Source: Trichobilharzia regenti
Taxonomy: Eukaryota > Platyhelminthes > Trematoda > Strigeidida > Schistosomatidae
Reading direction: 5' to 3'
NCBI GenBank assembly: GCA_944472135.2
Contig: OX235266.1
Location: forward strand, 13,433,925-13,497,924
DNA length: 64,000 nucleotides
Shown here: positions 1 to 64,000 of the stretch, piece after piece
Numbering within the stretch: the first letter of the stretch is position 1
How the letters are laid out: each line of letters opens with the position of its first letter
Translations under genes and position numbers: made by a program
The notes under the pieces: generated by a model
The model's input: only the letters and a program-made list of their open reading frames with translations
Database searches by the model: none
Told to the model about the DNA's origin: nothing

Positions 1-479
1 CTTTCAATATTACCATTAGTAATATTAGCACAAGACATATAAGCGAACAATATTGTTTTCAATTGGAGCCGATTAGGCTGAACTCTAACTTAAATATGTT
101 TATATATAACAATGTTAACCAGTGACGGTGATTTTGTTGATCAAATAATAATACTAATGTGGTAAATGTTTTAAACATCAGTAATAAGGACGATTTTAAC
201 TATAACAAAATATTGATAACAAGGTTTAAGCACGTAGCGATAAGAATAACGAAGGTGTCAGTAATATGTGTATATGTAGATAATTCAATAAAAAGATAAT
301 TAGGTCAAATCTTAAAAGTTACGTAATACTAAAGATGGGTGAAGTGGACAGATAATCAGGCTTTAAATATATATCATAAAAATACGAAGGAGGTAGAAAA
401 TAAGAAAGGGTGGGTGGGTTTTGAATAGAATTCACCTAGGCTAAGCAAGGGTGAGATAAAAGTAGAACAAGCTTCTTTT
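1..479. other. no recognisable feature
   Basis: AT-rich sequence without a credible coding region, tRNA-like fold or alignable repeat that I could see. Confidence 0.5.
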
Positions 480-491
480 TTGTGCAAAGAC

Positions 492-832
492 ACTAGGATT
501 GTTCTCTCGAATCAATTCCCATAGCTTCGGCTATGTGTAAAAGGTGGGTTCTAATTCCGTTCAAAAGGTTCGATGTAATGCGATAGATAACTTTGAAGGC
601 ACTATTTCTGTCCACTTGTTGACCACTATCAGCGAAAAGATGAACCAAAATATAACTTCCCATTGAATTCATTTGGCCTTTCCCACTAAACGATGAAGGA
701 CGATGCTTATTAAAGCGTTTGTTAAGCTGTCTAGTTGTTCGACCTATATATCGCTTTCTCCTTAGCAGGAACTAAATTCAATTTACACTGAAGTGAATCT
801 GTTTATCACAGGAATTTACTTTAACGGCTATA
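492..832 (-). pseudogene. Penelope-like element relic, GIY-YIG endonuclease part
   Basis: One minus-strand frame stays open for roughly 75 codons and reads ...KRYIGRTTRQLNKRFNKHR..., which fits the second half of a GIY-YIG nuclease domain (YIG followed by the conserved R and the H of the helix). It ends at a TAG at 492-494. In Penelope-like retroelements this domain sits C-terminal to the reverse transcriptase and nicks target DNA. No RT is left here, so this is a truncated fossil. The sequence is divergent from the GIY-YIG relics at 2.9 and 7.3 kb, so it probably belongs to a different PLE lineage. Confidence 0.55.
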
Positions 833-847
833 TAACAAAGCTCTTAA

Positions 848-1352
848 TCAGAACACACCCTCACTGCAGGGTTCAAACCCAGGACTTTCTGGCTACAAGG
901 ATAGCAAGCTCGTAGACCATCAAGCCACTGGGACCCAATCTAATGGCTTGTCCATGAATTCTAATTTCTACCAATTCACGATATAGCGCAACCGCTGGCC
1001 AATGTCTTCGGAGAGTATTTGTCCTCACACCCAACCCACTGCATTTTACTGGTCACGATGTCTCACTAGAACCCCATGTAACTTCTTACCTGAATATGGT
1101 TAGTCACTGAAGAACCTCTCATCGACATTCATGCATTGGTTTTAGGGATTTGGTTGATTGCTTGAAGGATTTTATCATGAGCTGACACTAGTTAGAGAAC
1201 CTTTAGAACCTAGCGGGTGCGCACTAATAAAAACTCCCAAACTAGGCTGACGAAACAACTGTCCAGCAATCCTAGGTGGTTTTCCAATGGTTTTCTAACC
1301 AATGTCAGCTCATAATGAAATCCTGTAACCAATCAATCAAATACCTACAAAT
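848..1352. repeat. tRNA-like/hammerhead fold-back element, copy 1 (decayed)
   Basis: The minus-strand tRNA-like arm (about 860-940, B-box-like GGTTTGAACCC in reverse) is followed by the family's central block and then by a plus-strand arm containing a degenerate hammerhead (about 1217-1268; GACGAAAC retained, CTGANGA core lost). The right end carries the family terminus ATGAAATCCTGTAACCAATC. The left arm's ribozyme is missing. Confidence 0.6.
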
Positions 1353-2139
1353 CAACACTTGAATATCTTATCTATAATGGAGTTATACTCTACCACAATG
1401 CCCACGTTTTTATGCTTAGTTGAGTTTTGAGTTTTTGAGTTATTTTGTAAAACTCTGTATAACAACAAATATGTGTTTGGGTGTGCACAAATATATCGCA
1501 TACTCTTGTCTACTTTATTGACTTTCTTAATGCTTATTGTTAAGAATATCAACGATTTTCATTATTGTTATTTTTCTTTATTCATAGACATTTTGTGATA
1601 CACATAAATTTGTAGGTGCGAGTTTTAAACTCACAAAAATTGTTTAGTCTGCCATTTCTTCAGTGCTTTTTTCAGCAATATTTTCGATTTGTCTTCAAGT
1701 CATCCTAAAGTATCTCTCTGTTCTTCACATAAATACGATCCATCCTATGTTTAATCTCTTCAAAATGTCGATAATTTTATAAGTTTATGTGTGTTCGACG
1801 CAGTAAACAGAATCAAAGTATTAGAGAAATAAAATTTAGTTTTAAACAAGACAAAAACGAGAGATTTGCTATTATTCAAAATCAAACTTTTCAAGAATTT
1901 CATTTCAAATACAGAGTAGAATTCTTTGGTTTGTATTGCTTCGTATCATCTGCATCACATTGTAGACACTTCATGCAAGCAGAGTTTTCTTTCTTATATA
2001 TATTATCGATTTATGATGCTTTTTGTTCATGTATAGAAGGTAGAAAAAAGTATCGAATGATTATGAGAATTGGTAAAATATTTTAACTGCCAATGAAGAG
2101 ACATTCTTATTCGAATAAAATTTGACTTCAACAAGTATT
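1353..2139. other. no supported gene
   Basis: AT-rich. About 1355-1500 resembles, in reverse, the terminal repeat seen at 10.60-10.69 and 36.44-36.53 kb. The open stretch at 1787-2086 (+, 99 codons) has no recognisable domain and low-complexity composition. Confidence 0.4.
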
Positions 2140-2140
2140 G

Positions 2141-2438
2141 GTTTGTAGGGATTTGATTGATTGATCACACGACTTTATCATAATCTGATATCGGTTAGAG
2201 AACTAACCAGGGTGTACTGGGCAGCTGTTTTATCCCAGCTGCATGGTGATTCGGCAGAAGCTGGAATTCATGGGATGGTTACTGAATCGGATCCTCGTTG
2301 CTTACGCGGTTAACAGCTCACTAGCATACTGATGAAGAGATCCAAAATAGAGGGACGAAACAGGTGTCCAGTACTCTCGGCTGGCTTTTCCGTAGTTCTC
2401 TGAACGATATCAGTGGATGATGAAATCCTGTAACAAAT
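2141..2438 (+). repeat. tRNA-like/hammerhead fold-back element, copy 2
   Basis: Both family termini are present (GTTTGTAGGGATTTGATTG at left, GATGAAATCCTGTAAC at right), with a large internal deletion. The plus-strand ribozyme-like segment 2324-2376 keeps GACGAAAC and CCAGTAC, but stem II and position C3 are altered. Confidence 0.6.
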
Positions 2439-2445
2439 TATCTTT

Positions 2446-3420
2446 ATGTCAAACCTTGAGAAAACAAAGTTGAAGCATGCAATTGATCAAAAGACTTCCT
2501 ATTATCGATATGTCGATGACACATTTGCCTTATACCTACTCAGACTATTCAACAACGCACACACAAATATTGTATTCACTATGGAACATGAAAATGATGG
2601 AAAGTTCCTTTTCCTTGATTTCGCCATGCCACAGCTAGAAGATGGTAGTCTCCAGAGGTTAATCTACCGAAAGCCCACATGGAATGGACAATACTTGCAT
2701 TTTAATAGTTTTTGTCCGAATAGCTATAAACGAGCACTAGTCAAGACTCTTTAATATAGAGCGAGGAGAATATGCTGTGCAGAGAAACTAGAGGGAGAAT
2801 TTACTAATCTCGAAAAGGTGTTGAAACACAACGGCTATCCTCAAAGATTCATTAACAAATATGGAAGATGTGAAGGCTCAAATACCAAAGAAATCACAGT
2901 CGAAAAAAGGGCCTGTCTTCATTCAACTAGATTTTAAGAGTGAAAACATTGCAGCAATGGTCAACAGAGGACTGAGAACGTCACTAACCACAGCCTATCC
3001 TGCAACCAAGTTGGTTTCCGTCCATAGAACAACATGCTCTTTGGTGCAGTCGAAAGTTGATAGATACCCTTCTCATGTTAACTTCAACTGTGTATTCAAA
3101 TTTACGTGTATCTGCGGGAGCAGTTACATTGGGAGAACAGAAAGAAAGGCATACATCCGATTTTCTGAACATGTGCCGTAAAGCCTACGTCTCAAGGGAA
3201 CAAACTCATAGTAGCGTTATTAACCAGACATCCCCTTGATAGGGGTAATGAGGTAGAAATCCATAAATCGTTCAAAATTATCAATAGACAAAAGAGCTCT
3301 ATTCTCCTAAAGTTTGCTGAAACAATTTCTATCAAACGCTTGAAACCAGACTGATGTGTTCAGAAAGAAGCAATTAGCAGTTTTTCCTTGCCCATTCTGG
3401 TAACTGGATGTTTTTGTTCT
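2446..3420 (+). pseudogene. Penelope-like element: RT fragment plus GIY-YIG endonuclease
   Basis: The first 102 codons (2446-2754) encode the RT palm motif RYVDDTF followed by FLDFAMP and the thumb-like stretch YRKPTWNGQYLHFNSFCP, all typical of Penelope-like reverse transcriptases. After a stop the coding signal shifts frame; 2861-3181 then gives CVFKFTCICGSSYIGRTER, the start of a GIY-YIG nuclease, and weaker similarity continues to about 3420 in other frames. The RT fingers are absent, so the copy is 5'-truncated and inactive. A second copy of the same family lies on the minus strand at 39.77-41.12 kb, where the nuclease part is split by a solo LTR. Confidence 0.75.
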
Positions 3421-3860
3421 CTAATCTGATTACGTAATCTTTGTCTTTAACCCCACCCTCCCTTTATAATCTGTAATTTTGCTAGTCTCTTCTTTCTATG
3501 ATTTGAGTTCAACTCAGTACATTGTCACCAAAATTATTAGTCACTATACATCTAACGCACATCTCATCTTGATTATGTAACTCCTTTACCATTATATGCG
3601 TACATTTATTTTCTTTAATTTTGAACTGCCTGTGTAAAAACTGTACAAGCACAATTTTTCTGAGCACTATTTAGCAATTGTGGAACTTTCTGTCAACTGA
3701 CAACATGTAAAATTTGCAAGTATGTTAAAACTTTTCTGTAGTTGTACCTCGCAATTTATTTGAGCTGTAAGCAGCTGATGAGAAGCCAACGAAATAAATG
3801 ATGGTACCATATTATTCTCCACATACCTCCACTGTTGTTCTTGCTTTATTCAAATTTTCA
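3421..3860 (+). repeat. PLE 3' tail repeat
   Basis: Untranslated tail of the preceding element. The segment around 3745-3850 (GCTGTAAGCAGCTGATGAG, GGTACCATATTATTCT) recurs at 5.10-5.22, 39.77-39.90 (reverse), 41.34-41.45 and 56.40-56.51 kb. Confidence 0.65.
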
Positions 3861-4866
3861 GGAATAGGTGCTTAGCATACTAACAGTAATTTTAGTGTTA
3901 CTTTTCAACAGTTGTTTCTTTGCATCGTTGTCACAAGTGTTCACATCTTGCTACCATTCCTTTTATTGTTTTGTAGACTAAATTTTCGTTTTATCAAAGA
4001 ACAACACTTCTCCCCTGCAGTAGGTTATCAAGGTGTCATCAGTAGTTCACTCGATTGATATATCTGATGTGTGGTGATTATAAACTCATTTCTATACATA
4101 TTTTCAATCTGTGCCTTCTGAGTGTGAATTGGGACTTCAAGTCTTCGCTCTACCGAGGCCCATGGTATTGTTTTTACGGGATTAGACTGATGAACTCCCG
4201 GAAATCCTTCAGCCTCTTCCGAGCTCACTAAAAAACGAGTGACGTTTAGGAGTATGTCTTATGGGAGTAAAACACGAACCACTGATACTCAGAAATTGTT
4301 TAGTTTATTTATCCAACGGACTCTTGAAACCTTGGTTTGTTAGTTCCAGATAATTAATTGGGTCATACAGGATAGCTGTATGACCTGTCTGGTTGTATAG
4401 AAAACTTTACCGACACAACTAATCAGTGTCAAGCATCAAGCAGTTCGACAGGGTTTTTCCTCAAATGATAAGCCAGCTAAGTGTTCACTTGACCTAGTTT
4501 CTTTCAGCAGCCTTTTCCCCATACTAAAGATCACAAGACCAGAAAAATTGACAACACAAAATCTATTTGCCGTCAACTGAGATGCAATTTATACATCTGT
4601 CGTTGCTTTTGTTTATTATAATCCATGATCAATAAAGTATGATTAATTCTCAAAATACTGCATTTAGAAGAGTGTAAATAAAGCGTTGTTGACAAGGATT
4701 GGACGGTGTTTTTTTAATTACGTAAACATCATGTGTCAGCTGGTAATTACACGACTACAGCACTTCTTTTTTGTTGACATTTTTTTTCTCTGTGTGGTAA
4801 ATATATTATGCATAAATAATGAGAAACACAGATCACTGTAACAATTATTCAGTGGAATTTACAAAA
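3861..4866. other. upstream region of the 4.87-kb exon
   Basis: No gene or recognised repeat. The last few hundred bases are AT-rich, with pyrimidine tracts (4768-4795). They presumably contain the promoter for the exon at 4867, but I cannot identify a start site. Confidence 0.35.
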
Positions 4867-4945
4867 ATGCGTCTGACTGAACAATTACTTTTGCTAACGT
4901 TTGTGTTAGTTAAAATTTGTACATTGGAAGTAACCAGTTCAGTAG
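4867..4945 (+). CDS. signal-peptide first exon, MEG-like (third copy)
   Basis: ATG opens 26 codons plus 1 nt, followed directly by the splice donor G|GTAAGA. The peptide begins MRLTEQLLLLTFVLVKICTL and ends EVTSSV: a short basic start, a leucine-rich core and a small-residue cleavage region, as in a secretory signal. Length (79 nt) and end phase (1) are identical to the first exons of the two minus-strand paralogues at 45.6 and 59.9 kb, although the upstream DNA does not align. Later exons are uncertain: a 33-nt candidate at 23106 and a possible terminal exon at 32175 are both open in phase 1. Most of the intervening DNA is retroelement. Confidence 0.55.
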
Positions 4946-5001
4946 GTAAGATTAAAATTCCTTAATGTTTTTTACTGCATAATATACATATATATGCAGT
5001 A

Positions 5002-5220
5002 TTATTATTATTTCCTTTAGTCCCTAGAGGAACGTAGGGTTTCAGCCCAGCGTCTTCATTGCTTTCGGTACTCTGCTAAAGTTTTCACCTGACTCCAAGT
5101 CTGCCCTCATAATTTATTCAGGCTATAAGCAGCTGATGAGAAGCCAATGAAATAAATGATGGTACCATATTATTCTGCACAAACCGCCACTGTTGTTCTT
5201 ACTTGATTCAAATTGATTAA
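5002..5220 (-). repeat. RTE 3' end fragment next to a PLE tail
   Basis: TTATTATTATTTCCTTTAG through about 5100 is the reverse complement of the 3' end of the RTE element (compare 14.22-14.26 kb). About 5100-5220 is a plus-strand copy of the PLE tail repeat. Both lie inside the first intron of the 4.87-kb exon, if that is a gene. Confidence 0.5.
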
Positions 5221-5318
5221 GGGGAATAAATGCATGATGTAACAAATTAAATATCCACTATTCACTGACAGTTAAGCAAAACATCATTGACTATATTATG
5301 ATCCTAATTGAATGGCTT

Positions 5319-5888
5319 TTTTAAGTGTCGGTTTGTAGGAATTTGATTGGTTACAGGATTTTATCATAAGTTAACATTGATTAGAGACCTATTGGAAAGC
5401 CCAGGAGTGCTGAACGCCTGTTTCGTCAGACTAGTTAGGGATTCGTCTGCAGTACACAACCAACGAGGTTCGAACCCAGGACCCTCTGGTTACTAGGCGA
5501 GCTCGTATACTAATAGGCCACTGGGATGCTCACTAGCGACTCGCTCTATTCAGATAGGTAGTTACCTGGAGGTGTTTTGGGAAGTCGTCATCAGTAGGGT
5601 GCAGCAGGTCAGGTGTGAGGACACATACTCACCGAAGACATCGGCTAGGGGTTGCACTATGTAGGGAATTGTCATAAGTTAGAATTTATGGACAAGCCAT
5701 TGGATTGGGTCCTAGTGGTCTACGAGCTCGCTATTCTCCTAACCAGATGGTCCAGGTTTCGAACCCTCCTGTGTGGCTGCGTACTGTTGAAGAGTCCTAG
5801 ATTAGACTGACGAAACAGCTTTCCAGTACTCTCTGTAGGTTTTCCAACGGTTACCTAATCAGTGTCAGCTCATGATGAAATCGTGTAA
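5319..5888. mobile_element. tRNA-like/hammerhead fold-back element, copy 3, full length
   Basis: Flanked by a 10-bp direct repeat TGAATGGCTT (5309-5318 and 5889-5898), read as a target-site duplication. The left arm has a minus-strand ribozyme-like unit (about 5407-5455) and tRNA-like unit. A central block ends in GAATTGTCATAAGTTAGAAT, and the right arm has a plus-strand tRNA-like unit (5712-5780) and ribozyme-like unit (5781-5830). Both ribozymes are mutated: U4 to A in the left, C3 to U in the right. This copy shows the complete family layout. Confidence 0.75.
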
Positions 5889-5898
5889 TGAATGGCTT

Positions 5899-6710
5899 AT
5901 TATAGGGAGAAAGGAAGAAAGAGATTCAGTAGGCTGTTTGGATTTCTACTGAATTAGGGCTCTTCAGACGTCTGTCACCACGATCTTGCAGCATAGACGC
6001 CACAGTTCACAGGTCAATGAACTCCAAACCAGTGTCTGAATCGTCTAAGGAATGACCTGCTAATAAAGCGATCCTGAGTTCAACACCCATTTGGGTCAAT
6101 TTTGACTGTATTAAATGAAATTTCAAATGCATCAGAGTTTTATGAAAACTGATTTTTTTGGAACACGTTTTTATTCTTGAAGCTCAGAGATGTTTTTAGT
6201 GACCACGGTGATGTTAATGTTTGTAAGATCTGAACTCTTCGATTGATGAACATCTGGTAAAAAGCAAACGATGAATTAGTTCAGCACTGTGATAGATTAC
6301 ATATCTCTACCTACTTTAGATAGTAGTACCGAATAGAAGTAAATACCAAAGAGACTCGAAAGAATGTTTTTTGAGACAAACTCATTGTAGGTATATGAAT
6401 TTAGTGTAACATATCTTCAATCCCTTGTGCTTTGCACATCATTTACTAATTGGTTGAATATCACCATATTCGATGCCTTGTTCGATTCTGAACAGTGTTT
6501 CTAACGTTATTCTGACAGCTCTGTTCTTCGACTGCTTTTTTGAATGCCCAAAACATATTGGTATTTTACAGATATACTACTTATTTCTGATTATGAGTAG
6601 CACACATCACAGTACTTCAATTCGAATAATTTCTGTGTTTCTTGACTTGGTTTGCAAAAAGCATGTTTTACAGCCGCAGTTCAGATTACTGCTCTTTGAT
6701 GTGGTTGTTT
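5899..6710. other. no supported gene
   Basis: No recognised element. It could be intron of the plus-strand gene. Confidence 0.4.
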
Positions 6711-6714
6711 TCTC

Positions 6715-7600
6715 CGAGCTGGATAATTAATTTGCAAAGCTTTCATCGCCCTACTAGGCGACGTCTTCAGCGCATACTTCAATTTGAAATGAGCTTTCAG
6801 ATTTCGCCACGAGTTCACTGTGCGTCGGTGCCACAGTGACTACGACTCTCGCCGACTATGCACACGGTCCGAGGTTTAATCCCCTACCGACGCACACCTG
6901 ATGTCTATGGTAGGCCTGCAAAATCTGGGCTTCCGATATCACATGCTGAAAATTCCATACTTGTACGAAAAATACAGTGTGAAATCAAGCTGTAATAAAA
7001 AGTTCATCTCTCCTAGTGACCCTGAGAGTGACTGGTTGTTTTTGTGTGTTTTCACACCTTCTAGGTTACTTGTATTGGAACTGATTGTTTCTTTGAATTT
7101 AACTTTGACCCTATTTGTGTGAGGTTTCTTTCTTATCGGTTGATAAATTTTGTCTATCTCGATGTGTCTATTGATTGATGATTCACTGAAATACCAAGTA
7201 GCCTTCTAAAAATTCTCTAGCATTCTTGTTGTTCCCTCTGTCTAATATTTAAACGCTGGTTGTCCCAATCGAATTGATATCCATGGTTGTCTGTATGTGG
7301 TGATATGAGGGAGTGGATATCATGTATTTTGAAGGCTAGCTTATGTTCGTGGATACGAAGACGAAGGGGACGTTGTCCATTTTGGCCAATGTAGTGTTTT
7401 TCGCAGTTGTTACAATTTATTTTGTAGATGATGTTGGTTTTATCTTCTTTCGCTGTTGAGTCTTTTGATTGACATAGAATTGAGTGAAGTGACTTTGAAC
7501 AAGTCAAAGGGACATCTGAGCTAAAAATCTTCTCTATCATATCTAGATTACTACTCTATCAGGATATGTGCTCGACTTTTTAAATGCTGCTATTCATGAC
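6715..7600 (-). pseudogene. Penelope-like element relic with GIY-YIG domain, interrupted by a SINE
   Basis: The minus strand from 7540 to 7217 is open for 107 codons and contains NIIYKINCNNCEKHYIGQNG followed by RLRIHEHK, a clear GIY-YIG nuclease core (Y..GIY-like start, YIGQ, R, EH). The 3' untranslated part (7200 down to 6715) aligns with a second copy at 48.65-48.96 kb, where the stretch 6808-7002 is absent because a SINE has inserted here. The RT domain is not present. Confidence 0.65.
6808..7002 (+). mobile_element. tRNA-headed SINE with CR1-type tail, copy 1
   Basis: The head (about 6819-6896) can form a tRNA-like acceptor stem, with GTGCGTCGG pairing with CCGACGCAC, and has a degenerate B box (GGTTTAATCCC). 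The body and tail (CATGCTGAAAATTCCATAC... AATCAAGCTGTAATAAAAA) match the last 70 nt of the CR1-like LINE at 29.58-29.65 kb. The empty site is visible in the homologous PLE copy at 48.75 kb. A 6-bp repeat AGTTCA flanks it. Confidence 0.7.
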
Positions 7601-7639
7601 TGCGTCCTCTATAGCTTAATCATTATGTATAACTGACTA

Positions 7640-8010
7640 TTATTATTCCTTTAGGTTCCATGTAGAAAATAGAGTTTCAACAGCAAATCTCCATTTAATC
7701 GTGCTTTCTGTAGTCGTTTTAATTTGGCTCCACGATTTTCAATAACGTTTAATCTCCTTCTGACATGGTCACTCCTAAACCTGTATGTAACTCGTCATCT
7801 CTTATTTAGGGGACGACTCAGGGATGAGTCTGGAGAGCAATTTTACTGATCATTCTCCTCAGCATGTATTAACCGCATCTACACTTCCTTCGGTGTATTT
7901 GGTAGGTGGTAAGTTCTTGGTTAGTTTCTTGGTTATGCTCTTTGGTTATTTGACTTTCATAACTGACTGAAGCGCCGCTGCTGATAAAAGTGTGAAATGG
8001 TCGGTTGGAA
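7640..8010 (-). pseudogene. RTE-like LINE 3' relic
   Basis: Starts with TTATTATTCCTTTAGGTTCC, the reverse of an RTE 3' end, and continues in a pattern seen in the other minus-strand RTE fragments (47.2, 50.6 kb). No open frame remains. Confidence 0.35.
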
Positions 8011-8364
8011 ATGCTTTTGGTGACATGCCAAGTCTCTAAACCTTACTGACGCGATGATTTTGCTGAAAATTCATATTTTGTTGTCTATACCGAATGCAGC
8101 AGATTTTGTACATTGATTTCAGATTATTGACTGTCTTACTTTTCAAACGCTGGCGGTGACATTTTCATCTGTGCCACTTGAAACAGTGACACTTAGTTGA
8201 GGGAAACAGAGGGATATCGTCAAGTGTCTCTCTTTGATAGTGACTGCTTCATGTTGTTTTTTATATATTTTTATTACCTTTAGCAGTACGTTCAGTTGAA
8301 GTCCTCTCGTCTGTGTCTGCTCTGTCAACTTGTTAATTTTCAATTCACTGAAAATACAGATCTA
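8011..8364. other. no supported gene
   Basis: AT-rich, nothing recognised. Confidence 0.35.
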
Positions 8365-9235
8365 GACATGAATATAAGAACAAAACGGTTCAGCAAAGAA
8401 TCTATTTTCGGCGGATTCATTCACTTAGCTGAATAGTCGCATTTACATATATAATTATTTTGTATGTATGCATGCATTAGGACTGTCGAACAAAAATAAC
8501 CTACCGTTTTTTGCTTGTTCACATGCAGCGAGATGTATGTGTCGTTCGATGAGTGTTTTATCCCGCTTAGCTACGCAAAGGTGATAGTGGATGAATAAAG
8601 AGTGCTATAATTGAACATACAGTCAACACTGGTCACTCAATAAGCACGAAGAATTCATTGAAAATCATCTACAAAGTCACAAGAAGCCTCCTGAAGACGG
8701 CAAGCTTCCGTTTGCTTCGCATTGCCCAGCAGGCCTTAGAGATTCCGTTAGAAAACCATGATTTATGCCCACAGAAGTAACTTCTCCGCCTCTTCCTTCT
8801 ACCTTGTGTATAATCCCAAGTTCCATAACTGTGTTAATACTGTTTTGTTAGCTTTTTTTTGAATTTTTGTATGGTATCTTATTAAAATCTTCTTAACCAA
8901 CCCTCTGTTCGCTCTTTCTACCTATTACATAATTTATTTCCTGGACACGTGTCTCCATTATCATCCTTCTTCATATTGCGCAACCCTTGGCAACATTTAC
9001 TAATGTTCAGCCCACACCCTAGTTACAATTTAGATTATTCATCACATTTTAGAAACATTTTGATGACTTTAGCAGTAACCCTAACACTTTTTTATTTTTA
9101 TCTTTGTTTGACAGTTCTACTGTACAATTACATACCGAAAAATAATTATATATAAATACGATTGTACAGCTAAGTGAGTGAATTCGCCGACGAAAAGAGA
9201 CTCTTCTCTGAACTTCGTTGTTCTTGTTGATTTTC
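8365..9235 (+). pseudogene. Penelope-like relic with inverted terminal repeats
   Basis: About 8365-8470 is an inverted copy of sequence at about 9110-9230 (GCTAAGTGAATGAATTCGC motif, with TATTCATGTCT at the outer end of the left copy); the same terminal sequence recurs at 30.69-30.77 kb. Between them, 8630-8760 translates to a PLE-like C-terminal stretch without a full domain. Inverted LTR-like termini are a known PLE feature. Confidence 0.45.
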
Positions 9236-9640
9236 GCCTGCAGATTGACGTTTTATGAAACTAGACATTAGTCGTCGGCGAGGACTATGCCTTCTAGAGT
9301 CTTCTTGTCTACCCAACAAATTCGTGTCTTCCCAGACTACACTGTCTGTCGCATCATACAGTGCACCATAATGAGGAATACCGTCGATGACAATGACAGC
9401 TTTATCTCCTTTATGCCTTTACTTTAAATTCTTGGTTTGGTTTTCAAGATCCGAAGTGTACAATCAAATCAATGAAACTGTATCAGGGCAAGGGATTCAT
9501 ATATGTCAGATAATCCCTCAACAAAATTAGCACGCTGCTTTCACTGGTTTGGAAGATATTTTTAAGAAATCAGTTTGTATATATGCAGAAACAGTAATTA
9601 CGACTTATATGCAATGATTATGAATACAAGTATAAAACTT
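9236..9640. other. no supported gene
   Basis: Nothing recognised. Confidence 0.35.
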
Positions 9641-9649
9641 GCGCACTCT

Positions 9650-10690
9650 GGTTGAGTATAACTACGTTATGGATACGATTTTATTTTGTTAAAGCACACA
9701 GTATTGTTATACAGTAATATAACTGATGACCACGTTTCGAGTACAAACTATTCCTCATAATCATATCAAGTTACTCATACAACTTCTTCTTTCATCTATG
9801 TACATTTGTGCAATTCACAAGTTACTTAATTAAAAATCAATATGGGATAATGTACATTCAGAAATGATAATAACATGAGTGTTATTGGTCAATTACAATC
9901 GGATGGGAAATAAGACGAGTGTTTTTTTATACTCATAATGAGTAACTTGTTAGAATGTTCTGATGTACGTGAATTGAAATAGAATTTTGAGATTATTTAT
10001 TATCCTTTTCTAATCTGACTGGTGGCAAAAATATCTTCTATATTTGTGGTATTTACATTGGGGCATTTCTGTTGCATGTGTTGGGTGTAGACTCAATGAA
10101 CAAGGATTCAGTAATCAACCTTTTAGAATCTTAAACCTCTCTCACCCTATTGTGTGGTTGTATGCTAATGCATGCAGTGCGATTGCTGAGCTTTTTTTAA
10201 ATTACTTATCTTCTCGGGTTCAACCATTCTTGCCTTGGCTAAATTCTTATGTTCTGACAAACAGTCTGAATACCCCGATCTACTAGTTTGACCCATGCAG
10301 TTGATCTAACTCACAGTCATTACAAGGTATTTTGTAAATTATATTATTTTGTCTAATCGGGTCAACACGAGGTCCTTCAGCCTACGGAGATGGTCCCTGA
10401 GTGATTTTGTAGGTTTGAATGGCACCAAAATTCCGGTTTTATTAGGAATCCTACGTATGTCCCGTCTTTGCGTGGTATAATAAAAGATGACTTATATTCT
10501 CTCTTATTTATGTTGTCATTATTAGTTTCACAGTTATTTTTAATTTGCCTTTGGCCTTTTGCGATCTTGATATGATTATGAGCAATAGTTTGTGCTAGAA
10601 ACTTGGTCATCAATTAATATTACTGTATAACAACAATGTGTGATTTATCAAAATAAAATCTTATCCATAATGGAGTGATTATGAATATTG
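9650..10690 (-). pseudogene. Penelope-like relic with inverted termini
   Basis: The left terminal block (about 9662-9780) is the inverted counterpart of the right block (about 10560-10680): ATAACAATACTGTGTG and CTCATAATCATATCAAG occur in opposite orientations. Inside, the minus-strand stretch around 10500-10400 reads REYKSSFIIPRKDGTYVGFL, comparable to KSSVVLLYKEGTSPTLHRIL at 21.6 kb, the conserved inter-domain segment of PLEs just before GIY-YIG. Confidence 0.5.
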
Positions 10691-10989
10691 ATATCGACAA
10701 AACTTCCAATGATATCACTTCACTCCTTCGAACTTACGTATGCAATCAGTTGGTTTTGTTGGTTAATGCGAGTAGATTAAAAACCGGAAAAGTTATGAGA
10801 ATATCCGTTCATTGACAGTATGGAAGGAGGTCAACAACCAAACAAAGCCATTAGATGACTTCAGCACTTGCGAATCGATAGACACTGGTTCCTTCAAAGT
10901 TACAGCAACATCTTGTTACAAGTGCCACAAAGCATATAAACATTAGGCACAGGTATTTCTACGCAATTTCTTCAACCATCTAATTTCAG
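10691..10989. other. left flank of the RTE insertion
   Basis: No gene. It ends in a pyrimidine-rich tract and AG at 10988-10989 that would make a good 3' splice site. Confidence 0.35.
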
Positions 10990-11279
10990 AACAAGCTTCT
11001 ATGAAATTAACCTCACCAGATTACTAGCTTGCTACGCTACTAGCTTACTAGTTTTCTAGCGGGTCCCAAGCCCGGATAAAGAGGGAGGGTTGGGGCGTGG
11101 TGCTAACAACTCCACCCCCGTAAAACAACGAAATCGCTACAGAAACTTCAACGAATAAATATATTAAAAATTCTGAAAACATAAACAATTACCTTATTTT
11201 TTGCTGGAATTGGGAAAGTGAAATGATGCAGGCTGGTGAAAGCCTTTGGGAAGCCAGTCAGCCGACGTGCCTTCTTTCG

Positions 11280-12353
11280 ATGAAAGCAAAAGTAAGGATG
11301 GGAACCTGGAATGTTCGTACAATGTACGAAACTGGAAAGGCTGCCCAGATAGCCGCTGAAATGATAAGGTAGAGAATAGAAGTGTTGGGAATCTGCGAGA
11401 GCAGATGGAACGGAACTGGAAGGTGCCAACTACCTACTGGAGAGACAGTAATCTTTTCCGGCCACCTAGAGGACAACCATGAGCACACTGAGGGAGTGGC
11501 CATCATGATGTCACCAACAGCAACCAAAGCTCTCATGCAGTGGGAACCAATCTCCTCCAGGATAATGACAGCCAGGTTCAACTCAAAAGGAAGGAAAGTT
11601 ACAGTCATTCAATGCTATGCGCCTACAAATGTCTCAGAACAAGAGAAGAAGGAGGCGTTCAACAGACAACTACAAGCAATAATGGACAATGTCCCAAATG
11701 ACGATATCAAAATCCTGATTGGCGATATGAATGCGAAGCTGGGAGGAGACAACACAGGAAGAGAACTCACCATGGGTCGTGAGGCCCTCGGTGAAATGAA
11801 CGACAATGGCAAACTCTTCTCAGACTTCTGCGCCTTCAATGATTTGGTGATTGGCGGTAGTGTGTTCAAACACAAGGATATACACAAGACGACATGGATT
11901 TCACCAGATGGAAACACCAAGAATCAAATAGACTTCATCTCAATTTCAAGAAAGTGGAGACGGAGCCTACTGGACACAAGGTCAAGGAGAGGAGCAGATG
12001 TGGGTTTACACCACTATCTAGTACAAGGGACTTTCAAGGTGAAACTAAAAGCCTCGAGGATACCTGGGGATAGAACACAATGCAAGTTCAACACTCAAAT
12101 ACTGAAGGACACAACGACAAAAGACACCTTCACTGCAACTGTCAGAGCAAAGCAGGAAACACTACGCGACAGCACTGAAGAATCATGCGTGGAAGAACAT
12201 TGGAAGTCTATGAAGGTGATTTTCAACGAAACGTGTTCAACGGTTCTAGGAAGAAAGAAAAGACAAGACAAGGAATGGCTCTCAACGGACACTTGGAAAT
12301 TAATAGAAGAGAGGAGAATGGCGAAAGAGAAAATGATAAAATGCAAGGACTGA
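11280..12353 (+). pseudogene. RTE endonuclease domain
   Basis: Starts at ATG 11280 with MKAKVRMGTWNVRTMYETGK (the GTWNVRT motif opens AP-like endonucleases of RTE elements). It is interrupted by TAG at 11370-11372 and reopens in the same frame at 11373. Catalytic landmarks visible: ICESRW (the conserved E), QCYAPT, IGDMNAKLG (D and N), and the QIDFI block. The terminal S-D-H is replaced by LHHYL, so the active site looks damaged. A TGA at 12351-12353 separates it from the RT in the same frame. Confidence 0.8.
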
Positions 12354-14148
12354 CAGGAGAAGGAGACGCTGAGCCCAACTTATACAGCACTGGACAAAGA
12401 AGTGAAAAAGAGTGCTAGGAAGGACAAAAGACGATTCTACGACAATCTAGCTACTGAAGCTGAAAAGGCAGCAGGCAAAAGGGACCTGAGGACACTATAT
12501 CAGATAACCAAATCTCTGTCCGGGAAGAGACCAACACAAGCGAAACCTATAAAAGACAGTCAAAAGAACCCGGTTACCAAGGAAGAAAAACAGATTAAAC
12601 AATGGGCGGATCACTTCAAAGAACTCTTGAACCGATCATCACCTGCAACCCGTCCAGAAATACCAACAACAGCGCGCATACAAGTGCAGGTTGACACCAA
12701 TCCTCCAACGAGAGCTGAAGTCTTGAACGCAACCAAACGTCTGAAAGCTGGAAGTACAGCCGGACCAGATGGAAACCCCCCTGAAGCACTGAAAGCGGAC
12801 CCAGAGACGACAGCAGACATGCTGACCCCATTATTGAAAAAGGTCTGGAAGGAGGGAAAGGTGCCTACTGCGTGGACGAAAGGTTGCCTCGTGAAACTAC
12901 CAAAGAAGGGTGACTTAGGACTGTGCAAGAACTGGCGAGGAATCATGCTCCTATCGACGCCAAGTAAAATTCTGAGTCGCATCATCCTGGAGAGATTAAA
13001 GGACGCACTGGAGACAGAACTACGACCAGAACAAGCTGGATTTAGGAAAGGCAAACCATGTACTGACCAAATTGCAACTCTACGCATCATCATCAAAGAA
13101 CAAAGCATGGAATGGCAATCAAACCTCTATCTCAACTTTATAGACTTTGAAAAGGCCTTCGACAGCGTTGACCGTGAAGTAATTTGGAAATTACTCGAGT
13201 ACTATGGCGTACCCCAAATATTCATCAACCTTATTCAACAGCTGTACGACAACGGCACCTGCCAAGTGATCCACAACGGAAGGCTCAGTGAGGCGTTTGG
13301 AGTAAACACAGGAGTCAGACAAGGCTGCTTATTATCAACAATGATATTCCTTATTGTGGTGGACTGACTGGATTATGCGTCAGACAGTGGGAAACGAGAA
13401 GACAGGGATATCCTGGACGACCGACGTGAAGAACCTAGAAGACCTGAATTTCACGCGTGGATGATTCATGTTTGATGTCACACAAAATCGAAGACTTACA
13501 AGCGAAAACCGACAAACTGGTCGAAGAAGCAGCCAACGAAGACAGGACTCCAGGTAAACATAGACAAGATGGAGGTGATGAAAATAACCAACCAACAACA
13601 GCAACAACATCCAACGTCAATCACCACCAACGGGAGGGATTTGAAAGAGGTGACTTCATTCACTTATCTAGGAAGCATTGTCTCAACTACAGGAGGAACG
13701 GACGAGGATGTCAAATCGAGCAAGAATCGGGAAGACGAGAAACACATTCATCAGCCAGAAATCAATGTGGAAATCTTCGTCACTCAGCATCACCAACAAA
13801 ATTTGGATTTTCAAAACAAACGTAAAGTCAGTTCTTCTATACGGATCAGAAACTTGGCGGGTCACAAAGTATATTTCCAAAAGGCTGCAGACCTTTATTA
13901 ACAACTGTCTTCGCTCTGTACTGAAGATTAGATGGCCGGAAAGAATCACCAACAAGGAATTATGGGAACAAACAAAGCAAGAATCAATCGCCCAACAAAT
14001 ATGCAGGAGAAAGTGGAGATGGATCGGACACTCGCTGAGGAGGCTGCTTGGTGACATCGCGCGCCAAGCCCTCGAGTGGAACCCGAAAGGGAAGCGGCGT
14101 GTGGGACGTCCAAGGGTGACATGGAGGAGATCGTGTGAGAGGAGTTGA
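12354..14148 (+). pseudogene. RTE reverse transcriptase and C-terminal part
   Basis: Continues in the endonuclease frame from 12354 to 13367. RT landmarks: GSTAGPDGNPPEAL, KNWRGIMLLSTPSKILSRII, RPEQAGFRKGKPCTDQI, the palm motif NFIDFEKAFDSVDR (first catalytic Asp) and TGVRQGCLLS. At about 13363 a 4-nt ACTG duplication shifts the frame. The FADD box is disrupted around 13450-13470 by extra bases. The remaining C-terminal region is spread over two more frames (13569-13720, 13678-14148) and ends with KWRWIGHSLRR...GKRRVGRPR. Confidence 0.8.
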
Positions 14149-14300
14149 GAGAATATGGATTAACATGGATGCAGGCGAAAAGTACAGCAGAAGACAGAAG
14201 AAAATGAAGACGTGCAGTTGAAGCCCTCTATTCCACTAGGAACCCAAAGGAGCAATAATAATAATAATTCTATGAACTAGCTGTAGGCAGAGAGTTTTTC

Positions 14301-14579
14301 GTAAGATTTTGAACTCATCCACTAAATCAGCCGCTGATGGAGTGTGTACAGGGAATGAAATTCATCATACGAAAACCTCACAAATCAAGGTGAAATTTTA
14401 TAAGTTACCTCTTTGAAAAAGCCAAAATATTCAGGTCACCGTGTCTGATCTACTGATGTCTAGTAAAAATGTGACAGAAAACATATACTACTAGATAATT
14501 TTAAGTAGCCAAAAATCAAACATGTAAAATTAGTAGTGTTCGTAAGGCAGATTGAAGTGATCTAATTGTTAATTTCTCA
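14301..14579. other. gap between RTE and Gypsy elements
   Basis: No gene recognised. Confidence 0.35.
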
Positions 14580-14583
14580 CGTT

Positions 14584-15064
14584 TGTAGGGGACTAATATT
14601 AGAGTTCACTAACATTCCAAGTATAAAAGTAATAATCCAAGTCAGTGGAGTGTTAAATCACAATATATTACCAAAAATACAGTGACGAGTTATAGCAACA
14701 AAAAGGATTACTTGGTTATAAAGTCTAAGTCCTCGGCTACAAATTAATTATATAATCCACAGGCACGTTAATTGTTTGGACTGCGTCTGCTGTAGCTGCT
14801 GTGTTCCGGTTGTAGAAATGTCTTCGGTTGAGAGTAGTAGGCTCCTACAATAAATCCGAAGTATACAACACGGTGTGAGTGGAGCAAGTAAGCAGAAGTG
14901 ACCAGGGAGAAGACGAAGTCTCCAACAGCAGAGTGTATTTTTCAATTGTACACGGAAGTTATGTATATTTCAACAAGAAGCGTTTTAAACAAAAATTATG
15001 TACAATATCTCGAATTTATACAAGTAACCAAAAAGTGTACAATCACATTGTTACGTACTCAACA
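14584..15064 (-). repeat. 3' LTR of the Gypsy element
   Basis: 481 bp, TG...CA ends on both strands, nearly identical to 19676-20156. Differences seen by eye are the AAAGTCTAAG/AACGTATAAG block (2 sites) and TTAATTG/TTAACTG (1 site). Confidence 0.9.
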
Positions 15065-15538
15065 CGGCTCCCCCCTAGAGGTCCGGAGAGACAACCGGGA
15101 AATGATAAGTAAAACTATGAAGTAAATAATAATAGTAATAGCAACTTTTGGATAAAAATAGGGATATATTACAACATGCATAAACGCGAGAAGGTATGTG
15201 AGTCATGTAAAGTCTGAAAGCATATACAATTGGTTCAGCAATAAAAATTGAAAGAGAAAGTCATGTCACTTAAATTTGCACTAACCATGAACATAGATTT
15301 TTAATGTATAAAGAAAAATATGTAAATACACAGTAATTAAGGAGGGGAAAGAAACATTAAAAAAATATGGATTAAAGATCAATAGTTTTTGGAAAGGACA
15401 CTACCTGTTTTTTCGGTGAGGTACATATAAATAAATAATAGTGATAGTAACATCAAAGTTTACGACGAAATACTAACCGTCATGATGATAATGTCTAAAC
15501 GAAAAAGATAATAATAATTTTTAATTATTTTTCTTTTG
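15065..15538 (-). other. 3' untranslated region and polypurine tract
   Basis: Between the pol stop and the 3' LTR. Immediately before the LTR, in element orientation, is a purine run (TAGGGGGGAG, 15067-15076) that can serve as the plus-strand primer. The rest is AT-rich with no frame. Confidence 0.6.
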
Positions 15539-18500
15539 TTAGTCCTCAAAATGAACGTAGCGAGCCGGTTTACTGATTTGCCGACCACTACGTGTGTGAT
15601 ATGGAGGGAGGATAAGACTTGGTGCCGGTGGAGGGGATTCGGATGTTTGATTATTTGATTGCGCAGCTGCCGATGTAGATTCGAAGTCGTTGTCGGTGTA
15701 TGCGGGTTTGATTCGATCAATTGAAACAGTCTCTCGTCTTCCATTCTTGTTCACTGTAAAGTGTTTGTCTGAACGTTTAATAACTTGAAAGGGTCCTTCG
15801 TATGGAGGTTGCAATCCTTTTCTGATGGCGTCGACTCGAATGAAGACGAATTTGCAAGTTTGTAGATGTTTGTTGATCTGATCTCTTCGGGGAGATTGTC
15901 GAGGTGCTGTTGGTTGAAGTTGAAGCATTTGTCTAGTTAATCGGTTAGTGAAGTCGGCAATGTTCACGTCTGTGGAATCGGCTGAGGGGACTAGCTGTCC
16001 AGGCAAGGTTAGGTTGGTGCCATAGACAAGTTGAGCCGGTGTACATCCTAAATCTTCTTTGATAGTAGAACGGATACCAAGTAAAATCAAAGGTAAGTAT
16101 TCACTCCACTTAGATGTATCATTCTGCGCCATCAGGGAGCTTTTCAGTTGTCTGTGGAATCTTTCCACTAGACCATTCGCTGCCGGATGATAGGCTGTTG
16201 TGGAGATATGTTTCACTCCCAGAAGTCTCGTCAGTTCGCGAAAGAGTGTCGATTGGAATTGAGGACCGCGGTCGGATGTAATAGTAGTTGGTACACCGTA
16301 GTTTGACACCCAACGGTCGAGAAAAACTAAAGCAACGTTTTCAGCAGATATGTCGTTTAAGGGGCATGCAATAGCCCAACGAGTAAATCTATCAATCGCT
16401 GTCAGGATATGTGTATATCCCCTTGATGTTGGCAATGGTCCCACGATATCTATATGGATATGCTGAAATCTCCTTTCGGGTAATTTAAACGTCTTCGGGG
16501 TTGTAATAGTGTGGCGGTGTACTTTGGAGCATTGGCATTGGATACATTCTCGTGCCCATCTCCGAATGTCAGAGTTCATTTTAGGCCACACGAAGCGTTC
16601 GCCGATCAGCCTGACCGTGGCGCGTACTCCAGGGTGGGAAAGCGAATGTAAATGTTCGAACAATGCTTTTCGGCAACTGAGAGGGACAAATGGACGATTA
16701 GTGCCGGTAGATACATCGCAGACTATGGTTGCATCCGATAAGGGGATAGGCACATCTTTGAGTTGTAAGGAAGAGTTTCTGCGGCAGGTTTGGAGTTCAA
16801 CGTCATCTTTTTGTAATTGAGCCATACGATCAAGACTGATGTCTACCGACGTTTGGAGCTGGTTAATGTCACTTCTTGAAAGAGAATCGGCTACCACGTT
16901 CGCATCCCCTTTGATGTACTGAATGTCGGTTGAAAATTGGGAGATATAATCCAACTGTCTGGCTTCTCTAGGGGAGTGTTTATCAAGTGAAGTAGTGAAA
17001 GCATGACACAGGGGCTTGTGGTCAGTAAAAATAGTGAAATGCCGGCCCTGTAGTAAGTAACTGAAATGCTTCACTGCAAGATATATGGCCAGCAATTCTC
17101 TCCCAAAAGTGCTGTATCGTGTCTGAGCCGGTTCCAACTTCTTAGAAAAGAATGCGAGTGGGGTGACTTCGCCCTTCATCTTTTGTTGTAATACTGCCCC
17201 CACTGCTACCTGTGATGCATCTGTACATAAAATGAGTGAAGCTTCTGGGTTGATGTGAGATAACATTACGACGTTGGATAAGGCATCTTTTGCATTATTA
17301 AATGCTGCTTTTGCTTCTTCAGACCACTGAAATTTCTTCGAATTGCATCTAAGTAGGTCGGTCAGTGGCTGAACTATGGAGGCACATGATGGAATAAAAC
17401 GTCGGTAGAAGTTGAACATCCCGAGAAAACGTCTAAGTTTCTTTAAGGAATCAGGTTCGGGAAAGTTCTTAATAGTTTCTATCTTATCTTCGGTAGGTCT
17501 GATGCCTTCGGCAGTTATTCGATGTCCTAAGAATTCAATGGAAGGGGAACCAAAAATACATTTCTTTGGATTGATAACAACTCCAAATTGTTCAAACCTT
17601 TGAAATAACAAGCTTAAGTGTTGCATATGTTCTTCCGTCGATGAGCTGGCAATTAAGACATCGTCGATATATACAAAGACGAAATCAAGACCTTGGGTAA
17701 CTTGGTCCATAAAACGCTGAAATGTTTGAGCAGCATTCTTTAGTCCGAAAGGCATTCTCAAGAATTCGAATAATCCAAAAGGCGTAATAATTGCTGTTTT
17801 TGCAATGTCTTCTGGAGCGACTGGTATTTGATGATATGCCCTCACCAAGTCAACTTTAGTAAAAATGGTCTTTCCATGTAAGGTCAAGGAGAAGTCGTGG
17901 AGATGAGGTATAGGATAACGATCTGGTACCGTAGCGTTATTCAAAGCGCGATAATCTCCACATGGTCGCCAGTCATGATTAGTTTTAGGTACCATGTGCA
18001 GAGGTGAAGACCATGGGCTGTTAGATGGTCGTATGATACCTAACTGCATCATATGTTCAAATTCCGACTTAGCTGCTGCTAGTTTATCGGGTGGTAACCG
18101 TCGTGGACGTGCCTTCACAGGTTGTCCTGTTGTGATGATTTTATGCGTAACTGTATGAGATATATCTTCGACATTGTATGATGGTTTAAGGATTTTAGGA
18201 AATCGTTGCAATAAAGCAGAGAACATTTCACTCTCCGGCTTTTCTATGCAGATGCTATGAACAGAGTAGTCGCATGTAATACCATGGATCTTGAGTTGGG
18301 TGCAATTGTCAACCAGTTTTTTCTTGCTGATATCAACCAACAGATTGAAGTGACTTAGAAAGTCTGCACCTAGTATAGCGTGACGTACGTCAGCTACTAT
18401 GAAGATCCATGTGAAACGTCGGCGTAGTCCCAAATTTAAAATCATTGACTGTTCGCCATACGTCTGTATGTTGGTTTGGTTGGCAGCACGGAGTGAAAGT

Positions 18501-18652
18501 TTTCCAGGTATTTTGGCTGATCGCCTGGATAGTGAGGGGGGGATAACACTGACCTCGGCGCCTGTATCTACCAGGAATAATGTGCCGGTAGTCAAATCCC
18601 TCACATAAAAAAGGCGACTGTGGTGATTGCCAGTAACAGCTGTCGCCATCAC
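15539..18652 (-). CDS. pol: Gypsy Pol polyprotein (PR-RT-RH-IN)
   Basis: About 1037 residues without a stop. Protease DTGA at residues 29-32 and ILGADFL at 93-99. RT with [12 protein letters not shown] near 264-275, PFGLKNA at 301-307 and the catalytic YIDD at 328-331. RNase H acidic residues D478, E519, D544, D589. Integrase zinc finger H669/H673...C703/C706 and catalytic D735, D794, E830 (35 residues between the last two). The C-terminal part ends in a basic tail. The frame opens with GTG then ATG (18649-18647) overlapping the gag TGA. It is in the -1 frame relative to gag and so is probably made by -1 frameshifting; reinitiation at TGATG is the alternative. All catalytic residues are present, so it may be functional. 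Confidence 0.93.
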
Positions 18653-19536
18653 TGTCTGGCTGAGGCGTTTCCCTGAGCCTGGTTGGCTTCGCTAAAGCTG
18701 CACGGTTTTACACATTTCAGGGCATGACGTCCAAACTTCCAGTGATACCAGCATATATTGCTATCCCGAGAAGACGTGTAAGAACGCTGTCGTGAGAAGG
18801 ATCGTCGTCGTGATGGTGACCTTCTCTGTGAGCTCCGTCTCCGGACTTGTCGATCAGACTTATTAGTTTCCAAATTGTCAATCCTTGCCGCTAAGTCTGC
18901 AATGGCGGCGAGTATCGGTGTGTCTGCCGTGGGTGTGGAATGACACGGTGTGGCACTATCAGATGCTACGTGACTTATGGTGTTATCAGATAAAACATCC
19001 ATAATACTATCTGCCATGTCACTTAGTTGGTCTAAGTCATACGACTTTCCTGAGATGATTAAAATTTGCTGGACATTTCTAGGTAAACGTTGCAACCACA
19101 TCTGTTTCAGCACGACCTCGTCTACTTTATGATTTCCGATTAACTGGCGCATGTGCCTGAGCAGCTGGGATGGTTTACGTGGGCCTAGATCACAGCCTGT
19201 GAGCAATTGTTGGATTCTTTTCTCATCCGACAAACTGGTACGTTGTATGAGGAGGGCTTTAAGTTTATCAAATTGATGTTCCGTCGGAGGATCTTCGATG
19301 AAATCGCTGATTTCTGTCAATACTGACGGAGGGAGTTCTGCCAGCACCATACCATATTTGGCTATTTGGGACTTAATGCCCCGTGCTTCTAGCAACGGTT
19401 CAATTACCGCAAACCAAATCCTTGGTTCTGCGAAACCGTATTGGGGTAAACGAAAATCAGTGATGGCATTTATTGTGGCATTTGTCTCGCTATTAGTTGT
19501 CTGCTCGTTTGATGTACCGGACTGAGGTGATGACAT
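18649..19536 (-). CDS. gag: Gypsy Gag
   Basis: 295 residues from ATG at 19536 (MSSPQSG...). The frame is open to an earlier ATG at 19596, but that would add a hydrophobic leader unlike Gag. The N-terminal half contains [20 protein letters not shown], then the [16 protein letters not shown] and [20 protein letters not shown] blocks typical of CsRn1-type Gag. An Arg/Ser-rich stretch ([18 protein letters not shown]) is followed by the zinc-binding CHCC motif C-x2-H-x9-C-x3-C at about residues 262-279. It ends in TGA at 18651-18649, overlapping the pol ATG. Structural protein of the particle; it binds the genomic RNA. Confidence 0.9.
18667..18673 (-). promoter_or_regulatory. -1 ribosomal frameshift heptamer GGGAAAC
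   Basis: In gag frame the codons are CAG GGA AAC, giving X_XXY_YYZ with GGG, AAA, C. It lies 15 nt before the gag stop. After a -1 slip the reading continues into the pol frame without a stop. A GGCGAC/GTCGCC stem (about 18647 down to 18613) is a candidate stimulatory hairpin, although its spacer of about 19 nt is longer than usual. Confidence 0.65.
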
Positions 19537-19656
19537 TATGAATATGGGGTTATTGGTACAAATTAGGATACAAATATAAACCACACACAAAATCACAATG
19601 AATATAAAAATAGCAAAAATAAGAATATGAATATGCCAAAATAATCCGTGTTCTTA

Positions 19657-19668
19657 TCGGGCTCACCA
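19657..19668 (-). promoter_or_regulatory. primer-binding site, tRNA-Trp-like
   Basis: TGGTGAGCCCGA starts 7 nt inside the 5' LTR boundary. It differs by one base from the tRNA-Trp-type site TGGTGACCCCGA used by CsRn1-clade elements, then diverges. Confidence 0.55.
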
Positions 19669-19675
19669 ATTAATT

Positions 19676-20156
19676 TGTAGGGGACTAATATTAGAGTTCA
19701 CTAACATTCCAAGTATAAAAGTAATAATCCAAGTCAGTGGAGTGTTAAATCACAATATATTACCAAAAATACAGTGACGAGTTATAGCAACAAAAAGGAT
19801 TACTTGGTTATAACGTATAAGTCCTCGGCTACAAATTAATTATATAATCCACAGGCACGTTAACTGTTTGGACTGCGTCTGCTGTAGCTGCTGTGTTCCG
19901 GTTGTAGAAATGTCTTCGGTTGAGAGTAGTAGGCTCCTACAATAAATCCGAAGTATACAACACGGTGTGAGTGGAGCAAGTAAGCAGAAGTGACCAGGGA
20001 GAAGACGAAGTCTCCAACAGCAGAGTGTATTTTTCAATTGTACACGGAAGTTATGTATATTTCAACAAGAAGCGTTTTAAACAAAAATTATGTACAATAT
20101 CTCGAATTTATACAAGTAACCAAAAAGTGTACAATCACATTGTTACGTACTCAACA
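19676..20156 (-). repeat. 5' LTR of the Gypsy element
   Basis: 481 bp, partner of 14584-15064. It should contain the promoter and poly(A) signals of the element. Confidence 0.9.
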
Positions 20157-20439
20157 CGTTTGAAGAAGCAGTGCTGTATCTCAATATCCTCAAACCAAAC
20201 AGCTCAACACAATGAATTACACGGATCAGACGGTGCTTTATGTCACCTACCATTTCATGTGGTTTCGCATTGATTTTCTTAAAGTGTGTATAGCCGTGTA
20301 ACATCTCTTTGCTGCACGAGAATAAATTTTTTTAAATTCGTTCGTAAAATCAATAAAGTTTATTGTATATGCAGTAAGATAAGTGGATTACATTCACGAA
20401 ATACGGTAAAAGGAGACTACCGGGTATTCCAACTTTGGT

Positions 20440-20690
20440 CACCAGTTAACATCATTCAGCAAACCACTGGAAGATCAAGGGATTACTGAATGATGGTTTC
20501 ATTCTGATTCGGGACTCTTCTTCACTGAGCACCCACTGGAATTCAGGGTTTTCTTTCATACCACTGGGAGTTAATCAATTGAATCATGAATTCTATCTTT
20601 TTTTCTAATTCTGTATTTTAGCGCAACCACCAGTCGGTATCATCGGGGCGTATTTTGTCCACACTCGCGACGGGATAGACCACCTTTGTC
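20440..20690. repeat. fold-back element, copy 4 (strongly decayed)
   Basis: Left arm and central block recognisable from TTCGGGACTCTTC, CACTGGGA and TTTAGCGCAACCACCAGTC. Ribozyme core lost. Confidence 0.45.
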
Positions 20691-20815
20691 ATAAACTGGA
20701 AGTCCAGGCAACTTCGTTCTGCAAATAGTCACTAGGAAGAATAAGAGTGATTTTGAAGGGATATTTTGTGTGTATTTGATGTAATAGCATATTAGTTTGT
20801 TTAGAAGATTTATCA

Positions 20816-21840
20816 CATAGTGAGTGAAACAGTATTATTATTAACTGGATGACAAAGTTTCGAACACAATTTATCATCTTTAGCGAGGTAAAGGGGGTGC
20901 GTCGGCCGGGAACCGAACTCCGGACCATGTGGATGGTCGGCGAGCTCCCCAACCGCTATGCCAGCGACGCCCGTACCCGTCCATAACCATATCAAAGAAT
21001 GTAGCTACACAACGTCGAAACTTTCATTTTATAGTTTTCTTAATTCTTTCCTGTTTATCGCCGGAGGGCAATAGATTTCTCTAGATGTTTGAGTGGACAG
21101 GCGTTGAATCATTTCTACAACACGTGTTGGTTTGCAGTTGATTCGATAAATAAGGATTCTGTTATTAATCTCTTCTTCCATCCTATTACATTAGATTTTT
21201 AAATTGTCGTCTTATCCCATCCCATCCTATTGTATGGATGGTTATGTGTAACCGCATATAGTGAATGCTATACTTGAACTATTCTCGGGATTTCTTATCT
21301 TATTTGGGTCAGCTAATCTGGATTTTCCTAGGTTTTTATGCCTCACTGGTCTAACTGACCCCGTCCCACTAATAGTTTGACCAATATATTAGGCGTGACA
21401 ACTATCACAGGTAGGTTATTAGATAAACTAATTTTTTTGTTTGATACGCTGTTCCACAGAGTCCTTTAACTGACAAAGCTTGTTGCGACTAGAGTTTGTG
21501 GGTTTGAGTGCCAGTCACGTTTATTCCTGCTTGTATTGCTAAGAATTCTGTGTAAGGTTGGCGAAGTCCCTTCTTTGTATAGGAGTACTACTGATGATTT
21601 AGATTCCTTATTCTTGGTGTTGTGATTATCCTGCGCTTGTTTGACATCCAACTGCAAACCGAAATATGCAATAGAAGTGATTCAACACCTGTCCAACTAG
21701 AGATCAGTTGGCCCTTCGACCACGAATAGGAAAGAATGAAGAAAAGTATAAAACTCATAATCCGAACTAAAGCTCCAGGCGACGTCGTCCTGAAACTAGT
21801 CACTAGAAAGCATCAGATTGATTTTCAAAGGATCCTTTGT
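20816..21840 (-). pseudogene. Penelope-like relic, split by a tRNA-like insertion
   Basis: The terminal block GTGAAACAGTATTATTATT...GGATGA at 20820-20880 and CATATCAAAGAATGTAGC...CAACGTCGAAACTTT at 20985-21030 are contiguous in the neighbouring copy at 21.9 kb. Inside, the minus-strand stretch 21657-21466 reads KSSVVLLYKEGTSPTLHRIL, a PLE segment upstream of GIY-YIG. Many stops. Confidence 0.5.
20881..20980 (-). mobile_element. tRNA-like SINE head (RTE-tailed SINE family), truncated
   Basis: On the minus strand GCGTCGCTGGCATAGCGG opens a tRNA-like fold closed by CCGACGC, with a B box around GGAGTTCGGTTCCC. This is followed by about 20 nt of the SINE body (CCCCTTTACCTCGCTAAAG) and then PLE sequence resumes. 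It matches the head of the SINE at 41911. Confidence 0.6.
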
Positions 21841-22920
21841 AGGGATCTGATGTGAATCCATATTAGTTTGTTTATTAGATATATCACTCACCATGAGTGA
21901 AACAGTATTATTATTTACTGGATGATAAATATTTCGAGTAAAATGTATTGCTCATAATCATATCATCAATTATAATCACACAACTTCGAAACTTGAGTTT
22001 CATAGTTTTCTTCATTCTTTCCTATTCGTTGTCGTAGGGGTAATATAATTTTCTGCATGTCTTGGACAAGTGTTGAATCATTTACATTACACGTGTTGGT
22101 TTGCAGTTGATTCGATAATTAAAGCTTCTATTATCAATCTCTCCTCCCACACTGTGACATTAGATTTCAAAACTGTCATCTTATTCCATCCTATTGTATG
22201 GTTGTGTGTAACTGCATGTAGTGAGTGCTATAGCTGAACTATTCTTTAAATTTCTTATTTTATTCGGGTCAACTAATATGGATTTGGCTATGTTTTATGC
22301 TCGGCTATTATGAATATCCCTGTTCTACTACTTTGAGTTATGTACTTGACCTGACGATCATTGCAGGAGATGTCTAAGATAAACTGAATTGTTTTGTTTT
22401 ATTGGCTCCACAGGATTTACCATTTAACCGAAAAAGCTTGTTTCTAATGGATTTTGCGAGTTTGAATGTCAGCGACAGTTATTCCTGCCTGTAGCTTTAA
22501 GAATTCTGTGTCAGGTTTCCAGGATTCCTTCCCGGTATGGAAGTACTACTGATCGTTTAGATTCCTTATTGTTGGTTTTGTCATTGTTTTGAACATGTTT
22601 GACATCCATACAGAAGAAGATTGATAACAGAAGCTTTGTTTTCAGAATCAACTGCAAACCAGCACTTGTATTAGAAATGACTAGAACGTCTGGGAAATTC
22701 TACTTCCCCTACGACGACGAACAGGAAAGAATAAAGAAAACTATAAAACTCAAAATTCGAAGTCGTATAATAATAACTGATGATATGATTATAAACGATG
22801 ATTAATTTTGGTCGAAACTTTTATCATCCAGTTAGCAATAATACTGTTTCATTCACTGTGACTGATATTTTAAATAAACAAAGTAATAAGGGGTCCGATA
22901 TGTTTCAAGTTTAGTAAACA
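21841..22920 (-). pseudogene. Penelope-like relic with inverted terminal repeats
   Basis: The block GTGAAACAGTATTATTATTTACTGGATGATAAA at about 21895-21930 reappears inverted at about 22815-22860 (in parts: TTATCATCCAGTTAGC, AATACTGTTTCATTC). Between them the sequence parallels the PLE relic at 21.0-21.8 kb (CACGTGTTGGTTTGCAGTTG in both). Confidence 0.5.
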
Positions 22921-23350
22921 ATTGAAAATAATTTACTGAGTGGAAGAGAGAAGAGACGCTCACTAGTGTGGCTGACTTAAATTCTTCAGTCAATAGTATT
23001 AAACCGATAAGAATTAATCGCTTTTCTATCTCAAAAAAGAAACCACTCTATTTTATAGTATCAATTTTTTCTAAAGTTAAAATATGCTGTCAATATTTAA
23101 TGCAGAGTATCTAGGAGAAAGACGTCATTTCCCATTATGTAAGCTAACTGAATAAGAGAAAGAAATCAGAAAAAAGAATTGGAAATTTAAAGACAAGACG
23201 TAGAGTAACTTGAAAAAGATGCAAGATTATCTGCATAAATACGTGAGATATCATAAGTGAGAAAAATAGTAACTAACTCCCTTTTGACAACTCGTATTTA
23301 CTAACTTAAGTAACTGATCACATTTGTGAAGAAAAACAATCAATAAATGT
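22921..23350. other. non-repetitive gap with one candidate micro-exon
   Basis: No element recognised. It contains the 33-nt splice-bounded segment listed separately. Confidence 0.35.
23106..23138 (+). CDS. candidate 33-nt micro-exon
   Basis: Bounded by AATATTTAATGCAG on the left and GTAAGC on the right; 33 nt is a multiple of three. In phase 1 it reads EYLGERRHFPL, so it could follow the phase-1 exon at 4867. Short splice-bounded segments arise by chance, so this is tentative. Confidence 0.3.
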
Positions 23351-23354
23351 ATAT

Positions 23355-23765
23355 ATCACTTAGAGAACCATCAGCAAACCGCAAGAAAGTACTGGGCAGT
23401 AGTTTCCGTTGTCCTAGATCGGGACTCTTCAACACCCAAGCCATGGAGTTCAAATCCTGTACCTTCTGGTTACAAGGCGAGTGAGCTCATAGACTATTAG
23501 GCTACTGAGACACGATGTAATTGCCAGCCCATGAATTCTAATCTCTGCTTAATTCACGACATAGCGCAACCACTCAGCAATATCTTCTTCAATGAGTAAC
23601 TGTTTCACCTTAAACCAGCTGCACGCTACTGGTCACGGCTTCCTACTAGAAACCCAGGTTAACTGCCTAAATTATGCAAGGGGCTAGTGGTTGTCTAAAT
23701 GATGTCAGGTAATGCTGAAATCATCCGACCAATCAAAATATCACTGCAAAATCAATACTTGAAAA
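23355..23765. repeat. fold-back element, copy 5 (decayed)
   Basis: Left-arm ribozyme remnant GTTTCCGTTGTCCTAGATCG, minus-strand tRNA-like segment GTTCAAATCCTGTACC, central block CACGACATAGCGCAACCAC, and terminal GATGTCAGGTAATGCTGAAATC. Confidence 0.5.
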
Positions 23766-23809
23766 TATTTATGTATATTATGTCAGTCAGTTCTCTACTT
23801 CGGAGAGAT

Positions 23810-24240
23810 TTTGACAGTGTTCACCGTAAAGTAATTTAGAAACTAAGTCAACACTATGGGGTGTATTGCACAAAAGATTTATCAGTCTGATTCAGCAACT
23901 GTATGACAATACTAAATGACAATTGATCCATAAAAGAAAACCTAGTGTAGCCTCTGAACTGGAGGAAGAATTGAGACAACTATTATACCTTGAGCAGGCT
24001 GTCGAATGACACTGCGCTCAATGCAGACCATCCCTCTAGTGGAATCCCAGGTTGCAACTACGAGTAGGTCGTTAGTGCAAGGGCGACATAGCGGAGATCG
24101 TGTGGGTAGGAGGAGTTGAGAGATTATGCTCAATCGTTGATCAATCTAAAGAGGAGAGCATCAAGTAGAACAAAGTGAAGATATGTTGTTCAAGCCATAA
24201 GTTTTACCTCTAAACCCAAGGGATGAATCATAACATAATA
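23810..24240 (+). pseudogene. RTE LINE relic with internal deletion
   Basis: Begins with an RT palm remnant (TTTTGACAGTGTTCACCG, FDSVHRK) and jumps to the C-terminal coding end (GGAATCCCAGGTTGCAAC... GTGTGGGTAGGAGGAGTTGA) known from the RTE at 14.1 kb. Confidence 0.6.
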
Positions 24241-26100
24241 AATAACCAACTATCACCAACTGAATCTCTGTTTGTAGTGGACTGTGTCTTGCAGCAGGTT
24301 TTAGAAGTGAGAAGATTAAAAAACACCGACCGGGTAAGAAGACACTAGAAAATTAGGACTTCGTAGATGATTTATATTGTTTATCCCAAAAATTCTAAGA
24401 TCTTTAAACAAAAACCAACAAGATGCCAGGGAGGTAGGGAAGACAAAACTTCGAGTGTAAATAGCGAGACAACACTCACTATATGAAAAAGAGAAAACGT
24501 TCAGCGAAGAGACTCTTTTACACTGCGAATTCATTCTCATAGATGTACTAACGCGTTTATACATAACTATGTCTGTGTGTACATGATGTTTTCCAAGTTT
24601 AGATAATTAATCAGGTAAAACAAGAATGACCTAATATGGAAATGAGGTTAATCGGACAGCAACTAAAGTAAGATTGAGTAAGTAACTTAAATGACGTTTT
24701 GTAATTAACTAAAATGTTTCAACCTAGGTCAGGATAGCAGCAGAGGTAATTACAGGAAGAGACTTAGTAGTGATGAGGTAGATAATAATGCCATTTAAGT
24801 TAGGACTAAAAGTGAGCAGACAAATTGGATGACGAAACATAAATGACCAGAAACTGAGAGTTGATCAACTCGCTAACAGCGGTAATGAAGTGTAGAAATT
24901 AAATCGTGTAAGAGTAAGAGGACAGGAATGTTGAAAATGTAAAATATTACATTTGAAAACACAAAATAAGACTAATGAAGAGACAGAAAGAAATAGAATT
25001 TACCTGTTGGGTATTAAGATAGATTACGCCCATTGCAAGTGTAGTGATTGAACGAACTTCTTTTGTATGCAGAATTCATGGTTTAGCAAGTCAATTGCTA
25101 TTGCTTCTGTGGTTTTATATGTCAGTTTCATTGTTGTCGTACTTGAAACTGACGCTGTACTTAACTGTTTTTCTCCAGCCTTCTAATAACAAAAATTCTG
25201 GGTACAACATGAAGAGTAGCTACCCCTATTGGAAAGGTGGCCATATTGTCAACTTGACTGACTTAATTCAGTCTGCAGCAAAAAAAAGACCAGAGGCATT
25301 ACACTAGTTAATTGTGCAATAGAAGAGCAGATTTCGTTGGAGCACTGGGTTCCTCTTGCATCATAAACTAAACGCCGAAATAAGTGGGTTTTTCTACATC
25401 TGTTGAATATCATGGCATTCTCAATACTACAAACCCTTTTGACGATCCGCACAATAAGTAAAGGAAATGGCTTATCCATACATACTTTCGAATTTTTAGC
25501 GGAATCAGTGCTTTTTGCTGTTGAGAAACATGGCACGTCACTGAAATCATTTCCAACAGGTCATTGAAGATTTCTATCGGCATGAGTTCCTTTTCCTCAT
25601 TTCTTAAAGTCAAGTGATCTGCTGGACGGAAAAAAAGGGCAGCAAGGAACAATGACTACGAACCAACCAGGCATCTGTTGCCTAATTAGGCCGAACTTAT
25701 CACCGCTGCGGCCTACCTGAAATCATAATCATTTGGATAATAAGCAACATTCTTGTGAGAAATTGAAAATTGTTCTTGCAATATTTGTAAAAAAGGTAGA
25801 ATACCTTTTTACCATGTTCATTTTATAATCAATTTTTCACTCCAAATAAGTTTGGCTGTTCCTGATTGTCCGCTTCAAATTTATTCATGTACTTAATTTC
25901 TTGGATTACCACAAATTTGAAGTGGCTTGTTGAAGTCTAATTAAAAAACAAAAATAATCCACTGAACTGTCATCTAGGTGGATAATTTTCCTTTGTTCAT
26001 ACTTCATAAATCATTTTATTTTTCGAAAGCTTATTCACTAAAAGTTGTCTCCTTGAGGAATTAGTTCACTTTGTTGGCAAGTGTTAATCCAAAGTAACTA
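24241..26100. other. no supported gene
   Basis: Several open stretches (24316-24564 minus; 25044-25307 plus; 25249-25652 minus) lack recognisable domains. At 25188 a strong-looking acceptor (CTGTTTTTCTCCAG) precedes 43 open codons, but no compatible upstream exon phase is established. Confidence 0.35.
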
Positions 26101-26289
26101 GTAGCTAGCAATGAAAGTCGATTTTATTCAAGTGTTGGTTTGTATATTTTTTTTTATTCTACTAAGAGATTTCTCAGCATACCTTGCACTGACATATTTA
26201 CTAAATTCCAAGCTGAGGACTTTATTCTGCAATGCACTTCTAACACAAACTGGATCTTCACGTATTGGTTTTTTAAAAATGGATAATGT

Positions 26290-26693
26290 GCGACTGGATG
26301 TAGGACTTCATCATGAGCTGACAACTTGGAGTACTTGACAGCTGTTTTGGCAGCCCACTTTGAGACTCTTCATCAGTAGGCTATAGCAGGTTGAAGACGA
26401 GGCTGTCATTCGTTGAAGAAGACATTGCAAAATGGTTCTGCTATATCGTAAATTGTCCGAATTAGAATTCATTGAGCCATTGGATTGAGTCCCAGTGGCT
26501 CAATGGTTTATGAGATTGCCTTGTAACCAAAAGTTCCTGGGTTCTTCTTACTCAGTGGTTTAGGTGCGTACTGATGAAGAATCCCAAACTAGGCTGATGA
26601 AACAGCTTTCCAGTACTCCCAGGTGGTTTTCTAATGGGTTCTCTAACTGATGTTACCTCATGATGAAATCCTCCATCCAAATGAATTGGATCT
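26290..26693. repeat. fold-back element, copy 6
   Basis: Left terminus ATCATGAGCTGACAACTTGG, central block, plus-strand tRNA-like unit (about 26487-26565) and ribozyme-like segment 26568-26620 (CTGATGAAGAATCCC...GATGAAACAGC), right terminus GATGAAATCCTCC. Stem II and C3 are mutated. The CR1 element starts immediately after. Confidence 0.65.
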
Positions 26694-26694
26694 G

Positions 26695-29665
26695 TTGACA
26701 AAGTTTAAAATTCATAAAGCAGGAGTTTCCAAGTTCAGTGTCTTCCATTATATATCATAATACTGGGATCATATCACTTCAAGAAACATGGCTTCATGAT
26801 CTATATGATGACAATCTAGTGTATCTAAATAATTTCAAACTATTCAGACAAGATCGGTGTAGTTCCAGGAAGAAACGCGGTGGCGGTGTTGCCATCTTCA
26901 TCAATTCACAATGGTGTACGTCTAATAATGTATGTTTCAAATTCTCTAGTGATAATATTGACTGTCTCACCGTTAAGTGTCGACCTAGACATTTGTCTAA
27001 ATACAACTACATTTACATCTCGAACATGTATATTGCTCCTGGATGCAATTCCACAGAATTGTCTTTATTTGTGGATGAATTTACCTCCTTTGCTGCCACC
27101 TCCTTCGGAAATTCCTTGTCTATAGTTACTGGTGATTTTAATTCTAGTGACCACAGCTTCCTAATTTCACTTGGACACGATAATATTGTCAACTTCCCGA
27201 CCAGAATGGACAACACTCTTGACCTTGTTTTTACAAACGATGCAGGAATATTTGAAGCTCGAGAAAGAGCCCCACTACTAAATTCAGATCACTGTATCAT
27301 AAGAATATTGCCCAAAGTATATGGAAAGCAGCACAAAAGGGTCTTCTCATACCTTGGAAAGAAAACACAACACAGATGTTATTCCCATGACAACATACTG
27401 AACCTAAGGTCCATGTTAAAAGACACAAACTGGGATCTATTTACTGAACAAGCTCTTGATAACACAATTGCCAACATAACACATTATCTTAATTTCTGTC
27501 TTGATGTTTGTTGTCCAAAAGAGACAATCTTCTTAAAACTCGATCGCTTCTCCTCTTCTCAACTCAAAAAGCTCCGCCGTGAAAAAGAAAGGTTGTTCAA
27601 AATGAAAAACAAATCTGGTGTTAAGAGAATGAACACTTTGATTAAGCTTGAATTACAAAGATTGAATGCTCTCTATAACCAGAAGTTTCTTTCATGTAAA
27701 TCCCCATCAAATATGTGGAAGTTATTAAAGGAAATCACAGGTGGTAAGCAAATGTTGAATGATATTTCTGTAGATGTTAACATGCTAAATGAATCCTTCA
27801 TATGTATCCCAGCAAATGTTATGATTCCTAACTCAAATAGTGTAAACAATGACTGCTTCTCATGCTTAAACAAATACGATGTCCTCAAGTGTCTTCAATC
27901 TCTCAAGCCTACTCAGTCCCTCGGTCCTGATGGTGTTCCTGCTGTTATCCTTAAGGAGTGTGCCGACATCTTGTGTTCCCCGCTAACTGACATTTTCAAC
28001 GAATCGTTTTCCAAAAGTATTATACCTGAATCATGGAAAAACATCAAGATCGTTCCAGTGCCTAAATCTACAAGTGGACCTAATGTTAAGTTTAGACCCA
28101 TTTCAATTACCTCACCCTTTTTGAAAGTTATGGAAAGACTTATTTTACTTAATCTTGATCCCTCTTTAAAACCTTTCAACGACCCCAACCAGTTTGCTTA
28201 TAAACATAGTAGGAGTACGTTAGATGCCGCTGTCGTCCTCCACCATAGCATAGTCTCTAGTTTAGATAAAGGAGCTAAATACGTTCGCTGTGCCTTCCTT
28301 GATTACACATCTGCATTTGACTCTGTTCCCAGGTCTCTCTTGCTAAGTAAGCTTGCTGCAACACAGGCTGAAAGCTGGACAAATAAGTGGTTGCATTCCT
28401 ATTTTTCTGAAAGGAAGCAGTACACCGTCTACAATGGAAAATCCTCCACTACCTCACTTACTTTAGCTGGTGTTCCTCAAGGTGCTGTTCTTTCTCCCTT
28501 TCTGTTCTCGTTTTTCTTACATGACTTGCCTCATTCTGATGTAGCCACTTTTGTTAAATATGCCGATGACCTCTCGGTTTCTATGCCTGTCAACTCTCAG
28601 TCAGATTGTTTCAAATTAAATAGCTTTCTGTCGGAAATTAGTCAGTGGTCCTCTTCAAACGGACTTAAGCTTAATCCGTCTAAATGTCAGGTAGTCAATT
28701 TCACTTTCAGACGTAAATGTGACCTACAGCAACTAGTTAGCTCACATGGCCCCACTCTCATTGACGGCACAGAGGTTGAAAATACATCTTATGTCAAGTA
28801 CCTTGGGCTGAGTTTTTCCACCGATCTTTCCTGGTCTTCCCACATCTTGCTAGTTACTAGAAAAATGTTTCGCTTAACGTTCTACATTAGGAAATTTAGG
28901 CAGTCTGGTATAAGGCAGTCTTTGCTTTCTCAGTATGTAAATTCTTGTATTCTACCCATCCTCCTTTACTGCTCCCCATTAGTCTTTCATGGACTACTTA
29001 AGAAAGACTTTGCTTCGCTGAGAAGGGCACTAAAAGCTGTTAGTAGGGCAAGTGGGATATCGTTAAACCAACTGGTGAACACTATTGTAGATAGACATAT
29101 AATGTCATGTAAGAAACTAGCGAATACAATATTGTCGGACCCCGAGCATCCTCTCTATACGCATCTATCTCCCTGCATTTCATCTGGAAGAACTAGAAGC
29201 AGCTATAGGAGGCTATATGCTAGGACTACCAAATACAAAAACTCCACAATACCATATCTGGCACAGCTGTTATGTGATGAGAAATCCGTTAGGTATCACA
29301 CGATAAACTTACTGCGGCACTCTAACAAATAGTCTCATTAGTTTTTGTTTTCCTTTCCTCGTTACTACTACACTGTTGTTCTCATCTACTACCACACATC
29401 AACTTTATATTTCAAATCCTGTGGTGCATTGTTTGAAATGAAATACTCTACGCTGTTTTTTTTCTTAATTTTTAATATTTATTTATTTTATTTAATTATA
29501 ACTTATTTATTATATTTTTATTTATTTATCTTTGATTTTTAAAAATCTTATATAATTTATGAGGTAATTAGATGCAATATACTGTAATGCACGCTGAAAA
29601 TTCCATACCTGTACCACAAATACTGTTTGGAATAAAGCTGTTATTATTATTATTATTATTATTAA
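26695..29665 (+). mobile_element. CR1-like LINE, 5'-truncated, recent
   Basis: One long open frame (endonuclease plus RT) is followed by a 330-bp 3' UTR and a (TTA)n tail. The ORF1 region and the first endonuclease strand are missing, so it was truncated during insertion. The lack of any frame damage over 864 codons implies a young insertion. Its terminal 150 bp are repeated exactly at 30.15-30.30 kb and supply the tail of one SINE family. Confidence 0.85.
26738..29332 (+). CDS. CR1-like endonuclease-reverse transcriptase
   Basis: 864 codons to TAG. The frame extends upstream to about 26699 without an ATG; the first usable codon is GTG at 26738, so the natural start is missing. Endonuclease: GIISLQETWL (catalytic E), VTGDFNSSDH near residue 130, LDLVFTND and LLNSDHCII (S-D-H). 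RT: SLGPDGVPAVIL, KNIKIVPVPKS, FRPISITSPFLKVMERL, FLDYTSAFDSV (first Asp), GVPQGAVLSPFLFSFF, the active site KYADDLS, then LGLSFSTDLSW. Domain order and the C-terminal region fit CR1/SR1-type LINEs. All catalytic residues are intact, but with no promoter or 5' part it is probably dead on arrival unless expressed from outside. Confidence 0.88.
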   Translation: MSSIIYHNTGIISLQETWLHDLYDDNLVYLNNFKLFRQDRCSSRKKRGGGVAIFINSQWCTSNNVCFKFSSDNIDCLTVKCRPRHLSKYNYIYISNMYIAPGCNSTELSLFVDEFTSFAATSFGNSLSIVTGDFNSSDHSFLISLGHDNIVNFPTRMDNTLDLVFTNDAGIFEARERAPLLNSDHCIIRILPKVYGKQHKRVFSYLGKKTQHRCYSHDNILNLRSMLKDTNWDLFTEQALDNTIANITHYLNFCLDVCCPKETIFLKLDRFSSSQLKKLRREKERLFKMKNKSGVKRMNTLIKLELQRLNALYNQKFLSCKSPSNMWKLLKEITGGKQMLNDISVDVNMLNESFICIPANVMIPNSNSVNNDCFSCLNKYDVLKCLQSLKPTQSLGPDGVPAVILKECADILCSPLTDIFNESFSKSIIPESWKNIKIVPVPKSTSGPNVKFRPISITSPFLKVMERLILLNLDPSLKPFNDPNQFAYKHSRSTLDAAVVLHHSIVSSLDKGAKYVRCAFLDYTSAFDSVPRSLLLSKLAATQAESWTNKWLHSYFSERKQYTVYNGKSSTTSLTLAGVPQGAVLSPFLFSFFLHDLPHSDVATFVKYADDLSVSMPVNSQSDCFKLNSFLSEISQWSSSNGLKLNPSKCQVVNFTFRRKCDLQQLVSSHGPTLIDGTEVENTSYVKYLGLSFSTDLSWSSHILLVTRKMFRLTFYIRKFRQSGIRQSLLSQYVNSCILPILLYCSPLVFHGLLKKDFASLRRALKAVSRASGISLNQLVNTIVDRHIMSCKKLANTILSDPEHPLYTHLSPCISSGRTRSSYRRLYARTTKYKNSTIPYLAQLLCDEKSVRYHTINLLRHSNK

Positions 29666-29689
29666 ACGATTGGCTCTCGACTGTTGGTT

Positions 29690-30140
29690 TGTTCTCAGCC
29701 ACAGTTTACCTGTTACTAATTTTTTCTGATCGTTTGATTTTCAGTATGAAGGTAAAGAAATAGGCAACCATTAATAAAAATCTGTAACTTGTTGGAAATC
29801 CTTTAAGTGACACACTGATCAATTTTATGACCCACATAGAAGGCTTAACTTGATATTGGATGTTGAAATTGTTAATCTGGTTTCTTATGTTAAGTGTAGG
29901 AGACTTCCAAACTGGTTTCATCTTGATGAAGGCGTATCTTGCCTTTTCGATTATCACCGACTTTAAAATCTTCACTAGTTCCTATTGCCTGTAGTTAAAG
30001 CGGTGCTTCCTAGATAAATGAAGCAGGTGACCTCTGTTAAATCTCTCTCGTTGGTGGTGATTGCTGCTGGTTGTTGTTGTTGATGTTTTTGTTGGCACGT
30101 GGTTATCTTTATTACCTAGAGTTCTGCCTTCGTTGCCTAG
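29690..30140 (-). pseudogene. RTE LINE relic
   Basis: The minus strand carries IEKARYAFIKMKPVWKSPTL (RTE C-terminal block) and, closer to 30.1 kb, the TCACCACCAACGAGAGAGAT region that aligns to 13.62 kb of the RTE. Several frameshifts. Confidence 0.6.
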
Positions 30141-30149
30141 CACTAATTT

Positions 30150-30303
30150 ATTTTATTTTTATTTATTTATCTTTGATTTTTAAAAATCTTATATAATTTA
30201 TGAGGTAATTAGATGCAATATACTGTAATGCACGCTGAAAATTCCATACCTGTACCACAAATACTGTTTGGAATAAAGCTGTTATTATTATTATTATTAT
30301 TAA
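30150..30303 (+). mobile_element. CR1 3' end fragment, exact copy
   Basis: Matches 29512-29665 without visible difference, including the (TTA)n tail. A severely truncated second insertion or a local copy. Confidence 0.75.
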
Positions 30304-30539
30304 TTTGTCTGAATGTGAAACATGTTCAGGTAATGATCCCGCATTTATTCCCTGATTGACAGGCACCTGCACACTTGTCAAATATCAACAATCGTTTGAG
30401 ACACTTTTGCAGTTATGAGTAGCTTTCAGCTATTCCCTCAGGTAAAAAGAGAAGAGCATTTTCGACTTTAGTTAGTCAATTAGACATCACATACTACATT
30501 TCTTATGGTGAAATATACTTCAAAATCTATGGAATTAAA

Positions 30540-30790
30540 TGGGGTCAATACTTACTAATCTTCACTCCCCAACACCTTGTTACAATTTTGATTATTCATC
30601 GCATTTTAGAAACATATTGATGATTTAAATAGTAACCCTACATAAGTTTTATGTCTGTTAAATAATCCTTATGTATACAAACAAAAAATGATTATAAATA
30701 AATGTGATTGTACGTCTAAGTGAATGAATTCGCTGAACATTGTTGTTCTTATATTCATGTCTGGATGAGTATTTTCCGTGAATCAATTTG
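30540..30790 (+). repeat. PLE terminal repeat
   Basis: Aligns with 9.0-9.23 kb (TTATTCATC...CATTTTAGAAACAT, CTAAGTGAATGAATTCGC). Confidence 0.5.
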
Positions 30791-31059
30791 GTGTCTATAA
30801 ATTCAGCTTAGGAACAGTTCTTTGGTGTAAATACGGCAAGCGCTGTGGAAGTTAGAAGCATAGACACCTGTATTCACACACAGAGCATCTTGACCACCCC
30901 TTGACACTCTTCATCTTCTGGGATAATTTACAAGTTATGATTTCGTGAATGCTGTGATACCATATAACTCTTCAGTGCGAATTTTTGTCCTAAAAATAAT
31001 CATTCATAGTATTGTCATCACGCCTTTTACTGAGAAGCCTTCTATTTTTTTCATTTATG

Positions 31060-31980
31060 TATCGTTATCCAATTCCATATTAACTTATGTACTAACTGAC
31101 ACACTCACGAACATCCCCTCACACTTACCTAGCATTCGACACCTAACCTCAATATTGCTCAGCCTATTGCACCATTTAACATGAGAGATAGTAAGCAGGC
31201 ACTTTTGATCAAAGAAAGCTAGCCTATTCATGTCCTCCACTCTCAGTGGCCATGTCTCACTGAAAGCGATAAAGGAGGACGGAGCTGACTGCACACGCCT
31301 TTTGGTCGACAATCAGCCGGATATCATGACTACGTCAGAGATGCGTAAACTGGCATATGTAAAACTGGCCGTCTGTAATCGTGCTGATATTTCGTCAGCG
31401 ATCAACGCGTTGGGGCTGATGGTACTTCCCAAATGAGTGAAGTCGTCGTCGTTCTCTACCACTTTACTGCTTATTTCTAAACTAGTAGTCAGTGTAGTCC
31501 GGTCGTGTAACATCGTCTTACATTTGGTGGCAGTGAATCGTATGCCAAACATTCGTAGATTGCAACTCAAGGTGTTCATAAAACTCAGCATTTTGTCAGC
31601 GTCTTCACCAAGAAGGACTATATCAATTGCATATTCTAAATCAATGAGATTATTCTCTGATGGTAACAGTTCACTCCGTGAGTCGCTGAAGTCAGCAGTT
31701 AGAGTTAATTGCTTCAGTACATCTATGATGAAATTGAATAGAAATGGGGGGTAATGAGCATACCTGTCGGACACCACTAGCTGTCAGCACTTCAGGTGAC
31801 AACTCGCCGTAAGCTCTCTCCTGGCTGCATGAATCTGTAATAGAGTGCATTGATCAGTGCAATGTATTTTGTCGGCATTCCCTTCATAGACAAACATCGC
31901 CATAGTACCTCTTGGTCAACGGAATCGAATGCTGCCTTTAGGTCAGGAAATATAACGGCTGTCACGCATGCACCGCTTGG
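31060..31980 (-). pseudogene. LINE reverse-transcriptase relic, second RTE-like lineage
   Basis: From 31980 downward: DLKAAFDSVDQEVLWRCLS (palm), PPFLFNFIIDVL, LEYAIDIVLLGEDADKM (the FADD box changed to YAID, so catalytically dead), FTHLGSTISPN and ETWPLRVEDMNRL. The pieces are in two or three frames. It is clearly divergent from the RTE at 11 kb. Confidence 0.75.
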
Positions 31981-32174
31981 TCACAAAAGTGTAGTAAATG
32001 TCACATTTGTGATTTTTCAGTGTATTAGAAATCATCAAAGCTTATCATTGAAGTCAGGTTGGTGACTCAGCATCACACTTAGGAACTATCAGTTCCTAAT
32101 TTTTTGGATCAACAGATGCTAATACACAAGAAATGGTTGTAAGAGGCTATGTCTGTAGGCTTCATGCTTTCTAG

Positions 32175-32386
32175 AAGCTGGAGCTCGGTTGAAAAAACCA
32201 CTTCGGTTAATCTACAGTGCGATTTTATGTATATTTTTACGTGGATGTCTCAAAAGTAATCTATTAAGAAATACTCCCATAGAACTCTTGGATTACTTGG
32301 AACTTGATGATGACTCAATTTCCATGAAGGCGATAATTCTTCACGATAACAAACATACTTTGCCTGATATGAAAATAAAGCTTTAA
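32175..32386 (+). CDS. possible terminal exon of a plus-strand gene
   Basis: Preceded by GCTTCATGCTTTCTAG, a plausible acceptor. In phase 1 it stays open for 69 codons to TAA, including LRLIYSAILCIFLRGCL (hydrophobic) and an acidic stretch YLELDDDSI. The phase fits the exons at 4867 and 23106. No family recognised; it could equally be chance or a separate gene. Confidence 0.3.
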
Positions 32387-32639
32387 AGTCTGAAGATGAA
32401 ATTAGAATAGATAATATTCACTGAGTTCTTCTGATTAAAATATCATGGTGACGCAGAAGTTTTAATTTTCAAATATACAAATTAGTGAACGTACTTTACT
32501 GAACATTTTGCAAGCATTTGAATCCACCCGCCTATTGCTAATATTTAAAAAGTTCTTTATATGTTGATCGTGGGGAATTTCCTCGGTTGGAATCATGCAT
32601 TGGCTCAGAATTTTATTTTGCCAATCAGTCACCACCTAT

Positions 32640-33010
32640 TATTATTTTTGTTCTCTTGCCTTCCGAATGGAACCTAGGGCTTCTACAACGCATCGTCATT
32701 CTCTTCTATTTTCTGCCATCCTCTTCAGCTGAGTCTACAAATGCCGAAAATCTCTCATCACCTCCTACACACACTATCTCCCCGATGTTACTGTCACGCC
32801 AGAGTCTCACTCTTCGCTTCCCATTGAGATTAAACTCGAACGATGGCGTGAATTGCTCTAGACGTCATTCAATGGCCTCCTAATATATGCCCGATCCATC
32901 TCCGATTTCTTCTACATGTTTGTTGTGCAATTGACTATCATCTGTTTGTTTTTTCCCAGACAGAGTTTCTTGTTGTAAATTCTTTCTGGCCGGCTGACCG
33001 TTTGATTTTC
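32640..33010 (-). pseudogene. RTE-like 3' relic
   Basis: CTTCCGAATGGAACCTAGGG... resembles the coding end plus tail of RTE elements read in reverse, comparable to 50.6-51.0 kb. No open frame. Confidence 0.35.
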
Positions 33011-33079
33011 AGGATAAGGACGAGACAGCTGTTAAATTCTTTTTGAATTGCTCCATCATGACCCATATGTAAGGTATCC

Positions 33080-33200
33080 GGAATAAAAAGAAAAATTTTC
33101 TTTTCGACGAAATCATCAACTAGGCTGTACATTTGTTTATTTATAATAAAATGGGTGGAAAAGTTACATATTAATTTCCGGTCAAAGGTCAGAGTAAAAG
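33080..33200 (+). repeat. dispersed repeat, inverted copy at 42.24-42.38 kb
   Basis: CTTTTCGACGAAATCATCAA, TAGGCTGTACATT and AAAATGGGTGG blocks occur in reverse complement at 42240-42380. Nature unknown. Confidence 0.5.
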
Positions 33201-33889
33201 AAATTTTTTTCGACGAAATCGTCAACCTGGTCCACCGAGGGAAAGGGTTTTCGCGTCGTTGCGCCACAGGATGATACTTCATGTCAGTCTCGTCTCATAA
33301 AAGACAGGGATGGGTGTGCTCGGTTCTCCTAAAAACCAGTACTTAGTCAACGAGTGTGTCATTATGTGAATTACGTACAGCCTAGTTGAGCATTCCAAAT
33401 TGCTTTCTTTACCGGGTTTGCAACATATTCAAACTAAGAAGTTTCTTAGGCTTCATCAGAAGTCATTTGAAAAGGCGAAGGGGTAATCCTGAACATAATC
33501 AATGCATTACCTATGTTTTTCCAATAAGCGATCTTGAAAATTTATAAAGGAATAACTTTCAGATGTTCAATTTATTATAGTATGATGTTCGTCAGGTCTT
33601 CTGAGAAATTGTGACTTCTGGGTTTCACCAAGTCAGGTGGTGACTGTATACACACGAATGTAATTTAATGGTATTACTGTACTATCACAAAATCTGAAAT
33701 AAATTAGAAAACACATGTGAGTGAATAGTAAACACATTCGTTGACACCATTTCCTGATACCTCTTGGTTCCATCGCTGGATGAGTTATGTTTGTGTGCGT
33801 GTATTACTGAAGGGCTTCAAACTATGTCACTAGTCACAAAGCTTCTTTCCAAATTGATATCCGTCTGGAATATGCATAACTTCAGGCAG

Positions 33890-34235
33890 TTAACCTGAGG
33901 TTCTGTTGGGAACCAATGACCAGTAGAATACAGCAGGTTAGGTACCGAGACAGTAACTCATTAAAGAAGACATTGAGAAGTGGTCGCACTGTGTTATGAA
34001 TTTGCAGAAGTTATAATTCATGGCCATTGGATAGTAGTCTGAGTGGTTCAATAGTCTACGAGGCCGCACGACTTGTAACTAGAAGATCCTGGGTTCAAAA
34101 CCATGTGGTATGGGTGGGTACTGCTGAAGAGTCCCGAAAGAGGCTGACGCGACTGCTAACCAGTACTCCTAGGTTTTCTAGTAGTTGTCTTACTGATTTC
34201 AGCTCATGGTGAAATCCTTACAACCAACCAAACAA
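33890..34235 (+). repeat. fold-back element, copy 7 (right half)
   Basis: Central block, tRNA-like unit (34027-34110) and ribozyme-like unit (about 34117-34170). The core CTGAAGA and stem II are kept, but the GAAA box reads GCGA, so it should be inactive. Right terminus GGTGAAATCC. Confidence 0.6.
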
Positions 34236-34285
34236 AATATCCTGCGAAAGGAATACATGAGAAGGAAGTTTGTATGACAAAATTA

Positions 34286-34291
34286 TTTATT
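34286..34291 (-). terminator. poly(A) signal of MEG unit 1
   Basis: AATAAA on the minus strand about 150 nt after the stop; a matching signal lies after the unit 2 stop. Confidence 0.5.
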
Positions 34292-34440
34292 TAATTATTA
34301 GTTCGTGAAGAATTACAATTGAGTAGAAACAGGACATCATTGATAAAAAGCAAATCATTAACTCAAAGCATTTCCAGTTTGTTTGCTAATTCATGGTCAA
34401 GTTATCCGCCATTTAAAATGGCATTTACTTGCCATTTGAA

Positions 34441-34471
34441 TCAATTCTCTCTCATCCCCAAATAACCACCA
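34441..34471 (-). CDS. MEG unit 1 terminal coding exon
   Basis: Acceptor CATTTTCCACAG with a good pyrimidine tract. Phase 2 in; GGYLGMREN then TGA, at the same aligned position as the unit 2 stop. Confidence 0.6.
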
Positions 34472-37400
34472 CTGTGGAAAATGAAAATTTGAGAAATATT
34501 GGTTAGAAGTGAAAGTGTTCGGCAATACAGCATTTGTAACAGAGTCATATATATATATATATGTTGCATCATAATCACAATTCACATGTATGCGAATAAA
34601 ATGAACTTCTTGTGATGATCACAGACCTGCAAAACTTCCAGGATGTAATTCCAGAAGGAAGTGAATATGTTCAGGCGTAAGGCTGCTATTTAATTCAATT
34701 TAAGATTTTCCTGTCGACTGATTGAACCGAAGTGCTCGGCCTAAGGTTGACATATCAGCTTCCTGTGCAGGTGCTACGACAACTTCTGGCCCAAGTGCTC
34801 TAGTAGATGAAGCTTTGGCGTTTGGAATTATGGGCACTGGTTTTGAGCCTCTGTGGAAACATCATCCTTCATTGCGGGATAAAGGTGCATAAGAACGAAA
34901 TGCACTTCACGGAATCCACTGCTTGTCACCAATTCCCCAAGTAAGACTACTAGATAATAGGTAGTTTATATTAGCTAACAAGTGAATTCATGTCATGTGC
35001 TTCGCCTAACTTGGGACTGGTCAGTTGAATACCTGTTCTATTCTATATTTTTAGGTCTCAGTGTAAAATGAAATACGTTTTGGTATAAATATATACTACT
35101 AATTAATTTTGAGTAGTTAAAATATAATGACATAAATAAGTAGTGTTTGCTCGACAGACTAAAGTTTTCTAAACCTTGGATAGCTATTTTGGTACCTACC
35201 AGAGGGGTGCCCGGTTTAATTTAAATAACTCAGAGAAAATCGTTTCACAGCAATGGAATTATGACTAGTAATTCAGGTTGGTTGATTCGAGATCAGGAGT
35301 CTTACATTTCTGTATAAAGGAAAGATCAAACCTAGTTTGATTATTGGATAACTATTATGTAAGGAATCTAACGGGTCCCATTTCCCCCCGGGGGATATTT
35401 ACTGGTTGAGGAAAGATTAGTTGGACAGTAGTCGAGATCGAGTAATAACAGGTTTCGTGTATGATCTTTCCATACGGTAACCAAAATGAAGCACGAATTG
35501 AACCACTGATGATGGCCAATAAACTGATACTTTCGCGATGCTTATTGTTATGTTTATGCACTACTCAGTTAGAGCAAAATTGTCTAAAAAAGAAGCATTT
35601 CTTTCATCACTTTACGGGCTAATAATAACACCCGATTGCTCACAATGTGGTCACTGCAGTGTGATTAGAACCTAAAACTCTAAAGCAGTTATTTTAGTCT
35701 ACGTTTGCATGCGAAACAATCACAAAGCCCACGTTTCTTTCGTCTCTGCAAGCTAAGAAAGTAACCAATGAATTTCAGAGTATACATAAATGGGTATAAT
35801 ATGTTTGTAACAACATAACTCAAATGTTTTTGTTAATTTGACTTACAACAACTCATTTAAAGTGCTGTAAATTGAAACATTGAACAGGTGATAAGGCATG
35901 TTATAAAGTCATATATGTAAGTATAGAAAACCGAAATGTCGCAGTCATATAATACTAGAAATGCTATTAATGTTTCATTCTGGTCTTCCGCTTTGAATAA
36001 ACTATATTCAAGAAGAGAGATTGATTATTGAATCCTGTCTGGTCCATTGACTCTACACCCAACACATGCAATAGAAATGATTCAATGCTAATACCAGAGA
36101 TACGGAAGATATTATCACCAGCAGTCAGTTAAATCAGAGGAGGATAATAAATAATCTTAAAATTCTATCTCAATTCAAGTACAACATAATATTCTAAGAA
36201 GTTACTTATTCATTTTACTATAAAACTCTCGTCCTATTTCCCATCTGATTGTATTTGATGGATAACACTCATGTTATTTTATTATTTCGGAATGTACTTT
36301 TTCTTATATTGATTTTTATTCAAATATGTCTAATCATCAATTTCACTCATGTTAATAAATGAAGCAAGAAAGTTGTGTTAGTGACTTGATATGATTATGG
36401 GTGGCAATAGTTTGTGCTCGAAACGTCATCAGTTAATATTACCGTATAACACTCCACTGTGTGATTAATCAAAATAAAATCTTATCCCTAATGAAGTTAT
36501 ACTCTACCACAGTGCCCAAGTTAAATACTTCTATTAATAAAACGTAGTTTTGTATTGTTAAACATCTTCATAATAAAACTATCACATTTATTTTTCAGAA
36601 GGACGATGAACGCACTTCAGTTAACTGTCAACAGACTTTGGTGTAGAAAGGAGCGAAATGATGTAGGTCAACATCAAACACTAAGGATTATCAGTGGGCC
36701 TGGCTCAAACAACGTGTTTACAACTACACGCCGTATGGGCGAGGATTTCACAGCCAGTCAAGATCAGTAAAGTAAAACAATTTATCCTTCCCTTGAAATC
36801 TCAGTGTGGAATCATAGTGCTTGTAATAAGGAAACAGATTTGACTTTTTTAACATGTAACAGGTGAATAAAGTGTATTTCGAACAGACTATTATGGAATT
36901 TCATAGGTATTAACGCTATTCACATCATGGTGAAGACCGTATGACCGTTCAGAATGGATAAACAACACAAGGAGCTTTGACAACGCAGAGGGAAATTCAG
37001 GTGGATAAGACACTCGCTTGGAAGAAATCCAAGATCTTGGGTGGACCTCGAATGGGTACCGAAGAGTTGTAGCATGAAAGAAGTCATTTGAAATGAAAAA
37101 ATGAGAGTTTGCGGCTTGCTGTTGACCGTGGGTAGAAGTTAAGATAGACAATGAACTGGAACTGTATAGCATCTCAGTGGCACACTCATAGCTCAAGGGT
37201 TAAAAAGTGGCATTTTCATTAACTTACCACAATGTCTTCATTATTCCTCTTTTTTATGTAATAAACATTTGTAAGCTGAATAAATTGCGGATTCATTGAA
37301 ACAATTGTGATAAGAAATATCGTTGGATAAAAGCATGGATATATCATATGAGCATCTCAAACAAACTTCAGACCTTCATTAACAGTTGTCTTTGCTCAAT

Positions 37401-40400
37401 ACTCAAGATCAAATGGCAAGAAAAGATCAGCCAAAAGGATCTCTGGCAATGTGCGAACCAACCAGAAACCGATTGTGAAACAAGCCATCGCTCGAGTGGA
37501 ACCCGAAAGGGAAGCGGTGAGTTGGTCGTCAGTGCAAGAGTGACTTGAAGGAGGTGACGTGAAGAGGAGATGAAAGCATATGGGGAGACGTGGAGCGCGG
37601 TGAAAAAGTTGGCAGAAAACAGAAGGCAATGGAGATGTGCAGCTGAAGCCCTATGTTCCTCTAGGAACTAAAGGATATAATAATATCATATGAGCGACTT
37701 ATATTCGGTATTGTGTTCATTACTCAATGTCAATGCATAATATTTCAGGAAAAAGCGTACGAAGGTGGTATCCAACCACACTAGAATGTATAACCTACAT
37801 ATAATGCAGTTATTCAAATAAAACGAACTTAAAAGGCAAAGGTAGGAAAGAAGCTGCCATTCGCAGGCTTCAGACCAACACCATGATAAATTAAACTGAG
37901 AAGAAACGAACACCGTGGAGCATATGTTCGACCAACCACCAAGAAATCCAGTTAGTAAACTAGAAAAGCTTGAAATATCATCAGCCAGAGTGTTGGTGTA
38001 CACGCTGTAGAATCATGTCACAAAACTGCTTTTGAGAAAATTGAAATCATCATCCAGAAATATTTCAGCAGTCACAAAGAATGTCTAATATCATCAGAAA
38101 CACTTCATTTCACCAAATGGAACCCGAATTGTCTGAATAGGAATGATGGACTAAAAGAGAATTTGACCTGGTTACAACGCCCTCACCCTCTCCCATGAAA
38201 TGACAGAATCAATGCGAATGTGAAAAGTAATTTCATTATTTAAGCATCCTCTGCTTTTATAATTTTATACACCTATGAAATTCAACAATCTACACCTGGT
38301 TTTGTTATCTTTACCATTTGGCCAACTTGACAACACCATAAAATTGACCCCATGTTGAGGAATGATTATTAAGTTGTTATATATATATTCTGAGATTTTG
38401 CAAATTCTGGTTTATTGATACTACTTTGATAAAGCTATTAGCAGCAGAATTAAATAGAGACACGTCATTAAAAAAACAACAATATCGTTTTGTTTTTCAT
38501 TCATTCGAAAATACGAAAACCTTTATTACTGACTTCTGGATGGAATCTCTGAGTGGATACTAATTCTTTCAATTTGCCATTATGCCTTACTGAGGCGTGC
38601 TTAGTGGCTTGAAACCTAGATCTAGGGTATCGAGCCAGTTCTATATGACAGTCATAATCCCTTTTCCGGTTAATATACAATAAATACTTTTTTAGTTTGT
38701 TAAAACAGGGTCACCATTAAATCAAAACAAGGCTTGGTAATACTTTTGTCGGAGACTTACCCGAGCCATTCCCAGAGAGACCTTAAATCATGAAAGGTTT
38801 TCAATGAAACAAAAAAGTAACGAATACTTTCATTCTTAACTTAGCATAGAAATCCTAGGATCAGGAAATACCTAATTCAGGGACTGATCACTTCATAGCG
38901 TTTGCCGAAACTGTTATGTACTCGTCGCTAAATTGTTATGGACTGGTCGAGAATTTAATAGTCCTGACGCAAGAAGGCGGAAATCAGAAGACCACCAGGT
39001 TTGCGATGATACTTCTATTGTCCAAACACAAGGAGAAGCATTAAGTGGTATCACACCAAAGTGGTAAGTAAGTAAAGTAGTTCACACAAATTGTGTATGC
39101 GAAATATATATGAATGTTCAGACAAGGGTGTGAACAAATCAATAGACAGTCTTAACATGAATGGCGAATTATAACGAAGTATCGATCCATATATACATAG
39201 CGAAATATAGCAGACATGTCAACAACCAAACATATAATATGGATATATGTCACCAAGCAACGGACTGTCAACAAACACTCATATTATATATAATATAAGG
39301 GGAATATACATTGTTAAAGGAGACAGGTTCACACAAATGAAATGGTCACAGACTAAGCGAGTAAACAGAAAGAGAGACCAACATACACACACACACACAT
39401 AAATATATATATGTGGATACATATCAGAAGCATATATTCCAAAGCTCAATTGTATACAGTATCGATGGCCAAAATAATTCACTGGTTCCCCAGACTGCAT
39501 AATAGTTGAAGAAAACATACCAAACATGGTAATTCCGGTTATTCGAAAAAAAAATTTACCCAAAATCCAGTCTTCATAAACTGAAATGGGTGTTTAAAAA
39601 TTAACTGAAAAGTCTGATAACTATTCATTCTATAAATCTTTCTGTCATCTCGCATTGCTAATCCACCAATAAACTACGTCTGAGGGCATGTAAGGAGATG
39701 TAGTAAGCTTCTATTGTTTCGCAAAAGCTTCTGTAAGTGTTTATCATATTCTTCATACATTTATTCCCCTTGGTGAACTTGAATATAACAGGAGGAACAG
39801 TGGGGTTTGTGTAGAATAATATGTAACCATCATTGTTTATTTCGTTGCCTTCTCACCGGCTTATCAGCTGCTTACAGCCTAAATAAATTATGGCGTGTCT
39901 GTACAGAAAAGTTTTAACACACTTGCAAATTTTTCATGATGTAATTTGACAGAAGGTTCTGTAATTAGTGAACAGTGATCAAAAAATTATGCTTATACAG
40001 TTTTTACCCAGGCAGTTCAAGTTTAAACAACAACAAAAAATTATGCATAGAATGGTAAAGGAATTACGTCATAAAGATAAGCGAGGCGTAAGATACTGAG
40101 TGGCTAATATATTAGGTAACAATGAACTGAGTTTAACTCAAATCGCAGAAACAAGCGACCAGCAAAATTAAACTCTGTCAAGGGGTTGAGGTTAAAGCCA
40201 AAGATTACGTTGTCAAATGAAAGGAAGAATACAGACATCCAACTACCAAGATGGGCAAGGAAAGACTAAATTACTGCCCCTTTTTCTAAACGCATAAATC
40301 TGGTTCTAAGTATCTGATACAAATTATTTCGGCACACTTGGAGAGAATCGAGCTCCTTTGTCTTTTGATAATTTTTAGGGGTTTTCACGATTTCCATCTT

Positions 40401-43400
40401 ATGACTCTTATCTAGGTGAGGTCTAGTAATAGCGTTGTTATAAGAGTTTGTTCCCTTGAAACATGAGATTTTCGACACTGTTATGTACTAGTTTTCCCCG
40501 TCGCCAAATTGTTATGTACTCGTCGCTAAGTTATTGTTATGGACTGGTCGAGAAACTAATAGTCCTGACGCGAGAAGGCGGAAATCAGAAGACCACTAGG
40601 TTTGCGATGATACTTCTATTGTCCAAACACAAGGAGACGAAAATAAATGGTCTCACACCAAAGTGGTAAGTAAGTAAAGTAGTTCACACAGAATGTGTGA
40701 ACGAAATATATATATATAATAAAATATATATAGCAGACATGTCAAACAACCATATATGGATATATGTCACTAAGCAACGGACTGTCAACAAACACTCATA
40801 TTATATATAATATAAATGGAATATACATTGTTAAAGCAGACAGGTTCATACAAGTGAAATGGTCACAGACTAAGCGAGCAAACAGAAAGAGAGACCAACA
40901 TACACACACACACATAAATATATATATGTGGATACATATCAGACACATTCTCAGGAAATCAGAGTTGTGCAGTTTTTTCTGTTGTCCTAATGTAAGTGTT
41001 CCCGCAGACACATATAAATTTTGTAAACACAGTTGGAGTTGTAATGGGAAGAGTATCTGTTTAGGTTTGATTACACAGAACAGCATACTGCTCCCTGGAA
41101 GGGAACCAACTTAGCTGCAAGATAGACTATGACTAGTGTCGTACTCAGCCTTCTGTTGACCACTACTACTTCTTTGCCATAGTATGCAAACATTTATTTT
41201 GTTTGAACTTGAGCTGCCTGTGTAAAAATCTATATAAGCACAATTTTCTGAGTACTGTTCATTAAGTATAGAGCCTCGTGTAAACTGAAATCATGAAAAA
41301 ATTGCAAGTGTGTTAAAACTTTTCTGTACATAAACCCACCTCATCATTTATTTAGGCTGTAAGCAGCTGATGAGCTGATGAGAAGGCAACGAAATAAACA
41401 ATAGTGGTACCATATTATTCTGCATAGACCTCCGCTTTTGTTCTGTCTCTATTCAGTTTAATATATTCAAATCCTGACTTCAATAATAGTACCCTCAGTC
41501 ACATTCACTGATAAACTTGAATAACTGAAGGTAACTGCAAATGGCAGGCGTCTGAACTACAATAGCTTCAATCGCCCGCCTAAGCTACTGTATGTGTCCT
41601 TTAAGAGGCCATACTAGAGAGCAGAAAAGCTTACTTTAAAAAACACAACAGAAAATCCACGTAATCATGTTACGGAATAAACACATTGAATCATAGGAAT
41701 TATTAAAAAGACAGTTGCATGTTATTTTTAAGTTTTTCTTAATCCCTCCTATTTACACTACCATATTTTCATATCCAAACTGGCTGTTATTTCTACATAT
41801 TCAATCCCTGACTGCATAAACAATCATTCGTCACATTAATTATGATCCCACTAGACTTTTTATCCAAACATCCTGTCTATTTTTGTTATTTCTACATCTC
41901 TAACCCTGAAGCGTCGGTGGTATAGCGATTAGGACACTCGCCGACCATGCATATGGTCCGGGGCTCGGTCCCCGGCCGGCGCACTCCTTTACCTCACTGA
42001 CCCAGAAATAATGCTGGTAAAGAGGAACGGTTGGGCATGAAATTAGCAACCCCATCCTGTAAAAATTAAACACTGCTACAGAAACTTCAAGCCATTAGCT
42101 TGGAGCCCTATGTTCCATTGGGAACGTGAAGGAAAAGTTATTATTATTATTAACCCCGAATTGCATAGTATGTCAACCTTCTCAGTAATTATGATGCTAC
42201 TTTGTTTGAGTTTTATCCATTCCCCTCATTTTTATTATGGCATGTTAATTCCTAATTGTAATTTTTTTAATTTGACCCTTAACCGTAAAATTATTCTGAA
42301 ACTTTCCTACCCATTTATTTTAAATACATGAATGTACAGCCTACTTGATGACTTCGTCGAAAAGAAACTATTTTTCGCTTCAACCGCATTTTTAGTAGTC
42401 AAATTAAACAATAAACATGCGAAAAGATTATTAGAGGACCACTTTCAGCATAGCAGAGGAAAGAGAGAGTAAATTTCCCGTTGAGAAGTAACACAGGTGT
42501 TCAGTAAGTTAAGAATTACAAGCAAGAAGCTTAGAGAAATCAGTGTCACACTGATGAAAAGGAGCCTTCAGTTTGATAAATTCTTTAATAACCAACTAGT
42601 TCGATTGCTTGGTTGAACCTGAAAGAAAGTACAACTCCACCAGCGTCCATGAAGTTACTTGTAGTTCGTCTTATTAGTCAGTAAATTAATTATTTCTTAA
42701 TAAAGTGTACCATGATTTTAAAATCAATCTGCGTACTTACTTGCTAGTTCGTGGTGAATTCTCAACTGGACAGTTTAATAGAAAATCAAATTGCATTAGA
42801 AGTTCAAAATGCAACATGGAACAAGATGAAGCATTGAGCACATCATTATACCATTCAAAGGTTGATACCAAGATGTAACTTACTGATCAACGACACTGAG
42901 TCAGCCTGGCATTCCATATTTCCATAAGATGAGGTCACATCCCACTGAATTTACCAATTTTTGAATGTACATGTGATCAAATATACACACGGGGGCATAT
43001 CGACCTCTGCAAGTAAAGTCTGGCTTCAGATCATATTCCTAAATGGCTTAAGAAGCAAACAAAATCCCAAGAACTCAATAATGGTGAGAACAGTATATCT
43101 AGCTCCTCTATTGCGAAATATATTATACAGATGGGACATGAAATTCATGTTTTCGCACGCTTTTTAAACCTATCTTAAGAAGGTGTTTGGGTGAGGGCGT
43201 GTCCTAAAGTTTGTGGAGGCCCCAGCTACCGATTAGGAAGTTCATATCATCTGTATGATTTCACAAACCTTGCTTGATAAAATTTATTTTGATACCAACC
43301 AGGTTGGATGTACTATTACCTCCCTTCTTTGGTTTAGTGATATTCATTGTTATTTTCACCTTTAATATGTCCTTTTTACTTGACCTAGGTCTATTTCCTA

Positions 43401-45634
43401 GCCTCTTAACTCTTTAATAATTTCTAATGTGTATTCCTATGACACGCCCGTGAAGTGTGATCAGATTGTTTGAAACGTGTTGCGCAAATACATTACACAC
43501 ACACGTGATTCAGACAAATTACGTCTGCTTATTGCTTTGTCTAAATTCATAAAGGTAACTAACTGTTTCCGTGTTGTGTAGCGGAAATCACATTTGATAA
43601 GGTTTAACAAAAATTGGAGTCGAACTTGTCGTTTTCAGTTTGTACAGTCTGAGGTGAAAATCCTGATTAAAATGGAAGTTTTTAATCATGAGCTGACATC
43701 AGTTAGAGAACCACTGGAAAACCTGAGAGTACTGGACAGCTGTTTCGTCCTAGTTCGGGACTCCTCAGCAGTACGCACCCACCGGGATTCGAACCCAGGA
43801 CCTTCTGGTTACAAGGCGAGCTCATAGACCATTGAGCCACCGGGACCCGATCCAATGGTCCTTGAATTCTAACTTCTGCCAGTTCACGACATAGCGCGAC
43901 CATTAGATCGGGTCCCAGTGGCTCAATGGTCTACGAGCTCGCCTTGTAACCAGAAGGTCCTGGGTTCGAATCCCGGTGGGTGCGTACTGCTGAGGAGTCC
44001 CAAACTAGGACGAAACAGCTGTCCAGTACTCTCAGGTTTTCCAGTGGTTCTCTAACTGATGTCAGCTCATGATTAAATCCTCCATGCAATCAAACAAAAT
44101 CCCTACAACAAACCAATACTTAAAATGGAAGTGTTTGAGATCACAAAACGTGCATTAGGATATCACTAACGGCAATGAAGTAAGCAAGCATAGATTGGCG
44201 ATGTCTGTCACAACTCTCTCTGTGTGCAGTTGTGTTATGCATTAGCAAATTCATAAGCAACATTATCATAGACACTTGGTATTATTAATCAGAATCAAAG
44301 TGGCGTGTTCAGTTGGTTAAATATTTGAACCAAATGTGTGACAATATGAAAGTTATTAACAAAGAAACATAAAGATACCTGGTATGCTTAGCGTGTACTG
44401 ACTAACCTACATCTTTCTATAATTCCCCACTCTCGTTTTTTTAATGGCTCTTTATATTTCATTATTCAGAGATTGTTTTAAGCCATCCCAATCAGATAAC
44501 AGCTTATGAATACTCAGTTCTCAGAATCATACATGAAGTTTCTCCATAAAATAGGATCTATCACTGCTTTGGAATTGCATATGTCATCAAAATATACATA
44601 ATTTGGATAGAGGATTTCATCATGAGCTGACATCTGTCAGAGGACCATTGGAAAACTAGTTTGGAGAACCGGGAAGCTGTTTCGTCCGCCTAATTTGAGA
44701 CTCTTAAACACAAGGCACCCACACCGCGGAGTTCCATTCCAGGACCTTCTGGTTAAAAGGCGACCATTAAGCCACTGCGACCCAATCCAATGGCTGGCCT
44801 CCATGAATTCCTACTTCTACCAATTGATGACAAAGCGTGGTCAGTGTTTATCCACACACTACACCTGCTGCACCTTGCTGGACACGATGTCCCACCGGAA
44901 CCACAGATAACTACCTACTCGAAGGGTGTCAGTAGCTAGTGAGCCTCTCGAACTCCTCTTGGTGCGCATTAATGAAGAGTCCTAGACTGGGACGAAGCAG
45001 CTTTTAATTACTCCCAGGTTTTTTAATGGTTCTTAAAATCGATGTCAGCCCATGATGAAATCCTGTTTTCAATCAATTAAATCCCCACAAACTAATGCTT
45101 GACTGTACTCATTTTATAATTGATACAGCATATTATAATCGAGAGGCTGCTGATTTTCTCATAAATACGTTTTCTGACATGGATAGTTGAACTGCTTAGC
45201 TTTCATTACCTCTTCGGAAAGAAATTGTCCATGATAACTTCAAGATAAAATGAGCTTTCTGAATTCCGCTTCAGTTCGATAACGATCTTAAAATTCACAA
45301 CTTGACTAAAAACAAAAATGAGAAGTCAATTAACGACGTTCAAGTTCATCAGGACAGGCGGTTATTCCATTCATAGAAAAAAGGGACATGTTCACTTAAT
45401 GAAATTATTCAAAAGGATGCTACCATGTAAGACATTGAAAGCTTTATCCATAAACTAATTACCTTAGGGAACGTAACTACACTAGAAACATCAAATCATT
45501 TCTGCATAAGCTGTATAAGTATGCAAGATTATTTCAAGTGCAATATGAAACTCACCTAGTTCTTCTCCATCAATACTAAGCATTAAAATGTGTAGGACAT
45601 GTAGAACAAACGAGAGAAGAATAGCTGATCTCAT
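34441..45634 (-). CDS. micro-exon gene (MEG-like), unit 1
   Basis: Five coding exons, minus strand: 45634-45556 (79 nt), 42765-42741 (25), 37248-37228 (21), 35864-35847 (18), 34471-34441 (31, ending TGA). The join is 174 nt with no internal stop: 57 residues. The first exon encodes a signal peptide (MRSAILLSFVLHVLHIL...); the rest gives small hydrophilic blocks VENSPRTS, KGIMKTL, CTLNEL, FGGYLGMREN. Donors are GTGAGT, GTAAGT, GTAAGT and GTAAGT. It is paralogous to unit 2 (53.0-59.95 kb) along promoter, intron flanks and 3' end. A small secreted peptide with signal exon plus tiny exons is the MEG plan of schistosomes; no specific MEG number is claimed. The exon corresponding to unit 2 exon 2 has lost its donor here. 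Introns host a solo LTR, a PLE, a SINE and fold-back elements. Transcript evidence is needed for certainty about the smallest exons. Confidence 0.6.
34780..34930 (+). repeat. Smalpha-like SINE remnant with deleted hammerhead
   Basis: Promoter-like head (GCCCAAGTGCTC...GCTTTGGCGTTTGG) followed by the ribozyme's 3' half ACGAAATGCACTTCACGGAA and CCACTGCTTGTCACC. The CTGANGA core and stem II are deleted. Confidence 0.5.
35847..35864 (-). CDS. MEG unit 1 micro-exon, 18 nt
   Basis: Acceptor GTTTCAATTTACAG, donor GTAAGT. Only phase 2 is open, giving TLNEL, which matches the phase left by the 21-nt exon. Confidence 0.5.
36000..36540 (-). pseudogene. PLE terminal-repeat relic
   Basis: CTTGATATGATTATGGGTGG ... 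AATAAAATCTTATCC matches the right terminal block of the PLE at 10.56-10.68 kb. The preceding 36060-36110 resembles its internal region. No coding frame. Confidence 0.45.
36950..37195 (+). pseudogene. RTE-like coding-end relic
   Basis: Reads GKFRWIRHSLGRNP then WVDLEWVPKS, a degenerate form of the WRWIGHSLRR...W.P.G block of RTE elements. Inserted in a unit 1 intron. Confidence 0.45.
37228..37248 (-). CDS. MEG unit 1 micro-exon, 21 nt
   Basis: Donor GTAAGTT. The acceptor AG follows an A-rich rather than pyrimidine-rich tract, so the left boundary is the weakest in the model. Phase 2 in and out; reads KGIMKTL with the preceding two bases. Counterpart at 54565-54585. Confidence 0.45.
37345..37680 (+). 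pseudogene. RTE 3' end fragment
   Basis: LQTFINSCLCSILKIKWQEKI, then after an internal deletion GTGGAACCCGAAAGGGAAGC and the tail GCCCTATGTTCCTCTAGG, ending in ATAATAATA. Close to 63.72-64.0 kb, and at the tail to 14.2 kb. Confidence 0.65.
38912..39426 (+). mobile_element. solo LTR, copy 1
   Basis: TGTTATGTACTCGTCGC ... GTGGATACATATCA, 515 bp, flanked by GAAAC (38907-38911) and GAAGC (39427-39431), a 5-bp duplication with one change. Contains (CA)n and TATA-rich stretches. The internal retroelement is absent. Confidence 0.75.
39770..41460 (-). pseudogene. Penelope-like element with inverted tails, split by a solo LTR
   Basis: The minus strand carries the same nuclease/C-terminal region as the plus-strand PLE at 2.9-3.4 kb (tail 39770-40260, coding remnants 40260-40478 and 40942-41120). 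A second copy of the tail lies in plus orientation at 41130-41450, so the coding part is flanked by inverted tail repeats. Multiple stops. Confidence 0.6.
40479..40941 (+). mobile_element. solo LTR, copy 2, nested in the PLE
   Basis: 463 bp with TG...CA ends, flanked by perfect 5-bp duplications GACAC (40474-40478 and 40942-40946). Interrupts the GIY-YIG part of the surrounding PLE, so it is younger than it. Confidence 0.8.
41911..42150 (+). mobile_element. tRNA-headed SINE with RTE body and tail, copy 1
   Basis: Head 41911-41982 folds as a tRNA-like structure: GCGTCGG pairs with CCGGCGC, with an A-box-like TGGTATAGCGATTAGG and a B-box-like GGCTCGGTCCC. The body (42010-42092) aligns with the RTE 5' untranslated region at 11.07-11.15 kb, sharing GCTACAGAAACTTCAA. 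The tail GCCCTATGTTCCATTGGGAA plus (TTA)n matches the RTE 3' end. Flanking 10-bp repeats TAACCCTGAA/TAACCCCGAA differ once. Confidence 0.75.
42741..42765 (-). CDS. MEG unit 1 micro-exon, 25 nt
   Basis: Acceptor AACTGTCCAG, donor GTAAGT. Phase 1 in, phase 2 out; reads VENSPRTS. Aligned in position and length with 57276-57300. Confidence 0.55.
43729..43774 (-). ncRNA. hammerhead ribozyme, type I, minus strand
   Basis: Stem I GTACTG/CAGTAC, core CTGAGGA (CUGANGA), stem II GTCC/GGAC with loop CGAACTA, GAAA box, a minimal stem III ACAGCTGT (two pairs closed by AGCT) and cleavage site GTC. All conserved core positions match the hammerhead consensus. The two-base-pair stem III suggests activity as a dimer, as proposed for hammerheads of Penelope-like elements. 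Confidence 0.8.
43984..44029 (+). ncRNA. hammerhead ribozyme, type I, plus strand
   Basis: Same 46-nt design as the minus-strand ribozyme: stem I 43984-43989 with 44024-44029, core CTGAGGA 43990-43996, stem II 43997-44000 with 44008-44011, GAAA 44012-44015, predicted cleavage after C44023. Only the stem II loop differs (CAAACTA). Confidence 0.82.
44195..44225 (-). pseudogene. decayed micro-exon in unit 1 (equivalent of unit 2 exon 2)
   Basis: Aligned to 58403-58423 by the flanking TATGCATTAG intron sequence. An acceptor-like CACACAG is kept but the donor position reads CCAATC instead of GTAAGA, so the exon would be skipped; the frame is unaffected because neighbours are in phase 1. Confidence 0.35.
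44612..45105. repeat. fold-back element, copy 10
   Basis: Full layout with both termini (GATTTCATCATGAGCTGACA; CCATGATGAAATCCTG), decayed ribozymes in both arms (TTTCGTCCGCCTAATTTGAG at left; AGTCCTAGACTGGGACGAAG at right) and the central block. The right arm's tRNA-like unit is deleted. Confidence 0.6.
45556..45634 (-). CDS. MEG unit 1 exon 1 (signal peptide)
   Basis: ATG at 45634-45632, 26 codons plus 1 nt, donor G|GTGAGT (45555-45550). Basic start MRSA, hydrophobic core to about residue 19, then SIDGEEL. Confidence 0.7.
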
Positions 45635-46165
45635 CCTCTCTAGTCAACTGATACTAAAATGTTTTGAAAAACACAAGTTTGAAATATTTATGTGAAGGCA
45701 AGACACGAGGCGGACAGTTTGAGTTTGTTCATCAGTGTTTGAAATATGTCTCTCAAGAATCCGATCAAACAACACAGTGAAATGCATAGATCAGAGGCAG
45801 GGGTGTGAACATATATTTGATATAATCTTATATGGTTTCTTTACACAAATATCGAACGTTGATATTGATTTTAATAGGTAGAAAGTAAGGGTTACAGTTA
45901 TTTCGAAACATTTTGTTTCATAGGGTAACGCCTATGTGTGTATGCATCAAGGAACGTCGACATACAACTACTAAATTAAGGTATACACCCACTGTCAGTC
46001 AGACTGAAGAAACTAACAAACAGGGCACAAAACTGTTGGTATTTTTAAGTCATGTACAAAATGTCTGTACATTAATATCAATCACAGGGGGGTCGGTTAC
46101 CAGTATCATGTATATGATCAGAAGTACTAATATTGGTTCAAGTCTGTCGATTCAGTTTACAGCGT
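45635..46165 (-). promoter_or_regulatory. conserved promoter region of MEG unit 1
   Basis: Aligns with 59951-60480 upstream of unit 2. Shared landmarks: a CATAAA/TATAAA box 53-54 nt before the ATG (45687-45691 region here), GAGAGACATATTTCAAACA, TTCACACCCCT.CCTCT, and GGGTAACGCCTATG read on the plus strand at 45923-45936, 289 nt from the ATG (291 nt in unit 2). Confidence 0.55.
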
Positions 46166-46287
46166 TGTCACCCTACTAGTAGTATGACTGTCATCAAGCA
46201 CTTCTCGAATCTATAAACTCAGGTTGACATGTTGGCTTCTTGTACAGATGCTTCGACGATGTTTTTTTATGTGCAATGAAGTTAGTT

Positions 46288-46590
46288 GGTTGATGGTGGC
46301 TAGCGGTGGAATCAACTATATGCGTATTTCGTCTTATTTTGGACTCATCAACAGCTGAATGCACCTACATTCCCCAGTGAATGAGTAATGGTGTCCCAAC
46401 CAAGGCTTAGACCTCTAAACTGAAACTCGCGACCCAAGTGGATAATGCTTTGGCGTTTGAGACAATGAGCAATGGGTTAGAACCCAACCGGGAACATCAT
46501 TACTCACTGGGGAATGCAGGTACATTCAGATGATGACGAGTCTCAAATACGACATCCTTGATTCCACTGCTGTTCACCATCAACCAGTTG
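46288..46590. mobile_element. inverted pair of Smalpha-like SINEs with hammerhead-like domains
   Basis: Minus-strand copy (46288-46424) and plus-strand copy (46425-46590) share CATTACTC..CACTGGGGAATG and GGTGCATTCAG/GGTACATTCAG. The plus head has pol III-like boxes (GTGGATAATGCTTTGGCG; GGGTTAGAACCC). Minus ribozyme (about 46308-46366): TTGATGA, GTCC...AGAC, GAAA, cleavage GTT. Plus ribozyme (about 46507-46565): GACGAGTCTCAAATACGACA with GAAA changed. Both resemble the Schistosoma Smalpha ribozyme, but each carries core changes. Confidence 0.65.
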
Positions 46591-46599
46591 ACTTTATTA

Positions 46600-47185
46600 A
46601 AGCTATCGCCTATAATTTTGTCTAGAGGGTACTGATGAAACAGATGAATTGTCATAAGCATATTTGGTAATAACAATAATAGTAAATATAGTCAAATAAC
46701 AATAATGGAATCACGTACTAAGATAGGCTTTAGAGGAGTGTTTTATAATCAGGATGTACAAAGAAATAAAGGAAACGCGGTTTTATGTATGGGTTAGGTC
46801 AAAATATCAGTTAGAAAGAAGTGAAAAAAATCAATGAATAAGGTGGTGTCACTACCTTGATAGTCGAAGTATGTGAAGAATGCTTTTCTTCATGTATAGC
46901 TATGGTGTCTCCTTCGGGACGACTACAGCCTCAGTGATACAATAAGGCCGAATGCTTTTCACTTTGGCAGTAACTTCTTCACTTGTTACTTCCGTAACAA
47001 AGAGTATATTGTTGACATCTTGTGGACGGTGTTGGTAAGGTACTCAACCGTCACATTCCTTATACAGCCCCTTAAACTATTCTGCAAACATTCACACAAC
47101 ATCAATATACAATCAGACTGTCTGTCAGGTTTCACATGAAGTGCCCATAAAGATGCTTACAGATAGGGAACAATACATTTTATTT
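46600..47185. other. no supported gene
   Basis: No recognised element or domain. Confidence 0.35.
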
Positions 47186-47189
47186 TATT

Positions 47190-47520
47190 GTTATTCCCAT
47201 AGCGTTCTTAGTAGAACATGAGGCTTGAGCAGCATTTACCTATTTAACTGTGTTCTGTGGACTTCTCTTTAGATCTTCTCACAAGCTATCCCCACACGAT
47301 CTTCACCACTTCACTCCTGAACTCTCAACTCACCGCCTTCAGTTTAGGTCCCAGTCAACAGCTGGGAGTGTAAGTTCGCTCAAATATTCTCTCAGCGTTT
47401 GTTCGGTCAACATCTATTTTCTTCGGCACATTTTAATTTTTAGCCCGTAAGTTCTTGGTTGGTTCGACACCTTATAATGTTCCTTGTTGCTTACTGTTGC
47501 CGGCTGCTTATCTGATTTCC
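47190..47520 (-). pseudogene. RTE-like 3' relic
   Basis: Starts with TTGTTATTCCCATAGCGTTC, com­parable to RTE tails read in reverse, and continues similar to 50.6-51.0 kb. No frame. Confidence 0.35.
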
Positions 47521-48629
47521 AATATATGTTGATGGAAGTCTGCAGTCTGTTGCCGATTCTCAGGGGAACTCTTTGAACCATCAGGAGGCGCTGATCTGAA
47601 ATTAGTGTACATAATTTCTAATCTCCTTCTTTACTTTGAGTGCATTAGACGTCCGCACTGATTTCGGAGTTATGAAGATCTGTCTTGTTTATCAGTTGGG
47701 TTTCACGTGCTGAATTTAACTCCTTCTCAATTGTGTTTTCTGAACAGATAATATAATGTGCGTAGTGAGGTTAGCTTTCGAATAAGTGGAAAGAAGCCCT
47801 GGAAGTTGTTTAATTGTCTACTCCTTATGGGTTTGCGATATGTTAATCTTTGTATCGTAAAGTCTTCTGGTGTGTATTGCGTCAAAGATTAGTAATGGCA
47901 TGTATCATTCACGTTCCAGGTTGAATTCCATTCATGGGCGTTTAAAGTTTTGAGGAGACAATCCTAATCGGATTTTAAATCACACATTACAACTGCAAAA
48001 TCTACGTATCTCTTATGTAGGTGCAGTAAACATGATCAAAGAATCTATGATGATGTTTTTGGAACTCTCCATGATGCAATGATTTAACATTAGTGTTGAA
48101 AAACCCATAACTTACCTAAATGAAGCAGACTTCCATAGTCATTTCAGAGTCTTTTGAAAGCCAAGTGTACATTAAAAATACACTTTTTGTCAGTTTTCTT
48201 GAGTTCGGTTTTGAGGAACAACATATTGACATATTTTATCTAGCATTCGAAATATAGTTGCGCTACACATTTCTAACATTCTGTCTCTATACTTATTTGT
48301 CATACACACGTGAAGACAGAATATAACAGAATCTAAAGACTGAAATTGATTTAATGTGGAGTAAAAATATTTATTTATGAGTCAAATTTCAGGTAAAATG
48401 TAGTAAAAATGAAAGAGGAGAAATAAAAATGGTATAAAATCATCTATAGTTTAACTGAAGCAAGTTCAATATGATGACCAACAGTTTTTGATCACAAATG
48501 CTGGTTAAAGCTCACTTAAACGTAAAGCTCAAATGAGTTTAAATGTGTGTCACAGAAATATGTTTCATGTGAGGTTTCAAAAACTGTATGGATATGTTGG
48601 AGAAGATTTTTAGCTCAAGTGGATGATTT
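47521..48629. other. no supported gene
   Basis: AT-rich, nothing recognised. Confidence 0.35.
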
Positions 48630-49400
48630 TGATCCAGTAGTGTTCCCTGAGCCAGATGGTTTATTTGCGAAGCTCTCACTGCCTTACTAGCCAACGCCTT
48701 CAGTGCATACTTCAATTTTAAATGAGCTTTTAGAGCTCTCTACCCGTTTATTAGTCATCTCTCCTGATGACCTAGAACGTGATTGTTTGTTTTTGTGGGC
48801 TTTCAAACCTTCTACTGAATGTTTCCTTGAACTAAAGTTTGCCACTTTGTGTGCAAAATTTCTTTCTTATCGATTAGTAAGTTTTGTCTACATCAATGTG
48901 TCTATCAAGTGAAGATTCGGTGAAATAAGAGAATTTTCAAATTTCTTAGTCAATCTTGGTCTTTTCCATTCCTAATGTATGAACGTTGTCCCAGTCGAAT
49001 TGATGTCCACAATATGAGGGTGTGGATATGACGCCTGGTGACGACTACATTTCTTTCATGGATGCCAAGACCTAGAGAGCATCTACTTTGGGCACTGTAG
49101 TGTTTTACGCAGTCGTAGCAATTCATTTTGTAGATGATTCTAGTTTCATCTTCTTTTGCTGTTAATTCTTTTAGTTGACACAGAGCTAAGTAGATTGACT
49201 TTGTTGGCCTACGTTTTACATCAACTAATCATGTTCAAAGTCGCCAGTGGAGATAACTCATAAACTCGTGAAGAAATTTAAAAGCTCACTCCAAAATGAA
49301 GTATGCCCTGAAGATGTAACATAGTAGGTCGATAAAAGCTTCTCATGTAGACTATCCAGCTCAGAGAACACAATTCCATCAAAAACACTGTTGAAATCAG
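48630..49400 (-). pseudogene. Penelope-like relic with inverted terminal repeats
   Basis: The region 49200-48960 (minus) resembles the GIY-YIG copy at 7.2-7.5 kb (KEDETRIIYKMNC...). The block GCATACTTCAATTTTAAATG (48709-48728) recurs inverted around 49290-49310 (reverse complement GGCATACTTCATTTTGGAGT), so the relic is flanked by inverted repeats. Related terminal blocks occur at 45.24 and 58.97 kb. Confidence 0.55.
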
Positions 49401-49504
49401 CTTAACCATCCATCTTCATTGAATTTACTTGATGATAAATGGTTTCGGGTGTCTTTTTCCATCGTTGGCTGACAAAGACTATATTTTTAAGGATATTTCT
49501 TCGG

Positions 49505-49760
49505 TTAAATGGAGGACTCTATCATGAGCTGACATCAATTAGAGAATCATTGAAAGTGGTGGACGTCCTGGACATCGAAGTGGTCGTGCTATGTCATGAA
49601 CTGGCAGAAATGACATTTCATGAGCTGGCCATCAGATAGGGTCTCAGTGGAATAATGGTTTACGAGCCAGTTTGGCTTGTAACCAGAAGGTTTTGGGTTC
49701 GAACCCTGTGGTTTGAGTGTGTACTCATGAAGAGTTCCAAATCAGGCTCTGACTCTGTGT
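49505..49760 (+). repeat. fold-back element, copy 11 (partial)
   Basis: Left terminus ATCATGAGCTGACATCAATT, tRNA-like unit (about 49650-49715, GGTTCGAACCC) and the start of the ribozyme unit; breaks off after AGTTCCAAATCAGGCTC. Confidence 0.55.
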
Positions 49761-50310
49761 GTATGGTTTCACGTAGCATCTACAAGTAGAATCGAAGAAT
49801 CAAAATAAAGTTTTAAGTATACGTGTAAGCTGATCATTTCAAGCTGAAATCAATGGAACTTACTATTAAAGCAATCAATGCTCAAACTGTCCTTAACGGA
49901 ATTTATTAAATATCAAAGTTGTCTTTACAGTTAGAAGCAGCTTTTTATATTATCTAGGCACCAAAAGGAGAGAAACAAACAGTTTCAGATAACTTATCTC
50001 AAATAAACTCATTACTCTGTTTAGCAAAATATCTTGCTTCTCTAACGTCAATGTATGTAAAGAGTACATTATATTTTTTTATGAGTCAAAAATGTTTTTA
50101 GTTTTGATGGAGTTTTTATGTTTTAAATTTATTCGAGCAACTTATTTAGCTTGGTTTTTAAGGTAAGCTTCTTGGGGGTCTAAAACTATGTTGTCGTTCA
50201 ATCTTTGCATTCAAAATGAAGCATAGAGCCTAATTATTACATCTTTACCCCATTCAATTCTCTGCCATCAATGTCATTAACCTGTTTGACCCAGATAAGA
50301 AATTTCCAAT
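49761..50310. other. no supported gene
   Basis: AT-rich, nothing recognised. Confidence 0.35.
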
Positions 50311-50314
50311 TATT

Positions 50315-51430
50315 ATCATTACTTTTTCTTTTATTTCGCAAAAGAACATAGGGATTCAGCTGCACATCTTCATAGCATTTAGTTCTCCGCCAACATTTTC
50401 ACCTGGCTTTAAGTTTGCCCACCTGCTTTCATCTGCTTTCCTCATGAACTCCTCCAAGTTGACTTGCAAATCACACAATTCGAGGAGGTCATTAAGGTTT
50501 CATTAAGGTTTCGTTTGGAAAATGAAATTTTTCAGGCAAAAAATTTGTGCTTTACTTAATGAGATAAACGGTAGTGGCAAACATCTACTCATCTCACCCA
50601 GTTAGTATTGTTATTACTCCCTTGGGTACCAAGTGGAACATTTCGCTTCAACAGCATACGTCCACTTAGTTCTACTCTATGTTGTCCTCTTTGTCTGGAT
50701 TGCCCTCTCTCTCTCTCTCTCATTTCCTCCCCGTCATACAACCTCCTCCATGTTCCACTCGCACCGAAAACTCATTCATCGCTTATCCTTCGGATTTCAC
50801 CCGAAAGAGAGCCTGTATTGAGCGGGATGTCATTCGACAGCCTCCTCAGTGTATGCCTGATCCATATCCGTTATCTCGTATATATTTGTTGAACACTCGG
50901 CTCTTGGTTGGTTCGCTCCTTGCTAGAGTTTCTTGTTGCTAATTATTTGCGGTTCACTGGCCGTTTGATCTTCATTGTGCAGCCAGTGCGGTGAACATCT
51001 GTTGATTAAAGTCTTCAGTCTTCTAAAAGTGTCTTTCTTGACACGCAGTGCAAGCTTCTGAAACGTATAAAGGAACCGAAAAAGGTGTCTCCTGGCTGGC
51101 TTTCACATTTTCATCTGTTCTGACCACATGTTCCCAAACCTGTGCTTCCTGGTGATTGATTCTGGTTGTTGTTAGTGTTGCTGTTGTTTGATTATCTTCA
51201 TCACCCACCGCCATCTTCCCTAAGTTTACCTAAATTTCTCTCCTCATTGTCAACCTCTTCTGCCAGTTAGTTGGTTTCCATCTGCAAGTCTTCCAGTCTG
51301 TGTGATGTGAAAAAAAAAAACAAATCACCTGCAACATTTAAATCTTCTAGAGTCTTCTCATTAGTGACCCAGCGTATTCTTGGTTTCTCAGTCCAATGTA
51401 CAGTCTGACGCATAATCTAGTCAACCACAA
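50315..51430 (-). pseudogene. RTE LINE relics (two or three fragments)
   Basis: 50315-50500 and 50600-51000 look like RTE 3' parts in reverse. 51010-51430 is clearer: read on the minus strand it begins GACTAGATTATGCGTCAGAC and continues as the region found at 13.37-13.75 kb of the RTE, with AATCAACCAC-type repeats and frameshifts. Confidence 0.5.
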
Positions 51431-51937
51431 TTGAGAGTGTCATTAGTGATAATAGGCAATCTACTTAATTAGTATTATAAAATTGTATGCGATTTTTTCT
51501 GATTCCCTTCATTTTCATTTAAAGCAGTATGCGGTTACGGCATTTAAAGGAGAGTGCGGTGAAATTTTTTACAACGAGTTCTATATATTGCATGTTAATC
51601 TGCTATTACTGGTTCACTTTGATGGCTTACTAGAAATTGAATGCCTTTAACTGACCTTCGGGTTGAGTCGACCCGTCTTTCCCACTAATGAGCTTATCCC
51701 CAAAAGAGAGTGGGGTGATCGTCCGGTGTTTAGACTATTTCGATCCGGCTAGTGAGCATTCATGGTTGCTCCAAGTGGTATACAAGTACGTATCTCAAGC
51801 AGTCAGTGGAATATGATCTTATTCAATTAGGCTATACGGCTACTCACTAGCTTTCATTGTCTCCCTCCATATAATCCTTCATGTCATCAATTTAATCAAC
51901 AACAACAATAATTAATTCTGATCCATTTGAAGGTAAA
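51431..51937. other. no supported gene
   Basis: Nothing recognised. Confidence 0.35.
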
Positions 51938-51950
51938 TGGAATCATTATC

Positions 51951-52363
51951 TCAGGGTTTCGTCATGAACTGACATCGGCTAGACCAACAGTGGAAAACCT
52001 GGGAGTACTGGATATCTGTGTCGTCCTATTTCGGGGCTCTTCAGCAGTAGGAACTAACCAATGGGTAACAGCAGCTTGGGTGTTGGGACAAACACCCGTC
52101 ACTGAAGACACTTTCCAGTGGTTGATCTATTGGGACAAGTTGGAAATTATGGGATGGCCACTGGATTGGGTCTACGAGTTCGCCTTGTAACCAGGAGGAC
52201 CTGGGTTCAAACCTTGCAGTGTGGATGCGTACTAATGAAGAGTCCCGAGCTAGGCTGACAAAAAAGCTGTCCATTACTCCCAACTGGTTATACAATGATC
52301 CTCTAACTGATTCCAGTTCATAATGAAATCCTGAACCAAATCAAATCCCTACAAACCAACAAT
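51951..52363. mobile_element. fold-back element, copy 12, with target-site duplication
   Basis: Flanked by 13-bp perfect repeats TGGAATCATTATC (51938-51950, 52364-52376). The left ribozyme (minus) has CTGAAGA and good stems, but GAAA reads GACA. The right one (plus) has C3 to A and GACAAAAAA. Right terminus AAATCCCTACAAACCAACAA. Confidence 0.75.
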
Positions 52364-52376
52364 TGGAATCATTATC

Positions 52377-52860
52377 CCCACCTGGTTCGCTATACATTGA
52401 GCAAAATAAGTGTGCTAAATATAAATAAATTTCACTTGTAATACCTGAAAAGCGAGACTGTGTGACCTGAATATATTACTTACAAGTTTTGAAGAGGAAA
52501 TGTGCGAACTAGTATGCCCAGTATAGAGCACATCGAATAGTGAGAAAATGGTGACTAGTGGGGTTCACTATGACAAATGTGAACTGGATTCTGGTCAGTA
52601 TGATCAGCTGGCAATACTCTTCAGTTACAAGCCCTAGACACATATAAATCCACATGTGATTGAATTCTAACAGCAAACAGCCTATCCCTGTGACCGAGAG
52701 TTGTTGGATTCGATCACGAACTAAGTTATGTTTGTGTTCACATTTCTAAAGAGTTCAAAACCATGCGAGTGATTCTCAGCGCTTCTTTACCGACTACTTA
52801 TGGTTCGTTGAGGAATCTACAACGGAATATCTTTGACCTCAAAGTAAAATAAGAATTCCA
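52377..52860. other. no supported gene; weak SINE remnant
   Basis: About 52680-52800 has tRNA-like phrases (GTGACCGAGAGTTG, GGATTCGATCACG) but no clear fold. Confidence 0.3.
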
Positions 52861-52879
52861 TGATAAATTTATGTATTGA

Positions 52880-52885
52880 TTTATT
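52880..52885 (-). terminator. poly(A) signal of MEG unit 2
   Basis: AATAAA on the minus strand about 130 nt after the stop, within a region alignable to unit 1. Confidence 0.5.
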
Positions 52886-53016
52886 TAAAAATGACAAATA
52901 AGTGGAAACAGAACATTAATGACAGTAAAAAATATAAACTCATAAATTAGCAGTCTGTTTGTTGATTCTTCGCTAACTTGTGTGGCACTAAAAATTTCAT
53001 TTGCTTGCCATTCACA

Positions 53017-53047
53017 TCAGTGATTTGACGTCCCAAAGAAATTACCA
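53017..53047 (-). CDS. MEG unit 2 terminal coding exon
   Basis: Acceptor CATTCTTTTTTTAATAG. Phase 2 in; GNFFGTSNH then TGA. A second frame (phase 1) is open for 32 codons; the phase-2 stop is favoured because it is shared with unit 1 and fits the upstream exons. Confidence 0.58.
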
Positions 53048-56000
53048 CTATTAAAAAAAGAATGAAAATTCAAGAAATTAATAAAAGTGAATGTGAGTGG
53101 CAATACATACATATAGGGGAGTCAAATATATTGCATCACAATACAATGTCTCCAGGAGTCAGAGTTGGTGTTAGCTATCAGGTGGAACTAGGATGTGTGT
53201 TTCTTCCCATTTGGGACTCCTCAGCCAGATATTTCGTAATAAGTAATCTTAATTAATCTAAATATTTATGTTATTTGTGATAACGCACAATAACCCAAAA
53301 ACTGCATCGTGAACCTTGAGTAGGTTTTGTATATGATGTGGTTTTTGATCTTCAAGCTAAAAGTGAAAAAATCACCGATTGTCGCGTTAATGCATTACTA
53401 AACAGGAACGCATTTATCCATGAGGGAGGTGCTTTTCATGTACATAGATGTTTATACGTATTATTCCTTTATGTTCCCAGCTGAACGTAGGGCATCAAGC
53501 CAGAGCTTTGAAGTTTCGGTAGCAGTAGTGTTTTGTTTTAACGAGATGGGTTTGCTAGCCGCATACCCCAACCTCCCCTCTGTACTAATCTTATCAATGG
53601 CTCATTTAAAGGAGTGTCTTTTCGACCGGAGATCGAACTACGAACCACCTGCGTGGTTGGTCAGCATTCTACCGCTGTGTCACTGACTCATGGTTCTTTT
53701 CCTATCAATCTGAAAATAACTAAAACTAAATAGGAGCAGAGATCCTTTGCTTTATAAGCAGTAAAAACAACTAGTGAAATTCAAGAACGCAATAAATGAA
53801 GACAATCGAATTTTAATATTGAAACGCACATAAACCCATTTCACTTAAAACATAGAATTTAAAGTGCTGTACATTAAATAATTAGAAAAGGAATAATGCA
53901 TGGTATACAAATAAATAAATAAATTAGTATACATAAACACACACACATACTTCATACCGAAATTATCGCCTTCATTGTTTGGAAAGACATTGAAATCTTT
54001 TCACTTAAACTACCCTTTCAAATTAGCATATTCCAACCTAAATTGGTGTAGAAAGACACCAAGGACCGAATCACATGAAATTATTCCCCCAAGGTGATGA
54101 AGATCACTAGCACACATCATCAGTGGGCGAAATCCCTTGGATATTGTCTTTTTTCCATTACCTAGCCTAAGCAACTTCGTTACAACAACAGGCGGGGAGG
54201 TTGAAGAATTCATCAAGCCGAGCCAGTATTGTTCAATACTGTGGAATCACTGTGAGGAATTAGTGAATTTCAATTCAATGCGTATATATTATCAGGAGAC
54301 TACATCGCCAGAAAGGACAAACTATGCATCGAAAAAAAGAGAAAGGGATGAAGACGAACTGAACATAGACAAGGAAGACATTCAATTACTTGATCTTGAT
54401 ACGTAGTAGATCATGTGAAGCTGAAATCGAATCTTGTAGGTAGTCGTAGAGCCAGCTGGTAATGATTACAGAGAATAACGTTTAATAGAGTTATACTTCT
54501 GAGTCACACTCGGAAAGCGAGGAATTATTACGAATAGTGAATAATGTCATTTTCATTTACTTACCATAACATTGTAATTAGTCTACTTTTTTTGTGTAAT
54601 AAATATTAAAAAGTTGAAAGGCGATGTGTCAGCTAGTAAGCAGACATTAATTTTTACTCTGGTAGTTATGTCTACGAGTTATTCAACAAGAATTTAGTGA
54701 AAAGCATACAACCTCAATAGTCAAATATCGTAACGCTGAAGGAATTAAACCAGTCAGGTTTACAGTGTAGTCACTCAACTTGCTGATTTACTACAGTTAA
54801 GGAATAACCTACTGTCTCTGAGTTCATTGCTGGATGACTCAGCCTTGAATATTGCTTTCTTCATGTCTGCAGTGACGACACCTTTGTGATGAATGCCAAA
54901 AAGTATGAAATCAAGATCCAAGGATTCTAAATCAACTGTTACAGTCATGTATTATCGTTTCCATATAACTTATATTATTTCTATTTCACCTTCATTTTCA
55001 CAGTGAAACCCTTTGCTGTTTACCTTTAAAGAAGTCTCAAAACGTTATTCAATCCATTCTCAATCATGATACCCCTTTCTAAAACTTACGTAATCTTAGC
55101 CCAGACAGAGCTTAATTCATAAAATATTTCCAGAGAAAAATAAATCAAAGCCTTTTTAGTTTTAACAAAACACAGGTTATCATGAATGAAGATTTTCGGA
55201 AGCAGTAATCAGTGAACACAGAATAAATTTTTTATTTATTCTATTTTTGATTGCAGCTTGATTCCATACTGTATTTTTTGTACAAGTATGGAATTTTCAG
55301 TATGGATATCGATAGCCCAAATTTTGCAGCCCGACCATAGATATCAGGTGTGCGTCGGCAGGGGCTGGAACCTCGGATCATGTTCATGATCAGCGAGATT
55401 CCTAACCACTGTGCCACCAGTTATGTTATAGCGCTTATTTAATTAGTCTTAGAAGCATATTGGCTTGCTATATGGGTCGAAAATATAATGCAAAGATTCT
55501 CTGTTATAACAGAGTATTCTTTGATACAAGAGAGGCGTCTCCTAAAGTGAATTTATGTTGTTCGAAGTGAAATCTACAGAGAAAGATCGCATACAATGAC
55601 ACAGAAGTTTGAAAACAGCTGATAAATCTCATGATACAATAAATAGCATTCTGACTATACGTTGTACAACTCAATCTGTCGTATTCTAATGTTAGTTCAA
55701 CAGTATATGTTTGACTATATTTAGAGACGGTGTTAGGTCCTAATGTTTTGCAACAGCTTCAGTAAGTTCTTACATAATTTTAGCCTAAAAATCACCAGTT
55801 GTTTCCAAACCCTTATTGCGCAAATCCTTTAGCACTTTATGCATACACTTATTTTGTAAAAACTTGAAATCCGTGTGCAGAAGATATATACGTTTTTATG
55901 TGTTTAACCATAGATTGAAAGCAGCTGGACAACCATTACAAATCAGCAAGGACCGGATAGATGTTTCATATTAGTTTGGAAATCATCAGCAGTACGCACC

Positions 56001-59000
56001 CATCACTGGGGGTTCAAACTCAGGACCTCCCAATTATAAGGAAAGTTTGTGTACAATTCAGCCGTTGGGACCCGATTCAATGGCCAGGCCATGAGTTTTA
56101 ACTTCCACTAATTCATAATTTAGCGCAGCCACCAATCAGTGGTTGGCTATGAGTCGCAAAACTGGGATGGAACAGTAAACCAGTACTCTCTCTCTGGTTT
56201 TCAATGGTTCTCTAACTGATATCAATACGTGGTCATACGCGTAAAAAAAACAAATGTAATCATCACAAACCAAACCCTTGAAAAACCATATAAGTGTGAA
56301 TTTCTGAGCACTGTTCAGTTAGTCTATTCCCTCTTGTCACCTAACATCATATAGAATTTACAAGCACGTTAAACCTTTTTTGGGGCATTAACGCAATAAT
56401 TTATTCAGGCTGTAAGCATCTCATGGAGAGCCAACGAAATAAGCAATGATAGTACCATATTATTCTGCACAAAACACTGTTGTTTTTGCTTTATTCGCAT
56501 TTATAGAGAAGATTAAATGTATGAATTTTCCAATAGGCTTACAAGCTAATTAGTTAAGGGACAACAAACCTTAAAAACTACATTTCATCTTATTACTTCT
56601 TCTGATTAACTTGAATTAATGAAAGTTACTGGGAATGGCCAAAGCCTAAACTTAAATAGCTTCTCCTTTCGTTATCCAGGAGATAAGTTTCGTACGAATA
56701 CTATATTGGACAGCAGGAAAGCTCTACTCAAAGCAAACATTAGAATTACTCCTAGTATGGCACTGGCAAGAAGGAGTTAAGTGTTATCAGTGGTTAGGAC
56801 TCTCGCCGACCATGCATATGGTCCGGGGTTCGAGCCCACGCCGACGCACACCTGATATTTATGGTCGGCCTGCGAAATTTGGGCTACCGATATCGCATGC
56901 TAGAAATTCCATACTTGTACAAAAAATACAGTATGGAATCAAGCTGTAATCAAAAATAAATAAAAATAAAAATAAAATAAAAACGAGTGTTAGGCAATTC
57001 AGGACTTATGAATAATTGAATTGAGGAAATCATTGTCAGGTGTATAAAAGGAGCAATAAGAAGGACACATAAACACGCACACAACTTTAAATCTAATAGT
57101 CGCTTATTAAGCATTTTGTTCAAGTACATAAGCAAAACTAGTCCTAATTGCATTTCCAGCTGCGTTTATGAAGAGTTACGTGCAGGACAGGCTTTTCAGG
57201 AAGGGGATCTATCAGACAAATTAAAGATCAATCACTGAAATACAGCAAAGTTTTAAAATCAACCCCCGGACTTACTTGCCAGCGTTTGCTGACTCGCTAT
57301 CTGTGTAACAGAGAATCAAAATGTATTAGAGTATCACAGAAACACAAGGCTAATTGAAGTCTTGATCACATGATTATGCCCTCGAAAAATCTCAATATTT
57401 AAAGGCCAGTGTATGAATTAATTCCACGCATCAATGAATTTCACTTCTTCATACGGTATACCTGATATGTATCCACATATATATTTATGTGTGTGTGTGC
57501 ATGTTGGTCTCTCTTTCTGTTTGCTCGGTTAGTCTGTGACCACTTCACTTGTATGAACTTGTCTCCTTTAATAATGTGTATTCTCCTTATATTATATTAT
57601 ATATAATATGAGTGTTTGTTGACAGTCCGTTGCTTGGTGACATATATCCATATATGTTTGTTGGCATGCCTGCTATATTCGCTATGTATAATTGGATCGA
57701 CACTCCATTATAATTAGCCATTCATGTTAAGACTGTCTAATGACTTTTCCCACGCTTGTCTGAATTATTTATAGATATTTGCATTCACAATTTGTGTGAA
57801 CTACTTTACTTTACAACTACGTGACTTACTTACCACTTTGGTGTGAGACCATTTATTTTCGTCTCCTTGTGTTTGGACAATAGAAGTATCATCGCAAACC
57901 TAGTGGTCTTCTGATTTCCGCCTTCTCGCGTCAGGACTATTAGTTTCTCGACCAGTCCATAACAATAATTCAGCGACGAGTACATAACAATACCATCCTT
58001 CCTTAATATATGCGTTTTTGTGTTTGCGTTTGTCAGATGCCACAGTGGACAAAATTAACTATAACTTGGAATCGAATATACAGTTGGGAATTTGCATATT
58101 CTGAGTTGAAGACTGACATTCAATACGTCTGAGACTATTAGTGACAATTAAGATAACAACCGAATATTTGCGATGACCTACTAAGCATAATCTAATTGCT
58201 GTATATGCTTGATGTGCATGGCTCTGAACAAGCAAAGAGATCTTTTAGTGTTTCGATTACTTCGATTTGTCTCAAAAGCACTACCAACAGACATGAATGC
58301 TTTCCATTTACACAGATCAATTACTGATATGCATGAATCATCACAATTTATTCTAGTGAAGATCATATCTCATGCAAGTTATAAGAAGTATGTCTTTCTT
58401 ACCAAGGCGCTGAAATCGCGTCTCTGAAGAAATAACGATATGCATTAGAACACATTAGTAAATAATATTATCATGTCGACTTCATATGGCACATTTGAAA
58501 CACTGTTCTACTTGCATTTAATTGACAATTCAATACACATATGGACAATAGCGAAATCATTACCAAGAAGATATAAAGTCTTTAGAAGTGCTTAACATAT
58601 GAAATTGAAAGATGAGGATATTTACTAACTACTCCGTATCTCTCCCTCTCATTATCACTTTCTTTTCTTGAATGTAAGTATAAATGCTCTTCCATATCTC
58701 TTCAGTGTTGGGTATTTTTAACTGAACCGAATCGGATCACAACATAACAACAGTGAAGTTTCAAAACCATAGACGAGATTTCTTAATAAAATTGGAACTT
58801 TCATAGCTATGAAATGTGAATAATGTCTTCAGTAGAATACGATAACTCTTTCAAACAAAGAATTAGTAAAACTGAGGAAAAACCAGATCCTCAATGAAAA
58901 GATTTAAGGCGGAGGGTTTCAGTTTTGGACTAGTGGCTGAAAAAATATTCAGCAATGATAGCTTCAAGATAAAATGAACTTTATGAATTCGCCGTCAGTT

Positions 59001-59950
59001 TGATGACTTTCTTTTTCCTACGATAAGCTTCAATATGACGATTTGTCACCAGAAATGATTTAACTCTCCAGACATATCCGCTTTCGTTTGTAAGAATCGT
59101 TTAGATTTCCCAGTAAATCTGATCTGCGTCGATAGATTGAAGACTGCGAAGTAACCTGAGCATCAGACTTGTAGAAATTCTTAACTGTTTAGATTGTCTG
59201 ATGCATCTAAGATTTGTGCACGCTATAGATCCACGATCGCAAACAAGCCATCTTAGACACCTCCAAGGTTTCGTGCTAGTTGACACTTACAAGTTAGCAA
59301 GGCGTATCTGCCACCTTGAAGGAAATCATGTCCCTCCTAAGATCCCAACCTGCATCACCCAAAGACGTTGCCACTGAGCTATTCAGCACCTTGTCGATCG
59401 CCTACAACCATCTTATATCATCAAATCAACGTGCACCGTGAAGGTGAGCTACCCAGAATGGTGGCCACATTACAAAACTTGAACAATAGAATTCAATCTG
59501 CACCAAACAGAAGAATAGACGCATCACACTAGTGGACAAGAACAGTCACCTTTCTGAATGACAAAATATACATATTGCCAAGAGGAAAATATCACAAATT
59601 CTTGAGAATTTCAGGTTAAAGATCAGATTTTGCACAGTAAATGGAACTGCAGAAGAGACATGATGGACTGGTACTCGCAACACGCATTCAGAAATAGAAG
59701 TGCTCAAATTCCTTTTGAAGTCAATCTTTAAAGGCTGTGAAAGCCTGAATCATTGACCACCTACCTAAGAAAATTTAACTACATCAGAAACATCGAGACA
59801 TTTTTATTTTAATGGCCTTATTATAAAATAATATATACCTAAGAAGGTTACAATAATAATATCAAACTCACCTGAGCTTCCTCCTTCTGTGTGTTGTATC
59901 AAAGTGTCTAGGATAAGTAGAAGAAATGACAGAAGCGTAGCTGACCTCAT
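53017..59950 (-). CDS. micro-exon gene (MEG-like), unit 2
   Basis: Five coding exons, minus strand: 59950-59872 (79 nt), 58423-58403 (21), 57300-57276 (25), 54585-54565 (21), 53047-53017 (31, ending TGA). The join is 177 nt with no internal stop: 58 residues. The signal exon begins MRSATLLSFLLLILDTL, followed by blocks ETRFQRL, DSESANAG, NRLITML and CGNFFGTSNH. Donors: GTGAGT, GTAAGA, GTAAGT, GTAAGT. Paralogue of unit 1, about 14 kb away in the same orientation. The position matching the 18-nt exon of unit 1 has lost its donor (TTAAGT for GTAAGT). Likely product: a small secreted peptide of the schistosome micro-exon type. What it binds or does cannot be read from the sequence. Confidence 0.62.
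53458..53697 (-). mobile_element. tRNA-headed SINE with RTE body and tail, copy 2
   Basis: Read on the minus strand: a decayed tRNA-like head (GAGTCAGTGACACAGCGGTA ... GTTCGATCTCC), a body with GGAGGTTGGGG and CTACCGAAACTTCAA (RTE 5' region), and a tail GCCCTACGTTCAGCTGGGAA plus TAAAGGAATAA. It lies in the last part of MEG unit 2, in an intron. Confidence 0.6.
53849..53866 (-). pseudogene. decayed micro-exon in unit 2 (equivalent of unit 1 18-nt exon)
   Basis: GTACAG|CACTTTAAAT... is preserved from unit 1, but the donor reads TTAAGT. Skipping leaves the frame intact, since 18 nt is a multiple of three. Confidence 0.45.
54000..54460. other. unidentified segment shared with 36.6-36.8 kb
   Basis: TTGGTGTAGAAAG, CATCAGTGGGC and TTACAACAACAGGCGG...CCAG blocks align with the unit 1 intron at 36.63-36.77 kb. 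A plus-strand frame 54137-54406 is open for 89 codons with an acidic end (RERDEDELNIDKEDIQLLDL), but unit 1 does not preserve it. Confidence 0.4.
54565..54585 (-). CDS. MEG unit 2 micro-exon, 21 nt
   Basis: Donor GTAAGT. Acceptor after an A-rich tract; an AG three bases in gives an 18-nt alternative. Phase 2 in and out; reads NRLITML. Confidence 0.45.
55225..55440 (-). mobile_element. tRNA-headed SINE with CR1-type tail, copy 2
   Basis: On the minus strand: CATAACTGGTGGCACAGTGG tRNA-like head with B box region GGTTCCAGCCCC, then the CTGATATCTATGG, GATATCCATACTGAAAATTC and AAGCTGCAATC tail. Confidence 0.6.
55970..56240. repeat. fold-back element, copy 13 (decayed)
   Basis: Minus-strand tRNA-like unit (GGTTCAAACTCAGGACC read on plus), central block with TTTAGCGCAGCCACC, right-arm remnant GTCGCAAAACTGGGATGGAA and CCAGTACTC. 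Confidence 0.5.
56340..56512 (+). repeat. PLE 3' tail repeat
   Basis: AATTTACAAGCACGTTAAAC ... GGCTGTAAGCATCTCATGGA ... GTACCATATTATTCTGCAC; same tail as 3.7 and 41.4 kb. Confidence 0.6.
56785..56960 (+). mobile_element. tRNA-headed SINE with CR1-type tail, copy 3
   Basis: Head with GTTAGGACTCTCGCCGACC and B box GGGTTCGAGCCC, then GGTCGGCCTGCGAAATTTGG and tail CCATACTTGTACAAAAAATA ... AAGCTGTAATC plus A-rich end. Confidence 0.7.
57276..57300 (-). CDS. MEG unit 2 micro-exon, 25 nt
   Basis: Acceptor CTCTGTTACACAG, donor GTAAGT. Phase 1 in, 2 out; reads DSESANAG. An AG four bases inside would give a 21-nt alternative, but unit 1 supports 25. Confidence 0.55.
57463..57989 (-). mobile_element. 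solo LTR, copy 3
   Basis: 527 bp, reverse orientation to copies 1 and 2, TG...CA ends, flanked by perfect 5-bp duplications ATACC (57458-57462, 57990-57994). Inserted in the intron between MEG unit 2 exons 2 and 3. Confidence 0.8.
58403..58423 (-). CDS. MEG unit 2 micro-exon, 21 nt
   Basis: Acceptor CGTTATTTCTTCAG (strong), donor GTAAGA. Phase 1 in and out; reads ETRFQRL with the preceding G. Confidence 0.6.
59080..59540 (+). other. possible retroelement-like open segment
   Basis: One plus frame (about 59146-59352) is open for some 70 codons (LDCLMHLRFVHAIDPRSQTS...). No domain recognised; it lies inside the first intron of MEG unit 2 on the opposite strand. Confidence 0.25.
59872..59950 (-). 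CDS. MEG unit 2 exon 1 (signal peptide)
   Basis: ATG at 59950-59948, 26 codons plus 1 nt, donor G|GTGAGT (59871-59866). Hydrophobic core LLSFLLLILDTLI, then QHTEGGSS, a credible cleavage region. Confidence 0.72.
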
Positions 59951-60480
59951 TCCCTCTAGTTAACTGATATGAAAACGTTTTGAAAAAACTCAAGTTTGAA
60001 ATGTTTATACGAAGACAACGTGACACATGAACAGTATGAGTCTGTCCAACTACTTTAGGCATACAAATGTTTGAAATATGTCTCTCAGCAATCTGATAAA
60101 ACAGTATAAACGAGAGGAAGGGGTGTGAAGAAAATATTCGATTTCATTTAATATAGTTTCCTTAGAATGAATCGAACGGTCATACTGAAATCAAAAAATA
60201 TATAACAAGTATTAGTGTTATTGATATGGTATTTGTTTACGGGTAACGCCTATGAAATTATGCATCAGATGTTGACATGCCACTACCACAGCAAAGCATA
60301 CAAAAACCACGAATTGAACAACATGAACTAGCAAACGGACGGCACTAGAATGATAAGCACATAACTGTATGTATCTTTAATTCATATTTAGAGAATGATT
60401 GTGCACAGTTATCTACCACTGGGGAGTAACCAGTACTACGTATCCGATTCGAATTATTAGTAGTCATTAAGTTGATTAGC
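59951..60480 (-). promoter_or_regulatory. conserved promoter region of MEG unit 2
   Basis: TATAAA at 60009-60004, 54 nt before the ATG, then conserved upstream blocks shared with unit 1 up to about 60480, including GGGTAACGCCTATG (plus-strand sense) at 60241-60254. Confidence 0.55.
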
Positions 60481-61085
60481 GTACTAGAAGCCTTATTATC
60501 ATCATTCACTGTATGAATGAACAAAATTAGTGCTGCAAATGTTGTCTGGAAAAATTGGAGAGGATTGTGATGAAAAGGCGAAGTTAGTCTATAATATTTC
60601 CGTATCAAAAAATTGTATTCGGTCCGTACAATCAAACTATGAATGCTTTTTAATTCGTAGGCCAAACTTCAATTATTTCTAAGGATCAAAATAAAATGAG
60701 ATATACAACTTGGTATGATTCCCTCTGCGGTTATGGGGATCTTTACAAGGTTAATTTTACAAACGGGGAGAGTTAACTGACAAAAACGTAATTCATTCAT
60801 TCTCCCTGGACCTAGTATGTCCTCTACACGCAGATATAGAGGTTAAGTATTATATAGCAAAGATTATTCAGAAATATCCGCCATTTCTAACAATGTAACA
60901 CCTTGCCTACAAAATACATCCGTATATTATACTACCGTGATCGGCTATATACTTATTAAAAATGCATTATTTGTTCTGTATACTGATGTTCGATATTCTA
61001 AATTTTCAAGCATGGATTTTGTATGGGTTTTGTTTGATCTCTCAAACTAGTAAAACAAAATCTTTAAAAAATCAATACTTGCAAA
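60481..61085. other. no supported gene
   Basis: Nothing recognised. Confidence 0.35.
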
Positions 61086-61089
61086 TGAG

Positions 61090-61455
61090 TCTGGTGCTCA
61101 CTAAGTACTGGCCCTATTCAGGCAGTTACCTGGAGTTATTGTAGGGAGCCTTCACCAGCAGGTTGAAGGCGAGGCAGTAACTCATCGAAGAATACATTGT
61201 GAAGTGGTCGTGCTACGTCAGGATTAGTTGGAAATTAGAATTCATGCGATGGCCATTAGATCAGTTTCCAGCGGCTAAATGGTCTACGGGCTCGTTTGTC
61301 TTGCAACCTCAAGGTTCTGGGCTCGAATCCCGCCGTGTATGTGCGTACTGCTGGAGAGTTCCAAACTATGACATTTCAGCTGCCCAGTAACCCTAGGTTT
61401 TCCAGTAGTTTTCTAATTGATATCAGCTCATGATGAAGTCTTCAAACCAATATTC
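61090..61455 (+). repeat. fold-back element, copy 14
   Basis: Central block, tRNA-like unit with B box GGCTCGAATCCC (61320-61331) and decayed ribozyme (CTGCTGGAGAGTTCC...; GAAA lost). Right terminus ATGATGAAGTC. Confidence 0.6.
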
Positions 61456-62240
61456 TGAATTTTTTTCTTCAAAAGCTTCAGTGAGTAGCGGTTAATATTT
61501 CTTCAACTTACATGTATTTCTATAAGTAGCCTATATATTTGTGAAAATATGTTACCGTATTGAATAAATGCTGACAGAGCTTCTCTTTAAAACCATCCTT
61601 CTATCACCAAGTACTTGAAATATTTGAAACTTCCAATGTTACTTCACTTCCTTGAACGCTTAACAATGATTAACTCACTACATTCAGCTATATTATATTG
61701 TTATGATTTTTCCCTACAGTTCAGAATGAACCCAAAAAGCATCAGCAGTACATCGCCATTCTACGTTGTTCTATAAGGTCATTTCCGCTGGCCTTACGAT
61801 TGTCAATAAACGTTCTTTTCCTCCTTTCATGTCCTTCTTCGTAATACACTCAGACTGACACCTAACTGGTTTTTTCTCATTTCATTACCAATCGAGGGGC
61901 TGACACATAATGTTACTCAGAGGTCTCTTCATTTTCTATCCACCTGGTCTTCACGTTCTTCTGCATATGTGTCATGCGATTTGATCAAGCCGACCTGTAT
62001 GAAACCTTCAAAGCATCCATGATATTGAATTCTGTTTCCGTTTACCTCTAAATTTTACTCTGCACATTGTGTGTTACAGCTAACAGAAACAATAACATCC
62101 TGAAAGTATTTAATGGCAGTCATCCTGCTGTCCATTTCTCCGTAATATTATATTCAGACATTTACATTTCAGAATATGCATTATTTTTTCGTTATCTATT
62201 TCACGCATGTCTACTGAACTTTAGGTTAACCTCTGTTATT
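61456..62240. other. no supported gene
   Basis: Nothing recognised. Confidence 0.35.
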
Positions 62241-62244
62241 ACGA

Positions 62245-62530
62245 GTTTGACCACGGAGTGATATCAGTTAGAGAAGCAATGAAAACCAACCTAAGAGTAC
62301 TGGACAGCTGCTTTATTCTAGTTTGGGGATCATCGGGAGTACGCAACCACACCACTGGGTTCAAACCCAGGACATTCTGGTTACAAGGCGAGATATTATA
62401 CCATTCAGCCACTAAGACCTGACTCAGTGGCCTCTGCATGAATTCCTACTTCTACCAGTTCGTGATTTAGCGTGACTACCAACCATTGTCATCGTTTGGA
62501 ACTCCGTACTCACACCTGACTAGATGGTCA
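62245..62530. repeat. fold-back element, copy 15 (left half)
   Basis: Left ribozyme remnant (minus; GTACTGGACAGCTGCTTTATTC) broken here for length: GTACTGGACAGCTGC then TTTATTCTAG. The minus tRNA-like unit and part of the central block follow. Confidence 0.55.
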
Positions 62531-62581
62531 ACTTGTATGGGACGGAAACAATTGTGTCCTACAACATATTTCTGATTCTTT

Positions 62582-62706
62582 ATTGGACAACACTCAGTAA
62601 CTAGTATAATGTGTTTAGTCCTATCTTAGCTTCGTGGCTAACAGAATTCAGTCTGCAGCGAAGATAGGACTAGACACATCACACTAGTTACTGACTAGTA
62701 TCCAAT
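62582..62706. repeat. inverted repeat, about 46-bp arms
   Basis: 62595-62627 and 62661-62693 are reverse complements with 3 mismatches; pairing resumes at the outer ATTGGA/TCCAAT ends. Loop of 33 nt. Confidence 0.75.
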
Positions 62707-62741
62707 CAAAAATATCCAATACAGTCCTACAGGAGGTCGCT

Positions 62742-62930
62742 CGAGAGCACGCACATCTCAGTGGTAACGTCTATGTTTGCAGCAAGTGGTGGTGCGGGTT
62801 CAAATCTCAAAAGGGAGAGAAGTTCCTCTGGGATTGCAGATACGCCTCACTGATGAGTGCGCGATTAGCACGAAACCTAGTTTCAAGGCTTCCTGGTGAT
62901 TTCATACAAGCATCTATTGTCAATATTTTC
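62742..62930 (+). mobile_element. tRNA-like element with a different hammerhead-like motif
   Basis: Contains B-box-like GGGTTCAAATCTC, followed by the ribozyme-like unit listed separately. Not the same sequence family as the fold-back elements. Confidence 0.5.
62842..62895 (+). ncRNA. hammerhead-like ribozyme, second design
   Basis: Core CTGATGA (62850-62856), stem II GTGC/GCAC with loop GCGATTA, GAAA (62872-62875), very short stem III (AC CTA GT) and candidate site GTT. Stem I is imperfect: GCCT/AGGC separated from the core by mismatches, so activity is doubtful. Confidence 0.5.
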
Positions 62931-62959
62931 AATTCAGTAATCAGATATACGAACGAATT

Positions 62960-63420
62960 ATTAGTTGAAGCCATCATGCAAATTTTTTAAATTAGTGAAC
63001 TTTCCCATAATTGAATCATTATTCTGAGTACATTTTGTTGATGATGTATATGAAATAATTGAAGGAAACGAATTGGAATACACCAATAAATTAATAAACA
63101 ACATATTTGAAGTCATTAAATTCACGAGTGACGAAGAATACGACAATAACATTCCATTCTTAGATGTCTTAATCAAGTAAACTAACACAGGGGATTAGGA
63201 AACACAACTATGCAGAAGATCAGTGCACACAGACCAAATACCCAACTATAATAGCAATAATCTAACTACTAACGAATAGGACGAAATGTGCACCCTGGAG
63301 CCAACTGCTTGTCACCATCCACCAATTAACAAATGAAACTGTTTGCAGCAATCCTTTGAGAGACAGAGAGAGAAGAGATATGTCTACTAACCGTCTTTAA
63401 AAATAATGAATTTCATCAAA
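62960..63420 (+). pseudogene. Penelope-like reverse-transcriptase relic
   Basis: FVDDVYEIIEGNELEYTNKL (palm motif C), then FTSDEEYDNNIPFLDVLIK, and after stops the HTDQIPNYNSNN region; these are the successive RT landmarks of another PLE lineage. It breaks near 63275, where a ribozyme fragment is inserted. Confidence 0.7.
63276..63325 (+). repeat. Smalpha-like hammerhead 3' half
   Basis: AATAGGACGAAATGTGCACC then CTGGAGCCAACTGCTTGTCA; matches the 3' half of the 34.9-kb remnant. Core and 5' stem absent. Confidence 0.5.
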
Positions 63421-63689
63421 ATTGTTGAAAGCTCAAGTACTAATGCCAACAAGAAACCATCATCAAAGAATACAAGAGAATTCATCTTACCATAAATAAA
63501 AAAATGTCTCTGACTTAACAGCTGGAATATTAAGACCATTTCAAATATACATAGCACACTAGTCAGTCAATGCAACCTCTTCATTGGATATTGTGCAAAC
63601 CTAAGCAATGCAATAGAAAAAGAACATAAAATTAATACCATTTAAAAGGTAAGCTGTATGAACTGCAATCCTCTTAAGTCCGTGTGGAG

Positions 63690-64000
63690 GTCAACAGCAC
63701 TCAGCATCAAAAATAAGAGCATCTCAAACAAACTACAGACCTTCATCAACAGCTAGTTGTCTTCGCTCAACACTCAAAATCAGATGGCCGGCCAGAAAAG
63801 ATCAGCAACAGGGATCTCTGGCAACGAGCGAACCAAACAGGAACCGACTGTGAATCAAATAGACAGGAAGAAATGGAGATGGATTGGCCATACGCTGAGG
63901 AAACCGTCAAGTGACATTACTAGACAAGCCATTGCTTGAGTGGAACCCGAAAGGGAAGCGGCAAGTTGGTCGTCAGTGCAAGAGTGACTTGAAGGAGGTG
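63690..64000 (+). pseudogene. RTE LINE fragment, runs off the window
   Basis: LQTFINS..., then [20 protein letters not shown] and GTGGAACCCGAAAGGGAAGC. Same region as 13.88-14.12 kb of the RTE and close to 37.35-37.56 kb. Confidence 0.7.

What the first reader, a model, noticed from the sequence alone, without database searches (positions are those of the whole stretch)
34441..59950. Two paralogous micro-exon genes that can be spliced in silico into secreted peptides
Two minus-strand units each have a 79-nt signal-peptide exon in phase 1, then 21/25/21-nt or 25/21/18-nt exons with GTAAGT-type donors, and a terminal exon whose TGA sits at the same aligned base. Both joins are open (58 and 57 residues). 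Independent phase agreement across five exons in two copies is hard to get by chance. MEGs are an established schistosome gene class; this particular pair may be undescribed.
Basis: partly seen in the sequence, partly recalled or inferred. Interest (0 to 1): 0.92.

Follow-up and report, generated by a model that had tools for sequence, protein, structure and literature searches.

The report
Micro-exon gene cluster, bird schistosome
Two of four neighbouring genes of a bird blood fluke lie in this stretch; each is built from a signal-peptide exon plus several exons of about 20 bases and would encode a small secreted peptide, which makes them new members of a known class of flatworm genes.

Summary
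Both minus-strand units have the stated exons, phases and aligned TGA; the joins give 57 and 58 residues. Unit B (52.9-60 kb) reproduces all 93 residues of an uncharacterised Trichobilharzia regenti protein, A0AA85IVP7, when spliced as 79/21/25/21/21/14 nt plus a terminal exon. The four share exon lengths 79/25/21/21, their phases and eight splice dinucleotides. An 18-nt exon is present in three; its counterpart in B lacks a GT donor. C-D differences fall mainly at third codon positions of the joined frame (16 of 28, p=0.008), so that frame looks constrained. This fits micro-exon genes (MEGs), a known schistosome class. No MEG subfamily could be assigned, and no RNA was available. The most likely role, inferred only, is a secreted peptide with a helical middle that acts on host cells. 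New members of a known kind, not a new phenomenon.

The parts
45556..45634 (-). Unit A exon 1: ATG, signal-peptide-like N-terminus, 79 nt, ends in phase 1, donor GTGAGT
   Evidence: aligned to B, C and D
44200..44219 (-). Unit A counterpart of B exon 21a in a gap-rich alignment: acceptor AG kept, GC instead of GT at the donor; probably not an exon
42741..42765 (-). Unit A 25-nt micro-exon, donor GTAAGT
38761..38781 (-). Unit A 21-nt micro-exon (21b), donor GTAAGT
37228..37248 (-).
35847..35864 (-). Unit A 18-nt micro-exon, donor GTAAGT
34441..34471 (-). Unit A coding part of terminal exon, TGA ends at 34441; poly(A)-signal-like ATTAAA at 34295
59872..59950 (-). Unit B exon 1: ATG, signal-peptide-like N-terminus, 79 nt, donor GTGAGT
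   Evidence: identical to P0001 = A0AA85IVP7
58403..58423 (-). Unit B 21-nt micro-exon (21a), donor GTAAGA; no 21-nt candidate with a GT(A/G)AG donor was found in intron 1 of C or D, and the A counterpart lacks GT
57276..57300 (-). Unit B 25-nt micro-exon, donor GTAAGT
55090..55110 (-). Unit B 21-nt micro-exon (21b), donor GTAAGT
54565..54585 (-).
53849..53866 (-). Unit B counterpart of the 18-nt exon of A, C and D: acceptor kept, no GT donor; probably not spliced as in A
53830..53843 (-). Unit B 14-nt exon of the deposited model, donor GTGCGT; shifts the frame of the terminal exon
52947..53047 (-). Unit B coding part of terminal exon: TGA ending at 53017 in the frame shared with A; TAA ending at 52947 in the deposited 93-aa frame; AATAAA at 52885

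Best explanation
These are two of four neighbouring micro-exon genes of Trichobilharzia regenti, made by segmental duplication. Exon 1 encodes the signal peptide. The mature part is assembled from 18-25-nt exons separated by introns of 0.5-4 kb and closed by a short coding stretch of the terminal exon, giving peptides of 62-65 residues (93 in the deposited B model). Multiples-of-three exons can be skipped without losing the frame, and exon gain or loss (21a, the 18-nt exon in B) diversifies the copies. The mature peptide has a short variable part, then a Ser-Leu/Val-Trp...Cys stretch encoded mainly by 21b and 21c that is probably helical, then a C-terminus such as Gly-Phe-Phe-Gly-Met. I infer that it is released at the host interface and acts on host cell membranes or proteins. 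Shown here: gene anatomy, duplication, conserved splice sites and phases, frame constraint in C versus D. Inferred: transcription and use of the upstream regions, secretion, and function.
For: B's splice pattern reproduces all 93 residues of A0AA85IVP7. Four copies share exons 79/25/21/21 with the same phases, and all eight shared splice dinucleotides are kept in each. The 18-nt exon keeps its GT donor in 3 of 4 copies. Conserved-frame joins are open in 4 of 4 copies: 64, 65, 62 and 62 aa. C versus D: 28 differences in 189 nt, 16 at codon position 3 (p=0.008); mature part dN 0.205, dS 0.505. The deposited B frame of the terminal exon closes after 5 codons in A, C and D, while the shared frame gives similar endings in all four. 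Micro-exon bodies differ more between A and B than their flanks: 36 of 67 identical versus 129 of 180 (p=0.0098; the flanks include splice signals), and versus 1468 of 2214 non-coding (p=0.036), in line with the high mature-region dN/dS reported for MEGs (PMC4350168, passages). Gene shape matches the published description: longer 5' exon with the signal peptide, micro-exons under 36 bp, mostly symmetrical (PMC4671649, passages).
Against: No RNA evidence was available, and the basis of the deposited model is unknown. The deposited B model ends in another frame than the one shared with A, C and D. A-B differences show no third-position excess (22/21/26). A third frame of the terminal exon is open for 24-26 codons in A, C and D (1 in B), though it shows no codon-position bias. 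None of six published MEG motifs matches the joins of A, B (two versions), C or D. Amphipathicity is uneven: permutation p 0.002 (A), 0.012 (B), 0.059 (D), 0.17 (C) for segments picked by eye, and the maximum moment over the whole mature part is not unusual in A64, B65 or B93. The helix prediction for the 93-aa protein is weak (mean pLDDT 61).
Confidence: 0.88

Rival explanations
1. B is a working gene, while A (and perhaps C and D) are decaying duplicates whose splice sites survive because too little time has passed.
For: A has no GT donor at the 21a counterpart. No homologue search returned a protein for A. A versus B shows no codon-position bias.
Against: A, C and D are open in the same frame and keep every shared splice site, although aligned non-coding DNA of A and B is only 66% identical (1468 of 2214). 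C-D divergence is third-position biased. The 18-nt exon is intact in A, C and D but not in B.
Confidence: 0.1
2. The micro-exons are chance AG/GT pairs in introns of a gene whose real exons lie elsewhere.
For: A loose scan gives chance pairs often (331 of 1000 shuffles reach 3), and the strict scan has one antisense donor as well.
Against: An independently deposited protein uses these exons of B, and two further copies found afterwards keep lengths, phases and an open frame.
Confidence: 0.02
3. The units are non-coding spliced transcripts with an incidental signal-peptide-like ORF.
For: Short exons, low conservation of micro-exon bodies between A and B, and nothing but A0AA85IVP7 in three homologue searches.
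Against: Third-position bias in C versus D across the joined exons, four of four open frames and a similar signal-peptide exon in each.
Confidence: 0.03

Closest known systems
Schistosome micro-exon genes (MEGs) in general
   Same: Signal peptide in a longer 5' exon, central micro-exons mostly multiples of three, long introns, small product, clustered duplicates, fast-changing mature part between A and B.
   Different: None of six motifs taken from PMC10526429 is present in the joins of A, B, C or D. Only 4 or 5 micro-exons per gene, fewer than the 10 to 20 short exons that paper gives.
MEG-26 family and other amphipathic-helix MEGs (MEG-9, -12, -27, -28)
   Same: Short secreted peptide with a probably helical, partly amphipathic middle; T. 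regenti is reported to have three MEG-26 family members (PMC5825161, passages).
   Different: Net charge of the stretches tested is -1 to +2, against above 3 or below -3 stated for MEG-12 and MEG-26. [quoted passage not shown] Sequences of the T. regenti MEG-26 members were not available to compare.
Trichobilharzia MEG transcripts of PMC6362228
   Same: Same genus; the paper reports 4 T. regenti and 10 T. szidati MEG transcripts, some not close to S. mansoni MEGs (passages).
   Different: Sequences are not in the passages seen, so identity with this cluster is open. They were picked by BLASTp similarity to S. mansoni MEGs, which this cluster may not show.

Membership tests
Micro-exon genes (MEGs) | Central coding part made mostly of exons under 36 bp | tested here: met
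   25, 21, 21 and 18 nt in A, C and D; 21, 25, 21, 21 and 14 nt in B
Micro-exon genes (MEGs) | Most micro-exons divisible by three | tested here: met
   3 of 4 in A, C and D; 3 of 5 in B
Micro-exon genes (MEGs) | Signal peptide mostly or wholly in the 5' exon | tested here: inconclusive
   Hydrophobic N-terminus lies in the 79-nt exon in 4 of 4 copies; no signal-peptide predictor was run
Micro-exon genes (MEGs) | Long introns, about 100 to 5000 bp | tested here: met
   504 to 3959 nt over all introns of the four models
Micro-exon genes (MEGs) | Conserved S. mansoni MEG motifs of PMC10526429 | tested here: not met
   0 of 6 motifs in A64, B65, B93, C62 and D62. I take the motifs as descriptive of S. 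mansoni proteins, not as the definition of the class
Micro-exon genes (MEGs) | Alternative splicing in transcripts | not testable with these tools
   No RNA data; on paper 8 of 16 exon subsets in A and 8 of 32 in B reach the shared TGA
MEG-26 family | Amphipathic helix with net charge above 3 or below -3 | tested here: not met
   Charges -1, +2, +1 and 0 for hand-picked stretches of A, B, C and D; Heliquest itself was not run
MEG-26 family | Sequence similarity to MEG-26 proteins | not tested
   Searches returned nothing but A0AA85IVP7, and no MEG-26 sequence was fetched

The most novel reading that the evidence does not exclude
In unit B, loss of the GT donor of the 18-nt exon was followed by use of a 14-nt exon just downstream that is not a multiple of three. 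It shifts the terminal exon into another frame and adds a new C-terminus of about 37 residues; that frame closes after 5 codons in A, C and D. Skipping the 14-nt exon gives the old ending, so one gene would switch between a short conserved peptide and a longer new one.
Probability: 0.35. Interest if true: 0.5.

Novelty: new member of a known kind. Interest (0 to 1): 0.4.

Why it matters
MEGs are hard to annotate because their exons are too short for most gene finders. This cluster gives four aligned copies in a bird schistosome in which exon gain or loss, donor loss and frame change can be read directly. It also raises the question whether a public gene model (A0AA85IVP7) shows a minor or wrong C-terminus, and it may extend the MEG repertoire of a species for which MEG-4, -8, -9 and -26 relatives are named in the passages I saw.

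Tried and rejected
Protein family search: Pfam found nothing for joins A57 and B58. Three homologue searches gave A0AA85IVP7 or nothing. The looser scan for conserved splice pairs was dropped as evidence because shuffles often match it. A fifth copy was considered: an exon-1-like 79-nt stretch at window-relative 111069-110991 has a GTGAGT donor, but the alignments of its downstream region with A-D gave only short or repeat-like matches, so it stays a lead. A third frame of the terminal exon, open for 24-26 codons in A, C and D, was considered and set aside: C-D differences show no bias in it beyond the shared stop (2/3/4 over 53 positions), while the first 25 nt favour the shared frame (5/1/1) (small numbers). 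Whole-genome counting failed: a 246-nt DNA query found only A and B and missed C and D, so it is no measure of copy number. The fold of the 93-aa protein was judged too weak to search with. DeMarco 2010 is not held.
Full report
On the minus strand, unit A has exons at 45634-45556 (79 nt), 42765-42741 (25), 38781-38761 (21) and 35864-35847 (18), and a terminal exon from 34471 with TGA ending at 34441. Unit B has 59950-59872 (79), 58423-58403 (21), 57300-57276 (25), 55110-55090 (21), and a terminal exon from 53047 with TGA ending at 53017. The joins are open, 57 and 58 residues.

Organism and prior record. A search of 5.8 billion proteins with the B join found one protein, A0AA85IVP7, 'uncharacterized protein', Trichobilharzia regenti. 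All of its 93 residues come from the window by splicing 79, 21, 25, 21, a further 21-nt exon (54585-54565), a 14-nt exon (53843-53830) and the terminal exon read to TAA at 52947. So the window is T. regenti or a very close relative, a bird schistosome (taxonomy). B is already deposited without a function. The A join found nothing at E 10 or better, and a three-row profile found only A0AA85IVP7. These searches need shared five-residue words, so distant relatives can be missed. How the deposited model was made, and whether RNA supports it, I do not know; exons of 14-25 nt are seldom predicted without transcript evidence, which is my inference.

Missed exon. The extra 21-nt exon (21c) has a counterpart in A at 37248-37228, flanked by AG and GTAAGT. 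With it A gives 64 residues and B, without the 14-nt exon, 65.

Tests between A and B. The units are collinear in 22 blocks. I aligned 12 stretches based on these blocks (one was lengthened to take in the 21a place) and 16 stretches (two neighbouring blocks merged); small blocks and, repeat-derived blocks were dropped. The splice dinucleotides of the shared exons are conserved 8 of 8; for other positions in the stretches the rate is 58 of 136 for GT and 42 of 104 for AG. Bodies of the 25-, 21b- and 21c-nt exons are identical at 36 of 67 positions; their 30-nt flanks, which include splice signals, at 129 of 180 (p=0.0098), non-coding aligned DNA at 1468 of 2214 (p=0.036). A strict scan returned three sense-strand pairs; 19 of 2000 shuffles reached three, and the antisense strand gave two pairs that share one donor. 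Its thresholds were set after the exons were known. A looser scan gave 7 sense pairs (three are the micro-exons, four end at the exon-1 donor) and 4 antisense pairs; 331 of 1000 shuffles reached 3 and 48 reached 7, so I do not count it. A-B differences in the shared exons show no codon-position bias (22/21/26).

A cluster of four. Ten flanking 10-kb stretches were taken from the same genome, in which the window is C5:13433925-13497924. They hold two more units to the right, in window-relative coordinates: C on the minus strand from 77018 to 69323 and D on the plus strand from 86950 to 96738. All four have 79/25/21/21 nt in the same phases; A, C and D also have the 18-nt exon with GTAAGT, while B has no GT there. 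A third frame is open for 24, 24 and 26 codons in A, C and D and 1 in B, without codon-position bias beyond the shared stop in C versus D (2/3/4). C and D are the closest pair. Their 28 differences over 189 coding nt fall 8/4/16 on codon positions (p=0.008); after exon 1 they fall 8/2/15 (p=0.006); mature dN 0.205 and dS 0.505 by a simple count method. I read this as evidence that the spliced frame is translated and constrained; it rests on one pair and few sites. Profiles of the exon-1 and terminal regions, built from the four copies, find these four and no others at E 10 or better in the 194 kb held. Genome-wide copy number is open: the answered DNA search with a 246-nt query found A and B only, missing C and D, and the protein search did not complete.

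How it probably works. Exon 1 gives the signal peptide (no predictor was run). The mature peptide is encoded by the micro-exons and, in the shared frame, 7 to 9 codons of the terminal exon. A helical middle with a Ser-Leu/Val-Trp start and a Cys shared by the four is predicted weakly (mean pLDDT 61 for the 93-aa protein, a helix over residues 34-76). The hydrophobic moment of the stretch beats residue shuffles in A (0.002) and B (0.012) but not clearly in D (0.059) or C (0.17), and the maximum over the whole mature part is not unusual (188, 159 and 418 of 2000 shuffles reach it for A64, B65 and B93). A paper on S. japonicum proposes that short amphipathic MEG peptides act on ingested host cell membranes (PMC5825161: abstract passage; section 18). 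I take the same as the likeliest role here, at about 0.4, with protein binding or antigenic variation as alternatives. Skipping symmetric exons keeps the frame: 8 of 16 exon subsets in A and 8 of 32 in B reach the shared TGA.

Relation to known genes. The class features of MEGs, as given in PMC4671649 (passages), PMC4350168 (passages) and PMC10526429 (first part of section 5, and section 19), are met in gene shape. None of six sequence motifs from PMC10526429 is met in the joins tested. MEG-26, the likeliest subfamily by peptide type, is not supported by charge or by exon-1 structure, and its sequences could not be compared. PMC6362228 reports four T. regenti MEG transcripts (passages) and PMC4749378 lists MEG-4 and MEG-8 hits among T. 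regenti transcripts (passages); whether this cluster is among them is open. In nine paper searches (several lists were capped at 10 or 20) I saw no title or abstract start that describes this cluster; figures and supplementary files could not be read.

Verdict. Confirmed, corrected and extended: new members of a known gene class, of moderate interest because four aligned copies show exon gain or loss and a frame change.

Noticed in passing
window-relative 111069-110991 (L006), minus strand: A further 79-nt ATG exon-like stretch encoding a signal-peptide-like sequence, ending in phase 1 before GTGAGT, right of unit D; no partner exons recognised. Possibly the first exon of another MEG.
   Followed up: partly
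14582-20158: LTR-type retroelement: 485-nt direct repeats 99.4% identical around minus-strand ORFs of 1050 and 334 aa; the larger has reverse transcriptase, RNase H and integrase domains. Looks recent.
   Followed up: no
12354-13367 and 26699-29332, plus strand: Two further reverse-transcriptase ORFs; the second also has an endonuclease-like domain, as in non-LTR elements.
   Followed up: no
43984-44029 (+) and 43729-43774 (-): Two hammerhead type I ribozymes above the Rfam cut-off, in an inverted pair of short repeats inside intron 1 of unit A, close to the 21a counterpart.
   Followed up: no
38904-40943 and 57462-57989: Two similar direct repeats about 1.1 kb apart in an intron of unit A; a related copy lies in the opposite orientation in an intron of unit B, and one in an intron of D.
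   Followed up: no
A 45289-45231 and B 59013-58955: A 59-nt stretch, 83% identical between A and B, in intron 1 away from any exon; role unknown.
   Followed up: no
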